From: an uncultured Methylophilaceae bacterium
GTDB taxonomy: Bacteria > Pseudomonadota > Gammaproteobacteria > Burkholderiales > Methylophilaceae
Reading direction: 5' to 3'
DNA: 64,000 nt
NCBI GenBank assembly: GCA_905182075.1
Contig: CAJIZS010000001.1
Location: 930,001 to 994,000 of the forward strand
This document shows positions 1 to 64,000 of this stretch, piece by piece. The position numbers and the translations under genes are program-made. The first letter of the stretch is position 1. Each line of letters starts with the position of its first letter. A model generated the notes under the pieces. That model ran no database searches. It worked only from the letters and a program-made list of their open reading frames with translations, and had not been told where the DNA came from.

Positions 1-1474
<1,474 letters not shown>

Positions 1475-1546
1475 ATGTGAGTTTTTCGAAGTAGTGATAA
1501 TTTATTAAGGGTGTAATTGTAGCAAATTTTTACAACAAAAACATTG

Positions 1547-2600
1547 TTAGATTTTCTCTTCCTGCTCTTTTATTGCCCATTCAATGTGTTCTTTAACCAT
1601 TAAGGATGAATTTTTTAATCTAGATCTTAATACGTTTAATATTATTTTTGATTTAGGTGCGTTACCTAGACCAATTGCAACATTCCTTAACCATCGCTCA
1701 TAACCAATTCTTAAGATAGCACTTCCTTCAAACATTTCTTGAAATTCATTTTCTTTAATCTTAAATGAATCTAAAAGAGATATTTTATTAAGATTTTTTC
1801 TTATTATAAAATCATGTTCTGAACTAGTTTTAGCAAATTTATTCCAAGGACAGACCAATCTGACAATCATCACAACCATATATTCTGTTACCAATTGGCC
1901 TTCTAAACTCTAGAGGTATCGACCCTTTATGTTCAATCGTTAAGTACGATATGCATTTCCTAGCATCAACTTTATAAGGACCAATTATTGCTTTGGTTGG
2001 ACAAACATCAATACAGGCGCTACAACTTCCGCAGTGATTAATTTCTTTTTTGTCGATCGGTAGAGGTAAGTTTATGAAAATTTCGCCAAGGAAAAACCAT
2101 GACCCGTGGTTTTTATTAATTAGTAATGTATGTTTACCACGCCATCCCAATCCTGATTTTTCAGCAAGCTCCACCTCTAATACCGGAGCACTGTCAGAAA
2201 ATACCCTACAATTAATATTTAATTCAGTAAACTCGCTCCGCATCTTATTCATTAACTTTTTAAGCTTACCTCTAACAACCTTATGATAATCTCTTCCCAA
2301 AGCATATCTTGAAATATATGCTTTATTTTTATCCTGAAGTATTTTTTCGGCATTATCACCGCTGGGGAGGTAATCCAGTTTTACAGAAATTATCCTAATT
2401 GTGCTTGGAACCAATGAATCTGGCTTAAATTTAAATTCTTTATGCTTATCAAGATAATCCATTTCACCATGAAACCCGGCTGCAAGCCATTCAAAATAAG
2501 ACTTTTTTGCATGATTTAAGTTAATATCACATATTCCTACTTGATTGAATCCGAGTTCAATTCCCCAGGATTTAATTTTTTTAGCAATTATGTGGCACAC
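1547..2600 (-). CDS. queG: Epoxyqueuosine reductase QueG, one frameshift
   Basis: Reduces epoxyqueuosine to queuosine at the tRNA wobble position; the family uses cobalamin and two 4Fe-4S clusters. The first frame (1839-2600, GTG start) contains the CGSCSACIDVCP cluster motif and ends after GCDDCQ. The second frame (1547 to about 1850) resumes with VCPWNKF and a C-terminal HEAT-like helical tail ending in a Glu/Lys-rich stretch. Family proteins read GCDDCQ-VCPWN without interruption, so the break near 1850 looks like a one-base insertion. In many proteobacteria queG lies beside tsaE and the amidase gene; here tsaE is divergent from it. QueF of the same pathway is at 54.8 kb. Confidence 0.93.
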
Positions 2601-2685
2601 ATTTCATTGTTATGAAAAAATAATAAACTAAAACTATGATAAATACTAAATAATTTTTTTAGCGCAAGAAGAGGACACTTTATTA

Positions 2686-3099
2686 TTGGGCCGAAAACTT
2701 GCGAAAAACCTTCCTCAGGGACTTTTAATCTTTCTTAGGGGGGATCTTGGCGCCGGTAAAACAACTCTAGTTAGAGGCTTATTGGGTACGCTAGGGCACA
2801 CTGGAAGTGTTAAGAGCCCTAGCTATAATTTAATTGAACAGTATCAAATTAATAATGTTAATTTAAATCATATTGATCTTTACCGTTTTAATAGCCCTGA
2901 AGAGTGGGTTTCTGCAGGATTTAACGAATTTATTAATGATTTAGATGTAACTATGATTGAGTGGGCAGAGAAAGCAAAAGGCGTCCTATGTGAGCCAGAC
3001 GTAATGGTAGAAATATTGTACGAAAAGAGCGGGGGTCGTGAGGCTAGTATTTATTCATTTAGTAAGAAAGGAACCAAGTATTGTTCAGGCTTAACTTAA
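2686..3099 (+). CDS. tsaE: tRNA threonylcarbamoyladenosine biosynthesis ATPase TsaE
   Basis: P-loop ATPase that drives turnover of the TsaB-TsaD complex making t6A37 in tRNA. Walker A, GDLGAGKTT, is at residues 19-27 of the frame opened by TTG at 2686; SPSYNLIEQY and HIDLYRF, both typical of TsaE, follow. The frame stays open upstream to about 2655 (residues AQEEDTLLL just before the TTG). No ATG is in frame, so the true start is probably near 2640-2660 and may be hidden by a small indel. Length of about 137-150 aa suits the family. The 3' end overlaps the amidase start by about 19 bases, the usual tsaE-amiB arrangement. Confidence 0.92.
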   Translation: MGRKLAKNLPQGLLIFLRGDLGAGKTTLVRGLLGTLGHTGSVKSPSYNLIEQYQINNVNLNHIDLYRFNSPEEWVSAGFNEFINDLDVTMIEWAEKAKGVLCEPDVMVEILYEKSGGREASIYSFSKKGTKYCSGLT

Positions 3100-4328
3100 T
3101 TAAGTTTTTAGTATTTGTATGCACAGTTATATTTGCGTGCAATTTGTTTGCAATCAATTCAATAGAGGCGACTAGGGTATGGCCATCACCTGACTACACA
3201 AGAATAACAATTGAATCAACTTCAAGGATTAATAATGACCAGATGCTGCTTCAGAATCCGGAGCGCATAGTTATTGATTTAAAAGGTATACAACTTAATA
3301 GTGCCCTAAAGCTTTTGACCAAACAGGTTAAAGCTAGTGACCCAAATATTAAAACTATAAGAATTGGACAGTTTAATCAAAGAGTTACGAGAGTTGTTAT
3401 TGATTTAAAAAACTCCGCTCGCGTTAAGATTTTTTCGTTATCGCCAATAGCACCGTACCAACATAGATTGGTTATAGACGTATATCCTAATGAAAAAGAC
3501 AATATTGCGATTCTATTAAAGCAGATTGAAGAAAAGAAAAAACCAGGTTCTGAGACTAAAAAGATAATACAAAATAAGCCAAAAAAAGAACTTTTGGTCG
3601 ATAAAAAACAAAAAATAACTATTGCAATAGATGCTGGTCATGGAGGTGAAGATCCAGGAGCTATTGGAAAAAGGGGAACCAAAGAAAAGGATATAAATTT
3701 ACGCATTTCAAAAAAATTAAAAAAACTAATTGATAAACACAAAGATATGAAAGCTATTTTAATTCGAGATAAAGATTATTATCTGCCACTTAAGGGAAGG
3801 GTATCTAAAGCCCGAAAATACAAGGCTGATATCTTTGTTTCTATTCATGCGGATGCGTTTAACAAGAGAAGCGTTAGCGGCTCCTCAGTCTTTGCTTTAT
3901 CTGAAAGAGGCGCCTCAAGTGCGTTTGCTAAATTTTTAGCTAATAAAGGAGATGAAAAGATTTAATAGGCGGGGTAAGTATTGATGATAAAGATCCCTTA
4001 CTTGCGAAAACATTATTAGACCTATCTCAATCAGCCACAATTAACGACAGCCTCAAGCTTGGAAATTTTGTATTGCGGTAGTTTTGTCAATTCACTGAAA
4101 AGAAGAAATAGAGATGTAAAACAAGCAGGTTTTGCTGTTTTAAGATACACCTATATGCCTAGTGTTTTGGTAGAGACTGGATTTTTAACTAATAGAAATG
4201 AAGGATTATATCTAAATTCAAATAAGGGTCAGGATAGGCTAGCTAATGCAATCTTTAAAGGTATAAAAGCTTATATAAAGTCAGGTGTAAAGTTTACAAA
4301 TAATGATAGAAATAATTTAAATAAGTGA
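3081..4328 (+). CDS. amiB: N-acetylmuramoyl-L-alanine amidase (AmiB/AmiC type), two frameshifts
   Basis: Periplasmic zinc amidase that cleaves septal peptidoglycan for daughter-cell separation. Order: signal peptide (residues 1-24, FVCTVIFACNLFA), N-terminal AMIN domain (about 30-135, with VWPSPDYTRITIES), a Lys-rich linker, then the Amidase_3 domain opening with IAIDAGHGGEDPGAIG and containing VSIHADAF. The first frame ends at 3965. A second frame covers 3966 to about 4078 (LIGGVSIDDKDPLLAKTLLD) and a third finishes at 4328 with YTYMPSVLVETGFLTN, the C-terminal zinc-site region. Together they restore a normal-length enzyme. The stop overlaps the miaA start by four bases. Confidence 0.93.
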
Positions 4329-5254
4329 AAAAAATTTTTATCATTGGCCCAACTGCATCAGGAAAAACTGAATTAGCGAAATATACTTATGATAACTTTA
4401 ATGTAGATTTGATTAGTGTCGACTCAGCTCAAGTTTATCAAGATATGGATATTGGTACAGCAAAAATTTCTAAAGTGGAACAAAAAAGTTACCCTCATCA
4501 CCTAATTGATATTAGAAATCCTTCTGAAAAATATTCTGTTAACAACTTTAAGGTCGATGTTGATTTGATAACAACTAAAATTCAATCCACTTCTAGATCC
4601 CCCCTTTTAGTTGGAGGAACTATGATGTATTTTAATGCTCTAGAGTTTCCTTTAGACAGTCTTCCAGGAACAACCAAAATAGTTAGAGAGAGAGTTAATA
4701 AAGAGTTAGAAGAATTCGGTATTGATTTCTTATTTAAAAAGCTTAAAGAGATTGATCCTGTAATCAGTCTTAAAATCAACCACAAAGATACTCAAAGGGT
4801 AACTCGAGCTTTAGAGGTTTATTATATTTCTGGAAGACCTTTGTCTTCATTCCATAGTGGGAAAAGTAGTTCAAATTTTTCAAAAAATATTTTAAAACTG
4901 GCACTTTATCCATCAGACAGGGAAAAGCTTCATCGCTTAATAGAAGACAGAACTAAGTTAATCATGAAGAATGGCTTAATTGATGAGGTTGAGGCTATTC
5001 TTAAAAAGTATCCTTTGTTGGACGATTCGTACCCATCAATGAGGGCGGTTGGTTATAAACAAGTTTATCTATATTTAAAAAATAAAATTAATAGAGATGA
5101 CTTAACTAATAAGATTATTTTTGCAACTCGACAGCTTGCGAAAAGACAGATGACATGGATGCGTAAGATGGACGGTTTGTACTTGCTAGATCCATTTGAT
5201 AAAAATTTAAATTTAATTGTTAGTGATAAGGTGGGTTTATTTTTAAAAAATTAG
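4325..5254 (+). CDS. miaA: tRNA dimethylallyltransferase MiaA
   Basis: Transfers a dimethylallyl group to A37 of tRNAs that read codons starting with U. Intact 309-aa frame with a GTG start that overlaps the amidase stop (GTGA), indicating translational coupling. P-loop GPTASGKT is at residues 8-15, followed by DSAQVYQDMDIGTAK, the isopentenyl/substrate-binding segment, and RQLAKRQMTWMRK near the C-terminus. Length matches the family. The tsaE-amidase-miaA order forms a short plus-strand operon, and the next gene follows with no gap. Confidence 0.97.
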   Translation: MKKIFIIGPTASGKTELAKYTYDNFNVDLISVDSAQVYQDMDIGTAKISKVEQKSYPHHLIDIRNPSEKYSVNNFKVDVDLITTKIQSTSRSPLLVGGTMMYFNALEFPLDSLPGTTKIVRERVNKELEEFGIDFLFKKLKEIDPVISLKINHKDTQRVTRALEVYYISGRPLSSFHSGKSSSNFSKNILKLALYPSDREKLHRLIEDRTKLIMKNGLIDEVEAILKKYPLLDDSYPSMRAVGYKQVYLYLKNKINRDDLTNKIIFATRQLAKRQMTWMRKMDGLYLLDPFDKNLNLIVSDKVGLFLKN

Positions 5255-5304
5255 CCTCATCTAAAGGGATATTTTATTTATTATTTGGGACTATTTCTTG
5301 GGGT

Positions 5305-6099
5305 TTGGTTTGGTTTCCATACAGAATCCTTAATGATGCTGGTATATCTGGGGTTCAGTCAAGCTTACTTAGTTTTTCTTTTGCCTTAATTCCAGCGTTG
5401 TTTTTTTATAGGCTAGATGATTTCTCTAGCTTAAAAAATAAATTTTTTTGGATTTATGCTTTTGTAGGAGGAGTCACTAACCTTTCATATGTTCTTGCTG
5501 TTATAGAGGGCGAGCTTGTTAGGGTTATGCTTTTGTTTTTCCTGTCACCAGTTTGGACAATTCCCTTTTCATACTTACTCTTAAAAGAAAAGATTTACGC
5601 AAAAAATTTACTTGCTGCTTTATTGAGTCTAGTTGGAGCTTTTATTGTTCTATGGGATTCTGATTTATTTTTATCAAACTTGAACCAAAGTGATTTTTAC
5701 GCATTGTTAGCAGGCTTAGGTTTTGCGTTAACAAACGTCCTTGCAAGATACTTCAAAAACCTTTCTGTTAAAGAAAAGTCTTATTCTATTTGGGTAGGTG
5801 TTGTTTTTACCGCTCTATTTATTAGTATATATTTTAATATGAATTTTAATTTTCAATTAATTGAGATAAATAGCCTACTGATTTTGTTGTTGTTAGGTCT
5901 TACTCTTTTAGTCACAACGATGATAGTTCAACTTGGGTTAACCTTGATTGAATCAGTTAGGGCTAGCCCCATTTTTCTTTTTGAAATTGTTGTTGCTGGA
6001 GTATCCGCTTATTACCTAGCAAATGAAACCCTGGGATTTCAAGACTTTGCCGGTGGAGTCTTTATAGTTGCAGGCGTTCTAATTTCAACCAGAAAGTAG
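5305..6099 (+). CDS. EamA/DMT-family transporter (RarD-like)
   Basis: Inner-membrane drug/metabolite transporter with about ten hydrophobic segments and a duplicated EamA half (LLAGLGFALTNVLARYF begins the second half). Substrate unknown. The first candidate start is TTG at 5305, but the frame is open back to about 5233, and the residues encoded there (KGILFYLLFGTISWGLVW) are the expected first transmembrane helix. The real protein therefore probably starts near the miaA stop, perhaps at a non-ATG codon or behind a small error. The 3' end overlaps by about 15 bases the 3' end of the convergent gene. Confidence 0.85.
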   Translation: MVWFPYRILNDAGISGVQSSLLSFSFALIPALFFYRLDDFSSLKNKFFWIYAFVGGVTNLSYVLAVIEGELVRVMLLFFLSPVWTIPFSYLLLKEKIYAKNLLAALLSLVGAFIVLWDSDLFLSNLNQSDFYALLAGLGFALTNVLARYFKNLSVKEKSYSIWVGVVFTALFISIYFNMNFNFQLIEINSLLILLLLGLTLLVTTMIVQLGLTLIESVRASPIFLFEIVVAGVSAYYLANETLGFQDFAGGVFIVAGVLISTRK

Positions 6100-7940
6100 A
6101 CTTATATATATATTTTCTAGATTCTTGCAGAATTCTTTGGACTTAAAAATTGTAGAGTTTTTTTTCCCGTGAACAATTTTCTCTTTTATTTTTGTGAGCT
6201 TCTTTGGGTTACTGAATAGATCAATGGCTGTATCAAAGTATTTTTCTTGACTGTACGTAATCATTTCAGGACAACCAATTTCAGTTAACAGACTACCACC
6301 AACCCGACTAGCAAAAGTGTCACCTGCCATTGTTAAAATTGGGCATTCTCCCCAAAGCGCATCACTTGCTGCTGTGTGCGAATTGTAAGGGAAGGTATCA
6401 AGAAACAAATCAATAATTGTGTGCCTCATAATATGCTTATTGAATGAAACTTTTGGAGCAAATACGATCCGATCACCACTTACCCCTTTATTTAATGCGT
6501 ATTGATATAAGTTTTCTTTACACAGGTTATTAGAATCCAATAACCATAATTTTGAATTTGGTGATTGTTTTAGAACATTCATCCAAATATTAAACTGGTT
6601 ACGAGTAATTTTTATTGGCTGGCAAAATGATGCATATATAAAATTATCATTTTGGAAACCATAAAACTCTTTAGCTTTTACCTTTATTTTGGGCCTATTA
6701 TCAATATTTGGTTGATAGCAGTTTGGTAAATAGATAATTTTCTCTGCATAATTTTTATTATGGCTCTCAGGGATAACATATTTGTCAGCTAAAATAAAAT
6801 CAAAAAGTGGCTTCCCGTGATGAAAGCCCATAGATCCGGCAAAGCCAAGCCAATTAACATGGACTTTTGCTGGCCTGTATGCAGCACACATCGACCTAGT
6901 ATCTTTTGTGAACTCCAGATAAATCCACCAAAATATCAACACCTTGTCTTAAGCTAGCTTTGCAGATTGCTCATCATTAAAATTTGAAATATCAATAAGT
7001 GATTCATTAATGTTCACAAAGTTTCTGTATTAGATAACTGTGGCGGGGACTAAAAAAAGCAATCCATTAATAGTAAATTTATTTTTATTGTGATTATTTA
7101 GTACATCAAAGATAAGATAATAAAGTGGGTGATTTCTAAAGTCTGCTGATAAATATCCAATTGTAATATTTTTTTTAATAACTCTCTGATCTGATTGTAG
7201 AGGGCTTATTTTTTTTTGTTCTGACCAGTTTGTTGATACATATAAATGATTCTCTGAATTTAATCCAGGCATTGAGAGGACTGTAAAGGGAGAAATCTTT
7301 CCTGGCTTTTTATTTAAAATATGACTTTTTATCTCACTAAAATAATTATCAATCCCACTCCAATCACATGTGCTTTGCATTAAGTGGGTTAACTCAATTT
7401 TTGCATGTATTAGATCAGGTTCTATTTTTAATGCCTTAATGTAGTTATGCTTTGCATTTGTGAGCTCATTAAGTCGTCGATAAGTATTTGCTAAATTAGT
7501 GTAAGTATTTCCATCTTCATTAAGTAATATCGATTTTTGATATAATTTTAATGCTTTTTTTAATTTATTTTGATAAAAATAACTTGCCGGATCGGAAAAA
7601 ATAAAATCTGCATTATCGGGCTCAAATGAAACAGCTTCCTCGAAAGCTGCCTCTGCTAGATCATACTTCTACCTAATAATTTTAAATGAACTAATACTGT
7701 ATGAGAAGGGTCCATTGCTACAACTTTAATATTCTTATCATTATCCTTTAACCATTGGAAGGTTTTACCTAATGCACAACTTTCAATATTTGCTAATGTC
7801 GCCAAGAGATTTCCAATATCTATTTGTAGAGAATTATCCCTTGGGTTTTCTTCTAAAGCTTTTTTATAAAACTCAATTGCACCTCTTAGGTCACTTTGAC
7901 CCTCTTTTATCTTTGCTTCTTTTATGTATTCATTTTTCAT
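6085..7940 (-). CDS. TPR / O-GlcNAc-transferase-like (SPINDLY) protein, several frameshifts
   Basis: Predicted GT41-family protein: N-terminal tetratricopeptide repeats (first copy GAIEFYKKALEENPRDNSL; another ALKLYQKSILLNEDGNTYTN encoded near 7500-7560) followed by a C-terminal glycosyltransferase domain. The latter shows DIGYLS-like ITIGYLSADFRNHPLYY, then VDILVDLSG (about 6920-6945), VHVNWLGFAGSMG, KITRNQFNIWMNVLKQSP and a DLFLDTFPYNSHTAASDAL segment typical of the family. At least three frame changes (about 7660, 7040, 6945) split it. ATG at 7940 is the likely start. In bacteria such proteins glycosylate surface or flagellar proteins or act in polysaccharide synthesis; the acceptor here is unknown. 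Confidence 0.85.
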
Positions 7941-7941
7941 T

Positions 7942-9117
7942 TTAAAATTTAGTTGCCAATTTTTTTCTAAGGCCAATGCTTTTTAAAAATCTTCGTTCCG
8001 GATTTAAGTAATTTAAAGTCATCCTTCCATTATTGGTTAAATTATCATTCATTAGTTCAGAAAGGCAAGAGGAAGCGTATGGTGCGAAGCTAAAACCTCT
8101 CGAATTGTAACAAGTATTAACATATAAGCCATCAACCCAACTTAAATCATCAATATTAACGCTTTCATCAAGCGGAAGTCTATTTTGATCTAATAACTTA
8201 CCAACATATGGATTTCTGTCATAGCTACATGCTCTAAATCCAACCCACCCGTCATTAGGACTTATATGATTTTTTTCTGAAGTAGATTTTAATGAAGAAA
8301 ATGTTTTTATATTTTTTTTAAAGTCTATGCTTGAAATAGATTTATTAGTATTATTCAAAGAGTACGTTGATCCGATTATTGATTTACTTCCCACATTTGG
8401 TATGTGGTACCCATTTAATGCTAGCAGCGTATTACTTTTATTATTATGCTTAACCCAATTTACCTGTCCTCTAGATGCGTCAACTGAAAGGTGCTTTGAA
8501 GCTTCAAATTTTTTTATATTAATTGCAGAGCTAAGCACTATATTTTTTGCGTGAAATTTTTGATTATTAGTTAAAACTTCCCAGCCATTAAGTAATTTAT
8601 TAATTTTCAGCACCTTCGTACCAAAAATTTTTTTTATATTTTTCCTTCTTGTTAGCTTTTCACATACTGCTAAGGGAGAGACCCACCCGCCTAACTCATA
8701 ATAGAAACCTACTTTTTTCTTAATACCGTAAAGATTCTCAATTTTTTTAGTATTATATAGCCTATATAACTCATTGGTTTCTGGGCTACGTTTATGTATC
8801 AAGGTGTTTCTTTTTTTACCTTCCTCTGTGTCATATAGATCAATAGCTCCACACATCTGGCATTCTTCTGACTCAAGATCTAAACTATTTAAAAGATTCC
8901 ACGTGTGCTTGATAGATAGAGACATTAATCTATTATAACTAAGGTTATTTATCATAAAGCTTGGGTAGACGGCAACAGCAGGGTTGCCATAAATATTTAA
9001 ATTACCCGGCTTTTCTTTATCAATTAGACATATGTCCCATTGTTTTTTGCCTAGGAAGTATGCCAAACTAGATCCTGCAATACCTGCACCAATAATAATT
9101 ACAGAATTTTCTTTCAT
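7942..9117 (-). CDS. Stand-alone MnmC-type FAD-dependent oxidoreductase
   Basis: Intact 391-aa DAO-family flavoprotein. The FAD-binding motif IIGAGIAGSSLAYFLG is at residues 8-23. Features shared with the C-terminal MnmC(o) domain are GGWVSPLAVCEKL, DGWVGFRACSYDRNPYVG, YNSRGFSFAPYASSCL and the terminal LNYLNPERRFLKSIGLR. In E. coli MnmC this domain oxidises cmnm5s2U34 to nm5s2U34 in tRNA, and the fused N-terminal methyltransferase finishes the job. No methyltransferase domain is attached here. The gene is three bases downstream of cfa, so it may instead have been recruited to the lipid operon. Family likely, exact substrate inferred. Confidence 0.78.
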   Translation of the reverse strand: MKENSVIIIGAGIAGSSLAYFLGKKQWDICLIDKEKPGNLNIYGNPAVAVYPSFMINNLSYNRLMSLSIKHTWNLLNSLDLESEECQMCGAIDLYDTEEGKKRNTLIHKRSPETNELYRLYNTKKIENLYGIKKKVGFYYELGGWVSPLAVCEKLTRRKNIKKIFGTKVLKINKLLNGWEVLTNNQKFHAKNIVLSSAINIKKFEASKHLSVDASRGQVNWVKHNNKSNTLLALNGYHIPNVGSKSIIGSTYSLNNTNKSISSIDFKKNIKTFSSLKSTSEKNHISPNDGWVGFRACSYDRNPYVGKLLDQNRLPLDESVNIDDLSWVDGLYVNTCYNSRGFSFAPYASSCLSELMNDNLTNNGRMTLNYLNPERRFLKSIGLRKKLATKF

Positions 9118-9120
9118 TCT

Positions 9121-10329
9121 TTAAATTACATTTCTGTATTCTGGTTTAGTGATATGTATATGAACATCACTGATTGATTTTTCTAGGAAACCACCTTCGC
9201 AGTAAGAAAAATAAAATAACCATTTTCTGATAAATACTTCATCAAAACCAAGCTCTAAAATCTCATCACTATGTGTTATAAATCTTTTTCGCCAAACTGA
9301 GAGAGTCCTTGCATAATGAATGCCGATATCAAGTATATCGTTAATCACCATGTCACCCGAAGTAGTCATTGAATCTTGAATAGCATTGATAGATGGTATG
9401 CAGCTTCCAGGGAAGATGTATTTTTGGATAAAATCAACAGTTCCTAGAGCTTGCTTGTATCTTTGATCTCTGATTGTGATTGCCTGAATCAAGCCATCAC
9501 CGTCATCTTTTAGCAACTTTGAGATTTTAGCAAAGTAAGTATCATAAAATTGATGACCAACTGCTTCAATCATCTCAATTGAAACTAATTTATCATATTT
9601 AACAGTTAATTCTCTGTAATCCTTAAATACAACTTTTATATGATTTTGTAGATTCTGCTCCTTTATTTTTTTACGAACAAATGTGTACTGCTCCCTAGAA
9701 ATTGTTGTGGTAGTGATGTGACATCCATAATTTTTAGCCGCAAAAATAGCAAATCCACCCCATCCTGATCCGATTTCAATTATACGGTGCGACTTATTAA
9801 GCTGCAATTTCTTACAGATTACATTAAGTTTATGTTCAGCTGCTACCTCAAGGGAATCTGTTTTTTTGGAGTAAATTGCAGAAGAATACATCATGGATTG
9901 ATCTAAAAATAATGAGAAGAAATTGTTACTTAGATCATAATGCTGCGCTATATTTTGTTTACTTCCATATAAAGTATTCTTATTTAAGCTGTGAAGCACT
10001 CTTAAAAAAGGTGCTATTAATAATTTAAAGGGGCCCTCTATTTTATCCATAGTTGATTGATTTCGAGCCATAAATTGAATAACTTTCGTCAAGTTTCTTG
10101 AGGACCATGACTTATGAATAAATGCTTCACTTGCCCCGATAGAACCACCAAGTAGAACCTCAGAATAAAAGCTTGGATTATTGACCGTGATTTCAGCAGT
10201 AAGGCTAGAGTCAAATCCAAACCGATATTTTTGTTTTCCCTCAGTGATTATAAGTGTACCTTTAGAGACCCCGCTAAGATTCCTATGAACTATTTCTTTT
10301 GATATTTTGTTAAAAAGATTTCTTATCAT
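9121..10329 (-). CDS. cfa: Cyclopropane-fatty-acyl-phospholipid synthase family protein
   Basis: SAM-dependent enzyme that methylenates the double bond of unsaturated acyl chains in membrane phospholipids. Intact, 402 aa: N-terminal lipid-binding region, then AQHYDLSNNFFSLFLD, YSSAIY, the SAM loop IIEIGSGWGGFAIFAA, TTISREQY and VSIEMIEAVGHQFYDTYF, all typical of Cfa. It overlaps the DUF1365 gene by four bases (coupled). The same DUF1365/flavoprotein/Cfa trio occurs in many proteobacteria. In some alphaproteobacteria Cfa-like UfaM and the flavoprotein UfaD make methylated and furan fatty acids, so the product could be cyclopropane, methyl-branched or furan chains. Confidence 0.93.
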   Translation of the reverse strand: MIRNLFNKISKEIVHRNLSGVSKGTLIITEGKQKYRFGFDSSLTAEITVNNPSFYSEVLLGGSIGASEAFIHKSWSSRNLTKVIQFMARNQSTMDKIEGPFKLLIAPFLRVLHSLNKNTLYGSKQNIAQHYDLSNNFFSLFLDQSMMYSSAIYSKKTDSLEVAAEHKLNVICKKLQLNKSHRIIEIGSGWGGFAIFAAKNYGCHITTTTISREQYTFVRKKIKEQNLQNHIKVVFKDYRELTVKYDKLVSIEMIEAVGHQFYDTYFAKISKLLKDDGDGLIQAITIRDQRYKQALGTVDFIQKYIFPGSCIPSINAIQDSMTTSGDMVINDILDIGIHYARTLSVWRKRFITHSDEILELGFDEVFIRKWLFYFSYCEGGFLEKSISDVHIHITKPEYRNVI

Positions 10330-11057
10330 GGGTGAGGGTAACTTTTTACTCTTTTAATAAATAATAGAAATGCGTTAAGGTAAATCAATATGATAGCTTT
10401 TATTGACATAGGAAATGATAAAAATAATATTTTATTTAGCCCGAAACTACTCCATGCTCTTTTTGTCAATCTAAGGGTTGCATTGAAGATTAATTTATTT
10501 TTAAGGTAGTTATCCATTGACACATAAAGAAAGTCTTTAGGAGAAGTAAATACCCAATTATAATCTATATCCATAGGCATAAAAGGGGACACATGAAAGT
10601 TCTTCTCGAACTTAAATGTTTTTGTCATTGATTCATTATTTCTACAGTCATGGACATATGCATATTTTTCTTTCCATGGCGTATTTGTTATATGGGTAAC
10701 AATAGCTTGAATTTTTTTTGACTCATCAAAGCAGTAATAAAAGCTAACTGGATTGAATGAATAACCAAAAAAACGGATTGTAGTTAATAAAAATATTTTA
10801 CCCTTATGATTGAGGTTAATTTTTTTTATTAGCAATGCTTGTATTGATTTCTTTATAGTTTTATTTTTGTCCCCATAAAAATCAGAGCGATAGAAGGAGG
10901 CAAAATTTGGTTTATTGTAACTCCAAAAAACTTTACCTGAAAACGCCTCATTTATTTTATCAAGGTCAAGGTAGAGCATATTAGTCTTGTAAGAAAAGCT
11001 ATGTTTTTTTGGAGAGGATCTGGTGTGAGTAATTATTCCTTGGTAAATTGAATGCAT
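10326..11057 (-). CDS. DUF1365 family protein
   Basis: Intact 243-aa member of DUF1365, a family of unknown biochemistry nearly always found between a Cfa-like methyltransferase and a flavin amine-oxidase-like protein. Recognisable by HSIYQGIITHTR at the N-terminus, FFGYSFNPVSFYYCFD (about residues 94-109), VTHITNTPWKEKYAYV and FHVSPFMPMDIDYNW. A hydrophobic stretch near the C-terminus (MSIKAIILIYLNAFLLF) suggests membrane association. Four-base overlap with cfa and one base from the flavoprotein gene place it in one operon. Role in acyl-chain modification is inferred from context only. Confidence 0.9.
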   Translation of the reverse strand: MHSIYQGIITHTRSSPKKHSFSYKTNMLYLDLDKINEAFSGKVFWSYNKPNFASFYRSDFYGDKNKTIKKSIQALLIKKINLNHKGKIFLLTTIRFFGYSFNPVSFYYCFDESKKIQAIVTHITNTPWKEKYAYVHDCRNNESMTKTFKFEKNFHVSPFMPMDIDYNWVFTSPKDFLYVSMDNYLKNKLIFNATLRLTKRAWSSFGLNKILFLSFPMSIKAIILIYLNAFLLFIKRVKSYPHP

Positions 11058-11058
11058 A

Positions 11059-12294
11059 CTAATTTATCAATTGATTAAATTGCTTTACTGAGTCATATGC
11101 GCTTTTAACACCATCTTCATGAAATCCGTTTCCCCAGTACGCACCTGCAAAAAATGTCCGGTTAATTCCTGAAATTATTGGATGTTTTTTTTGAGCATTA
11201 ATGCTATCGATACTAAATGTGGGGTGCGCATAATTTAATTTTTTTATAATTTTTTTGGGGTCAATGCACCCCTTAGGATTTAGTGTTACAAGAACAGGGG
11301 TCTCAATTTTTATATTTTGTAGTATATTCATATTGTATGTCAGGGTTATTGGCTCGCTCTCTTTACTATCTATATTATAGTTCCAAGCAGCCCACGATAA
11401 CTTATATTTTGGCATTATGGATGAATCAGTATGCAAGTAAACTTCATTGTTGGTATATGGAATTGCTCCCAATATCTCTTTCTCGTTATTACTTGCATCT
11501 TTTAGTATAGCTAATGCTTCGTTGCTATGACATGCCATAAAAATATAATCAAAATTTTCACTCCCATACTTGCTGTGAACGATAACTTTATTCGACTTTC
11601 TTTCTATAAATTTTATATTAGAATTTAGTCTGATGTTATCAATAAATGGGTAGCATAATTTTTGTACATAAGATTTTGAGCCATTACTGATGGTTAACCA
11701 TTGCGGCCTATTATTTATATTTAGCATGCCGTGATTATGTAAAAATGTCACAAAAAATTTTGCTGGAAATTTAATCATAGTTTCAAGGTTAGAAGACCAG
11801 ATTGCTGAACCCATAGGAAGGATATAATTTTTCAAAAAATAATCTGAGTATGTATTTTTAGCGAGGTAATCACCCAAGCTTAATTCTTTGCTCGTATTTA
11901 ACAATCCTAATGATTCCTTATTAAATCGCAGTATCTCGAAAATCATTTTAATAAATTTTGGGTTAAATATATTTCTCCTTTGTGAGAACAGGGTGTTTAA
12001 AGTGGTTCCGTTGTATTCAAGACCAGTTTTTTTTGAAAAAACACTAAAACTCATATTGCTATTTTCATATTTCACTCCGAGACTATCAAGCAATGAAGTA
12101 AACAAGGGGTATGTTTCTTTGTTAAATACGATGAACCCAGTATCAACGTTTATTTCCATTAATTTCGATATTATGAGTGTGAGAGTGTCCGCCAATACGG
12201 TTATTCTTTTCAAATAAAGTAATATTATGTTTCTTGTGGAGGAGGTGGGCAATAGTATTTCCTGAGATTCCAGACCCTACAATGGCTATTTTCA
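11059..12294 (-). CDS. Flavin amine-oxidase-like protein (COG2907/UfaD type), one frameshift
   Basis: FAD/NAD-binding protein of the COG2907 group. The N-terminus, from ATG at 12294, encodes IAIVGSGISGNTIAHLL and FEKNNRIGGHSHTH, the Rossmann FAD motif. The frame then changes near 12150-12170 and continues VDTGFIVFNKETYPLF to NRTFFAGAYWGNGFHEDGVKSA, the second FAD contact near the C-terminus. Homologues adjacent to DUF1365 and Cfa include UfaD of Rhodobacter, which desaturates a methylated acyl chain on the way to furan fatty acids. The gene is two bases from the desaturase gene. Family clear; reaction inferred. Confidence 0.88.
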
Positions 12295-12296
12295 TC

Positions 12297-13259
12297 TTAC
12301 TGAGGAGTTTTTTTTTGGTTGATTTTATTTGATTCCCTGATATTACTAGAGACAGTTCTTATGTCCCAAATTAAGCCAAGTGCAGACATTAGCTTTAATA
12401 CGTAATAGGTTAGGTCAACTTCCCACCAATAAAACCCTTGTTTTGCAGATCCTGGATAATGGTGGTGATTGTTATGCCAACCCTCGCCAAAAGTAAGCAA
12501 GGCAATAAGAAAATTATTTTTACTTTCATCTTTAGTGTCGTATCGAGTTGTTCCCCATAGATGAGCTACTGAATTTACTAGAAATGTCGAATGGTACAAA
12601 ATAACTGTTGAGAGAACAAAGCCCCAGGAGAGCAGCTGTAATCCACTTGTATTGAGTGATGGGTGGTTAACTAGTAAAAAATCACCTAAAAAATATAGAG
12701 AGATACATGTAGCGATTGGAATAATTATATCAAATCGATCAATTAGACGTAATTCTGGGAATCTTGAAAGCTCTTTAACCATTTTAGTATGAGTTAGGAA
12801 GTTTGCTTTAGTTAAAAACCATCCTGTGTGACTCCAAAAGAAACTGTGTGCTTTAGGGGAGTGCTTGTCATTTATCGTATCCGAATGCATATGATGCTCT
12901 CGGTGGTGAGCAGCCCACCAAATTGGACCCCTTTGAACTGCAGAGGCACCCACTATAGCAAAAATAAACTGCATAATACGGCTTGTTTTAAAGGTCTTAT
13001 GGGAGAAATAACGATGATAGAAACCAGTAATGGCGAACATTCTAATGCCATACATAATAAGAAATATAATAATCGCAGTTTCACTTACACCAACAAAGAA
13101 TAAAGATATTAGTGAAAGATGGATAATGATGTATGGGATTACTCTAGCCCAATCAATTTCTTTTCCATGTAATTCTATATTTAAGTACTTAGCCTCAACA
13201 ATTCTATTGTCAAACCAACTCATAACGAACTTTGTTAACCATTTGATAGACAGAATCAT
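12297..13259 (-). CDS. Acyl-CoA/acyl-lipid desaturase (delta-9 type)
   Basis: Membrane di-iron fatty acid desaturase, intact at 320 aa. The three histidine boxes are present: HRYFSH (about residue 82), HHREHH (about 118) and HNNHHHYPG (about 262). Four or more hydrophobic helices surround them. It would insert a double bond into saturated acyl chains, giving the substrate of the downstream Cfa-like enzymes. The start overlaps the lipocalin stop by four bases, and the gene sits two bases before the flavoprotein gene, so co-transcription is very likely. Confidence 0.94.
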   Translation of the reverse strand: MILSIKWLTKFVMSWFDNRIVEAKYLNIELHGKEIDWARVIPYIIIHLSLISLFFVGVSETAIIIFLIMYGIRMFAITGFYHRYFSHKTFKTSRIMQFIFAIVGASAVQRGPIWWAAHHREHHMHSDTINDKHSPKAHSFFWSHTGWFLTKANFLTHTKMVKELSRFPELRLIDRFDIIIPIATCISLYFLGDFLLVNHPSLNTSGLQLLSWGFVLSTVILYHSTFLVNSVAHLWGTTRYDTKDESKNNFLIALLTFGEGWHNNHHHYPGSAKQGFYWWEVDLTYYVLKLMSALGLIWDIRTVSSNIRESNKINQKKTPQ

Positions 13260-13774
13260 TGGTGTGGCACAATTCTTAAAAGATTAATGTCGTAACCCAT
13301 TTCTTTTATATCTCGCTTTATTTTAACTAACAGCGAATCAGGAATACTTTTATTTCTAGACATTATCCACACATAATCAAGGGCATCTCGAGCAATCACT
13401 GTGGTTTTGTAATCGGCATCTAAATAAGTAATTTTGTATTGTGATTTAATTGGCCATAAAAATTGCATACCCCACTCAGAATTATTTGTTCCTTCGATTA
13501 TGAAACCCTTCGGATGATAAGTTTTTTTTGGTCCATCGAGCGATCCTTTATTAAATGTAAAGGTTGTCGCAACCGTTCCATCCATATTTAGTTCGTAGGA
13601 CTCAATTGCGTTATAAGCACTTTTTTCAATAAATGTTGGTATATGAGCTATCACATACCAAGAGCCCATAAAATCTTCAAGGTTAACTTTGTCAACAGTT
13701 TTAAGGTTTATCGAATTCATTGAGCATCCAGAAAGAATAATTGAGATAAAAAAAATTTTAATAAAAACAATCAT
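13256..13774 (-). CDS. blc: Outer-membrane lipocalin Blc-like lipoprotein
   Basis: Lipoprotein with a signal peptide and lipobox LSGC (Cys at residue 17), followed by a lipocalin domain: FMGSWYVIAHIPTFIEK holds the GxW motif, NWGMQFLWP-like EWGMQFLWPIKSQYKI and DYVWIMSRN are typical of bacterial lipocalins. Binds fatty acids or lysophospholipids at the outer membrane, which suits its position at the head of a lipid-modification operon. Intact, 172 aa. The following 196 bp upstream (13775-13970) contain no gene I can support; the operon promoter may lie there. Confidence 0.92.
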   Translation of the reverse strand: MIVFIKIFFISIILSGCSMNSINLKTVDKVNLEDFMGSWYVIAHIPTFIEKSAYNAIESYELNMDGTVATTFTFNKGSLDGPKKTYHPKGFIIEGTNNSEWGMQFLWPIKSQYKITYLDADYKTTVIARDALDYVWIMSRNKSIPDSLLVKIKRDIKEMGYDINLLRIVPHQ

Positions 13775-13970
13775 ATATATTATTTAGTTAAATTAGTTTA
13801 TTAAGTAAAAAGCGATTTTAGCCACCTTGTTTGTAACAGTTATTGTGCATCTTATCAACATATGATGGACTTTGATTTATTTGTTTGGTTCCATTCGAAA
13901 TATCTACATAAAATATTTTTTGTAAGGTTATCATGAATTCATGAGCATAATTTAAATTGAAATTAAAGAG

Positions 13971-14721
13971 CTACTTTCTTGGGAACCATGGAATAAAACT
14001 TGATGTTTTTCTTATGTACTCCTTGTAATCTGGTCGCCTTTCAGTGATGGTGCCTTCCATTAACCCAACTCCAGAAATTTTAATAAGCAAGATGGTCATT
14101 AAAATGGGTGAGACGATCGTAATTAGATAGCCTGCGCTTACAGATATGAAATAAAAACCCAACCAGACGAGCCATTCACCAAAATAATTAGGGTGCCTTG
14201 AATAACGCCATAGGCCCTTATTTAAAACGCTCGTTTCCTAATTCCAACAATAACCTGTCAGCAACAAACTCAATTAATATACCTACTATTACCATTGCAA
14301 GGCCAAGCTTGTCAAAATTTCCATATGGACTTAAGCTAAATACTGACGCTACTAAAGGAAGCGAAACTATCAATGCTAATACAGCTTGAAACAAAAAGAT
14401 TATGTAGAGGCTTTTAAGGTTAAAGTTTGGTTCGTTATTGTCTCTGATATTTTTGTAGCGAATATCTTCTGGTTTTCCAAAATTTCTAATTGATAGATGA
14501 GTCGTCAATCTCAAAGCCCAGAGAACGAGTAATAATAAGACCGCTATATTACGATCTGTGAACGAATCAACCTGGCTAAGTGCGGTAAAGTAAGTCAGCA
14601 CAAAAAAAAGGCTCCACATGCTATCTACATGAGTAACATTCTTTGACTTAAGACTAATGATCCATCCAGCTAAAGCAAAAATAAAAAGGTTAGTTATTAT
14701 TTGAGGATAAGTATCAATCAT
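13971..14721 (-). CDS. DUF1295 (steroid 5-alpha-reductase-like) membrane protein, one frameshift
   Basis: Polytopic membrane protein. The first frame (14218-14721) has five hydrophobic segments and ends at LLELGNERFK. Reading on in another frame gives GLWRYSRHPNYFGEWLVWLGFY, the NADPH-binding signature of DUF1295/isoprenylcysteine methyltransferase-like proteins, and the protein ends with DYKEYIRKTSSFIPWFPRK at 13971. One indel near 14218 explains the split. DUF1295 proteins recur with cfa, DUF2878 and lipocalin genes; they are thought to reduce or modify lipids. It overlaps the DUF2878 gene by eight bases. Confidence 0.9.
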
Positions 14722-15217
14722 TATTTTTTGACAAAAAAACTAAGGCAGGAGTAATGATTGCCCAACCTACCAAAAGGGTAATAATTGATTGTGGTGTAGC
14801 GATAGTTATAGCCCCTAATTTTTCTGCCGCCATATAGGCTAAAGGGCCACCAAGAGCTCCAAACAACGAGCTTACAAATATTCGTCCTTTTAGCCAACTT
14901 AAACTGTGGTTTAAAGTCATTGCGAATAAAATCCAAAGCATGAGAATCCATAGTGGCGTGAGCGGAAAAGACCAGCCTGCATCATTATATAAAATTAAGC
15001 CATTAAATTGAATAAGTCCGTCAAAGACAAATCCAAAAATCAACGCGTAGGCAAATAACCTAACATCGTTGATTCTATGAGGTGTTACTGTCAGATGAAT
15101 CATAATTAGAAGGCTTACAGTTGCTAATGCTAAGGTTGTTCTTCCATGAGCAGCTCCTAAAACGCAAATTAGCCACCCAGCCTGAAATAATAAAAAATTA
15201 AATAATTTAAATTTCAT
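14714..15217 (-). CDS. DUF2878 family membrane protein
   Basis: Intact 167-aa protein with five to six transmembrane segments, matching DUF2878 by its opening LFNFLLFQAGWLICVLGAAHG, the NDVRLFAYALIFGFVFDGLIQFNG-like stretch around residues 50-73 and LTPLWILMLWILFAMTLNHSL. No catalytic residues are evident. The family has no known function but travels with Cfa-like methyltransferases and DUF1295. It overlaps both neighbours (8 bases with DUF1295, 4 with the methyltransferase), so it belongs to the same minus-strand operon. Confidence 0.87.
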   Translation of the reverse strand: MKFKLFNFLLFQAGWLICVLGAAHGRTTLALATVSLLIMIHLTVTPHRINDVRLFAYALIFGFVFDGLIQFNGLILYNDAGWSFPLTPLWILMLWILFAMTLNHSLSWLKGRIFVSSLFGALGGPLAYMAAEKLGAITIATPQSIITLLVGWAIITPALVFLSKNND

Positions 15218-16240
15218 TTTTTAAATAAATAATGAGAAACCTTCCACTCATTACCTTTATCAAAGCCCCAAAGTTCTGCGCAAGACATGAAGAATATTCT
15301 CCAGCGCTGTAACCATTTTTTAGCATTCTTTTCGCCATAAATATCCTCTAATATTGCAATCGCTTTAGCCTCATTTTTATCAATATTTTGAAGCCAGGCG
15401 TTTGCAGTCTTCTCGTAATGCTGACCTGACCAAACCCACTTTTTTTCAATTGTTAGTTTATCCTGAAAGTGAAGAGGAAGATCTTCGCTGGGCATCATCC
15501 CACCTGAAAAAAAATACTTACTCATCCAGTCATCTTTATCCTTTACCTCAAAGAGGTAAGGGGTGGAGCGATGAACAAATATATGCATAAAAAATAAGCC
15601 TTTTGGTTAATTTAAAAATACTAGAAAATAAACTTTTATGATTTCTCATATGCTCAATCATTTCCACAGAGACAATACGGTCAAACCTTTGATTTGTTTT
15701 AAAGTCATTCATATCACACGTTATTACCTTGATATTTTTTAACTTTCTTACCTTGGCTTGGTTTAATATATAAGTGCGCTGGGAAGAAGAGTTCGATACT
15801 GCTGTAATTCTGCTTTTAGGAAAGTTTTTTGCTATCCAGAGAGTCAGTGACCCCCATCCACATCCAAGCTCAAGTATATCTAAACCATCAGTAAGCTTTG
15901 CATGTTGACAGGTAAGCTTTAGAGATAAATGTTCAGCCTGATTAAGGTTCTCGGTACTACTTTTCCAAAAGCATGAACTGTATTTTTTATTTTTACCTAG
16001 GCATAAGTCATAGAATTTAGATGGGATTTCGTAGTGCTGTTCATTTGCTAGCTCAGGAACTAAAGCAATTGGAGAATTATCCATTGAATTAATAAAGTCT
16101 TGTTTTGACTCTTGATGCTTCTCAGGACTATCATTTTTTAAAGAGTCAATTCTTTTTACTAAAAGAGAGCGGATACCAAATCGAATCAAACAGTCAGGTA
16201 GGATTTTTTTTTCAGCGAGTGATAATAGTAATGAAATCAT
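15214..16240 (-). CDS. Second Cfa-like SAM-dependent methyltransferase, one frameshift
   Basis: Class I methyltransferase of the cyclopropane-synthase-like group that lacks the N-terminal lipid-binding domain of Cfa. Frame one (15548-16240) shows NEQHYEIPSKFYDLCLG, YSSCFW, the SAM motif ILELGCGWGSLTLWIA, AVSNSSSQRTYI and VSVEMIEHMRNH. Frame two (15214-15588) holds WMSKYFFSGGMMPSEDL, WSGQHYEKTANAWLQN and the C-terminal helical region. They join near 15590. Such proteins occur with DUF2878/DUF1295 in Vibrio-like light-response clusters. It is the first gene of this minus-strand run and faces away from tRNA-Glu. Confidence 0.9.
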
Positions 16241-16325
16241 ATATAAATTAGCGGTTAGAATTGTCTAAATATTAACATTACTTGGTATGACGAAATTAAA
16301 TAAAATTAGTTTAAATTTAATTAAT

Positions 16326-16401
16326 TGGCGTCCCCAAGGGGATTCGAACCCCTGTTGCCGCCGTGAAAGGGCAGTGTCCTAGGCCTCTAGACGATGGGGA
16401 C
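16326..16401 (-). tRNA. tRNA-Glu (TTC)
   Basis: Complete 76-nt cloverleaf including encoded CCA. Read on the minus strand it begins GTCCCCATCGTCTAGAGG, has anticodon loop CTTTCAC with TTC at positions 34-36 and ends GGTTCGAATCCCCTTGGGG followed by ACGCCA. It is almost identical to the E. coli tRNA-Glu gene. It stands alone between divergent transcription units. Confidence 0.98.
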
Positions 16402-16510
16402 GCTAGAAAGTGTGTATTTTACTATAGTTTAAAGAAATTTTAAAAAAAATTTGGATTAATATTAAGAGTATTGTATAAATATATTCTTAATACTAAGGGG
16501 TTTAATCCAT

Positions 16511-16918
16511 ATGGAATGTTTAAATAGAAAAATCGATCAGTTATTTAATAACTTTATCTTCCTCACACCCTGGCTATTGAGAATTGGCTTAGGTGTCTCT
16601 TTTATTTTTCATGGTTACGGAAAGTTTCCTTTACCCCCTCAAAAACTGATTGATTATTTTGGTTTTTCAGAAACTTTAGCTTCGTTTGTTGCTTTATCAG
16701 AGTTAGCTGCCGGAATACTATTGATTGTTGGCGGACTTTTAAGAAATCACTTAGGAAGCCTTTTAACTAGATTTGGGGCCTTGCTTGTAGTTATTATTAT
16801 GATAGTTGCTCTGGGACTTGCTCATCAGGATTGGCTTATAACTCCGAAGTTATTTATGAGTGAGCAAATATTTCTTTTACTGATTGGTCTGTACTTCTTA
16901 ATAAGAGCTAATAAGTAA
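16511..16918 (+). CDS. DoxX family membrane protein
   Basis: Intact 135-aa integral membrane protein with four hydrophobic helices. The DoxX/DoxD signature LRIGLGVSFIFHGYGKFP lies at residues 22-39 and is followed by ALSELAAGILLIVGG. DoxX-like proteins are inner-membrane components associated with quinone- or thiol-linked redox reactions, but this branch has no defined substrate. Start ATG at 16511 is preceded by an AAGGGGT stretch that can serve as ribosome-binding site. Fourteen bases separate it from the yqaA-like gene, suggesting a two-gene operon. Confidence 0.9.
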   Translation: MECLNRKIDQLFNNFIFLTPWLLRIGLGVSFIFHGYGKFPLPPQKLIDYFGFSETLASFVALSELAAGILLIVGGLLRNHLGSLLTRFGALLVVIIMIVALGLAHQDWLITPKLFMSEQIFLLLIGLYFLIRANK

Positions 16919-16932
16919 AATATTATTATAAT

Positions 16933-17514
16933 ATGAAGGTATTTCAGCATCTCTATAACTACACACTTCGCTTAGCTGGACACGCAAAGGCTAGTTACTA
17001 TCTTTTTGCATTAAGCGTGGCTGAGTCATCTTTTTTTCCAATCCCCCCCGATGTCATGCTAGCACCGATGTGTTTAGCAAAAGCAACTAAGGTATGGCGC
17101 TTTGCATTAATAACAACCATTGGATCTGTATTAGGTGGAATCATTGGTTATTTAATCGGTAAGTTTTCATATGATTTTATAGAGCCAGTTTTAGTTGATT
17201 TTGGATACATGTCAGCCTACCTAAACGCGGTTAATTGGTTTAATGATTGGGGTTTTTGGGCAATTATCCTTGCAGGTTTTTCACCAATTCCTTATAAGGT
17301 ATTTACAATCGCTGCAGGTGCTTTAAGTATGAACTTCATTCCATTTGTTCTTGGCTCAATAATAGGCCGAGGTGCAAGGTTTTATTTAATTGCGTTATTG
17401 GTTAAATTATTCGGGAAGAGTATTGACTCTGTTTTGAAAAAATACATGGATAGAATTGGGTGGATGTTCGTTTTTTTGGTAATTATAGGGTTGATTTATT
17501 TGAACTTACCTTAA
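16933..17514 (+). CDS. yqaA: YqaA/DedA-like membrane protein
   Basis: Intact 193-aa membrane protein of the YqaA branch of the SNARE-associated/DedA superfamily. Typical segments: SYYLFALSVAESSFFPIPPDVMLAPM (residues 22-47), IIGYLIGKFSYDFIEP and AGFSPIPYKVFTIAAGALSM, where the Pro/Arg-like turns of the re-entrant loop are found, then GSIIGRGARFYLIALL. DedA-type proteins are linked to lipid flipping and envelope homeostasis; the substrate of YqaA itself is not established. Follows the DoxX gene in the same direction. Confidence 0.92.
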   Translation: MKVFQHLYNYTLRLAGHAKASYYLFALSVAESSFFPIPPDVMLAPMCLAKATKVWRFALITTIGSVLGGIIGYLIGKFSYDFIEPVLVDFGYMSAYLNAVNWFNDWGFWAIILAGFSPIPYKVFTIAAGALSMNFIPFVLGSIIGRGARFYLIALLVKLFGKSIDSVLKKYMDRIGWMFVFLVIIGLIYLNLP

Positions 17515-17593
17515 CGCATGAGCTCTTAAAGGTACTTAATATTTATGATATATTAACTACTTGATTTAAATATTTAATTTTGTGAGGTTTATT

Positions 17594-17791
17594 ATGTATA
17601 CAGAAGAATATACGCAAATGTTAATCGATATAGCAACACTTCTTGACGTTGAGATTGAAGAAGTTAAAAAATTCCTTGAATTAATGTTAGACGGCTATAA
17701 CTTTGAAGATGGCGTCAATGGCTGCTCATTAACAACGGTAGAATGCAAATTAATTCTAGATGAGATCCAAAAAAGGAAACCAAAGGATTAG
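17594..17791 (+). CDS. Small acidic conserved-looking protein, unknown function
   Basis: 65-aa soluble acidic protein starting at ATG 17594 with TGAGGT about eight bases upstream as ribosome-binding site; an in-frame GTG at 17582 overlaps that site and is less likely. It is all helical by composition (YTQMLIDIATLLDVEIEEVKKF) with two Cys residues and a basic tail QKRKPKD. I do not recognise a family. It stands alone between the yqaA-like gene and a methyltransferase gene, with its own A+T-rich upstream region. Confidence 0.6.
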   Translation: MYTEEYTQMLIDIATLLDVEIEEVKKFLELMLDGYNFEDGVNGCSLTTVECKLILDEIQKRKPKD

Positions 17792-17889
17792 GGTTTTTAA
17801 ACGCTTACACCTTAAACTTTTATAACCTATTAAATCAATTAAAAACTATATGTATAATACCGTTTTAAACTTTATCTTAAATAACTCAC

Positions 17890-18619
17890 ATGAAAAGTAT
17901 ACAAGAAATATATTCAAGCAAAACTGGTAAGGTCTCGGATAAGTGGGAATCTTATCTTCCACATTACAACGAGATTTTTAAGCCGCTCCAAAAAAAGAAC
18001 GTCTCTATACTAGAGATCGGGGTACAAAATGGAGGGTCGCTCGAAGTCTATGCGGAGTACTTTGCATCAGGCGAAAGTTTTATTGGCTGTGATATTGATC
18101 AAAAATGCAGTGATCTGGATTACGATGATGACCGCATTAAGGTAGTTGTAGGAAACGTAAATAAAGAGACTACCTATAAAAAAATTACTGAAGTAACTAA
18201 ATTTTGATATTATAATTGATGATGGATCTCATCTTTCAGGAGATATTATTAATTCATTTCTAGTTTACTTCCCACATGTTAGGCCAGGAGGAGTTTATAT
18301 TGTAGAAGATATTCACACTCTTTATTTGAGGGATTGGGAAGGCGGAATTTTAAATGAGGCTGGAGCGATGAGCTTCTTTAAAAAAATTATTGACATAACT
18401 AATTATCAATTTTGGAAAGATGACTTATCAATTGCTACTTTTTTAAGAACTTTTTTCGATAATAAATACAACCCAGAAACTATTACTAAAGGCTGGATAG
18501 AATCAATTGAATTTAAAAATTCAATTATAACCATAAAGAAATCTATGGTTCCTTCACATGACAAGCTGGGTAAAAGAATTACTGCTGGACATGATGCTAT
18601 GGTTACCCCCCTTACCTAA
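17890..18619 (+). CDS. Class I SAM-dependent methyltransferase (CmcI-like), one frameshift
   Basis: First frame (17890-18207): YSSKTGKVSDKWESYLPHYN, then the SAM-binding motif ILEIGVQNGGSLEVYAEYF and GCDIDQKCSDL. After a frame change near 18203 it continues with FDIIIDDGSHLSGDIINSF and GGVYIVEDIHTLYL, the acidic metal/SAM-contact motifs of the CmcI/macrocin-O-methyltransferase-like group. Such enzymes methylate sugars or small molecules; the substrate here is unknown. Family call is firm; the break is probably one inserted or lost base in the ACTAAATTTTGA stretch. Confidence 0.85.
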
Positions 18620-18637
18620 TAAAAATAATCTGGTTAA

Positions 18638-19003
18638 ATGAAAAAATTATTATTATTGCTCCTTTTTCTTCCAACTTTCGTATTTAGCGATTCGCTGAGT
18701 ATTGATTTAGTTTGCGATGGCGAATCTACTATTTTTTGTGAGGACTCAAAAAAATGTGGAAGCGAACCTGCTGTTGAAATAATCAAAATTGCAGGTAATA
18801 CTTTGGTTCATAAAATTCATGGTATGCAATTTTTAGATGTAGATGCTAACAACATTAGTACAAAAGAGCTTGATGACGATGGCTCGATCGGCTTTTCTTT
18901 TAATGTAAGTCGCAAAACTGGAAAAATTGAAATAATAAGAGGAACCAGCTCTTCCTTATACGGTAATTCATCGGCAGGAGTTATAAATGTCAGCTTCATT
19001 TAA
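18638..19003 (+). CDS. Small exported protein, unknown function
   Basis: 121-aa protein with a clear Sec signal peptide (MKKLLLLLLFLPTFVFS, cleavage after about residue 17). The mature part has four Cys residues clustered early (VCDGESTIFCEDSKKCG), suggesting disulfides, and beta-rich sequence ending VINVSFI. I do not recognise the family. It follows the methyltransferase gene by about 18 bases. The leader resembles that at 47.6 kb in protein but not in DNA sequence, so I do not place it in that repeat family. Confidence 0.65.
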   Translation: MKKLLLLLLFLPTFVFSDSLSIDLVCDGESTIFCEDSKKCGSEPAVEIIKIAGNTLVHKIHGMQFLDVDANNISTKELDDDGSIGFSFNVSRKTGKIEIIRGTSSSLYGNSSAGVINVSFI

Positions 19004-19030
19004 TTGCTAATATTATTTAGTAATTAAATA

Positions 19031-19411
19031 ATGATTTCAGTTTACTATGATGGTAAATGTAACTTATGCTCCAAAGAAATAAAATTTTACATGAAGATTG
19101 CTCCAAAAAACCTATTTAATTGGGTGGATATTACATCATCATCAAAAGAGTTAAAATTAGCTAATATTGAACTTGTCGATGCACTTATGTACCTTCATGT
19201 GAAAGATTGTAACGAGCGCTTTTATATAGGGGTCGATGCTTTCAAAGTCATATGGAGTCAATTAAGTTATTTCAAGTACCTAAGTCACATTATTTCTCTA
19301 CCTGGCATCTATCAGCTTGCAAATTTCTTTTATGATAAATTCGCAAAGTATCGCTTTAATAAACTTGAGCATTGTCAGATAGCTTCCAAGACAAGTAAAA
19401 ATAAAAATTAA
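19031..19411 (+). CDS. DUF393 (DCC1-like) thiol-disulfide protein
   Basis: Intact 126-aa protein opening with VYYDGKCNLCSKEIKFY, the DxxCxxC signature of DUF393/DCC1-like thiol-disulfide oxidoreductases, followed by IDAFKVIW-like GVDAFKVIWSQLSYF and the terminal LPGIYQLANFFYDKFAKYRF. The family adopts a thioredoxin-like fold; partners are not known. It lies 30 bases before the cry-DASH gene and genes of this family are often next to photolyases, so co-expression is likely. Confidence 0.9.
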   Translation: MISVYYDGKCNLCSKEIKFYMKIAPKNLFNWVDITSSSKELKLANIELVDALMYLHVKDCNERFYIGVDAFKVIWSQLSYFKYLSHIISLPGIYQLANFFYDKFAKYRFNKLEHCQIASKTSKNKN

Positions 19412-19441
19412 CATTTTTTTTATAAACCATGTAGGAATAAT

Positions 19442-20674
19442 ATGAAATCTTTATATTGGTTTAGAAATGACTTAAGGTTAAATGACAACCCTTCACTAAA
19501 TTTAGCAATAGAAAAATCTGAAGAGATCTTGTTTGCTTATAACTACGACACCTCTAACGATAAAGAATCTTCTTGGGGGTTTAAAAAAACAAGTCAACAT
19601 CGTAAATCTTTTTTATTTCAAGGTGTAAGCGAATTAAAAAGTGAATTAAATCAACACGGCCATTCTGCAGGTCAAGATACAAGGGTTCAATAAATACTAC
19701 ATCTGTTCAACTAAAAAAGTATAAAATAGATAAATTTTTTTGTGAATCAATTGAAGTTTATGAAGAGACAAAGCAAATAGAATTACTTGAAAGAGAAGGA
19801 GTCAATGTTTCTTGTTTTTGGCAGTCTTCATTATTTATGAAGCATCAACTTCCGTTTAGTATTGAAGAAATACCCAATGTGTTCACCGAGTTCAGAAAAA
19901 AAATTGAAGATGTAGGGATAACCCCGAATAAGCCGATAAATATTTCAAAAAAAATAGCATCGATTAAGTCCATAGATGATAAGCAATTAATTGATTTGAA
20001 TACAAATTTACATGACTATAGAAAAAGTTCTTTTCCGATTTCATACAAAGAATTTATGGGAGGGGGGAAAACGGGTAAAAGATACTTAAATAGCTATTTT
20101 CAAAGTGACAAACCAAAAAAATATAAAGAAACAAGGAATGAATTAATGGGGATAAATTTTTCGACTAAGATGTCTCCTTGGCTTGCCACAGGTTATTTGT
20201 CAGCAAGGGAAATATTTTTTAATTTAAAGAAATATGAAAGTAAAATCACAAAAAATGAAAGTACTTATTGGATTTTTTTTGAATTACTTTGGCGTGAAAA
20301 TTTGCTGGACACAACTCTCTGTTGGGTACACCATACTTAGTAACAACAAAACCTAACAACACAAAATATTGTATTCTTAGACTTACAAAAAGACAGTATT
20401 GTACCTCTTAGCAACGCACTAAAAGTTACTCCTTTTCTTGTTCCTCATAGAGATGAGTTTTCTGAAACTGTTGGCTATAATTACCGTTCAAAATGATCGG
20501 GTTTTTGTTGAAAATAAATCGCAGGTAACAGTAGATTATAGCTATAAACTTCAATTATCTAATAGTAGTTATTTGTCTTTAGGACTTAAGGCAGGCGGAA
20601 GATTTTTTAATATTGAAAAACAAAAAAAAACGTATGACTCAAAATCAATAAAAACATTGCGGGACTTACCAATC
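19442..20674 (+). CDS. Cryptochrome DASH-like photolyase, disrupted with aberrant C-terminal segment
   Basis: Light-dependent flavoprotein of the photolyase superfamily. Fragments: SLYWFRNDLRLNDNPSLNLA (residues 3-22), an antenna-domain stretch across a frame change at about 19680-19840, then GGGKTGKRYLNSYF, KMSPWLATGYLSAREIF and STYWIFFELLWREN. Cry-DASH should then continue for about 120 residues of FAD-binding core ending NYGNW. Instead about 280 bp of unrelated, frame-broken DNA follow, before a terminal RFFNIEKQKKTYDSK that does match the cry-DASH C-terminus. As sequenced the product would lack most of the FAD site. Confidence 0.75.
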
Positions 20675-22063
20675 ATGAAAAAATTACAAGTTATATTGGG
20701 GAACCAATTATTTCCAATTGAAGAAATAAGACAATTAGATTCACCCATAATTTTTATGGCAGAGGATCATGATTTATGCTCTAAAGATAAGCATCACAAA
20801 CTCAAAATTTTGAATTTTCTTGTTTCAATGCGTGAATATAGAGATTTATTAATTAAAGAAGGCTTTAAAGTATTCTATTTTTCAATCGATGAAGCTGAAT
20901 TTGTTGAGCCGTATGAGTCTAAATTATTAAGAATTTTAAAAAGTGAAAAAATTAAATTAAAATTTTTTTGATCTGCAGGAAATCCATTCGAAAAAAAAAT
21001 TAAAAATATTTTAATTAAGAACTCCATTAAATTTTCAATAATTCCTTCTCCAATGTTTCTATGTACCAAAAATAAATTCATTGAATTTTCTGGTAAAAAT
21101 AAAATCAAATTCCAGTTTTTATCAAATGATGAGAAAAGATTTAAAAATATTAGTTGATGAAATTCAAACTGGAGATAAGTGGTCATTTGATTTTGAAAAT
21201 AGAAAAAAATTACCAAAAAACATAGATTTACCAGCTAAGCCTGCTAATAGATCTTCGATTTATTTAAGTGATTTAGAAAAAATTGTTAATTTAAGGTTTA
21301 AAGATCATCCAGGGGTAACCAAAAATCACTGGGTACCTTTTAATAGAAAGCAGGCATTAGAATTACTTGATGATTTTTTAACTAATAAGCTTGAAAATTT
21401 TGGTAAGTATGAAGACGTAGATTTTAATAATAATTTTTTATTTCATAGTGCTTTAAGTCCAATTTTAAATATTGGATTAATAACCCCTAAAGACGTTATT
21501 TCCAGGACGCTTACATTGCATGCCCAGAAACCATTTCCATTAAATTCTCTTGAAGGGTTTATAAGGCAAATTATTGGTTGGAGAGAGTTTATTAGAGGCA
21601 TATATGATTTAAAAGGCCAAGAAGAGTAAAATCTAATTTCTGGAACCATAATCGAAAACTAACGAAAGATTGGTATGAAGGAACTACAGGTCTACCACCT
21701 TTGGATCATGCTATAAAAGATTGCGTTAATTATGGGTTTACACACCATATTCCAAGGCTAATGATTATTGCAAATATAATGAATTTATCTAGAATTCATC
21801 CAACTTATGTTTATAAGTGGTTTATGGAAATGTTTGTAGATTCTTCTGACTGGGTAATGGTTCCAAATGTATATGGGATGGGTACATTTGCTGATGGAGG
21901 AATATTTGCAACTAAGCCTTACTCGTGTGGTTCAAATTATATGATAAAAATGAGTAATTATAAGAAAGATAGTTGGTGCGATATAGTTGATGGTTTATAT
22001 TGGAAATTTATGAACGATAATATATCTTTTTTTAAAAGCAACCCTCGCCTACAAGCAGAATAA
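20675..22063 (+). CDS. Cryptochrome/photolyase-related protein (FeS-BCP type), two frameshifts
   Basis: Member of the deoxyribodipyrimidine photolyase-related group (iron-sulfur bacterial cryptochromes and (6-4) photolyases). Start MKKLQVILGNQLFP at 20675. Later frames carry SFDFENRKKLP, GVTKNHWVPFNRKQALELL, FLFHSALSPILNIGLITP, IRQIIGWREFIRGIY and, in the last frame (21701-22063), HIPRLMIIANIMNLSRIHP, VYKWFMEMFVDSSDWVMVPNV and YGMGTFADGGIFATKPY. These are the C-terminal FAD and Fe-S regions of the family. Breaks are near 20970 and 21628. Together with cry-DASH it would give light-driven DNA repair or blue-light sensing. Confidence 0.88.
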
Positions 22064-22160
22064 TACATCTGAGTATCACTTTTGAAATTATTTTCAATAA
22101 AGCCTAAGGTTTCAATAGCGATACGTCTGTATTAATTTTTAAATAAAGTACCCAAATCTC

Positions 22161-22322
22161 ATGAAGGCTTGCCCAAAATGTAAATCTAATATGATTATCG
22201 ATATCATCTACGATGAAATATCTCAGCCGGATACGCCTGAAAGTAAATGTAAATCATGCGGTTATGAGTTTGGAGGTTTAAATAAGTATTTAAACGATGA
22301 ATTTATAGATGATGATCTGTAA
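22161..22322 (+). CDS. Small zinc-ribbon protein
   Basis: 53-aa ORF starting ATG at 22161. It has two CxxC pairs, MKACPKCKSN near the start and SKCKSCGYEFGG near residue 35, forming a likely zinc ribbon, and an acidic tail NDEFIDDDL. Spacing and composition are those of a genuine small metal-binding protein, often involved in protein-protein or nucleic-acid contacts. No family name can be given. It lies convergent with the metal operon to its right. Confidence 0.65.
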   Translation: MKACPKCKSNMIIDIIYDEISQPDTPESKCKSCGYEFGGLNKYLNDEFIDDDL

Positions 22323-22345
22323 TTATTTTAACTACAAATCTTTTA

Positions 22346-22750
22346 TTAACTAGATTTCATGAAAAATGGAATAATAAAGGCAAATAAAAGTCCAGTTACA
22401 AAAATTGCAACTGATGCCAAATAAATAAATCCAGATATTTTTCTAGTTCTTATACACGCAGCAGCCTGTTTTTTATCTGCAGGACAAGGAAGCTTTCTTG
22501 CTTGGCATTGAATTATTCCAGAGATTATAAGCATCATAAAGGCACCCATAAATATTGGAATTTTATAGACGGAAAGAATAACTAATTGCGGAAATACTGC
22601 AATTAAAGAGCTTAAAGCTGCTCCTGCACCAATTGAAACGAGTAGGGCGGGTAACGCACAACAAACAATTGTTCCGCTGCTAGTAAATAAAGTTAAGTAA
22701 TTTGCTAGCTTATTTGACTTAATTAAATCTGCCTCTTTACTTAGCGTCAT
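22346..22750 (-). CDS. MerT-like metal transport membrane protein
   Basis: About 135-aa inner-membrane protein with three to four helices. The motif TSSGTIVCCALPALLVSIGAG (vicinal Cys pair in helix 1) is typical of the MerT mercury-transport family, which passes Hg(II) or other soft metals from MerP into the cytoplasm. A second Cys region, IIQCQARKLPCPADKKQ, is followed by another helix. ATG at 22750 is preferred over 22768 because it starts at MTLSKEADL; it overlaps the merP-like gene by 14 bases. Metal specificity cannot be told from sequence. Confidence 0.82.
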   Translation of the reverse strand: MTLSKEADLIKSNKLANYLTLFTSSGTIVCCALPALLVSIGAGAALSSLIAVFPQLVILSVYKIPIFMGAFMMLIISGIIQCQARKLPCPADKKQAAACIRTRKISGFIYLASVAIFVTGLLFAFIIPFFMKSS

Positions 22751-23054
22751 ACTTTTTCCTGATTTCACTCACAGAGTCAGAAACGACCTCAATCTTTTGA
22801 ACATCGTAACCGGCATCAGTAATGATGGTTCTAATCAGCTTCTCATCAATACTTTTTCCATCTTTTGACTCTATTGCGACAAAGTAATTTTCTAAACTAA
22901 CAAAAACATCCTTAACATTCTCATCTGACCCAAAGCTTTTTTTTAAGCCTTGTGCACAAAAAGCACAAACCATCCCAAGGACTTCAATTCTTTGTGTTTC
23001 TGCATAGCTGCTTAAACTAAACAATACTAATATTATTGATATTACCTTTTTCAT
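22737..23054 (-). CDS. MerP-like periplasmic HMA-domain protein
   Basis: 105-aa protein with a signal peptide (VISIILVLFSLSSYA, cleavage near residue 18) and a heavy-metal-associated domain carrying GMVCAFCAQGLKKSF: the MxCxxC-type motif is changed to VCAFC. The domain ends ITDAGYDVQKIEV. It likely binds a soft metal in the periplasm and hands it to the MerT-like protein encoded by the overlapping downstream gene. Mercury is possible but no mercury reductase is present; copper is an alternative, given the CsoR-like regulator upstream. Confidence 0.85.
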   Translation of the reverse strand: MKKVISIILVLFSLSSYAETQRIEVLGMVCAFCAQGLKKSFGSDENVKDVFVSLENYFVAIESKDGKSIDEKLIRTIITDAGYDVQKIEVVSDSVSEIRKKYDAK

Positions 23055-23065
23055 TATGTAACTCC

Positions 23066-23719
23066 TTAAAATGTATACATTAAGTGAAAAGATGGATCTC
23101 CATCTAAATTAACCCCCACCTCCATAAATATAGCTTTATTTATAACTCTTAGAGTAGAGGTATATTCAATTTTATTAAATATACTATTAGTATTTTTAGC
23201 TTTTAAAATAAGCCATGGTTGTGTTTCATTATAGCTCGTTTCATAGAATGAAAAACCAGCTTCAATTTTACTCGTATCAAAATTCTCATGTCCAACTCTT
23301 AAAAATTTATGTGAGATTAATCCATAGACTCGTTTTGTTTCGTAATCAAATTGCAATGTAGGGCTTAAGAAAGAATACTCTTTGTCTTTCAATCCTTTTT
23401 TAACGTTCATTATTCCAGCTGCAGTAAAAAGCCATAAATTTGTCTGTGAGTTAATAGCATTTATTCTCATCAATTTTCTTAAATGAAATAACTCGTCTGA
23501 TCTAATCTTGTAGTCACTTCCTTTGCTTTCATAGGCATGTAAACCTAGTGAATCTTTTGAGGTAATTGCATAGCTCAGTTCCAGGTCGGAGTAATTTTTG
23601 CTAATTGAAGTCATAAAGGTTGTGGAGCCCTTAAAATTCATTGGCGCTGCTTGAATATTTGATTGAAAACTAATTGAGAGCCAAATCAATGTTATATAAA
23701 TTTTATTCATTTTTATCAT
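23066..23719 (-). CDS. Predicted outer-membrane/exported protein of metal operon
   Basis: 217-aa protein with a signal peptide (IYITLIWLSISFQSNIQAA). The mature part is rich in alternating beta strands (TTFMTSISKNYSDLELSYAI, LGLHAYES) and ends in an aromatic residue (FHLMYTF), as beta-barrel proteins do. I do not know the family by name; similar proteins occur beside MerP/MerT-like pairs. It sits 11 bases before the merP-like gene, and its start overlaps the stop of the repressor gene by four bases, so it is in one operon. Barrel prediction is inference. Confidence 0.65.
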   Translation of the reverse strand: MIKMNKIYITLIWLSISFQSNIQAAPMNFKGSTTFMTSISKNYSDLELSYAITSKDSLGLHAYESKGSDYKIRSDELFHLRKLMRINAINSQTNLWLFTAAGIMNVKKGLKDKEYSFLSPTLQFDYETKRVYGLISHKFLRVGHENFDTSKIEAGFSFYETSYNETQPWLILKAKNTNSIFNKIEYTSTLRVINKAIFMEVGVNLDGDPSFHLMYTF

Positions 23720-23994
23720 CGTTTGTATAAATTGGTGAGCTCCTTAATTTTTTCATCCTGTACATTCTTATCTTTTGAATAAAATGCTTCCATGACACAT
23801 TTTTCAAGGTGCTTTTGAAGCATAATGATTTCTAAAGATTGGCAGGCTGAACTTACCGCTTTTAACTAGTTGGATTTCTTTCCCTCCATGTTCCTCAATC
23901 ATTTTTTTTATTCCATTTAATTGACCGAAATTTTATTTATTCTTGGAATATGCTTTTCGTAATTAGGATGCTTTTCGTCACAACAGTTTTCCAT
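23716..23994 (-). CDS. CsoR/RcnR/FrmR-family metal-sensing repressor, degraded
   Basis: Minus-strand reading in mixed frames gives MENCCDEKHPNYEKHIPRIN, GQLNGIKKMIEEHG, then after a break VSSACQSLEIIMLQKHLEK, CVMEAFYSKDKNVQDEKIK. This is the DUF156 (CsoR/RcnR/FrmR) fold, which binds DNA in the apo state and releases on metal or aldehyde binding. About 12 residues that normally hold the first sensing Cys (around YCVDVLxQ) are missing near 23875, and at least two frame changes are needed. The stop overlaps the next gene (ATGA). It is either a pseudogene or damaged by sequence error. Confidence 0.7.
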
Positions 23995-24025
23995 AAGTAA
24001 TTCTCCTTATTTGAGTTTTTATACT

Positions 24026-24046
24026 ATATACCCCTATATGGTATAT
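24026..24046. promoter_or_regulatory. Operator-like inverted repeat upstream of the metal operon
   Basis: Perfect 7-bp arms ATATACC and GGTATAT separated by seven bases (CCTATAT), about 32 bp upstream of the repressor ATG. The C-rich/G-rich half-sites in an A+T setting resemble CsoR/RcnR-type operators. It is the obvious place for autoregulation of the metal operon. Function inferred from position and symmetry. Confidence 0.6.
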
Positions 24047-24086
24047 GTATATTTTAAAACAGCGTAAATTTTATAAACGCTTTAAC

Positions 24087-24345
24087 TTACTTCATTACAG
24101 GTATAGAAAATTCACCGCCTTCTTTAATACCAGAAGGCCATCGTGCAGTTACAGTTTTTGTTCTTGTATAAAACTTGAATGCATCTGGCCCATGTTGATT
24201 TAAATCTCCAAATACAGATTTTTTCCAACCACCAAAGGTATGATAAGCTAATGGCACTGGGATAGGAACATTAATACCAACCATTCCAACATTTATTCTG
24301 TTAGCAAAGTCACGAGCAGTGTAAGCCATCTTTCGCAATAAAAAA
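24087..24345 (-). pseudogene. mmsA: C-terminal fragment of methylmalonate-semialdehyde dehydrogenase
   Basis: Encodes only the last about 80 residues of Mms[58 protein letters not shown]. In the intact family (about 500 aa) this region follows the NAD-binding and catalytic Cys domains. Those are absent: just beyond 24345 the DNA becomes an MsrB-related gene on the other strand. The fragment is therefore the remnant of a deletion, insertion or mis-join. Confidence 0.85.
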
Positions 24346-24830
24346 TACTTATAGTTTAGAGGTTCCTGTTGGCTGGACATTAAAAGAAGATGTGTGGGCA
24401 ACCCCAACTATAGTCATGTTTGAAGGGGGTAAGGAAATATCTAGATATACAGGGTATGATGGAGACCCTAAAGAATTTTGGCGTTGGTTTGGTATGCAAA
24501 CCTTAAGCAACAAACAAAAAAAAATTGCTTTTGAAAGTGGTGCGCACCAAATTACGGGTGGGAGTATCGCTGTAAAGGAACCCAAAACATTTGTCGATCC
24601 AATTACAGGAGAGCGTTTATTTAGAAGCGATAAAAAGTTTAAGAGTGGCACTGGTTGGCCAAGTTTTGACCAAGCAATACCAGGCAGAATAACCTACATA
24701 AAAGATTGAAATTTTATGCGCCAATTGTGATGGCCATTTGGGGCATGTATTTAATGATGGACCAAAGGATACCACAGGGAAAAGGTATTGTATTAATTCC
24801 GCTGCATTAAAGCTAATTCAGGAGTTTTAA
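24345..24830 (+). pseudogene. msrB: Thioredoxin-like/MsrB methionine sulfoxide reductase, 5'-truncated and frameshifted
   Basis: No start codon: the open frame begins inside a thioredoxin-like domain ([20 protein letters not shown]) and passes into MsrB sequence (FRSDKKFKSGTGWPSFDQAI). After a frame change at about 24707 it continues [20 protein letters not shown] and [11 protein letters not shown], the zinc Cys pair and catalytic Cys region. MsrB reduces methionine-R-sulfoxide in proteins; fusion to a thioredoxin-like domain suggests an envelope or self-recycling form. The N-terminus is lost at the junction with the mmsA fragment. Confidence 0.82.
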
Positions 24831-24852
24831 TATCAGGCTGACCAATATTTAA

Positions 24853-25240
24853 ATGATAAACTTTCTTGCAGCAACTCTATTCGGAGCCATGATTTCTTTT
24901 ATGGTTCTAATTTCACCAATAGTATTTAATGTTTTGACTGCCGATGGGGCTAAAAAGTTTTTAAGGAAATTTTTCCCAAGACTTTTTACTTTTGGATTAG
25001 TGATATCAGCCTTACTAATAGTCTTTACTTTTAGAGAATTTAATCTATTGGATCAAACTTTATCTGTAATAATTTTTTTAGGACTTTTTTATTAATCAAT
25101 TTTTTATTACCCCTAAGGTCAATAAATATAGGGATTTGGAGCTTAAAAATGTTAATATTTAAACACAAAATTATTCTTCCATTGAATATATGTTTGTATT
25201 TTTGTTATTCAATTAATACTTTCTTTAATAATAATTTTTA
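24853..25240 (+). CDS. DUF4149-like membrane protein, frameshifted
   Basis: Starts ATG 24853 with AATLFGAMISFMVLISPIVF, GAKKFLRKFFPRLFTFGLVI, the typical opening of DUF4149 (four-helix membrane proteins of unknown role). The first frame stops at 25095. A second frame continues FINQFFITPKVNKYRDLELK and a hydrophobic C-terminal helix to about 25240, which completes the usual length of about 130 aa. It follows the msrB remnant by 22 bases. Confidence 0.7.
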
Positions 25241-25276
25241 ATATCTTATTGGATCTTTCAGGAGTAGCTGCGCTAT

Positions 25277-27104
25277 ATGTTTCAATGGTTTGAAAATTTA
25301 GTTAATCCTTTTCCAAAAGATCTTATAAAAACACCCCCTAAATCTTTATTTAAATTTGCTTGGCTATGCATTAAAGATATCAAGATATATATTGGCTTAA
25401 TGGCACTGTTAACTGCTGCCATAGCAAGTTTTGAGGCAATCCTTTATGCCGTTTTAGGGAAGATAATTGACTTAATGATAACGAGTGACCCTAGTCAATT
25501 TTTCAATAATCATATGCATTTCCTCATATTAATCATAGCCATTTTAATTGGTAGCACGTTTTTTGTTGCTATTAGAACAATGATAAAACACCAAACACTT
25601 GCGGGTACTTTTCCGATGCGAATGAGATGGAATTTTCATCGGCTATTACTTAACCAAAGTATTGATTTTTATAACAATGAGTTTTCTGGTCGAATTGCTG
25701 CAAAAGTAATGCAGACTACCCTTGCCTTAAGAGACATGTGGTTTATATTGTCTGATATTTTAGTCTATGTAATTGTTTATATCACTACCATGATCGTTTT
25801 GGTTGGAAGCTTAAATACCTTACTATATTTTCCGTTCTTAATATGGTTAAGTATATATATTACGACATTATTTTATTTTATTCCTAAACTTGCAAAACTC
25901 TCGAAAAATCAAGCCGATGCCCGGTCTCTAATGACAGGTCGAATAACAGATGCTTACACGAATATAAGTACTGTCAAACTTTTCTCTCATGCAGGCAGAG
26001 AGTCTAAGTATGCCAAAAATGCAATGAAAGAGTTCTTACATACTGTCACACTTCAAATGCGTAAAATTACTGCAATTCAAATTATCAATCATTTTCTGAG
26101 CATGCTTTTAATTCTATCAACAACTGGAACAGCTCTTTTTCTATGGTCAAATAATGAAATTGCTATTGGGGTTGTAGCAGCTGCAGGTGCTATGTCATTA
26201 AGATTAAATGGAATCTCGCACTGGGTAATGTGGGAAATGACGTCACTATACGAGCAAATTGGTGTTGGTCAAGACGGACTCAACATGCTTTCCAAAAAAC
26301 AGGTAATAAATGATAGGACTTATGCATAAATTTGGATATAAAAAAGGCTCCAGAATTTCAATTCGAAAATTTTATTTTTCATACCAAAAGAACGATAGTT
26401 TTTTTTCTGACTTTAATCTGAATATTGAGCATGGAGAAAAAGTTGGGATAGTTGGAAGATCTGGGGCCGGTAAGTCATCATTGGTCAATCTCTTACTCAG
26501 GTTTTACGAATTAGATGAAGGCGAGATCTTAATTGATAATAAAAATATCAACTTAAATTTACCAAGATAGCTTGCGATCTAATATCGCAATGGTTACTCA
26601 AGATACATCTTTACTTCATCGTTCTATTGAAGACAATATTGCCTATAGTAAGCCTAGCTCTTCTAATAAAGAGATAATTGCTGCTGCTAAAAAAGCTCAA
26701 GCTCATCAATTCATAATGGGACTCAAGGATCAATACGGAAATATTGGTTATAAATCGTTAGTTGGCGAGAAGGGGAGTTAAGCTTTCGGGTGGGCAAAAG
26801 CAAAGAATTGCAATTGCAAGAGTTATCCTTAAAAATGCTCCTATATTACTTCTGGACGAAGCCACAAGTTCACTTAGATTCAGAAGTAGAAGTCATTATT
26901 CAAGATAGCTCTTGATATCTTGATGAAGGTAAGACTGTAATTGCTATTGCTCATCGACTATCAACTATTGCAGCAATGGATAGACTAATTGTAATGGATA
27001 ATGGACAAATTATCGAAGAAGGCAATCATAAGTCACTTCTCAAGAAAAAAGGCTTGTACTATCAGTTGTGGCAACACCAAAGCGGGGGCTTTATTGGTGA
27101 CTAA
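25277..27104 (+). CDS. ABC exporter (transmembrane plus ATPase), several frameshifts
   Basis: Half-transporter of the MsbA/multidrug-exporter type. Residues 1-340 form a six-helix transmembrane domain (25277 to about 26325). The ATPase domain follows in other frames: Walker [10 protein letters not shown] (about 26455), Q-loop [19 protein letters not shown], signature LSGGQKQRI (about 26785) and Walker B LLLDEATS with the D-loop broken near 26870, H-loop IAHRLSTI. Breaks lie near 26325, 26570, 26780 and 26870-26910; the last carries extra bases inside SSLDSE. Substrate unknown; lipid or drug export is usual. It ends by overlapping the convergent glycosyltransferase gene by four bases. Confidence 0.88.
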
Positions 27105-28093
27105 TTAATCATTTTTTTAAGCTTTCTTAAGAAAAGAACTAAAAAATTGTTAGAGCCAATAAAATTTATTAAGTATATTTGTATCGATGGATAATTATAA
27201 TATATTAGTTTTTTCTCAAACTTTTCCCAATCCTTCTTAGATTTAAGTTCTGACCTTACCCTAATTAATGATGAATAAAACGGGTGCTCTCTTCGCATTA
27301 ATTTTTTAAAACTATTTCTTATTTCTTTACTTTTAAAATAATGATTTATAATTTCTTTATAGCCATCAAAATCTAAATATATTCGTGCAGGATAGCCTTT
27401 ACCTCGAAAACTATCATTATCTCCTCTGAATAATACTAATTGCTTATCTGTGTAATAAAAGGATGATTTTTTTTCCTTAAGAATTTGAAAAACCCTCCAA
27501 ACATGCTGGTAAGGGCTGTTCATATAGGGTTTTTTAATTGGAATCTTATCCCATTCGTCTTTCTTAAAGATAACGGTACTCATATAACTAAATAAGGAGC
27601 CAATTGATTCGAGATTTAGTAACTATGAGTTATTTAGTTCATCGATGTGATTAAAATCAAATTTCTTCGTATTTTTATCACCTAAAAGCCAATTAGGGGA
27701 GTTTTTGATAGGGACTAAATCTCTACTACATATGGTACGATTACAAAGCAAGACACTTGGCTTTAGATAGAGCGATTAAACCTTTAATGTGGTCTATTGC
27801 TCCATCTTTAATACAATCATCACTAGAGAATAGCCAGCAATATTCACCTCTTGCATATGAAATTGTTGTTGAGAGATCTATTCCAAAGCCCTCATCATTT
27901 AGTCTTTTGTAAACTATATTTTGAAATTCTTTACTAAATTCTTTTGTAATGATTTCTAGTTGTATTTGACTGCTTCTCCAATAATAATTTCAATATCTTT
28001 GCCAAATTGTGAAACAATACTTTCAAGGGTTGCTGAAATAAATTCTTCACTATTAAAGGTGGTTATACAAAAAGATAATTTAATTTTATTCAT
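27101..28093 (-). CDS. Family 2 glycosyltransferase (abequosyltransferase RfbV-like), frameshifted
   Basis: N-terminal frame from ATG 28093: KIKLSFCITTFNSEEFISAT, then after breaks ITKEFSKEFQNIVYKRLNDE and ARGEYCWLFSSDDCIKDGAI, which holds the nucleotide-sugar DxD-like motif. The C-terminal frame (27101-27583) has YMSTVIFKKDEWDKIPI, YQHVWRVFQILKEKKS and KLMRREHPFYSSLIRVRSEL, typical of RfbV-like abequosyl/dideoxyhexosyl transferases. At least three frame changes (near 27970, 27770, 27650) separate the parts. Likely adds a sugar to an O-antigen or other surface glycan. Confidence 0.8.
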
Positions 28094-28116
28094 CTAGATT
28101 ATTTATATCTTTTAAA

Positions 28117-29192
28117 TTAATTTTTATCATAAGCTTGGATATGTTTCTTACTAATCTCAGCCCAACTATCAGGAAGGGTGTCAATTAAGTTTTTAGTTCC
28201 TGAATACTTATTAAGCGCATCTCTCATCTCATTTATATTATCAATTGAGGAGTGATATGTATTTAAATCTTCATTAAAACCACTTGCATCAGTTGATGTT
28301 GTTAATAAAAATGAACGGCTAGAGACTGCTGCATGAATGGATGTGTTCCATGCCCCACCTCCATCTCTAAATGGAAGGATAATCGCATCAGCAACACTAA
28401 GAAGGGCAGCTAAGTCATTTTCTGGCATATATTTAATTAATGATATGTTATCGCTCCATTTACTCTTAATCAAATATTTAAGGCTTCTATGGTAATCATT
28501 TTGAGGATCTATAGTCTGCAGCAATGATAATTTGATCAGTTTTAGGGTTTGCTATTTGTAAAATATTCTCAACACCTTTATGGGGATAGATAAATCCAAA
28601 ATAAACAATCAATCTATTTTTACCTAAAATATACTTTTTCTTTAATAGTTTTTTTTGAGTAATTGATAAATTTACACGCGGCAGGGTAGAGGCGTTTGGA
28701 ATAAAATTAAACGTCTTATGCGAAGCTAAAAATTTATAAAATGGGAGCAGGTTTTTATAGTTAGGCCTAACAACTATAATTTTGCTTGGCACAACGGATA
28801 ATAAGAAAAACTTAAAAAAATTGCTTGATATTATCTGATTCGTGCCATGGTCATTCACAATTTTTTTACCTAAACAAAATCCTAATATTGGTATCAGTGA
28901 GTATGAAATTGACTCAAAAAAAGCATCAGCTGGAAACCTTGACACATGGATTACATCAGGTTTCCAGTTTTTTATTATTTTATTAACAGTAAATATTGAA
29001 AGAAAATTCCAATTTTTTACTCCGTGAAGTAACTCAACATCCCTGGATATTTTTGGTTCCCGCTGAACTAAATGTCGATAAAACTGATACATGTTTACCC
29101 GTAAGACTTAATGATTTAGATAGCTCTCTTGTGTAAAAGCCAATACCACACTTAAGTGGCGGATACTTACCAGTAACAATTAGTATTCTCAT
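28117..29192 (-). CDS. Family 4 (GT-B) glycosyltransferase, two frameshifts
   Basis: ATG at 29192 opens RILIVTGKYPPLKCGIGFYT, the N-terminal GT4 motif with acceptor-binding glycines. The frame changes near 29090; the middle part (28496-29092) has PDVIHVSRFPADAFF, KKIVNDHGTNQI and LIVYFGFIYPHKGVENIL. After a second change near 28510 the C-terminal domain contains PENDLAALLSVADAIILPFR and DGGGAWNTSIHAAVSSRSFLL, the donor-nucleotide site. About 355 aa in total, normal for the family. Part of a surface-polysaccharide region. Confidence 0.85.
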
Positions 29193-29204
29193 TAGATATT
29201 CAAA

Positions 29205-29922
29205 TTATTTTTTTTTAAAAATAATTTGTCCGAAAGTATATTTATACCCAGCATGAGTGATTGCTTTTTCGTCACATTTAAATGAAGGCTCATTAATCGG
29301 AAAAAGATTAAACTCCTTTGCTTCCTCAATCAATTTCTCTCACCTCGTTACTCGAGAATATAGTCCACTCCATATCAAAAAGCCTAGTCTTAGACGTATC
29401 AATTTTCTTATCCCAATAATCAAAAGAGATAAATAAATAGCCATCTCGGCATTAAAATTCTAGACATACTTTTTAAAAACCTTTTTCGATCAAAGCCATG
29501 CTCCAGAACTGATATTGCAGAGATTACTCTAAAGTTTTTAACCTTAGGTTTGTAGCTCATAAAATCAGAAACCTCGTAATTTATACGATTTTGAGCTGGC
29601 ATATACGATATTCCTGGATTTAGATCAACTGCGGATAGTTTTTTATAGCCCAATGCGTCTAAAGCAACAACAAACTCAGAGCAGTAACATTCACTGTATG
29701 AATTGGTTCGTTTTTAGGTACTTTTTTTTCAATAAATTGAATGAAACTTAGAATATCCCAGCTTTTAGCGACATCACCAATAGAAATTTGATTTTTAAGC
29801 CCTAATTTTCGTAATAAATTTCTTAATCTTATGATGAATGAGGAGTCAATAAAAGAAATATTTTTTTCTTTAAGTTTTTTTCTTGCATCAACAACTTGTT
29901 TATAATTTTGTAAAACTTCCAT
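29205..29922 (-). CDS. SAM-dependent methyltransferase of the glycan region, frameshifted
   Basis: Start at 29922 (MEVLQNYKQVVDARKKLKEK). The SAM-binding segment is spread over frame changes near 29660: residues ECYCSEFVVALDALGYKKL, then SAVDLNPGISYMPAQNRINY, DFMSYKPKVKNFRVISAIS and VLEHGFDRKRFLKSMSRIL. These are the motif II-IV region of class I methyltransferases that act on glycan or small-molecule hydroxyls. After another break near 29425 it runs to about 29205 (FDMEWTIFSSNEVREI, typical end of such proteins). Substrate unknown. Confidence 0.72.
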
Positions 29923-30072
29923 AGTCAGTATTGAGCCTTGTTTATTTTCTTAAAAGGGGATATTACAATACATTGGAAAGTTTTGCAGAAGATTTTCCAC
30001 CATGCATCAAACATTTAACTTATCATACTAGGATCTAGTAATTTTATTTAGTAAATATATGAAATATAAATC

Positions 30073-30975
30073 ATGAAATATAAATCGAATATTCTATACC
30101 TGTCATCCAATGAGGAAAATGTAGTTAACAAAGTTTCAACTGAATTGAATGAAAAAGGGGTGGTTGTAGTTGAGAATTTTATAACTCAAAAGCAATGCGA
30201 TGAATTAATGATGTTGTTTAAAGAAAAACAGCTAGAAAATTCTAATGATTTAACTTTTGTTCATGTTAAAGACGCTAAATTCTTCTCCAATGCTGTGGGC
30301 TCATCCAAAGCAGCATTTGATTTAGTAACATCAAAACTTGCTCGTAAAATTGCTGGATCTTATCTAGGTAAGGACTTTAGACTCAAGTGTCATAGGGCTT
30401 ATGAGTTAAATAAATCATATCATTTTCCTTGGCACACTGATAATAAATACGATAAAAAAAAGAATGAGGAAAGTGGAATTGTTCTGATAGTTTATTTGTC
30501 CGATACTAAAGAAGGTGCCACAGAATTTATATTAGGAAGTCATAAATTTTCCAATAATTTTAGCAAAAATAATTATTCAAAAGTATATATTAAGAATAAC
30601 TATTCTGATTTATTGGCTAGGGCAAATGGAAAAGCAGGTTCAGCAGTCATATCTGATATTAGAGTTATTCATAGAGGTGGTTTATCAAAAAAAATGAATA
30701 GAAGGTCTTCATTTTGGTTCCAAATTGACTCTAATATGAATCGTGCAGAACGGTTACTTATAAATCCAGAGTATCTTCCAAAAAATATTTCTTCAGATTT
30801 AGCAAGTTATTTAGGATTTTCAAGAAAATTTGGATTAGACGTTCATCCGGTGACTACAAATAAGAGCGCGTATTTACCCGCTCATCTAATAATTAGCAGG
30901 TTATTTAAATATTTAATTCTAACTCTTTTAATTCCAATATATTATTTAAGAAATTTGATGAAGCAATTAAAATAA
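30073..30975 (+). CDS. Phytanoyl-CoA dioxygenase (PhyH) family protein
   Basis: Intact 300-aa Fe(II)/2-oxoglutarate-dependent oxygenase. It begins with the usual GVVVVENFITQKQCDELMM. The metal ligands are the HTD triad residue pair in HFPWHTDNKYD (about residue 118) and the distal His in VIHRGGLSKK (about residue 203), with Arg just after as 2-oxoglutarate anchor (NRRSSFWF). A hydrophobic C-terminal helix (LLIPIYYLRNLM) is unusual and suggests membrane attachment. Located between glycosyltransferases and FkbM; it may hydroxylate a lipid or glycan component. Confidence 0.85.
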   Translation: MKYKSNILYLSSNEENVVNKVSTELNEKGVVVVENFITQKQCDELMMLFKEKQLENSNDLTFVHVKDAKFFSNAVGSSKAAFDLVTSKLARKIAGSYLGKDFRLKCHRAYELNKSYHFPWHTDNKYDKKKNEESGIVLIVYLSDTKEGATEFILGSHKFSNNFSKNNYSKVYIKNNYSDLLARANGKAGSAVISDIRVIHRGGLSKKMNRRSSFWFQIDSNMNRAERLLINPEYLPKNISSDLASYLGFSRKFGLDVHPVTTNKSAYLPAHLIISRLFKYLILTLLIPIYYLRNLMKQLK

Positions 30976-31024
30976 GAATTGTTTCAATTTTTAGAAAATC
31001 AAACGATTGGATAAATTAATTACT

Positions 31025-31909
31025 ATGCACTTACTATTGCAAGAATTTTTTAAGTTTTTTCCTAGGATCTTAGGGCTTTGTGCTCGATTAATACCAATGA
31101 CATTGACTGGTAATTCCAGCGGCTATCTTATCAAATTAAATCTTCGAGAATGCATTCAGAGATCAATGTACCTTGATAATTATGAACCAGTCCTAACTGA
31201 TTGGGTTAAGCAGATTTTAAGACCAGGAAGTACCTTTATTGATTTAGGTGCCAATAGTGGCTATTTTACTTTATTAGCAGCTAGTTTAGTTAAATCCTCT
31301 GGGAGAGTTTTAGCTTTCGAGCCTAGTCCTGAACCTGGGAATAAAATTAAACATCTTGCAATACCCTGGGTTGACGTAATCCAAATTGGAATTGGAGACG
31401 TAGAGGAAGACCTCAATCTCTATATACAGCCTGAATGGACCAATCTTCATTCCCCATCATTTGTTAAATGTGATTTTCAGCATAAGGATGAAGAGGCATT
31501 AAAGGTTTCTGTTCAGAAATTTGATAACATACCTGCCATCCAAAAGATCTCAAGGATTGACCTAATTAAAATAGATATAGAGGGCTTCGAGCCCAATGCT
31601 TTAAGGGGTATGGTTAAGACGATTAAAGCAGGTAAGGTCAGATATTTAATGGTAGAATTCAATTCAGGTTGGCTTTCTGCAAATAGCTCAAGTTGCGATG
31701 AATTAATGGCTTTAATTAAAGGCCTGGGTTTTAAAGTTCACAGTAAGACCTCAATCCAAGAGATTCCCAGAATAAAAAATACTGCCGCTTACTCAACTCA
31801 AGATTTTTTATTTAAATACAATGGCTTTTCAGCCCCAAGTGAAAGAAAATATATTGATAGCAGGATCGTCTGGTGCAATTGGGAGAGAGTTTATAAAACT
31901 TTACAGTGA
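31025..31909 (+). CDS. FkbM family methyltransferase
   Basis: SAM-dependent methyltransferase of the FkbM family, commonly O-methylating sugars of surface polysaccharides. SAM motif TFIDLGANSGYFTLLAASL (about residue 77 from the ATG at 31025), VLAFEPSPEPG, and IDLIKIDIEGFEPNALRGM, which is the most recognisable FkbM signature. A TTG at 31007 is an alternative start. The last about 29 codons overlap the start of the next gene in another frame; the natural C-terminus may be earlier if a base is wrong near 31820. Confidence 0.88.
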   Translation: MHLLLQEFFKFFPRILGLCARLIPMTLTGNSSGYLIKLNLRECIQRSMYLDNYEPVLTDWVKQILRPGSTFIDLGANSGYFTLLAASLVKSSGRVLAFEPSPEPGNKIKHLAIPWVDVIQIGIGDVEEDLNLYIQPEWTNLHSPSFVKCDFQHKDEEALKVSVQKFDNIPAIQKISRIDLIKIDIEGFEPNALRGMVKTIKAGKVRYLMVEFNSGWLSANSSSCDELMALIKGLGFKVHSKTSIQEIPRIKNTAAYSTQDFLFKYNGFSAPSERKYIDSRIVWCNWERVYKTLQ

Positions 31910-32553
31910 TGAACCTAATGTAGAGAAAATTATTACATTATCAAGAAAAACAAATGATTCGAGCAATCAAAAAATTAAAGCACTAGAGATTGATTATAGT
32001 AACGAAGAGACATTTGAAAACTTAGACAAAATATCGCAATTAAACTCTATTAGTAAAATTATAATTGCAACAGGAATACTCCATGCAGATAAAATAAAAC
32101 CTGAGAAATCAATAGATGGTATTGATTTTGAGAGCTTAAAAAGAGTATTTCAAGTTAATGTGTTTGGGCCTATTTTACTAGTAAAAAAGCTTTTACCACT
32201 GATTAAAAAATCACAAGGAGTTAAAATTGTCTTTTTAACGGCAAGAGTGGGAAGTATTTCTGATAATGAAGCTTGGTGGTTGGTACAGTTACAGGAGCTC
32301 TAAATCTGCGCTTAATATGATGATAAGTAATCTTTCGATAGAACTCCAAAGACTCAACAAACAGAATATAGTAATAGGTATTCATCCGGGAACAGTCAAA
32401 AGTCATTTATCAGAACCTTTCTTAAGCAATGTTAAACACGATATTTTTAGTCCAAAGGAAAGTGTTGAACTAATGACACAGGTTATTGGTAAAATTACCC
32501 AAAAAGATTCAGGAAAGTGCTTTGATTTTTCAGGAAAGGTAATAGAACCTTGA
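31821..32553 (+). CDS. Short-chain dehydrogenase/reductase (C-factor CsgA-like), one frameshift
   Basis: NAD(P)-dependent Rossmann oxidoreductase. ILIAGSSGAIGREFIKLYS is the TGxxxGxG-type nucleotide site, IIATGILH is the NNAG equivalent, then after a frame change near 32275 GWYSYRSSKSALNMM contains the catalytic YxxxK. The C-terminus is NIVIGIHPGTVKSHLSEPF. About 240 aa, normal length. Such CsgA-like SDRs frequently lie near FkbM and glycan genes; substrate unknown. ATG at 31821 overlaps FkbM by 89 bases. Confidence 0.87.
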
Positions 32554-32633
32554 GAGATAAGGGAAATAACCGATGGGTAAAGTTATATTTTCAATAGAAC
32601 GAATTGTGGTATGACAGTAATCCTGGATCTATT

Positions 32634-33485
32634 TTAATCCTCAACTACCATAAATTCACACATCTCCTTTTGAGAGTGGCTTAATGACTCATATAATTCT
32701 TTCTTTATAGCCTGATCATCTTGTGATCCTTCGTACTCTCGTTCCAATCCAAAATTTAGTAATAAAGCAAATCTATCTTTATTTGATGATCTGCCCCCTT
32801 TGTGAATTCCTAGGGTGTCTGCAAACATAGCTGACCCAGCCTTTCCTTTAAAATATATAATATTTTCTTTCGGATATTTTAACGAAACATCACTATCATT
32901 ATAATAACTATACTCACCTAAACGAAAGTCTGATCTACTATTTTTAACATAATGAAATCCACCATCCCTGACCCCGACATCATTTAAATAAATAATAATT
33001 TTTAAAAAATTAGCACTATTATCATCAGAGTGATATTTTTGATCACTTGAATAAATATTAAAATTCGCATAACTTTTTTTAACTTTAACGAAAGTTATTT
33101 TTGCGGAGCCACCTAAAAAAAGGGAGGCAATATTGAAGATGCTTTCATTGAAAACTAAATCTTTTATTGATTGTAAGTTATACAAAGGATTCTTAACTGT
33201 AACGCTAGGAACTTCTGTTCTCCAAGCTTTTTCTCCAGCATTTAATGTTTCATTAGAGATTTTATTAGTTTTTATTACCTGATTTTCATCAATCTCTCGA
33301 CTTACAAAAAGATTAATATCAATTGGTTTTGTTGGCGTATATATTTTTTTTTGATCAATTGCACTTTGAGTATCTAAACAAATTTTGCTGAAGTCAATTT
33401 TAGAAAAATTAATATAAGTACTAACATCTTTACATCCATCAGCTCTAATAGCTTTAACTATTTCTTCATACACTACTGAATTCAT
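32634..33485 (-). CDS. Second phytanoyl-CoA dioxygenase-like oxygenase
   Basis: Intact 283-aa member of the Fe(II)/2-oxoglutarate oxygenase superfamily. Ligand set: YHSDDNSANF (His and Asp, about residue 152), distal His in LGIHKGGRSSNKDR (about residue 229) followed by the 2-oxoglutarate-binding Arg. KGKAGSAMFADT is the strand before the distal His, as in PhyH. The N-terminal about 90 residues match no motif I know. It is convergent to the SDR gene; substrate may be a lipid or glycan. Confidence 0.8.
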   Translation of the reverse strand: MNSVVYEEIVKAIRADGCKDVSTYINFSKIDFSKICLDTQSAIDQKKIYTPTKPIDINLFVSREIDENQVIKTNKISNETLNAGEKAWRTEVPSVTVKNPLYNLQSIKDLVFNESIFNIASLFLGGSAKITFVKVKKSYANFNIYSSDQKYHSDDNSANFLKIIIYLNDVGVRDGGFHYVKNSRSDFRLGEYSYYNDSDVSLKYPKENIIYFKGKAGSAMFADTLGIHKGGRSSNKDRFALLLNFGLEREYEGSQDDQAIKKELYESLSHSQKEMCEFMVVED

Positions 33486-33547
33486 ATTAGGGCCTATATT
33501 AGTGCCTAAATTTACTAAAAATTATTGTAAATATTTTAGACTACATA

Positions 33548-33591
33548 AGACAGTATTGCAATGGTATCACTTGATTTCTACTAGAAATATT
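33548..33591 (+). repeat. Short repeat shared with 49.4 kb
   Basis: About 44 bp (containing AGTATTGCAATGG and later ACTTGATTT) match 49403-49440 with few differences. At 49.4 kb the copy runs straight into the tRNA-Ala-type repeat; here it runs into a decayed methyltransferase tail. It marks an element boundary or recombination scar. The 364-bp gap 33486-33849 holds this repeat, the methyltransferase remnant and a 19-bp near-tandem repeat (GGCAATTTAGAAG twice, near 33800-33830); I see no gene in it. Confidence 0.65.
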
Positions 33592-33593
33592 TT

Positions 33594-33745
33594 GATGTAA
33601 ACATTACACCAGTGACAGAGAGTTTTAATGGAGTTCCTATCGTCTTGACACTCAGGCTACAGACTTTTCTATGATTTAATCGTTCTCTTGCTCAACGACT
33701 TTAGTCATATGCTTACTGATCTAGAAAAATATTTTATATCCCGGC
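33594..33745 (+). pseudogene. Decayed 3' fragment of a methyltransferase gene (copy of 39523-39662)
   Basis: Aligned by eye with the C-terminus of the methyltransferase at 38.85-39.74 kb: VNITP followed by T/V-T-x-SFN, and at the end an almost identical DFSHMLTDLEKYFI. In this copy the middle is scrambled by substitutions and indels, and the upstream part of the gene is missing. It therefore looks like the remains of a duplication or of an older cargo gene whose better copy lies 6 kb downstream. Confidence 0.7.
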
Positions 33746-33849
33746 ATTAGTTATGTAATGGTCATAAATTAATCATTTCAAAAGTAAGGAAGAAAATATG
33801 GCAATTTAGAAGCTCATTGGCAATTTAGAAGTTTATTTTAGTTATCTAA

Positions 33850-35154
33850 TTACATATATGAACTTACACCGTCTTTTTCGATTGAAGCCTCAATTGCTTG
33901 CTCAACATCCTGAATAATGTCATCAATATGCTCAATACCCACAGAGATTCTTACCAAGTCCTCACTTACACCTGCTAAAACCTTCTGTTCTGGAGTTAAT
34001 TGCCTATGTAATGTTGATGCTGGATGACAGGCAAGTGATTTTGCATCTCCCATACTAAGTACTCTCAAAATCATTTGAAGTGCGTCAATAAATTTAGCGC
34101 CTGCCTCAATTCCACCCTTAATACCAAAACTAATGATGCCCGATGCCTGGCCATTAGTAATTTTTTTACAAACATCATTATATTTATCATTAGGTAGAGC
34201 AGCATAATTTACCCATTCCACACGTTCGTGGCTTTCTAAATATTTTGCAAGCGCAAGAGCATTCTCACAATGTCGCTCCATTCTTACACCTAATGATTCA
34301 AGGCCCAGCATTATTATATAGGCGTTATTGGGCGATAAACACGCTCCAGTTTCTCTCAAAGGAACAACCCGACAACAGGCAATAAAAGCAGCAGGTCCGA
34401 ACTGTTCGGTGTATACAATTCCATGGTAAGAAGGATCTGGCTCATTAAGCATAGGATATTTCTTTGGCTCTTTAGCCCAATCGAATTTTCCAGAATCAAC
34501 AATAATTCCACCAATCGTCGCTCCGTGACCATCTATATATTTTGTAAGGGAATGAATAACAATATCTGCTCCAAAATCAATTGGTCGGCATAAATAAGGT
34601 GTGGCTACAGTATTGTCCACAATCAAAGGAATACCGTGCTTGTGAGCAATATCTGCAAATTTCTTTAGGTCAATAATATTTCCTAGAGGATTGCCAATTG
34701 ATTCACAATATAAAGCTTTAGTTTTTTCATCTATTGCCTCTTCAAGACCCTTAAAATCTGCTCCATCGACCATTTTCACATTAATGCCATACTTAGGGAA
34801 GCTATGAGTAAAACAGTTATATGTCCCTCCATATAGCTGATTGGTACTCACAATATTATCACCCGCTCTTGTAATGGTCTGGATAGCATAAGTGATTGCA
34901 GCCATCCCAGAAGCAAGAGATAAACCAGCAATCCCACCTTCCATTTCCGCAACTCTTTTTTCAAGTACCGTGTTAGTAGGATTTCCTATTCTTGAATAAA
35001 TATTTCCTTCGACTTTAAGGTCGAATAAATCTGCACCATGCTGCGTGTCATCAATAGTAAACCCCGAAGTTTGATAAATTGGGGTCGTTGCTGCTTTTTG
35101 GTCATTTGTATCTGGATCATAACCATGATGAAGTGCTATTGATTCAAGTTTCAT
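33850..35154 (-). CDS. metY: O-acetylhomoserine (thiol)-lyase MetY
   Basis: Intact 434-aa PLP enzyme of the Cys/Met metabolism family. Converts O-acetylhomoserine plus sulfide (or methanethiol) to homocysteine (or methionine). Evidence: TTPIYQTSGFTIDDTQHGAD, SRIGNPTNTVLEKRVAEMEG, SGMAAITYAIQT, VDNTVATPYLCRPIDFGAD and the PLP-lysine motif HSLTKYIDGHG. The C-terminus SEDLVRISVGIEHIDDIIQD is standard. Twenty bases separate it from the flavin monooxygenase gene on the same strand, suggesting co-transcription; a link to organosulfur metabolism is plausible. Confidence 0.96.
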   Translation of the reverse strand: MKLESIALHHGYDPDTNDQKAATTPIYQTSGFTIDDTQHGADLFDLKVEGNIYSRIGNPTNTVLEKRVAEMEGGIAGLSLASGMAAITYAIQTITRAGDNIVSTNQLYGGTYNCFTHSFPKYGINVKMVDGADFKGLEEAIDEKTKALYCESIGNPLGNIIDLKKFADIAHKHGIPLIVDNTVATPYLCRPIDFGADIVIHSLTKYIDGHGATIGGIIVDSGKFDWAKEPKKYPMLNEPDPSYHGIVYTEQFGPAAFIACCRVVPLRETGACLSPNNAYIIMLGLESLGVRMERHCENALALAKYLESHERVEWVNYAALPNDKYNDVCKKITNGQASGIISFGIKGGIEAGAKFIDALQMILRVLSMGDAKSLACHPASTLHRQLTPEQKVLAGVSEDLVRISVGIEHIDDIIQDVEQAIEASIEKDGVSSYM

Positions 35155-35173
35155 ATGTGTATTCCTTTAATTA

Positions 35174-36496
35174 TCATTTGAAATCTACTGCTCCGTCGTT
35201 AATTTTTGCCCATTTAAAGCTTAAATATTCTACTAAGTAATTTTGATAAAATTTATAAGTCCTATTGGGAAACTGGTCCATTGCTCTTAATACATAATTT
35301 GCCTGTATTGATGGCTTTGATTTTTCACCCAAATATTTTGGAGTACAACTCCTTAATTTTTTTTTCTCCATATAGGTAATTGTTTTACAAATACGCTGAC
35401 TAACTATTTCACATCTAGCAGTCCAACTAAAATTAATATATCCCGCATGAGCAAAAAGGTTTGGTAACCCACTAAACATCATTCCTCTATACCAACTAGT
35501 ATCATTGATATTTATTTTTTTATCATTAACAAAAATATCAATACCACCTAATAATTGTGCGTTACCGCCTGTCGCCATTACTGTTACATCGCTATTGATA
35601 ACTTTCCCATTTTGTAACTTAATTCCTCTTGTTTCCCAATTACTAACTCCTACGCGCTCTATTGTTACTTTGCTTGACTCTACAGCCCTAAAATAATCTT
35701 GATCTAAACTAGAAGCAGGGCGCTGGTCCCAATAATCATATGAGGGAGTAGTTGCCTCATTATAATAAGGATCGGTAGCTATTATTTTCTTTCTAAGTGA
35801 CTTTTTAAAAAATCTACTGGATATATAATCTTTTAAGACTTCAAATGTTTTATAACCTCGAGATGATTTTTCTTGACTATCAATATTTAATTCTATAAAC
35901 CTGCGCTGAACCAATGTTACTGTTTTCGCTTCTTTTATTATTGAGGGCGCCATCGTAATAGCAGTGCATCCGCTACCAATAATTGTTACATTTTTATCTT
36001 TATAGTCTGTATCCCCCCAAGCTTGAGTATGTACAATTTTTCCTTGGTATTTTTTTTCGTCTTTAAACTTTGGTAAATGAGGGTTGTTTCGATCACGTGA
36101 TCCAGTGCAGCAAATAACATATTGACTAGTAAAATTTTTACGATTAGTTTTTGTTATCCATTGATTATTTTTCCAAGATGATGATGTGACTTGTGTATCA
36201 AATAATATATGTTGTTTTATATTAAATTTTTCTGCAGTGTCATTTATATAATTTTTAATATCCTGACCTTTTCCTATTATTGGACCTTGCCAAGGATTAA
36301 AACTAAATCCATAGGTATACATATCATTATCCGCACGAACACCAGGAAACTTCATTTGATCCCAAGTGCCACCTAGATCACTTCTTGAGTCAATGATTTT
36401 GTAAGAAAGATTGGGAAATTTTTCTTGTATATAGTAGGCCGTTGTTATACCTGCTATTCCAGAACCAATGATAATTACATCTGTTTTACTTTCCAT
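35174..36496 (-). CDS. Flavin-containing monooxygenase
   Basis: Intact 440-aa NADPH-dependent flavoprotein. FAD site IIGSGIAGITTAYYI (residues 9-23), FPGVRADNDMYTYGFSFNPW, NADPH site IIGSGCTAITMAPSI and MATGGNAQLLGGID. The sequence YQGKIVHTQAW matches the FMO/Baeyer-Villiger fingerprint (FxGxxxHxxxW with Tyr for Phe). Oxygenates nitrogen, sulfur or ketone substrates; the position beside metY makes a sulfur compound an attractive but unproven substrate. Confidence 0.9.
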   Translation of the reverse strand: MESKTDVIIIGSGIAGITTAYYIQEKFPNLSYKIIDSRSDLGGTWDQMKFPGVRADNDMYTYGFSFNPWQGPIIGKGQDIKNYINDTAEKFNIKQHILFDTQVTSSSWKNNQWITKTNRKNFTSQYVICCTGSRDRNNPHLPKFKDEKKYQGKIVHTQAWGDTDYKDKNVTIIGSGCTAITMAPSIIKEAKTVTLVQRRFIELNIDSQEKSSRGYKTFEVLKDYISSRFFKKSLRKKIIATDPYYNEATTPSYDYWDQRPASSLDQDYFRAVESSKVTIERVGVSNWETRGIKLQNGKVINSDVTVMATGGNAQLLGGIDIFVNDKKININDTSWYRGMMFSGLPNLFAHAGYINFSWTARCEIVSQRICKTITYMEKKKLRSCTPKYLGEKSKPSIQANYVLRAMDQFPNRTYKFYQNYLVEYLSFKWAKINDGAVDFK

Positions 36497-36605
36497 AGGA
36501 AAAAAATCTGATATGTTATTAATTTAAGCCTTCGACTATTCGATTTATACCATAGTTCAATTTAATTAGCACCCTAACAATTTAATCGAGTATTTCGTTG
36601 TGTCG

Positions 36606-37637
36606 CTATGTATTACGTTCGGTTTTTACAGGCCAGCAAACTGGATTGAGTTCGCTAGCAGCAATTCCTCCTGGGGCAACCCCAGGAATGAACTTTTGCC
36701 AATCGCCTGATACCATTGTTGGCTTTTCAACCACGCGTGCCCCATCTGCGAAATATGTATTAGCCAGAACTATTCGACTCTGGGAAGTCCTATTTTCACC
36801 TGCTGTATGAAAACTCAAATTATGATGAAAGCTTGCCTCACCCATCTCAAAGGGTTTAGAGTCAATAGCCACGTTGTTTGCCTTAAAAACCTCCGTGACG
36901 TTTTTGTCATAGCTTGTGTCATTTTTATTAAAATTGATATTTTTGACGAGATTAAAAACGTTTAAAGGTTTTGCAAATGACAAAGGCCCCATAGCTTTTG
37001 GCACTGGTTGTGCTGGCATCCATGCGGTCACAACATCATTTGTCTCTAAAGGGAAAATGATGGTCGTCATAATGCCAAGGTGTGCGTCCACAACCAGGCT
37101 CCTTTGAAAGTGTATTGTCATGATAGAGTCGGACGCTTTTTACACTGAGCAGGTCCGCTGAAATTTTTGCAATACGAGGGCTGAGAACATATTGCCTGAT
37201 GATGTGGCTCTCTAGCCACATCATTTCGAGGCTTAGGAAGCGCTTACTTCTATTGTTTTCTGGAAAAGTCTTGCTAAGAAGGTGTATCAGTTCCTCGCGC
37301 AAGCGAACTACAGCTCCTGGAGACAATACATTTGGTAGCCTGATGAATCCATCCCGGCGAAAGGCAAGATGATGGTCCTCTGTTAAGTTGTATGGAGTGG
37401 AAAGCTCATCTTCTAGTTCACTGTCGGACGACATGTCGAAATGCTTTATCGGCTCTATATCGACGTAATTAGTCGATTATCCTTACCTTTGTTATCAGCA
37501 AGCGTTACATACCAATCCCACCAAGCTTGATTGTCCTGCTCCCAGTATTGGTTTAAGTCTTCGCCAAGTGCATTTGGCTCTGGAAGCAAATCATTAGAAA
37601 GTCTTTTTCTATCGAATAACTTAGTTTCCTAAAATAA
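36606..37637 (-). CDS. Third PhyH-family oxygenase, frameshifted
   Basis: Parts: an N-terminal piece encoded about 37460-37637 (LFDRKRLSNDLLPEPNALGE, YWEQDNQAWWDWYVTLAD), a middle piece from 37434 (AFRRDGFIRLPNVLSPGAVV to GRTPWHYDDHH) and a C-terminal piece (FPLETNDVVTAWMPAQPVPK to GGIAASELNPVCWP). The His-x-Asp metal pair is in TPWHYDD, the distal His in LSFHTAGENRTSQSRIVLA. Frame changes lie near 37440 and 37060. The start codon of the N-terminal piece is not visible: TAG precedes it. Base use is less A+T-rich than neighbours, hinting at transfer. Substrate unknown. Confidence 0.8.
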
Positions 37638-37640
37638 AAT

Positions 37641-37860
37641 TTAGACAGCTTAGTTGCATGAACGATCATGACAGTTTTAAATTACAATTAGTTGCATTTA
37701 TAACTTGTGTGTATCATGACGTTTTGCATTCAGCTTTAACAGTCTACTAAAGCCCCCGTAATAATGAGGCGTCGAAAATAATATCAACCAAAGAGTAATT
37801 TTTTTTTGGAATGTAATTCTATGGGTAGAAAATATTAAGGAATCTTGACTATTTTGTCGA
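37641..37860. other. Intergenic region before egtD
   Basis: About 220 bp between divergent genes. It contains A+T-rich stretches that could hold promoters for both sides and possibly the first codons of egtD hidden by frame errors (ATG at 37819 is followed at once by a stop). I see no complete ORF, RNA gene or repeat here. Confidence 0.4.
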
Positions 37861-37861
37861 C

Positions 37862-38803
37862 ATTCAACCTAAAAAGAAAATAGAATTTTATGAGGCTGTT
37901 TTGGAAGGGTTATCATTGCCCCAGAAAACAATATCTCCTAAATTTTTTTATGATGAGCGCGGCTCCAAGATATTTGATAAAATTTGCGATACACCGGAAT
38001 ACTATTTAACTCGAACCGAAATAGCCTTACTCAATAACATTCAAGAAGAACTTTATACTCTCGTTGAGCCTGGTTCAGCAGTCGTGGAATATGGTTGTGG
38101 GTCGAGTATTAAGATCAAAGCACTTTTATCGGCTTTGCCAGAACCATCACATTATATTGCAATAGATATTTCAAAATCCCATCTCATTTTAACCGCAAAG
38201 AAATAGCTTCGAATTATAGTAATATTTCTGTTGCAGCAATTTGTGCAGATTTTATGGAGCCAATAGACTGGCCAGAAAGTGCTAATTTTGATTCTTTAAA
38301 GCGACTTGCTTTTTTCCCTGGCTCTACCATCGGCAATCTAAACCCTAGTGAAGCCATGTCAGTTTTTAAAACATGTTCCGCATTTAGTCGGTGATGACGG
38401 CACATTTTTAATTGGCGTAGATATGAAGAAAGATGCTGGGATTTTTAATCGAGCTTATAATGATAAAGAAGGTCATACCGCTGACTTTAATTTAAATCTT
38501 CTTCATAGGATGAAAGGTGAACTAGATGCTGACTATAAATATCTCTGAATTTTCTCATAAAGCCTTTTATAACGAAAAACTTGGAAGAGTTGAAATGCAC
38601 CTTGTTAGTGATATTAAGCAGGTTATTAAAATTAATAATTTAGAGTTCTCCTTTGAAAAAGGGGAAAGTATACATACTGAATGTTCTTATAAATATTCTG
38701 TAATAGAATTTTCTGAGTTGGCTAAAAAATCAGGATTTAGCGTAGTTAAAAAATTGGAGTGATAAGAAAAATCTTTTTGGTATTTATTTAATGAAAGCTA
38801 TTT
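37862..38803 (+). CDS. egtD: L-histidine N-alpha-methyltransferase EgtD, frameshifted
   Basis: Trimethylates histidine to hercynine, the first step to ergothioneine. Frames in order: KKIEFYEAVLEGLSLPQKTI and SPKFFYDERGSKIFDKICD (the most conserved EgtD motif), TPEYYLTRTEIALL, VVEYGCGSSIKIKALL; then ADFMEPIDWPESANF, FFPGSTIGNLNPSEA; then DDGTFLIGVDMKKDAG, NISEFSHKAFYN, and lastly KNLFGIYLMKAI. Breaks near 38205, 38385, 38545 and 38757. Total length of about 315 aa suits EgtD. The start codon is unclear. No EgtB sulfoxide synthase or EgtE is in the window. Confidence 0.88.
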
Positions 38804-38846
38804 AAAAATTACATTCGATGTACTTAAACTATTCAAAAGTAAAGCT

Positions 38847-39738
38847 ATGAAAATTAAATCTGCTTGGATGCGAGAGATAGAGAGTGGCCAACAGCCGAGT
38901 AGCTCTGCCTTACGTGATCATCTCGACGCTGTTCATGACAATAATGCGGGTTTTACCGAAGCATTTGCATGGAACTGTCGTGATGCGAATGGTAAAAATA
39001 GTTATGAGTTGCTTGCTGATATTGTTGACCAAAAATATCATTCTCACGTTCTAGATCTTGGGTGTGGTAGTGGAGTTCTGCTAGACCTTTGCAATCAACG
39101 TTTCGGAGCTGAATTGGTGCTTTCGGGCGTTGATATGAATGATTCCGAACTACAGCTTGCACGTAAGCGCCTTGCACATACCGATATCAAGCTCCATCAA
39201 GGCACAGCACAGAACCTTGATCACTTTCCTGATTCATCTTTTGACGTGATCTTTTGCCATTGGGCATTGACTTTGATGGACCCAGTGGTTGAAGTTCTTT
39301 CCACAAGCAAGCGTCTTCTCAAGGAAAGAGGTATTTTCGCAGCTATTGTTGATGGAGATCCCAAAACTGCGCCCGGCTACCTTGAAGTCCACGATATTAT
39401 TTACAAACACGTGCAATGCTAAGTATCCGGATTATGGAGTTTTTGAACTTGGTGACCCACGCGTGAGAACAGCCGAGGAACTGCAAAAACTTACGGCAGA
39501 AACCTTTGTAGATTTTGATGTAAATATAACACCAATAACTCTGAGTTTTAATGCAGCTCCTAGCATCTTGGCACGTGAGGCGGCCGGTTTTTTCTATGCT
39601 TCATTCGTACTTTCGCGCGATGATTTCAGCCATATGCTAACTGATCTCGAAAAATATTTTATTACAAAACAGCAGGATGGAATCAGCTGTTTTACAATGC
39701 CAGTAAATCGATTAGTTGTGAGTGGAAGAGGGGAGTAA
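38847..39738 (+). CDS. Class I SAM-dependent methyltransferase, one frameshift
   Basis: First frame (38847-39422): NSYELLADIVDQKYHSHVLD with the SAM motif LDLGCGSGVLLDLC, GVDMNDSELQLARKRL, and FDVIFCHWALTLMDPVVEVL. Second frame (about 39410-39738): YPDYGVFELGDPRVRTAEEL to DFSHMLTDLEKYFITKQQDG. About 295 aa overall. Follows egtD by 43 bases and may act in the same pathway. A decayed copy of its 3' end is at 33.6 kb, and its stop codon runs directly into the first tRNA-Ala-type repeat. Confidence 0.82.
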
Positions 39739-39790
39739 TAATCCGACGGCCTAGGACGTATTTGGATTGTAAGTATGTGGGGGGTAAGAA
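39736..39790 (+). repeat. tRNA-Ala-associated direct repeat, copy A (diverged)
   Basis: Begins at the methyltransferase stop: TAATAATCCGACGGCCTAGG, then ACGTATTTGGATTGTAAG and a core TGTGGGGGGTAAG. Aligns base for base with the copies at 44.15 and 54.72 kb except for scattered changes, including three in the tRNA-derived core. The least conserved copy, hence perhaps the oldest. Confidence 0.65.
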
Positions 39791-39893
39791 CATTAAGAAA
39801 TACTTACTATTGAATTAAATTCTTTTTTAAACCCTCTAAGAAAACCAATGATTTTAATCAACTAAATCGTTAACAATACATATAGGACATATC

Positions 39894-40707
39894 ATGAGCG
39901 TATTAGAAAATTTCAAAAAGTTAAAAGCAGAAGGAAAGAAAATTGTAGTTGTTACTTCTCATGAGTACTGGAGTGCAAAGATTCTTAACGACACAGACGT
40001 AAATGGTATTTTAATTGGTGACTGTTCGTCCATGGTAATGCATGGCCATGAAGACACATTGAATTCTTGTGTGGAAACAATTGCGTTGCACACCAGAGCG
40101 GTAAAAAAAGGAGCAAAAGACAAATCAGAAATAAAAGCAGAAGTCAAAGAGTAATTTAAAGGGGATGAAGGAGACAATGGATAACGTTGAAATCTTAATC
40201 AAGGCTGGAGCAAATGCACTTAAAATAGAAGGTGTTGATGGAAACGAAGAGCTCTATGCTCATCTTTCTCAATCAGGTATTCCAACAATCGGACACATTG
40301 GCCTTACGCCATCTCACCACAATGCAATCGGTGGATTTAAAGCTCAAGGCAAAACAAAAGAAAGTGAGCTTCGCCTCATTGAAGAAGCCAAAAAACTTGA
40401 TAAGCTTGGATGTATAGCAATCGTTTTAGAAGCTGTTCCACAGCACGTAGGTGCGGCAGTTAGTGCCGCAGTTTCTATCCCAGTAGTTGGTGTCGGAGCA
40501 GGATTGGACGTAGATGGACAAGCACTGGTTTTTCAAGATATGCTAGGATTTTCTACAGACTTCAAGCCTAAATTCGTAAGAACATATATGAATGGAGCCG
40601 ATCTTATCAAAGATGCCGTAAATAAGTTCGCAGCAGATGTTCATGCAGAAGTATTCCCATCAGAAAAAGAAACTTATGCACCGGCTAAAGAACAAATAGC
40701 TAATTAA
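39894..40707 (+). CDS. panB: 3-methyl-2-oxobutanoate hydroxymethyltransferase PanB, broken
   Basis: Ketopantoate synthesis, first committed step to pantothenate/CoA. Part one (39894-40154): SVLENFKKLKAEGKKIVVVT, LIGDCSSMVMHGHEDTLNS, HTRAVKKGAKDK. Part two (40165-40707): MDNVEILIKAGANALKIEG, IPTIGHIGLTPSHHNAIGGF, VGVGAGLDVDGQALVFQDML. Where the family has IVADMPFLSYR (its Asp helps bind Mg) the DNA encodes KSEIKAEVKE and a stop. The HEYWSA segment replaces YDYWSA. So more than a base slip is involved: about 13 residues are replaced. Either a relic or a badly corrupted stretch. Confidence 0.88.
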
Positions 40708-40805
40708 GAAATAAATAGGCTATGTATATGGGTTAAGAGGATTATAAGGAGTGACAATAAATGTTATATATTTTTAATTTGTAATTCTCTTATTGCGCCA
40801 TTATT

Positions 40806-41376
40806 TTGAAAAAAGATATAGTTAGAAAAATATATTTAAAAAAACGTCAAGAACTATCTCCTTCCAAATTTGAAGAAGATTCATTTCAGCTTGTTCAAAA
40901 CACTATTGAGCTTATTAAAAAATATAAGCCTGAATGTATTCATTGCTTTTTACCCATTCATTCAAAAGGTGAAATAAACACTACACCAATCATTCAATAT
41001 TGCTGGAAAAATAACATTAATAGTTGTTGTACCTGTGAGTAACTTTGAAGAAGGGACACTAAAAAATGCAGAGTTTAGATCTCACACCAAAACCAAACAA
41101 ACAAAAAATAATATTACCGAACCAATTGATCCTATTTGGAAAAAAAACGATAATATTGATATTGTAATCACACCGCTTTTGGCTTTTGATCCTAAAGGTT
41201 ATCGAGTAGGTTATGGAAAAGGATTTTACGATCGTTTTTTTGCTTCTTTACACAAGGATGTGAAAAAAATTGGCATCAGCCTTTTTAAGCCTTGTAAAGG
41301 CATAGAAAATATAACTGAATATGATATACCTTTGACACATTGCGTTACTCCCAATAAAACCTATACTTTTGAATAA
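40806..41376 (+). CDS. 5-formyltetrahydrofolate cyclo-ligase, one frameshift
   Basis: Converts 5-formyl-THF to 5,10-methenyl-THF using ATP. TTG start at 40806; the first frame gives IVRKIYLKKRQELSPSKFEE and CFLPIHSKGEINTTPII, then a frame change near 41030 leads to VSNFEEGTLKNAEF, IVITPLLAFDPKGYRVGYGK and GFYDRFF, the nucleotide-binding signature. Ends LTHCVTPNKTYTFE. About 190 aa, normal. Its stop codon TAA lies inside the start of repeat copy B. Confidence 0.9.
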
Positions 41377-41415
41377 TTGGTGGAGGTAAGCCCAGTTGTT
41401 CTATAAGCTTCTATG
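41373..41415 (+). repeat. tRNA-Ala-associated direct repeat, copy B
   Basis: Core AATTGGTGGAGGTAAGC is identical to the 3' end of tRNA-Ala(GGC) plus two flanking bases, and the next 25 bp (CCAGTTGTTCTATAAGC and onward) are identical to copy E at 52.26 kb. The left arm seen in other copies is absent: the cyclo-ligase stop codon directly precedes the core. Confidence 0.8.
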
Positions 41416-41450
41416 TTGTCTTGTATAAATAACTATAAGAATATTTAAAA

Positions 41451-43129
41451 TCAATAGACATCTTCACGACTTTTTTCTTTCCCTCTTGGGTCAGAGGCAA
41501 TCTCAATTTTATTATTTTTATGGTCCCATGTAATTATCTGCATATTACCAAACTGCCTATTAGATTTTTTAAATATATGTCCCATACTTTCCAATTCATT
41601 AATCTCGTTCGGCATAAATGCTTCTTCCTCATAAAGCACATAATCTGGATGATATTGATGATGAAATCTTGGCAGAGAGACCATAGATTTTGCGTCTCCT
41701 CCATCTATCCATTCTAATGTTGCAAGTAGAATCATACTTATAATCCTTGAGCCTCCAGGTGTTCCTAAAATCACGAAGCCTCTATCTGATTCTAGAAAAG
41801 TTGGAGTCATACTAGATAACATTCTTTTTCCGGGCTCCACTGCATTAGCGTCATAACCAATCAATCCATAGCTATTTTCGGTTCCAGGCTTGATAGAAAA
41901 ATCATCCATTTCATTATTCAGCAAAACACCCGTCCCTTTTGGAACAAAAGCAGACCCAAACCAAAAGTTGATTGATTGAGTAACTGCTACACGATTACCA
42001 AATTTATCGATTACCGCAAAATGAGTTGTATCATTTCCTTGCCCTTGATATGGTGGGTCAGCGAATTCAAGAGTTTGATTATCTGTTGCATAATTAATAT
42101 TAATACTCTCTCTTTGTTTTGCTGCAAAACTTGGGGTTAAAAGAAATTCAAGAGACTCATCCATGAAATCTGGGTCCCCCATTTTTATGGCTCTTTCATA
42201 ATAGGCTCGCCTTAGAGCCTCAATAATTAAATGTTTTTGGGTGGTAGGGCTAAATTTATCCAATTCATATCCTGCTAATATATTAAGCGCATTAGATAAA
42301 ACTAAACCACCTGAGGATGGAAGTCCTGGGGCGATAATTGAAACTCCTTTATAGCTTGATCGAACTGGTTCTCTTTCAAGAACTTTATATCTATTTAAAT
42401 CTTCTTCGCTCCAAATACCGCCATTATTTTGAACAGATTCAACTATTTGTTTAGCAAAACTTCCTGTATAAAAACTTTTGTGACCATCTTTCATTATTTT
42501 TTTAATCGTCCTTGCTAGATCGGCTTGTTTTAAAATCCATCCTTTTTTTGGTACTTCACCTTTATCTAAAAAAATTGCTTCGGTTTCTTTATATTTCTTC
42601 AGCCACTTCTTTTTATAATTTGCTCCTTTTAAATACCTTTCATTTACAGGAAATCCATTGATTGCTGCCTTATAGGCAGGAGTCTAAAAGTGTGCTTAAT
42701 TTTTTTGAGCCGTATTTATCATTGACGTAACTTAATACCGCAGGGATACCTGGTATTCCTGCAGACAATGGTCCAAGTGTAGAAATATTTTTTATAATGT
42801 CCTCATTTTCATCTAGATACATATTTTTATGAGATTGAAGCGGAGCAGTTTCTCGAGCATCTAACATTTTATATTGCTTACTTTTAGCGTCATAAATTAA
42901 CCAGAAGGCCCCACCTCCAAGACCTGATGCAAATGGCTCTACTACAGAAAGCATTGCGCTGATTGTTGTAGCAGCATCGTAAGCGTTGCCACCTTCCGCT
43001 AAAATTTTTTCTCCTGCTTCAGTGGCTAGAGCATTTGAAGTTACAACTGCACCCTTAAATTGGAACAATTCATTGGGGAAAATGGTTCCAGAATAAAATA
43101 ATATAAATGATACATAAAGCCAATGGCAT
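41451..43129 (-). CDS. ggt: Gamma-glutamyltranspeptidase, frameshifted
   Basis: Periplasmic N-terminal-nucleophile enzyme cleaving gamma-glutamyl bonds of glutathione. From the likely ATG at 43129 a hydrophobic signal-like stretch leads, after a frame change near 43075, to AVVTSNALATEAGEKILAEG, GGNAYDAATTISAMLSVVEP and GGGAFWLIYD. A further change near 42680 leads to AAINGFPVNERYL, and another near 42495 into the C-terminal frame. Auto-processing threonine lies in QGNDTTHFAVIDKFGN; the glycine-rich oxyanion segment is PGKRMLSSMTPTFL and LGTPGGSRI. Occupies one inter-repeat module with the methyltransferase-like gene. Confidence 0.9.
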
Positions 43130-43231
43130 GGAAATTTTGGATGTCTTCATTTAATTGAAATATTTATATATTAAAGTTAAAATTATAATGCTTTAAGATA
43201 GATTATTAAACTTAATAAAAAAGTCTTGTTT

Positions 43232-43278
43232 TTGATTAATAATCAATTAATATATTTCTATAATCATATTTGATTATT
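43232..43278. repeat. A+T-rich inverted repeats upstream of the lipoprotein gene
   Basis: AATAATCAA at 43238-43246 is mirrored by TTGATTATT at 43270-43278, and the first arm is itself inside the palindrome TTGATTAATAATCAA (43232-43246). It lies in the 240-bp gap between divergent ggt and the methyltransferase-like gene, so it may be a regulator site or a weak hairpin. No other feature is evident in that gap. Confidence 0.4.
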
Positions 43279-43370
43279 TTACTTTAACCTTCAAATCATT
43301 TAAATCTATGAGTGTGTGATTTATAAATAATAAATTTTACAAACATTTTTTTGTTTTATTCTTTTTAACA

Positions 43371-44141
43371 ATGGCACTAGGCTGTAGTAAGCCGGATGCT
43401 GTCCAGCTTATTGATAAAGCTATAGAAGCTGAACATAGAACGCCTTCTTATACTCAGCGTGATAAATATCGCCACCCAAAAGAAACGTTACTCTTTTTTG
43501 GCCTGAATCCAGAACAGTCTATTGTTGAAATTACTCCAGGTTATGGTTGGTACGCAGAGATTTTAGCACCCCTGATGCGTAATAAAGGGCAGTACTTCTA
43601 TACCTCCCTAAAGTTGCATGAAAAAATAAACCCTTACTTTGTTAAATTAGAAAGAGCATTTAAAGGAAAAATGGAAAAAAATCCTGATATTTACGATCAA
43701 CTTCGTTGGGTTCATTTTGATCCAAAACAACCTGAGTTTGCTCCGAATGGTCCTGTTGATATGGTTCTTACATTTAGAAACGTCCATAATTGGGCGAAAG
43801 CGGGATCAGCTGAAGCGATGTTTACTGGTTTTGCAAAGGCACTTAAGCCAGGTGGAATTCTTGGTCTTGTAGAACATAGAGCAAAGGCAGGAACGCCATT
43901 AGAAAAGCAGATTAAAAGTGGCTATATGACTGAGGATTATGTTGTTCAGATGGCTAAAGATGCTGGTTTTAGGCTTGATGCTAAATCTGAAATCAATGCA
44001 AATCCGAAGGATACTGCTGATCATCCAAAGGGTGTTTGGAATTTGTTACCTGGCTTAAGAGGTGTGGAAGATGATGATAAAGCAAATATTATATCAATTG
44101 GAGAATCGGATCGAATGACCTTAAGATTTATTAAGGAATAA
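43371..44141 (+). CDS. Exported methyltransferase-like protein (COG4798 type), probable lipoprotein
   Basis: 256 aa from ATG 43371, with EHRTPSYTQRDKYRHPKETL, a degenerate SAM motif IVEITPGYGWYAEILAPLM, VDMVLTFRNVHNW and GGILGLVEHRA, as in the predicted exported methyltransferases of COG4798. The frame continues upstream with NKFYKHFFVLFFLTMALGC, a signal peptide with lipobox ending at Cys (LxxC as ALGC). The real start is therefore upstream, near 43323, at a non-ATG codon or behind an error. Its stop (TAA) runs into repeat copy D. Substrate unknown. Confidence 0.8.
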   Translation: MALGCSKPDAVQLIDKAIEAEHRTPSYTQRDKYRHPKETLLFFGLNPEQSIVEITPGYGWYAEILAPLMRNKGQYFYTSLKLHEKINPYFVKLERAFKGKMEKNPDIYDQLRWVHFDPKQPEFAPNGPVDMVLTFRNVHNWAKAGSAEAMFTGFAKALKPGGILGLVEHRAKAGTPLEKQIKSGYMTEDYVVQMAKDAGFRLDAKSEINANPKDTADHPKGVWNLLPGLRGVEDDDKANIISIGESDRMTLRFIKE

Positions 44142-44202
44142 TAATCGGACCGTCTAGGACCTATTTGGACTGTAAATTGGTGGATGTAAGCTCCATTTTA
44201 CT
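44139..44202 (+). repeat. tRNA-Ala-associated direct repeat, copy C
   Basis: Starts at the stop codon of the preceding gene: TAATAATCGGACCGTCTAGG, ACCTATTTGGACTGTAAATT, then core GGTGGATGTAAGC (one change from the tRNA end) and TCCATTTTACTTC. About 48 of 50 positions match the tRNA-linked copy at 54.71 kb. The core and flanks form an imperfect inverted repeat (GTAAA to TTTAC across GGTGGA and TCCAT). Confidence 0.82.
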
Positions 44203-44228
44203 TCTTCTTTAAAGCCTATACTTAAAGC

Positions 44229-44756
44229 CTACTTATGCAATGCATAATATTCGGTGGCTAATACTAATAAGTAAAAACAGCCTCCATAAGTAATCAAATC
44301 AAGAATAAGATTTAAAGTTTTGGCTAATATTGGAATAGGATGAGGGTAGGGACCAATTTCTTTTTCCCATCTTCTAATTTTTGATTGTAGTTCTTTGCTA
44401 GAGGTTGTGCTTCGCATCTGCCCCTCCAAACCAACAGATAAAGCTATTTTTCTAAATTCTTTACCATGCATGCGAATATCATCTCCATAAATATGGTATT
44501 GAATAGCATGACACATTTCATGAATGAGTACTCCTGTTGCCTCTAAACCATTGTCAATATTTTCATCAACTTCAATTTCATGTAAGCCTGACTTATTTTG
44601 CTCATATGTTAATGGGTAATAAACCCCGGCAAACCTACCTGTATCGGCAACAGATACAATTATTTCTTTCTTAATTTCAGAAATATTAAATCCCTGCTCA
44701 TCAAATAACGGTATAGCTTTCCTTATCATTAACTTTAGATATAAATTCTTAGTCAT
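44229..44756 (-). CDS. SprT-like zinc metallopeptidase-like protein
   Basis: Intact 175-aa protein with VLIHEMCHAIQYHIYGDD, an HExxH zinc motif at about residue 78, and a third ligand candidate in MHGKEFRKIA, the arrangement of SprT-like proteins. It lacks the C-terminal zinc ribbon but has a hydrophobic C-terminal helix (ILDLITYGGCFYLLVLA), which suggests membrane anchoring. It follows the sortase gene on the same strand with a five-base gap, so it could process sortase substrates; this is inference. Confidence 0.75.
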   Translation of the reverse strand: MTKNLYLKLMIRKAIPLFDEQGFNISEIKKEIIVSVADTGRFAGVYYPLTYEQNKSGLHEIEVDENIDNGLEATGVLIHEMCHAIQYHIYGDDIRMHGKEFRKIALSVGLEGQMRSTTSSKELQSKIRRWEKEIGPYPHPIPILAKTLNLILDLITYGGCFYLLVLATEYYALHK

Positions 44757-44761
44757 TGATT

Positions 44762-45290
44762 TTAATACAAAAAATTATCATAATTTTTTATTGAAAGATT
44801 TTCTGCCGTTACGACGTAACGAAGTGAGCCACCTGCAGTAAGGGTATCAAATGGGTAGCAGGTAACTAACTTTAACTCAGCCTGAGTATCACTTATATCA
44901 ATACCTTGCTTTGAAGCATCAATGATCTCAATGTCACTCACCTTAAATATGAGTTGGTTTTGATCTAGGGTGGTGGTAGTAAGTACTTTCTCCAATTTTA
45001 ATATTTTGTAGAAAATTAAAATGGGTGTCGCGGTGTGCAGAGACAAGCCAAGTAGAAGAGTATCTGTTTGGGGGTGTTTGGTGACTCAAGCCTGGACCGA
45101 AAGCTAATACGTTTCCTGTATCTCCTGCTAATACTATTAAGTCTTGTTTATGTTTAACTGATTCAAGACGCATAACTGGATACATATCGGCCCAACTCCA
45201 AGGTTTGACAGTTTGACCTAGCTGCATAGATTCATGCCAAGCATGGCGAATTAAATACTGACTTAATTCAGCTTTTAGGGGTGTATAGGC
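44762..45290 (-). CDS. GN-class sortase, frameshifted
   Basis: Class GN sortase, the Gram-negative transpeptidase that handles a single neighbouring VIT/vWA protein. Upstream frame SYGAYTPLKAELSQYLIRHA; then QLGQTVKPWSWADMYPVMRL, LIVLAGDTGNVLAFGPG and VSAHRDTHFNFLQNIKIGE with the catalytic His; after a frame change near 45000 FKVSDIEIIDASKQGIDI and LKLVTCYPFDT with the catalytic Cys. The closing Arg is in GGSLRYVVTA. The start is unclear and overlaps the target gene. Signal/anchor helix is at the N-terminus in the family; only part is visible. Confidence 0.88.
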
Positions 45291-47451
45291 TCCATAAGAA
45301 AAAGTTATTATGCCAGCAATTCGACTTTAATAATATAAAATTTTTATACGAAGCAATTAAAAAAACTAAAAGTATTACCAATAAACCAATGAGCATCAAA
45401 AGAGAAGCATTCGTTCCTGTTTGAGCTAGATGCATCACTTTTTTTGGAGTGAACATTGAGAGATCACTCTTCTTAGTCACTGCTTTAGTGGCCAAGTGCT
45501 CTAATCCAGGTCTTGATGGGGTCACATCAATTGCTACTAATGAAGTAAATTTAGAGACCAGATGATGCTCAATCGCTAGTTTAGTAATTTCAATGCGTCC
45601 AAGCTCTTTTTCTACATCATCCCATAATGATTGGTAATGATCTGTAAGCTTCTCTATCTTTCGACGACCCCATAACACACTGATTCCTGTCGCCGGACTA
45701 GCTTCGGAAACATTAATTTTCTTTTTAAAAAGACCGTTTGAGGTCTTACCGGTTATTTCTAACGAAGCTGGTAATTTATTTAACTTAAATACAGCAGTGA
45801 TAGTTTCACCTCTATATAAATCCGGAATCACATCGTTAGCCTGTTCCGCATTGATGTATGACGGTAATGTCACCTTGATATCAGTCAGTGCTGGTGATTC
45901 AAGCTTAGCAAAGAGAGATGTCATTTTTTCTGCTACTTCACTGACTTTGCCAATATAGGTAAAAGCCCCTTTACCGTAATCGGCTAATTTGGTCATCAAA
46001 TATGTATTTGGAGCTGATCCGATTCCAATTGTAAATAAGCGGTCTTGCTTAATATATTGACGCACTGTGTCGATGATTTCATGTTCGTTGGCGACTTGGC
46101 CGTCAGTAAGAAAGATGATTTGTCGGAGATAGTCTGCCGCATTTTCTTTTCTTGAAGTAAATGCATACTTGATTGCCTCCAGAGGCTCTGTTCCTCCATC
46201 TGCCGATAAAGCCAGAGTAAATGAAGTCGCTCTACTTTTGTTTGCAAGGATGGCAGGCATGGCGGCTTTAAAGAGGGGGCTAAATTGATCATCAAAGTCG
46301 ATCACGTTAAACCGATCAGTCCTTTTGAGTCGATTAATCGCCTGAATCAAAGCTTTTTTTGCTTGTTTCATTGATTTTCCACTCATGGATCCAGAAGAAT
46401 CAATGATAATGATTACCTCTCGTGGTATTTGGTTGGGTTCAAATGTTTTTTCTTTTGAAGGGGTGGCCATTACCATCAAGTAATGATCACCGTCTTTTTT
46501 TTGGGTAAAGATAGCGAGTTCTGTTTGAGACGTAGTTTCCGGTGCCCAGACCAACTCAAAATCATGTTCTGCTTCTGTAGTCTGGGAGAGGCTAATATGT
46601 TTGGTATGTTGATTAACGTCTACTGTATTAATCAAATGATGGCTTGATTTAATGCTTGCTGGATTAAATCCTGCCTTTAAATGAATATCGATGCTTACTG
46701 GCCTAGCAACGTCAGGGTCACTTGGCGGGGTCACCTCAGAGGCATCAGTTACCCTATGGGTATTAGGTGACAAACCTAAAGCATTATGTGGTGTGCTAAC
46801 TTCTGTTCCGGGCACATATCGATCTTTTACCACCATTGGAAAGCGTATTGAGAATTGATCATTGTCTATTAGAACTATTTGTTGGTACTCAATTGCAATT
46901 GTAATACTTTCCCCAGGAGGAATATTGGCAACACTTGCGGTGAATATATTAGGGCGTTGTTGTTCAATTAAGGCAGCTTTTTTACCTTCTTTTTTAGCGG
47001 CTTGATATATTTTACGTGCCTCTATCTTCTCTTTGATGAGCCCCTCTATGATTTGATTACCTATATGCATGGTCAGGTGGTCAACCGCAGAGTCTTCGGG
47101 TAAGGGAAAGACATAAACGCCTTCTACCCATTCATTCGATGGATTAGTGAAGGTTTGTTCTACTCGAACACGATTTACTGTACCTGTAATATCCATCTGG
47201 ACTTTAGTGTCTAAAGCAATCTGTGTTATTCGAGAAGAATCTGAGAGGCGATAGATGATAGATCCGGAGTCGACATAATTAATAGGATTCACCTTGTCGG
47301 GGCTATTGATTTGATGGGTAGCGGTACTTGGTGTATTGATAAAAGAAATTTTGGTATAGCCATTTGTCACATATAAAGATAGAGTCAATAAAACGGTTAG
47401 CCCAATAATTGATACTCTAATTTTACTTAATAAAGATTTCTGCATCTTCAT
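45268..47451 (-). CDS. VIT/vWA-domain sortase target protein
   Basis: Intact 727-aa exported protein (signal/anchor helix at residues 9-30). VIT (inter-alpha-trypsin) domain about 65-200 (NRVRVEQTFTNPSNEWVEGV), vWA domain about 345-510 with the MIDAS motif IIIDSSGSMSGKSM and DGGTEPLEAI. The C-terminal sorting signal is LAQTGTNA followed by a hydrophobic helix (SLLMLIGLLVILLVFLIAS) and basic residues, matching the LPxTG-like tripartite signal of the marine proteobacterial sortase-target family. It is the substrate of the adjacent GN sortase. Likely a surface or periplasmic adhesion/sensor protein. Confidence 0.92.
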   Translation of the reverse strand: MKMQKSLLSKIRVSIIGLTVLLTLSLYVTNGYTKISFINTPSTATHQINSPDKVNPINYVDSGSIIYRLSDSSRITQIALDTKVQMDITGTVNRVRVEQTFTNPSNEWVEGVYVFPLPEDSAVDHLTMHIGNQIIEGLIKEKIEARKIYQAAKKEGKKAALIEQQRPNIFTASVANIPPGESITIAIEYQQIVLIDNDQFSIRFPMVVKDRYVPGTEVSTPHNALGLSPNTHRVTDASEVTPPSDPDVARPVSIDIHLKAGFNPASIKSSHHLINTVDVNQHTKHISLSQTTEAEHDFELVWAPETTSQTELAIFTQKKDGDHYLMVMATPSKEKTFEPNQIPREVIIIIDSSGSMSGKSMKQAKKALIQAINRLKRTDRFNVIDFDDQFSPLFKAAMPAILANKSRATSFTLALSADGGTEPLEAIKYAFTSRKENAADYLRQIIFLTDGQVANEHEIIDTVRQYIKQDRLFTIGIGSAPNTYLMTKLADYGKGAFTYIGKVSEVAEKMTSLFAKLESPALTDIKVTLPSYINAEQANDVIPDLYRGETITAVFKLNKLPASLEITGKTSNGLFKKKINVSEASPATGISVLWGRRKIEKLTDHYQSLWDDVEKELGRIEITKLAIEHHLVSKFTSLVAIDVTPSRPGLEHLATKAVTKKSDLSMFTPKKVMHLAQTGTNASLLMLIGLLVILLVFLIASYKNFILLKSNCWHNNFFLWSLYTPKS

Positions 47452-47572
47452 CCCCTTAGATTTGGTGACTAGATTTCGGACTAGTCAGACGGAGGAAGTC
47501 ACAACAGGAGAGTTAATTAACTTTCCTCATAAGGGTAGACGCGTGAAGTAAAATTTAGTCAGGGTTCATTTA

Positions 47573-47659
47573 TTTGCCCATATAATTGTCTGGGGGTAAA
47601 CTGGTCTTATGAAAAAACTACTCCTACTCTTATTCTTAATACCTAATCTGGTGATGGCC
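47573..47659 (+). repeat. Promoter/signal-peptide repeat cassette, copy 1
   Basis: TTGCCC, 17 bases, TAAACT (sigma70-like -35/-10), then GGTCTT and ATG, followed by a leader-peptide region (MKKLLLLLFLIPNLVMA). The -10 box ends only six bases before ATG, so transcription would start at or next to the start codon: a leaderless mRNA. About 50 of these bases recur at 49.04 and 49.65 kb, and the leader part recurs at 47976. Confidence 0.72.
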
Positions 47660-47975
47660 GATGGGTACCAATCATGCAAGCGACTTGAGAAAAGCGAGAA
47701 AAGATACCTTCCAGATGTTGTTGATAGAATTTTAACCATTGAATCATTTAAATGCTCCAAAAAAAATAATCGTGTTATCGGAACATATACCCACCTTGTA
47801 GACCCTTCAATTTATGATTCACAAAAGATAAAAAATATCTTTTGATAAAGTCTTAAATACCGTATGTAAATATTCAAAAAATAATATAAGAAAATTTGAC
47901 CTTAAATATAGTTACTATTCAAAACAAGGGGATTATATTGGAAGCAATTCGTACAGATTTAGTGACTGTAATTAA
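47609..47975 (+). CDS. Small secreted protein with repeat-derived signal peptide, one frameshift
   Basis: Signal peptide MKKLLLLLFLIPNLVMADG from the repeat cassette, then CKRLEKSEKRYLPDVVDRIL and FKCSKKNNRVIGTYTHLVDP; one indel near 47840 (in the AAAAATATC stretch) leads to SFDKVLNTVCKYSKNNIRKF and ends YRFSDCN, giving about 121 aa with four Cys in the mature part. No family recognised. The stop is immediately followed by a second copy of the leader at 47976. Confidence 0.6.
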
Positions 47976-48026
47976 ATGAAAAAACTACTCCTACTCTTAT
48001 TGTTAATACCTAATCTGGTGATGGCG
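47976..48026 (+). repeat. Signal-peptide repeat, copy 2 (leader only)
   Basis: Fifty-one bases, from ATG to the Ala codon, are identical to copy 1 except one base in the leader (TTCTTAAT versus TTGTTAAT). No promoter part is present; the copy begins exactly after the previous stop and leads into a short A+T-rich ORF that runs over the terminator hairpin. So the repeat boundary coincides with the start codon here. Confidence 0.7.
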
Positions 48027-48031
48027 GCCTT

Positions 48032-48060
48032 AAAAAAAACTACCCGAAGGTGGCTTTTTG
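48032..48060. terminator. Bidirectional rho-independent terminator
   Basis: A-tract (48032-48039), stem CTACC, loop CGAA, stem GGTGG, then C and a T-run (48055-48059). The A-tract on one side and T-run on the other suit termination from both directions, between the small secreted gene (plus) and the lipoprotein gene ending at 48076 (minus). Confidence 0.7.
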
Positions 48061-48075
48061 TTAACGTTAACCTAA

Positions 48076-48414
48076 TTAACTACACTGATAAACCACAAAT
48101 GTAGCAGATTGCGTGCCACGACCTTTTTCTGGATTGTCTATCATCACGATAGTATTTCCACCTTGTTCAACGGCTGCATTTTTAGAAAGCTGTAGCAAAT
48201 CCTTTTCAATGTACGCATAAATTCTTTCTGCATAACCAGTAATTCTTACGGTATTTTTCCCTTTGATAGTGCATGTTGATATATCGCTTTCATTTACCAC
48301 CCTGACATTTTGAGAATTTTCCTTAACGTCTACAAATAGTGGCCCACAACCGTTCATTAAGCCTAATAAAGTAATTGCGAAGAAAGCTAAAAGTATTTTT
48401 TTTAAAGTCTTCAT
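48076..48414 (-). CDS. DUF4156-like lipoprotein
   Basis: 112-aa lipoprotein from ATG 48414: signal peptide with lipobox MNGC (LLGLMNGCG), then a compact domain with NVRVVNESDISTCTIKGKNT, LSKNAAVEQGGNTIVMIDNP and a C-terminal VVYQC. The pattern of Cys in TC-T-KG and the KNxAxxxGGNT motif is that of DUF4156/RcsF-like lipoproteins, which act at the outer membrane. Monocistronic, with the bidirectional terminator just downstream. Confidence 0.72.
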   Translation of the reverse strand: MKTLKKILLAFFAITLLGLMNGCGPLFVDVKENSQNVRVVNESDISTCTIKGKNTVRITGYAERIYAYIEKDLLQLSKNAAVEQGGNTIVMIDNPEKGRGTQSATFVVYQCS

Positions 48415-48483
48415 TGTCATAATCTCCTTATTATTTGATTGTCTTAAATAAAATATTAAAATTTTAAAAAGCCTATAAAATCT

Positions 48484-48927
48484 CTAATTACCTTTATTTC
48501 TACTTTGAACCCCTCCCCAAACTTGTACTCTCATTTTCTTATGATCTTCTCGACTACCCGGAAGTCCTTCATCTATTTTAGGAGAAGATTTCAAAGCTGC
48601 CTTTTCTCCACAGTCAAGACAAGTGTGATAACCAGCTTGTTTTCTTTTAATATTAAAGTGTTTTCCGCACGAACATATTGCATCATTTTTATTTTTTTCT
48701 TCCCTTGCTTCACTTACGTATTCCTTTAAGTAATTAAAGGTAGTGAGTATATTGTTTAAAGTTTTCTTGTCGGGCCGCCAATTATCTTTAACATAATAAT
48801 CTCGGAATAATATTTTAATACTCCGTTGCCTTTGATTAACAAAATCCATATTCGTAGATATCTTAAGAGAATAAAGTTCTTCTATTAAGGAATTTATTGT
48901 AGCTAATTTTTCAGAATCTATAGTCAT
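48484..48927 (-). CDS. Small zinc-ribbon protein, unknown
   Basis: 147-aa protein: helical N-terminal half (KLATINSLIEELYSLKIST), then a zinc ribbon made of ICSCGKHFNIKRKQAGYHTC and LDCGEK (C-x-C and C-x2-C pairs), and a basic tail. No family recognised; similar C-terminal ribbons occur in phage and plasmid proteins. It sits between the DUF4156 lipoprotein gene and repeat copy 3 in the accessory zone. Confidence 0.6.
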   Translation of the reverse strand: MTIDSEKLATINSLIEELYSLKISTNMDFVNQRQRSIKILFRDYYVKDNWRPDKKTLNNILTTFNYLKEYVSEAREEKNKNDAICSCGKHFNIKRKQAGYHTCLDCGEKAALKSSPKIDEGLPGSREDHKKMRVQVWGGVQSRNKGN

Positions 48928-49037
48928 AATATCTAAAAACCCTAATTACCACTTTTTTATAATATATTAAATAAAGGCTTCGAAGAACGTTATTTCAATA
49001 TATCTGCAGACAAATTTTAAACTCCCCCTCAACAACT

Positions 49038-49103
49038 CATTTGCCCACTTAATTGTCGGGGGGTAAACTGGTCTTATGAAAAAACTACTCCTACTCTTAT
49101 TTC
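49038..49103 (+). repeat. Promoter/signal-peptide repeat cassette, copy 3
   Basis: CATTTGCCCACTTAATTGTC, then GGGGGGTAAACTGGTCTT and ATG AAA AAA CTA CTC at 49076. Identical to copies 1 and 4 apart from a few bases through the start codon, and to copy 1 through 28 further bases; then it diverges (LLLLLFPISKYK) and stops within 12 codons, just before the ATG of the 88-aa ORF at 49125. The leader here is apparently decapitated. Confidence 0.7.
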
Positions 49104-49124
49104 CAATATCTAAATATAAATTCT

Positions 49125-49391
49125 ATGGATAAAAATAATTTAGACACAAAGGTTAACTCTGAACTGTTAAATTACATCCACGCAGAGGAGAGAGAGGAAA
49201 GAGATAAGCACTTTAGTAATTACAAAGAGCTAATTGCAAAAAGAATATGCCTTGCTAATAAGGAGGAAGAAAGCATAAATCATCCTGTGCTTCATTTTTT
49301 AAAAAAGATACGGTCTATTTTGCTATTTCCATTGTTATATCCAATAATAATCCTAGACAATTTGTTGAGGTTTTTAAAAATCATTAAATGA
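49125..49391 (+). CDS. Small protein with C-terminal membrane segment
   Basis: 88-aa ORF: acidic/basic helical N-terminus (LLNYIHAEEREERDKHFSNY), then a hydrophobic segment (ILLFPLLYPIIILDNLLRFL) likely in the membrane. It starts at ATG 49125 close after the truncated leader copy 3. No family recognised. Its stop is 14 bases before the segment similar to 33.55 kb. Confidence 0.5.
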   Translation: MDKNNLDTKVNSELLNYIHAEEREERDKHFSNYKELIAKRICLANKEEESINHPVLHFLKKIRSILLFPLLYPIIILDNLLRFLKIIK

Positions 49392-49402
49392 AAAAACTCC
49401 GA

Positions 49403-49440
49403 AAGTATTGCAATGGAACTACTTGATTTTTCTAGGAAGA
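49403..49440 (+). repeat. Short repeat shared with 33.55 kb
   Basis: AAGTATTGCAATGGAACTAC followed by TTGATTTTTCTAGGAAGA matches 33548-33591 with about 80 percent identity by eye. It precedes tRNA-Ala repeat copy D without a gap, so it may represent the end of an element. The rest of the 300-bp gap (49392-49690) holds repeat D, three ATTACCCCCTAA motifs and cassette copy 4. Confidence 0.6.
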
Positions 49441-49515
49441 TTGGACTGCCTAGGACAGTATAAAACAGTAAATTAGTGGAGGTAAGCTCCACTGTACTAA
49501 TTGTTATAAGCCTTT
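49441..49515 (+). repeat. tRNA-Ala-associated direct repeat, copy D
   Basis: TTGGACTGCCTAGGACAG, TATAAAACAGTAAATT, then AGTGGAGGTAAGCTCCACT. The core forms a perfect 7-bp hairpin, AGTGGAG (49475-49481), GTAAG, CTCCACT (49487-49493). Left arm shares CTAGGACAGTATAAAACAG with copy E; right arm continues GTACTAATTGTTATAAGCC, related to copy C. Confidence 0.8.
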
Positions 49516-49547
49516 ATTTATTTGATAGTTAGGGTAGTGCTTTCATA

Positions 49548-49648
49548 ATTACCCCCTAAATTACCCCCTAAAGCTCTAGAAAAATACACTTTTTAGTAGC
49601 TTTTTAATTGTATATCCAATTCAATTCCAATAGTAAATTACCCCCTAA
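49548..49648 (+). promoter_or_regulatory. Three ATTACCCCCTAA repeats (iteron-like)
   Basis: ATTACCCCCTAA at 49548-49559, head-to-tail at 49560-49571, and again at 49637-49648, immediately before cassette copy 4. The core TTACCCCC is also present in reverse complement (GGGGGTAA) in every promoter cassette, overlapping the -10. A shared DNA-binding protein is one explanation. Confidence 0.5.
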
Positions 49649-49650
49649 TA

Positions 49651-49702
49651 TTCATTTGCCCACTTAATTGTCTGGGGGTAAACTGGTCTTATGAAAAAAC
49701 TA
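49651..49702 (+). repeat. Promoter/start repeat cassette, copy 4
   Basis: TTCATTTGCCCACTTAATTG, TCTGGGGGTAAACTGGTCTT, ATGAAAAAACTA. It is almost identical to copies 1 and 3 up to the fourth codon and then switches to an unrelated membrane peptide. So the repeat supplies promoter plus first codons to different coding sequences. Confidence 0.72.
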
Positions 49703-49852
49703 ATTAAATGGATTCTTATAGTTGCAGTAATCTTATTGCTCTTATTTCTTTTGTTAAGTTGGTTTACTGCTGAAAGCCAATACAGGTGTGACAGGATTCA
49801 ATCAGTAGAATCTGTACCATTTCCATACAATTATCTTGGGTTATTTTGTTAA
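49691..49852 (+). CDS. 53-aa membrane peptide
   Basis: Starts in cassette copy 4. MKKLIKWILIVAVILLLLFL forms a single transmembrane or signal segment, followed by SWFTAESQYRCDRIQSVESV and PFPYNYLGLFC, a short periplasmic tail with two Cys. No known family. It is 77 bases upstream of the coiled-coil membrane gene and may be the first gene of that unit. Confidence 0.5.
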   Translation: MKKLIKWILIVAVILLLLFLLLSWFTAESQYRCDRIQSVESVPFPYNYLGLFC

Positions 49853-49929
49853 TAAAAACCTAACTTATGAAAAAACTTGAATAAATAAGTTATAGTCATA
49901 ATTATATTTGTAAATATTAGGTTTTTATC

Positions 49930-51649
49930 ATGACTGAAAACATTACAGATTTAAGAACTCAAAAACAGTCGATAGCAAAATTGTTACTTAGGATGGCATG
50001 GACCATCGAAATTATGGCTGCAATACTGGGTTTATCAATTGGGATTGCTTTAACAGCAGAAAAAATGAGTATAGCTGATATAAGATTTTCACAATTAATT
50101 TACATTTTCCTCCCATGGTTTGTTGTTGCAATAGTTGAGTTAGTAAAAATACCATTAGCTTCTGTATTGTATTTAACAGAAAGTTTTAAATGGCGAGTGA
50201 TATTAGGACTAGGTTTAATTGCTGCAACAATTATTACTTTTGAAACATTCTCTGTTGGATTTGAACTTAATCAAAATGTAAGAACATCAGAACTGACAGC
50301 TCTTCATTCAAAAATTGCTGAAAAAAAATCAATTATTAATTCTTATGAAGATAAAGATGGTAATTTACAGATCCGTGATTTAAATGCAGCAAATTTTACC
50401 AATTGTATTATTGACGGGTCATTATCAACTGAAGTGAGTTTTCCGGAAGATGAAAACCTTACTAATCAAATGAATGTAATTAATAAAGAGTATTCAAAGA
50501 AAAATAGTGAAACTAATTTACTTGAATCCATAGAAAAGCGGTTATTGGCATTAAAAAAAGAAAGAGATGATGCTATTAATGTAGAAGAGAGATCAAGAAC
50601 TGAAGAGCTAGAAAGTGCAAAAAGTGAGGGAGAAAATGTATATCAAATTCGACTAGGTCAAATATCAAGATTACAGAATGAAATGCAGGCAATAAGAGAT
50701 GCAGCTCAAAAAGAGTATGATTCCTGTAACTTTTTAGGCTGTAGCAGAATTATGGTTGAGCGTGATAAAAAACTTGCGGCCAAAGATAAAAGAATTAACA
50801 ATTTACAAATGAAAACTACTGCTACAGGAAGGATAAGTCAAATATCAACCTCTACAAATCTAAAAATTACTGAGATTAGAGAAAATTATAAAAGTAGAAT
50901 TGAAGAATTAAATGAAAGAATTGCTACACAATCTGCTCTAGCGGCAAGATCGATTGGTAAAAAAACACCTGAGGATGAAAGTCGTCTTAAAGAACTTCAA
51001 GCAGAACTAAAAAAATTAACTGCAGAAGAGAATCAGCAAAAAAATATTGCTACAGAAGATTTTAATGAAAGAATGGAAGAGAATGCATTAATAAGAACAA
51101 CTGCTAAAGTTGCCTTGAAAGATAAAGTACAAGCAGAAAAAGATAAAGAGGTATTGTGTTCTGAATTTAATACCAAGGTTCTTGATAATCAAATTTATAG
51201 AATAGCAATGCGGTTATCCTTTTCTGATAAAACACAACAGGCATGCGATTTAAATCAGGATCACGTTAATTTAGTAGCTGCAATATGGTTTGGGTCAATA
51301 GCCCTTATTGTTGCCTTACTTGGTACTTTATTGGCATTCGGTTCATTTTTGATGTCAAACCCACCAAGACCCTCAAATCCATCTAAATCTTTTGGGGGTC
51401 TTTTACGCGGAATTATATACGGCCTAAGAAAAAGGATGAAAAATCCTAAAATCATTAAAGAAGTAGTTGAAAAAGAAGTAAAAGTTGAAGTCGAAAGGAT
51501 TAAAGAAGTAATAGTTCCTGAGGTTCGTTATGTAAAAGAAGAAGTAAAGGTAGAGGCACCAATAGAGGTGAAAAAAGAAGCCTGTGTATACAGATGATCC
51601 GAGCTTAGTAGAATGGACTAAAAACAAAAAAATAAAACCTAAAAAATAA
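49930..51649 (+). CDS. Large membrane-anchored coiled-coil protein
   Basis: About 570 aa. Three N-terminal membrane helices (residues about 20-45, 60-80, 90-112), a long periplasmic or cytoplasmic coiled-coil (about 120-440, rich in Glu/Lys/Arg heptads, including ESIEKRLLALKKERDDA), another helix at 455-480 (AIWFGSIALIVALLGTLLAF), and a basic/acidic tail with repeated V-E-K-E-V (VVEKEVKVEVERIKEVIVPE). The long frame ends at 51597; a frame change near 51577 extends it through KPVYTDDPSLVEWTKNK to 51649. Four or more Cys lie in the coiled-coil region (CNFLGCSR). Family unknown to me; see findings. Confidence 0.7.
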
Positions 51650-51654
51650 TTTTT

Positions 51655-52227
51655 ATGGCCCAGAAAAATACATCCACAAACTCAGTATTTAACGACTTTG
51701 ATGCAGTTGATGGTGCTGTAAGAGAGATAACTGCAAAACACGAAGCGGAAAATAAAATTAGAAGGAGTCATGCTATTCAAAGAGTTTTGAAATGGAGTGG
51801 TATTTTTGTCATCGCTCTAGCAATAGCTTTATGGATAATATTTATGGCTTATCGAGCAATGAATGCTCCTTACTTAGAAAAAGAAAAAATTGTAGAAGAA
51901 TCAAAAGCTAAACAAGAATTAAAACATGTAACGCCTGGAATTATTGTCGAAAATTATGTGAAATTTACCAGAATACCTATTGATATACCTGGCTATGGTG
52001 AAGTTGTGATTGGTCGAGAATATCTAAATGAATTCTCAGTTAATCCAAGTAGCCAATGGTGTTATACAGAAAGGACTAGTTCATCGAATATATCAAAAAA
52101 AATTAGCCTAAGAACCAAATTTAACAATGATGATTCCTATCTAGATACTGACTTTAATTCTTTAAAACCTCTTGGTCTGACTCCAGCGATGTTAAGTAAA
52201 ATGCAAAGTTTATGTCGTTTTGATTAG
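51655..52227 (+). CDS. Single-pass membrane protein, partner of the coiled-coil protein
   Basis: 190 aa, starting six bases after the reconstructed end of the upstream gene, so translationally linked. A hydrophilic cytoplasmic N-terminus (FNDFDAVDGAVREITAKHEA), one helix (WSGIFVIALAIALWIIFMAY, about residues 48-67), and a soluble C-terminal domain with TRIPIDIPGYGEVVIGREYL and two Cys (QWCYTERT, QSLCRFD). No family recognised. Ends 12 bases before repeat copy E. With the upstream gene it fills one inter-repeat module. Confidence 0.65.
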   Translation: MAQKNTSTNSVFNDFDAVDGAVREITAKHEAENKIRRSHAIQRVLKWSGIFVIALAIALWIIFMAYRAMNAPYLEKEKIVEESKAKQELKHVTPGIIVENYVKFTRIPIDIPGYGEVVIGREYLNEFSVNPSSQWCYTERTSSSNISKKISLRTKFNNDDSYLDTDFNSLKPLGLTPAMLSKMQSLCRFD

Positions 52228-52239
52228 CTTAAACACTCT

Positions 52240-52302
52240 ATAAGAGTATAAAACAGTAAATTGGTGGAGGTAAGCCCAGTTGTTCTATAAGCTTCTATGT
52301 AA
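52240..52302 (+). repeat. tRNA-Ala-associated direct repeat, copy E
   Basis: CTATAAGAGTATAAAACAG, TAAATTGGTGGAGGTAAGC, then CCAGTTGTTCTATAAGC. Core identical to the tRNA-Ala 3' end; right arm identical to copy B for 25 bp, left arm shared with copy D. It joins features of two other copies, as expected from recombination between them. The gap up to 52502 holds only the small ORF below. Confidence 0.8.
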
Positions 52303-52320
52303 TCCTATCTGCTATGAAAT

Positions 52321-52458
52321 CTAAAAAGAAACTGCATTGTAATAAATTACACAGAATAAAACACCACATATAAAGCCATACATGGCGTCTATTCTTAGTT
52401 CTTTATAGTCTTTAAGATCCTTGATTGTTTCAGTTATGATTTGATATATTTCTCTCAA
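52321..52458 (-). CDS. Possible 45-aa membrane peptide
   Basis: TTG start at 52458, sequence REIYQIITETIKDLKDYKEL, then MYGFICGVLFCVIYYNAVSF as one transmembrane segment. An A-rich GAGAAAATAAT precedes the start. No known family. It lies between repeat copy E and the restriction-like gene and could be the small third gene of that module. Only a candidate. Confidence 0.3.
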   Translation of the reverse strand: MREIYQIITETIKDLKDYKELRIDAMYGFICGVLFCVIYYNAVSF

Positions 52459-52502
52459 TATTATTTTCTCTTTTTTAAATAGGGATGTAAACTGCTGAAT
52501 CT

Positions 52503-54493
52503 TTAATGCCCCGATCCTTCTGGTTGTAATGGATCAGGCTGAAATTTCCATATAATATCGTAAGCTTCACCTGCAAGTTTTTTACTCCTACTTTCTATAA
52601 TTTCTTCAGGACGCTCATTCCATTCTTTATGATCGTATCCTTTAATAAATCTTTGATTGTAGGGTAAAGTATTTTTTTCGGGATGAGTTTTCAATACCTC
52701 ACATTTCTCGCTTGGTAAAAGAGTGTTTAAATCCGTGTTATTTATTCCGCCATTAATAATAATTTCCTCATTAGAGGTATTCATAAGGTTCTTTTTTACC
52801 TACAACTTCTATTGTTTCTCCATCATCAGTAATTTCGGAGCGAATTTTTGATTTTGATATTGGGTACCAATGCTCAATCTCACTATCAAGTTTCTTTAGA
52901 GAAACACCGGGTTGGAAAAGGTGCTTTCTGGAGGTTGGACTCACTTTTTTATTAGAGGAATCTACTCCATTAAACTTATCATAAATATACCGTATATTTT
53001 GATTACTACCAGAATAAGCGATTTGAATAAAATCTCCGACAAATACATCTTTATCGGTCAAGCTAGTTTTCAATTCTTTATAAAAATTATTTAATAAGGC
53101 AATAAAGCTATTTACATTATTACACCTACATATATCTTTTGCGTATTCTGGGTATAGATGCTCAACTTTATGTCCTACGTTTGTTGAAATATAATTATTA
53201 ATAAAGTGATAATTCTCTAGTGTTTCAAAGAAATTGGTAATGACTTTTGGCTTATATTGATCTATTTTATGCATTTTTAACGCATAAAATTTTGCAAGAA
53301 ATGCATAAATTAAAGGTATTGTTTGGGTAACTTTAAATAAATTTAATCCTCGCATAGAAATCATTATTGACTCTTGCTCTTGCTCTGTAAATTCTTTCTC
53401 CCGAGCACCAAATAATGAAAAGATTTTGTTTATTTGATAAAGTTGGGTGACATCAGTAATCTGTTGAAAAAAGCTTGTAAATTTTTCTAATTCAACGACT
53501 AGATGTAAATACCTATCTTGTTTAGATTTGTCTTTGTATTCTTTTAAATATTCGTCATCAACATCATAAAAATTTCTCATCGCATTATAAAGTTTACCGG
53601 TCGTAATATGACCATGATGGCTCATATAAAAATATCTGAGCGATTGCCCAAACTTATTTCCAGTATTTTCAACAATACCATCCCACATATCAATGATGTC
53701 AATGTCATCTTTATTTTCATAATCCCAGTTTGCAAATATTGTTGCTTTTAAAAGGTCTCCGACTTCTAAATCCTTGCCTCTAGAATTTGTTCTTTCAAAA
53801 TAAATAAATGCCTCAGCATAATCTGTAAGGTTTGTTCTAATAAATGCAATACTAAGTAAAACAGTATTAACAGTAGCAAATTCTTTTGGTTGAATTTTGT
53901 CATTTAATGCCTTGAGAAAATAGTTATATATCGGCTGAACTCTATTAACCACTCTTTTTATAGCATGCCCTTTTAATTTCATTGGCCAATCATATTTCCA
54001 GTTTGGATCAAGAATATGCTCCATTATCGGTTCAATATTACTTGCAGTTCTAAGCCTGTGCCCTGTTGCTTTACCAGTATTCCGATCAAATTTAGATATA
54101 AGCTCGGACATTGTTTGAACGATTCTTTCAGCAGCGTGTTTGTTTTCAGCATCTAAACTATCATCTTTTATTATATTTAATAACCATGTTTACTTTTTGA
54201 TACAGAATATTACGCTTTAATTAATTCAATGCTCCAATACCTGATTTCCAGAGTTTTTTGCTGATGGGCATAAAATAATATTTCCTAGAAATAATTCTGC
54301 TGAGTTTTCATCACCATCATCTTTTATTGGATTTTTTTTATTAAAATTCCATTTGATCATAAAAATCATCCCAAAAATCTTCAATCTCCCTATCTTTATG
54401 CCAAACATATTTTCGCTGATAAGAGGGAACAATAAATTCTTTTGTCTCTTCAATTAATTCCGATAAATTACGTTTATGCGCATGAACAGCCAA
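52503..54493 (-). pseudogene. GmrSD-like (DUF262/DUF1524) type IV restriction relic, frameshifted
   Basis: N-terminal DUF262 piece (about 54225-54493): NLSELIEETKEFIVPSYQRK, YVWHKDREIEDFWDDFYDQM, SAELFLGNIILCPS, where SYQRKYVW is the family signature. The next region should hold IxDGQQR, the nucleotide-binding motif, but the DNA from about 54180 to 54235 encodes no such thing and contains stops. The middle piece (52771-54111) covers the helical linker with FIYFERTNSRGKDLEVGDLL. The DUF1524 HNH-like end shows IEHWYPISK and, in a third frame, NTLLPSEKCEVLKTHPEKN, WNERPEEIIESRSKKLAGEA. Family firm, activity doubtful. Confidence 0.82.
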
Positions 54494-54707
54494 AATTCAA
54501 TCCTCTCCATTTAAATTAATTTTACTATATTGTAGCTTACACTCCGATTATTAAGGAAACAAATGTAAAAAAGGTACTACTCCGTAAAATATTTACTAAA
54601 AAGGTACTAAAGTTTTTTCAGTAGTACCTAAAGTTCACTGGATACAATAAGACTATTTTGGACAGCATAGGACAGTTTTTAAAGGGTTTTAGGGAGGAGT
54701 GTAGTTG

Positions 54708-54760
54708 TAATCGGACGGTCTAGGACCTATTTGGACTGTAAATTGGTGGAGGTAAGCGGG
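54708..54760 (+). repeat. tRNA-Ala-associated direct repeat, tRNA copy F
   Basis: TAATCGGACGGTCTAGGACC, TATTTGGACTGTAAATTGG, then TGGAGGTAAGC, the last part being the 3' end of tRNA-Ala read from the opposite strand. This is the intact tRNA-linked version: left flank matches copy C in about 36 positions. A related half-motif, TTGGACAGCATAGGACAG, lies at 54658-54675. Confidence 0.82.
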
Positions 54761-54819
54761 ATCGAACCGCTGACCCTCTGAATGCCATCCAGATGCTCTC
54801 CCAGCTGAGCTATACCCCC
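54744..54819 (-). tRNA. tRNA-Ala (GGC)
   Basis: 76-nt gene with encoded CCA. On the minus strand it starts GGGGGTATAGCTCAGCTGGG, has anticodon loop ATGGCAT with GGC, and ends CAGCGGTTCGATCCCGC, TTACCTCCACCA. Its 3' end is the apparent anchor of the direct-repeat series that extends leftwards to 39.7 kb. Confidence 0.97.
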
Positions 54820-54828
54820 AAAACTTAT

Positions 54829-55275
54829 TTAGTCGCGATAGTTTGTGTCTGCATCAAACTGACTTAAATCAATTCTTTGTTGTGGCTTCCATCCTGGTTT
54901 TGTATGTTCTGCAATGACATTAGTAAAGATGCCACCTCTTACAAAAAATTTAGCTGTTAATCGCATAAATCTTGGGTTGGTTGCCTTTACAAGGTCGTCT
55001 AAAATACTGTTCGTTACTGCCTCATGAAAGCATCCCTCATCTCTGAATGACCAGATATAGAGTTTTAGACTTTTTAGTTCCACACAATGGCTATCGGGGA
55101 TATAATCTAGATATAAGGTAGCAAAATCAGGTTGTCCTGTTTTTGGACATAAGCATGTAAATTCTGGTATTTGCATATGAATATGAATGTCTCTTTGAGG
55201 GTTCGGATTTTCAAATACTTCTAGTGATTTTGACGGCTGTGCGGTGGGTTTACCACCCAATGAATTCTGATTCAT
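54829..55275 (-). CDS. queF: NADPH-dependent preQ0 reductase QueF
   Basis: Reduces 7-cyano-7-deazaguanine (preQ0) to preQ1 in queuosine synthesis. Start ATG at 55275 ([20 protein letters not shown]), not the ATG at 55344, because the extra residues match no homologue. 148 aa, the short (type I) form. [20 protein letters not shown] contains the catalytic Cys, and [20 protein letters not shown] the QueF signature with the NADPH-contact E-S-K-S/L-K-x-Y pattern. Together with queG at 1.5 kb it shows a queuosine pathway. Confidence 0.95.
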
Positions 55276-55355
55276 AACTTTTAGACTTAAAATAAAAATG
55301 ACATTATACTGCTTTGTGCAAACTCTTACTTTAAAATTTTCCAAAGAAACCTAAA

Positions 55356-58300
55356 TTGAAATTACGACAAATTAAAATGGCGGGTTTTAAAAGTTTTGTA
55401 GACCCAACTACAATCCGTATCGATGGTCAATTAGCCTCAATTGTTGGTCCTAATGGCTGTGGTAAATCTAACGTTGTTGAGTCTGTTAAGTGGGTGATGG
55501 GGTCATCATCAGCGAAAGAACTTCGTGGTGAATCTATGGATTCAGTAATTTTCAGGGGAACTGATACCAGGCAACCATTATCTCGTGCGAGTGTTGAACT
55601 TATTTTTGATAACACTGAAGGTAGGGCACCAACAGAATGGGCATCGTACGCAGAAATTTCCGTTAAAAGGGTAATCGAAAAAGAGAAGGGCTCTAGCTAC
55701 TTAATAAATAATACTGTCGTTAGGAGAAAAGATGTAGCTGATCTATTTTTAGGGACTGGATTAGGGAGTAAGGGTTATGCAATTATCGGCCAAAATAAAA
55801 TTACAGAAATAGTTGAAGCTAAACCAGAGGAAATAAAAGGGTATCTTGAGGAGGCAGCTGGAGTAAGTAAGTACAAAGAAAGAAGAAAGGAGACTGAGTA
55901 TCGTCTTAGAGACACTAAAGATAATTTAACCAGAGTAAATGATCTTATAAGGGAAATTGATGGTCAAGTTACACGTCTTAAATCACAAGCAGAAACAGCA
56001 AGCAAATACCAAAAATACCAAGAAGACCTTAAATTCTCTCAAGCACAGGTTTGGGCCTTAAAGAAACAAAAAACAAATGAAGCGTGGGAGACGATAAAGC
56101 AAAAAATAAATGAGCAAACACTTCAATTAGATCAGTTCACTGCAAAACTAAGAGAACTGGAGGCAAGTGTAGAGGTAGCGAGGGAAGCGTACTCAGAAAC
56201 ATCGGAAGAAATTAATATATTTCAAGCTAAATTTTATGAAGTAAATGCAATGGTTTCTGATGCAGAAAATTCATTAACTAATATAAAAAATAATATTGAG
56301 AGATTCACAGCAGCCCAAGCTGATAGCGAAGAAAAAATTAAAAATATTACCTTGTTAGAGAAAGACGTAAATAATGAGATTGAAGAAAGTAAAAGGAAAT
56401 CTGAAGAAGAGTCCTCAAGACTAAATGGCCATGAAAAATTAAACAAAGAAGATAGAGATAAATTAACTCAATTGAAGGAGATGCTGGGTGGATTAACCAC
56501 TCAGGCTGAAAAGGCTCGTAACGACAGAAACTATAAGTCCAAAGAGTTGCGTGAATTATCACAGCAACGCATTGAAAAGGCTCGTAACGACAGAAACTAT
56601 AAGTCCAAAGAGTTGCGTGAATTATCACAGCAACGCATTGAAAAGGCTCGTAACGATAGAGACAGTAAATCTAAAGAGTCACATGAAACTGAAGTCCGAA
56701 TCAGCTCACTCAAAGATTTTATTCATGAAGACAAGTCATCAGAAAGTGTCGACGAGTGGCTCAAGAACTCGTCCATCGAAAACAAACAACCTGTAATTGA
56801 TCAGCTAAACATAAAGGATGGTTGGGATACTGCCTTTGGCTATTTTTTAGTTGAGCATCTTCATGCTTACGAAGGTAGCCTCAGCGTATTAAAAAGTCGA
56901 CCATCAAAAACAATAACCTTAATTAATAAAAATGAACAAAAATCAGCTCTAAGGCTAAATGATAAATTGGTTTCAGCAACAACTGTTATTGAAGCTAAAG
57001 ATGACCACATCAATAGTGCAATTAATGAGTGGCTAAGCAATGTTTATCTATCAAGCAATGATGACTTTGAAAAAGATAGGGGCTCATTGAATTATGGTGA
57101 TATTTTAATCTTAAAAAATGGTGATATTTATGGAAAAACTTATCAAATTATTCGGTCTGAGAATGGGGCCAATATAAATGTTCTAGCAAGAAAAAAACAG
57201 CTTGATGAGCTAACACTTAACCTTCCAGTCACTTTAAAAGCATTCGAAAAAAGTGAGCAAGATCTAAGTGCTATTTGTGAACTCTTTGGAGTCTGATGAA
57301 ACGACGACGGAGCAAGATCTAAGTGCTATTTGTGAACTCTTTGGAGTTGATGAAACGACGACGGAGCAAGATCTAAGTGCTATTCAAGCTGAAGTGAAAG
57401 CGCAAGAAGAATCGTTTAGCAGTCAAAGAAATAAATTATTTGAGTCAGACAAACTAAAACAAGAGATTGAGTTTAATATTAAACTTTTAAAGCGGAAAGT
57501 AGATGAATTAATATCAAATAAAGAGAATAAAGTTCTTGAGAAAAGTCGCCTACAGAAAGTAATCGAAGAATCTATAAGTGAATTAAAAAATAATAGTGTT
57601 GATAGAAGTGTCTGAATTAAAAGAAAAAATTAAAAGTAAGGAGCAGGCTGAACATCATTTAACTAAAGCCAGAGAAAAGTTATCGACAAAAGAGGTCCAC
57701 TTAAAAGAAACTCAAAAAGAAGAAGATTTACTTCAAAAGAAATCTGCAGAATTTGAAACTAAGATTGAAGAACGTGAGTTGAAAGTCAATTTTGAGCAAT
57801 GTTGTCAGTCACTAGATGCTTCATCAATCGATGAGTCCGAATTGTTAAGTAAAATTCATACTGATGAAACCGTTTCCGATCTCGAAGAGAAGTCTAATAA
57901 ACTCTCTACAAGAATTGAGCGCCTTGGACCAGTCAACTTAGCGGCAATTGGAGAGCTGGAGACCATTGAGGGTCGTAAAATATATGTTCAAAAACAAATG
58001 GATGATCTAGTCGAAGCGTCTAATACTCTTGAGCAGGCAATCAAAAAAATTGATATTGAGACTAGAGAAAAATTAGATAAAACTTATGTAAATGTAAATG
58101 AGAATTTTAACTATTACTTCCAAAAGTTATTCAAAGGTGGGAAGGCTGAGCTAAAATTAATAGGGAAAGAAATCCTCGATACTGGCTTTGAGATTTTTGC
58201 TCAACCCCCGGGTTTAAAAAATACCACCATAGCAACACTGTCTGGTGGGCAACAAGCTTTAACTGCATGCGCTCTAGTTTTTGCTCTTTTTAAATTAAAT

Positions 58301-58532
58301 CCAGCGCCGTTTTGTTTCATGGATGAAGTTGATGCTCCCTTGGATGACTCTAATGTAGGCGCGGTATGCTGCTATGGTTAAAGAGATGTCTGAGCGAACA
58401 CAAATTATATTAGTTTCGCACAATAAGCAAACCATGACCTCTGCAGAGCAACTAATTGGTGTGACATCGCAGGAAAAAGGAGTCTCAAGAATCGTTGAGG
58501 TAAACACAGATCAAATTGAGTCGGTAGGATAA
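55356..58532 (+). CDS. smc: Chromosome partition protein SMC, frameshifted with internal tandem duplications
   Basis: SMC ATPase of chromosome condensation. TTG start at 55356. Head N-domain: KMAGFKSFVDPTTIRIDGQL, Walker A VGPNGCGKSN, Q-loop region VIFRGTDTRQPLS. Coiled coil follows, then a hinge region (TAFGYFLVEHLHAYEGSLSV) and the second coiled coil, ending in the C-head: TIATLSGGQQALTACALVFA and CFMDEVDAPLDDSNVG (Walker B). Frame changes near 57290, 57600, 58365. A 66-bp unit is duplicated at 56511-56642 and a 54-bp unit is tandemly repeated at 57255-57393. The signature reads SGGQQALTA where family members usually have SGGEKALTA. First gene of smc-zipA-ligA. Confidence 0.93.
56511..56642 (+). 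repeat. 66-bp tandem duplication inside smc
   Basis: Two identical 66-bp units, beginning AAGGCTCGTAACGACAGA at 56511 and 56577, encode KARNDRNYKSKELRELSQQR plus IE twice; a third, diverged unit starts at 56643 (KARNDRDSKSKES). It keeps the frame and adds exactly 22 residues to the coiled coil. Either recent slippage or a read-level duplication. Confidence 0.9.
57255..57393 (+). repeat. 54-bp tandem repeat inside smc
   Basis: Unit starting GAGCAAGATCTAAGTGCTAT occurs at 57255, 57310 and, in part (30 bp), at 57364. Each full unit encodes EQDLSAICELFGVDETTT. The first copy carries one extra base (GTCTGATG versus GTTGATG), which breaks the smc frame. The restriction-site-like GAGCAAGATCT start is coincidental. 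Confidence 0.9.
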
Positions 58533-58539
58533 TTATCTT

Positions 58540-61613
<3,074 letters not shown>

Positions 61614-61615
61614 TC

Positions 61616-62506
61616 ATGAAAAAAGAAATTACATTAAGTATGTTATTTATAGCATTGTATTCAAGCAATATTTTTTCTTATGCAGTGGATAATAAGTGTG
61701 AAAAGTTACTAGAAAATGGGAAAGTATCTGAAGCAAAAATGGAGGCCAAAAATCTCACAAATAAATATGACTCGAGCTTTTGCTTCGGAAAGGCATCTTA
61801 TATAGAAAAAGAGTACAAGCTAGCTACAGAAAGCTTTGATATCAGTATCAAAGAAGCTGTTCATCCATCAGATCAACTTCAGGCGATTCTTTTTAAAGGG
61901 ATAGCTCAAAGAGACAGTAAAGACATAAAGGCCTCTGCAATTACATTTAAATATGGCTTTGAGTCAGCTAAACTAGGAAATACCAAATATATGCAATATG
62001 AGCAGCGATTTTTATATCAACTAGGTACAAGCCAGGCCCTATTAAAAGATTTCTTTGAAGCTACAGATAGTTTTTCAAAGTCAATCAGAATAGCTGCCAA
62101 CGATGAAGAAAGGGCTCTAAGCTTTGACGGACTAGCAAGGGCTTATTATCTTAATAACAAAGCAGGTAATGCAGTTGAATCAGGCCTCACAGCGACATTG
62201 TTATATCAAAAGGTTGGCTTACTGGGTAAATATGCTGATGCAACCATTGAGCTATCCAGATACTATTTCTTAGACAAAAAAGGAACTAAGGCGCTTTCAG
62301 TTCTAGATAAGCTTGAAAGATTTTGTATTGATAACGGCGGTGAATACTATCTTGCTAAAACTCTTCTTGCCCAGAGTTCTTTGCTTGAAAAGCTTGGTAA
62401 AAAAGAACTATCCGTTGATAAGCAAAATAAAGCGGATATCTTAATGAAGAGATTAGGGGCTATTATATTAAATCACAATTCCATTGACCTTTATAGACAT
62501 AAATAG
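61616..62506 (+). CDS. Exported TPR-like repeat protein
   Basis: 296 aa, intact, starting two bases after ligA. Signal peptide KEITLSMLFIALYSSNIFS (cleavage about residue 22), then helical pairs of the TPR type: SYIEKEYKLATESFDISIKE, ASAITFKYGFESAKLGNTKY, ATDSFSKSIRIAANDEERAL, LAQSSLLEKLGKKELSVDKQ. Two Cys in the first repeat (NKCEKLLE and SSFCFGKA). Function unknown; related TPR proteins serve as periplasmic scaffolds. Probably transcribed with zipA-ligA. Confidence 0.75.
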   Translation: MKKEITLSMLFIALYSSNIFSYAVDNKCEKLLENGKVSEAKMEAKNLTNKYDSSFCFGKASYIEKEYKLATESFDISIKEAVHPSDQLQAILFKGIAQRDSKDIKASAITFKYGFESAKLGNTKYMQYEQRFLYQLGTSQALLKDFFEATDSFSKSIRIAANDEERALSFDGLARAYYLNNKAGNAVESGLTATLLYQKVGLLGKYADATIELSRYYFLDKKGTKALSVLDKLERFCIDNGGEYYLAKTLLAQSSLLEKLGKKELSVDKQNKADILMKRLGAIILNHNSIDLYRHK

Positions 62507-62565
62507 TTCATTTAACATAATATACATTATACGAAGTAATATTTGTATCTCCAAAATTAATATAT

Positions 62566-62640
62566 ATGAAAAAAATAATAATTTTTCCCCTATGCTTTTT
62601 AATCTATATAGGAATAATTATTTCTTTATTTTTATCATAA
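62566..62640 (+). CDS. Possible 24-aa hydrophobic peptide
   Basis: MKKIIIFPLCFLIYIGIIIS and LFLS: one transmembrane segment with a Lys-Lys start. There is a TATATATG start with no clear ribosome-binding site. It could be a small membrane protein or a chance ORF in an A+T-rich gap; the 140-bp gap has no other content. Confidence 0.25.
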   Translation: MKKIIIFPLCFLIYIGIIISLFLS

Positions 62641-62653
62641 AAAAGTAGGTGTA

Positions 62654-63599
62654 ATGTACGACGAAAGATTTCTATTGCACGACACAGGCCCAAATCACCC
62701 AGAAAATCCTGATCGTTTAATTTCTGTGATTCGTGATCTAAAAAATAACAATCAGATTGCATCAAAAATTATTTGGCCTAATTTTGAAGCAGCAACAGTT
62801 GAGGAATTAAATTTAGCTCATACCAAAGAATATATCGAGCTAGTGGATCGACAGGTTTCACAATTAAAAAATAGCAGAGCTTACTTAAGCACAGGTGACA
62901 CCCCTATTTCCAAACATACGAATCTTGTTGCCAAACTCGCTGTGGGAGCAGGGTTAGAAGCCGTTGATCAAATAATGGCAGGTGAAATATCCTCCGCCTT
63001 CGCGCTAGTGAGGCCTCCAGGCCATCATGCAACCGCCTCAATGGGGATGGGTTTTTGTGTTTATAACAGTGTTGCTGTTGTCGCAAGATATTTACAAAAG
63101 AAATACGGTTTAAAGCGAATTTTAATTGTTGATTTTGATGTTCATCATGGGAATGGAACTCAAGATATTTTTTATGAAGAAGATAGTGTGTTTTATTTTA
63201 GTGTACATCAGCACCCTTTTTACCCACAAAGTGGTCGGCCAAATGAAATAGGCTTGGGAAAAGGAAAGGGATACACATTAAATGTTGACCTACCAAAAGG
63301 TAGTGGAGATAAAAAACTAATTAAACCTGCTCCAAATAAAACCAGCAATGGATAAATTTAAACCTGAATTTATTTTACTATCCGCAGGTTTTGATGCTCA
63401 TGAGGGCGACTTATTAGGTCAACTTAAATACTCAGATAATGGATATGAAAATGTTGCGTTGGTTTTACAAGAAATTGCCAACAGATATTCATCTGGTAGA
63501 TTACTGTATATGCTTGAAGGAGGTTACGTTCCTGAAAATATCTCAAAATCAGTAACCAGAATTCTTAGTGTTTTAATTGAAAATAGTATGGCAGATTAA
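62654..63599 (+). CDS. Histone-deacetylase-family hydrolase (class II type), frameshifted
   Basis: Zinc-dependent arginase/deacetylase-fold enzyme acting on acetylated polyamines, lysines or similar. First frame: GPNHPENPDRLISVIRDL, ALVRPPGHHATASMGMGFCV (catalytic His pair), ILIVDFDVHHGNGTQDIFYE (zinc ligands Asp and His), YFSVHQHPFYPQSG. Second frame from about 63327: LLQIKPAMDKFKPEFILLS, AGFDAHEGDLLGQL (third zinc ligand), LYMLEGGYVPENI. Break near 63327 with a few codons apparently missing. About 310 aa, normal for the family. Confidence 0.92.
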
Positions 63600-63818
63600 C
63601 TTAGTTCTAATATATCATATCCGATGTACATTGATTGCAGTAAAGTATAATTTAAGATTAGGAGTTGTAGGCGGTTAACTCCTTCAGCAGCGTCATGGCT
63701 TTTAGATAAAACAGAAAACCCTATCAGCCCTACATATATGTTGATGCACGCTTGCTTGTTTTATTATTTTAATAGCTTTATTTAAAAATAATTATAAAGA
63801 TAAATTAAATCATAATAT

Positions 63819-63894
63819 GGGGGATTAGCTCAGTTGGTAGAGCAGTTGACTCTTAATCAATTTGTCGCGAGTTCGAACCTCGCATCCCCTACCA
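63819..63894 (+). tRNA. tRNA-Lys (CTT)
   Basis: 76-nt gene with encoded CCA: starts GGGGGATTAGCTCAGTTGG, anticodon stem-loop GTTGA-CTCTTAA-TCAAT with CTT at positions 34-36, T-arm CGCGAGTTCGAACCTCG, end ATCCCCTACCA. The G1-T72 pair is a wobble. The 220 bp before it (63600-63818) and the 106 bp after it contain nothing I can identify. Confidence 0.95.
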
Positions 63895-64000
63895 TATTTA
63901 GTAAGATCGACAGATATTAATTAATTTATTGCATTTCTTAAATGGATTATATGGTAAATTTGCCCGAGATCCCGCTTGAATAATTTTATATGAATCCTTC

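Follow-up and report, generated by a model that had tools for sequence, protein, structure and literature searches.

Small integrase-free gene modules in a probable additive genomic island at the 3′ end of tRNA-Ala(GGC) in a marine OM43-clade bacterium

Islands can stack in tandem at one tDNA through a tyrosine recombinase, and helper-dependent elements need a helper; typical members of both groups encode an integrase. The array described here shares with them its stacking at one tRNA and, as we propose, helper dependence, but no mobility gene was recognised in its modules. The additive flexible islands of Alteromonas, in the available parts of the papers that describe them, occupy a fixed place with a conserved tRNA target and gain and lose cassettes, and a tRNA 3′-end duplication is described for a related island (PMC4119200, PMC5217437). 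Our locus resembles them, as far as those parts go, in its fixed location, tRNA target and cassette variation between strains; unlike that island of over 110 kb, it consists of modules of 1.4-5.2 kb in which no integrase was detected, it retains phased arm motifs, and it lies next to dif in genomes of ~1.3 Mb. In the sister lineage Ca. Methylopumilus, the additive island fGI-2 at tRNA-Lys(CTT) likewise shows serial tRNA-end repeats between small cassettes and additive variation, according to the accessible part of Layoun et al. 2024 (PMC10872708). The target here is tRNA-Ala, not tRNA-Lys(CTT), and in the fGI-2 of MMS-RIV-52 the repeated 20 bp are the tRNA-Lys 5′ end with its upstream flank, not a 3′ end. 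In that part of the paper, fGI-2 is stated only for two freshwater species and HTCC2181 falls outside the island analysis; the terms ‘tRNA-Ala’ and ‘alanine’ are absent from its main text. The same partial source describes tycheposons, tRNA-associated cargo elements of marine bacteria with a size range of 4-200 kb, represented in OM43 by fGI-3 at tRNA-Met. Like these, our array has a tRNA gene at its border, here tRNA-Ala; unlike them as there described, it has several tandem units, six of seven modules (M0b, M1, M2, M4, M5 and X, the last seen in two relatives) are below 4 kb, and no recombinase gene (PF00589) was found in the fetched arrays. The general kind, an additive genomic island, is already known; the tRNA-Ala locus and the integrase-free form were not found in the literature searched.

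Integron arrays, too, have small cassettes, several here with a recombination site directly after a gene, but our genes lie in both orientations and the site derives from tRNA-Ala. An integron was rejected, as the incomplete genome of the host showed no IntI candidate and the sites no attC-like fold (z −1.92 to +0.78 for C, D and E, both strands); no bona fide integrons are reported among small insertions in the available part of PMC10872708. A PICI-like satellite appears unlikely as well, since none of 10 array proteins compared with PHROGs matched an integrase, satellite or packaging gene (the only matches being an unknown-function family for the DUF262 protein, weak VWA matches and generic methyltransferases).

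The array lies in a window of 64,000 nucleotides, the whole stretch of DNA analysed, from a marine OM43-clade Methylophilaceae bacterium whose 1.1-Mb assembly is rated 47% complete. It is faced by the 3′ end of tRNA-Ala(GGC) and lies ~8 kb from dif (Table 1). The same chromosomal place, tRNA-Ala near dif, recurs across strains and species: among 31 genomes searched, 23 had a dif match, and in the 18 for which the distance was computed it is 7.65-11.6 kb.

Table 1. Modules, repeat sites and neighbouring backbone features in window coordinates (E, model match)
Feature	Position	Strand	Description
M0b	36631..39738		Methyltransferase gene and two minus-strand ORFs without family match
M1	39891..41376	+	panB (split) and truncated 5-FTHF cyclo-ligase; left end without site
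M2	41392..44141		Gamma-glutamyltranspeptidase (split) and methyltransferase-like protein without family match
M3	44192..49436		SprT-like, sortase (split), VIT/VWA protein, DUF4156 protein, small ORFs
M4	49488..52227	+	Two proteins without family match
M5	52276..54706	-	DUF262/GmrSD-like protein
Site A	39736..39785	+	Left arm retained, core decayed; E 0.0155
Site B	41375..41416	+	Core and right arm, without GGAC left arm; E 0.0035
Site C	44141..44224	+	Left arm, core with 1 mismatch, right arm; E 4e-16 (site used in model building)
Site D	49437..49520	+	Left arm, core, right arm; E 1.1e-12 (site used in model building)
Site E	52225..52300	+	D-like left arm, core, B-like right arm; E 8.2e-10 (site used in model building)
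Second GGAC cluster, upstream of site F	54657..54679	+	Pattern scan; also in relative G004
Site F	54707..54757	+	Three phased GGAC motifs and core GGTGGAGGTAAGC, joined to tRNA body; E 6.6e-17 (site used in model building)
tRNA-Ala(GGC)	54744..54819	-	ARAGORN; integration target is the 3′ end, low-coordinate side
queF	54829..55344	-	Nearest backbone gene beyond tRNA-Ala
Backbone genes	55356..61010	+	Presumably smc (split), zipA-like and ligA (truncated), named from translations
dif-like site	62510..62533	-	Single copy in own assembly

Searching the window for TAAATTGGTGGAGGTAAGC with up to three mismatches gave five matches, all on the plus strand (41373, 44173, 49469, 52257 and 54739; mean chance expectation 0.02 in 100 shuffles). 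The tRNA-Ala(GGC) 3′ end itself, TTGGTGGAGGTAAGC, occurs at up to one mismatch in five same-orientation copies within 13.4 kb, with no further copy elsewhere in the incomplete 1.1-Mb assembly; at up to three mismatches the assembly gave 50 matches vs. 18 for a reversed-pattern control. At up to one mismatch the repeat is confined to the array in this assembly, and a genome-wide dispersed family, which would speak against the original prediction of modules stacked at this tRNA, was not seen. That prediction had listed six tRNA-end repeats, of which five are real and in the same orientation, but the sixth, at 39.74 kb (site A), keeps its flank (model positions 2-35) and has a degenerate core; the copy at 41.38 kb (site B) combines its core with a right arm only, GGAC-type motifs being absent from the left, where the folate cyclo-ligase gene ends. 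Every copy was said to lie directly after a gene end, which holds for A, B, C and E but not for D, ~50 bp past an ORF end, or for F, preceded by a minus-strand gene whose start side faces it. The mosaic arms described for E are real (left like D, 27/36 bp; right like B, 27/30); sites B and E have a perfect 42-bp block in common, and C and F are identical at 35/36 arm bases. The recombination between copies that had been invoked for the mosaic is not needed, because an internal site of a stack consists of the left module’s left arm and the right module’s right arm, and stacking alone gives a mosaic without conversion.

The tRNA gene's final 13-14 bp form the core, and GGAC-type motifs of the left arm are phased at −32, −22 and −12 bp. 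With motif and offsets derived from the same arms that were scored, the GGAC-type score was 0.577 vs. 0.285 (sd 0.016) in shuffles for 43 core matches (all with ≤2 mismatches in the fetched stretches, chance ones included), 0.675 vs. 0.296 for 15 hand-chosen left arms (excluding near-identical copies, flanks of the M1 type and those of G003, G006, G008 and G023), and 0.664 vs. 0.293 for seven arms of <55% identity. Note that the 0.246 scored by the G003, G006, G008 and G023 flanks is not an independent control, these having been pre-sorted by eye as arm-less. Left flanks of M1-type sites (site B here, and G014, G017, G022 and G025; 0.27-0.35) and of two G029 sites score like shuffles, and phased GGAC motifs are present in most, not all, arms. 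In the right arms (n=12) a 10-bp periodicity was not evident (lag 10, 0.326; other lags from 5 to 16, 0.241-0.318). Visual inspection showed inverted GGAC-like right-arm motifs only in X and at one G029 site. The core of site D forms a perfect inverted repeat (AGTGGAG-GTAAG-CTCCACT). With a tRNA-derived core and phased left arm, the full sites look like tyrosine-recombinase attachment sites, and we read the GGAC motifs, one helical turn apart, as putative arm-type binding sites of such an enzyme.

The modules differ widely in their representation among relatives. M0b, whose methyltransferase gene continues in another frame at 39289-39738 and whose two minus-strand ORFs we read as dioxygenase pieces, also occurs in G005, G017, G018, G028 and G029. 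M2 also occurs in G002, G005, G014, G017, G019, G025 and G029; in G005 and G017 contig ends truncate it. The sortase of M3 is of class GN (marine), with a VIT/VWA target protein, and the module matched fetched relatives only in leader repeats and one 261-base stretch (68%). M4, whose proteins we read as coiled-coil membrane proteins, had no DNA match beyond a leader repeat in 16 relative arrays, and M5, whose protein is similar to PADLOC HEC-06 and Orf5 and whose ORF is without the N-terminal part, matched a relative (G004) only over its last 100 bp. The grouping of panB with folate cyclo-ligase as a module (M1) is the weakest of those proposed: no site was recognisable at the M1 left end in the genomes inspected, and the 11 relatives found to carry M1 include G008 and G023, in which the arm motif is missing from the tRNA flanks. 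Relative to the gene next to it, panB is inverted in G008, G018 and G029, so ordinary rearrangement also acts.

Related genomes bear out the expectation that modules would be present or absent between repeat cores, and sharing of the whole 15 kb without gain or loss was not seen, which supports the stacked-module reading. M0b, M1, M2 and X occur in varied orders and combinations: M0b is followed by M2 in two genomes (joined through one site in G017 and likewise in G005, there with a decayed core), by X and then M2 in a third (G029, with a site at each end of X), and by M1 and then M2 here. In G014, G019 and G025 one site connects M1 with M2 and one connects M2 directly with the tRNA; in G017 M0b stands between M1 and M2, and here M3, M4 and M5 stand between M2 and the tRNA. 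X is 1.36 kb long and 96.2% identical between G018 and G029 in an alignment running core to core, and the left arms preceding it are of different types. In these sequence comparisons breakpoints fall at cores and att-like sites; the contigs of G012, G022 and G027 stop 2 bp past the core, where arms diverge. Of 31 genus genomes, 12 carry sites found by a site model (R1) at E≤1e-6, 23 sites in total, among which are the 15 used to build it. No recognisable site was present at the M2 right end in G029 and G002, at the M0b right end in G028, or at the M0b left end here and in G028, and in HTCC2181 two weak sites lie at a distance of 74-78 kb from the tRNA. Site A has a decayed core, as do sites in G005, G018 and G029, and longer decayed tRNA fragments adjoin cores in G018, G016 and G001.

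M2 is 92.9-94.8% identical in DNA to its counterparts in G002, G005, G017 and G029, vs. 67-74% for long backbone matches in these genomes; a second backbone stretch gave 65-68% in G002 and G017 and no match in G005 and G029. Third-position identity to relatives was 70-93% for genes of M0b, M1 and M2, vs. 41-56% for three backbone genes and 48-74% for queF (metB, outside the sites, has 81% with G018). This excess of modules over backbone indicates that modules move between species.

As had been claimed, no integrase was found in the array (no PF00589 match); the fetched arrays of relatives gave none either, and matches in the 31 genus genomes lie outside them. In the incomplete genome of the host, only two loci show a tyrosine recombinase, with dapF-like and rplS-like genes next to them, and the two enzymes look like XerC and XerD; just two PF00589 matches occur in 9 of the 14 genomes at least 90% complete. 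Fourteen stretches around additional integrases in relatives showed no site copy (best 5.0 bits), their RNA genes being tRNA-Arg, Phe, Met, Pro and His and a tmRNA, none Ala. No site-specific recombinase for these sites was found among the 31 genomes or the phage, plasmid and IMG/VR records: two arm-plus-core patterns had no match in IMG/VR, the arm alone matched 19 contigs there, none with a core at ≤1 mismatch, a distant BLAST query with site C matched phages once, over 25 bp (E 0.5), and plasmids not at all, and no relatives of three cargo proteins turned up in viral contigs. For one OM43 phage, the available part of a published description reports that an integrase was not found (PMC9004378).

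We consider it probable that integrase-free cassettes at the tRNA-Ala(GGC) 3′ end make up an additive genomic island here, served by a trans-acting recombinase. A cassette would extend from the right arm immediately behind one core to the left arm immediately in front of the following one, with three GGAC-type motifs usually present in the left arm as predicted recombinase arm-type binding sites. Recombination between two cores would excise a cassette circle, which could enter a core, tRNA-proximal or internal; insertion would regenerate the tRNA end, so cassettes would pile up in one orientation. For such mobilisation in trans we infer an enzyme, not array-encoded, which a visiting phage or integrative element most likely supplies, together with circular intermediates and a vehicle for cell-to-cell transfer. 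The stricter proposal, that units of 1.4-5 kb made of cargo and two arms only, without a mobility gene, circulate between species of the OM43 clade and enter and leave the array at its cores by a trans recombinase only, is possible but doubtful.

RecA-dependent recombination after uptake of foreign DNA could use the ~50-bp repeats (arm and core) as short homologies with no integrase at all, and several site-bearing genomes indeed lack a visible site-specific integrase, the arms of C and F are nearly identical, the panB inversions show general rearrangement, and metB was exchanged too. We nevertheless judge this unlikely: X begins at the core in two genomes despite different left-arm types, so only ~13-20 bp of homology would have been usable; divergent arms keep GGAC in the same helical phase, for which homology alone gives no reason; and the first arrival of the tRNA end at each module is left unaccounted for. 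We give little credence to a relic array, in which integrase elements once inserted serially, lost their integrases and now undergo only descent and deletion, for M2 is 93-95% identical where long backbone matches reach 65-74%, which points to later movement, and the absence of PF00589 matches from the fetched arrays also weighs against it; the decayed cores and longer tRNA fragments are what such a relic could leave. Movement of cassettes by host XerC/XerD, aided by the nearness of dif, would suit the several site-bearing genomes in which these are the sole tyrosine recombinases seen, but strikes us as very improbable, since the cores are tRNA-derived with phased arm motifs, unlike dif, and sites B-F are without the XerD half-site (which we take to be TTATGTTAAAT) at up to two mismatches; on this latter ground an element exploiting XerCD/dif was rejected.

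How single adaptive genes pass between streamlined ocean bacteria, which are poor in mobile elements, is still to be explained. The host is a small ocean bacterium living on one-carbon compounds, and related species carry differing sets and orders of these packages. Were the stricter proposal to hold, the system would act like an integron with a borrowed integrase, placed next to the replication terminus in a streamlined marine genome. The locus offers defined units, sites and a fixed place, so metagenomes could be used to count gain and loss, and from it we predict a specific recombinase acting in trans, which should be findable by its arm motif.

The original prediction held that the 3' end of the tRNA-Ala(GGC) gene recurs in series, in one orientation, across the DNA beside the gene. 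Five such copies indeed stand on the + strand (sites B to F at 41.38, 44.17, 49.47, 52.26 and 54.74 kb), whereas the copy at 39.74 kb (site A) has kept its flank but lost its core, the last 13-14 bp of the gene, to decay. The left arms (flanks before the core) of C and F are identical at 35/36 bases, B and E have a perfect 42-bp block in common, and the mosaic arms proposed for E were borne out (left arm as in D at 27/36 bases, right arm as in B at 27/30). We found no further copy at ≤1 mismatch in our own assembly (two contigs, 1.1 Mb, completeness rated 47%). Decayed tRNA-Ala fragments of ~45 bp and longer lie beside old cores in three relatives (fetched stretches L081 7331-7392 of genome G018, L075 6024 of G016 and L071 14953 of G001), and could be traces of earlier insertions by other elements that shared a longer stretch of the tRNA gene.

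Features of the array and its surroundings (window coordinates)
Feature	Position	Strand	Remark
Weak GGAC cluster	33535		before the relic below
Relic of the M0b methyltransferase gene 3' end	33588-33737		77% identical to 39512-39662
metB and flavin monooxygenase block	33850-36496		
Module M0b (methyltransferase)	36631-39738		
Module M2 (ggt, methyltransferase-like gene)	41392-44141		
Frameshifts splitting genes, smc included	40154-40165, 42494-42670, 44943-45046, 57296-57596		
Leader, four copies	47572-47646, 47939-48013, 49039-49113, 49654-49728		in M3 and M4
tRNA-Ala(GGC)	54744-54819	minus	
In-frame tandem 66-bp repeats	56507-56704		within smc
dif-like site	62510-62533		~7.8 kb from tRNA-Ala

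With the stretch from the tRNA gene to queF, the first backbone gene beyond it, as the query, matches were obtained in 56 of 61 genomes; 20 stretches were fetched, 16 of them long enough for array comparison (four stop at or just past the tRNA gene), and 13 more were later fetched and also compared. Module orders vary among genomes. M0b is present again in G005, G017, G018, G028 and G029, and M2 in G002, G005, G014, G017, G019, G025 and G029. One site alone joins the two in G017 and also in G005, where its core is decayed; between them lies a 1.36-kb module, X, in G029 and M1 (panB and 5-FTHF cyclo-ligase) in our genome. M1 adjoins M2 in G014, G019 and G025, and in G017 M0b sits between; M2 is joined to the tRNA gene through one site in the same three genomes, and in ours M3 (sortase), M4 (putative coiled-coil membrane pair) and M5 (DUF262) intervene. 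Module X, whose genes we take by eye, with no family search, to be nucleotidyltransferase-like and CDP-alcohol phosphotransferase-like, is also present in G018, next to the tRNA gene; its G018 and G029 copies are 96.2% identical starting at the core, and the left arms preceding them differ. Three contigs of other genomes stop two bases past the core, which fits several alternative continuations there. A leader of 50-75 bp, which spans upstream DNA, the ATG and the first part of a signal peptide rich in lysine and leucine, recurs within M3 and M4, with pieces in G015 and G029 too.

M2 DNA is 94.7% identical to that of G029, 94.8% to G005, 92.9% to G002 and 93.0% to G017; one backbone stretch reaches 67-74% against the same four genomes in long matches (matches of tens of bases are higher), and a second 65-68% against G002 and G017, with no match in G005 or G029. 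Third-position identity in the backbone was 41-52% for CFA synthase, 44-56% for amine oxidase and 42-51% for desaturase (eight relatives each; a fourth gene, DAO, at 31-39% over ≤96 aligned codons in three relatives, was left out of the count) and 48-74% for queF (six relatives), vs. 73-87% for the M0b genes (five relatives), 70-82% for panB (six relatives) and 78-93% for the M2 genes (ggt in six relatives, the methyltransferase-like gene in four). This contrast is smallest for G017, whose queF stands at 74%. Left of the array and unbounded by sites, metB shows 81% third-position identity with G018, so exchange in the region extends beyond the site-bounded modules. The block of metB and flavin monooxygenase is inverted in G018 (91% identical) and keeps our genome's orientation in G006, G008, G016 and G020, its place varying, without recognisable tRNA-Ala sites; the relic to its left may be a remnant of an earlier M0b copy.

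In core-aligned left arms a GGAC-like motif stands at three offsets, -32 (mean score 0.76), -22 (0.69) and -12 (0.57), vs. 0.07-0.51 at other offsets (15 arms, 10 genomes). The three-offset score of these arms, from which motif and offsets had themselves been derived, was 0.675 (20,000 shuffles: mean 0.296, maximum 0.397); across all 43 core matches in the fetched stretches (≤2 mismatches, unselected) it was 0.577 vs. 0.285 in shuffles (sd 0.016, 3,000 shuffles). Flanks that lack this phasing occur at two G029 sites, at five M1-type sites (0.27-0.35) and beside the tRNA gene in G003, G006, G008 and G023. A perfect inverted repeat flanks GTAAG in site D, and folding of three sites gave z-scores of -1.92 to +0.78. 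Going by general knowledge of such sites, we read this layout as a putative tyrosine-recombinase attachment site with arm-type repeats.

The original prediction saw no integrase in the window, and PF00589, the tyrosine recombinase family, was without a match in the fetched array stretches. Two loci of our genome match the family, each split by frameshifts, one adjoining a gene that we take to be dapF-like and the other a presumably rplS-like gene; from these neighbours (context checked in our genome only) the loci look like XerC and XerD. Frameshifts split many genes in the window as well; given an assembly of two contigs at 47% completeness, they look more like indels from sequencing than signs of pseudogenes. 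Because our assembly is incomplete, the relatives weigh more for recombinase content: PF00589 matches in 31/31 genomes of the genus, and exactly twice in 9 of the 14 that are at least 90% complete, including the site-bearing G015, G017, G018 and G028. Where other genomes have additional integrases, the neighbouring RNA gene, if any, is a different tRNA or a tmRNA; the site was found neither around these integrases nor in the viral, phage and plasmid records searched.

Several observations count against a simple cassette picture. M2 stops right after a stop codon at its right end in G029 and G002, with no site; M0b has no clear site at its left end in our genome or G028, and none at its right end in G028; and no site precedes M1 on its left in six genomes inspected (the G017 stretch covers just 56 bases there). 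In addition, G008, G018 and G029 have panB turned round with respect to the neighbouring gene, and the OM43 strain HTCC2181 has two weak sites 74-78 kb from the tRNA gene. M1 may be older content of the region, as it is present in 11 compared relatives (G008, G014, G015, G017, G018, G019, G022, G023, G025, G028 and G029).

A sequence-only model built from 15 sites recovered 23 sites in 12 of 31 genus genomes at E≤1e-6 (the 15 training sites and 8 new ones) and matches in 21 of 31 at E≤0.1. At E≤0.01, 23 of 187 family genomes match. Six of the 23 belong to other genera, where the best E is 0.0015 and four matches are the tRNA-Ala end itself; within the set of genomes searched, arrays are thus limited to the genus. 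The closest queF relatives are Methylophilaceae, including HTCC2181, KB13 and LSUCC0717, which PMC10872708 lists as OM43 strains, and the host is therefore a member of the OM43 clade.

Additive flexible genomic islands are defined in PMC10872708, PMC4119200 and PMC5217437, and PMC9004378 reports an OM43 phage without an integrase. The first of these papers describes a tRNA-Lys array in Ca. Methylopumilus, tRNA-Met tycheposons in OM43 and small OM43 insertions, some flanked by an integrase named xerC; its main text does not contain 'tRNA-Ala', and its island analysis omitted HTCC2181. The tRNA-Lys array is unlike the present one, since in MMS-RIV-52 (Ca. Methylopumilus; L285-L288) the serial repeats comprise the gene's 5' end and upstream flank, whereas here they derive from the tRNA-Ala 3' end.

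A dif pattern (≤2 mismatches; dif being the XerC/XerD site at the replication terminus) matched exactly once in 23 of 31 genomes and not in the other 8. The tRNA-Ala gene lies 7.65-11.6 kb from dif (median 8.1 kb; 18 genomes, measured to the contig end where a contig stops at the tRNA gene), a narrow range that sets the start of the array at a nearly constant distance from the terminus. Taken together, tRNA-Ala carries a real additive island, of cassettes without a recognised integrase and with signs of recent movement. The additive island is known as a kind; what is new, judged against the papers searched, is that no integrase is recognised while arm motifs are conserved, together with the location beside dif, a variable island anchored next to the replication terminus.
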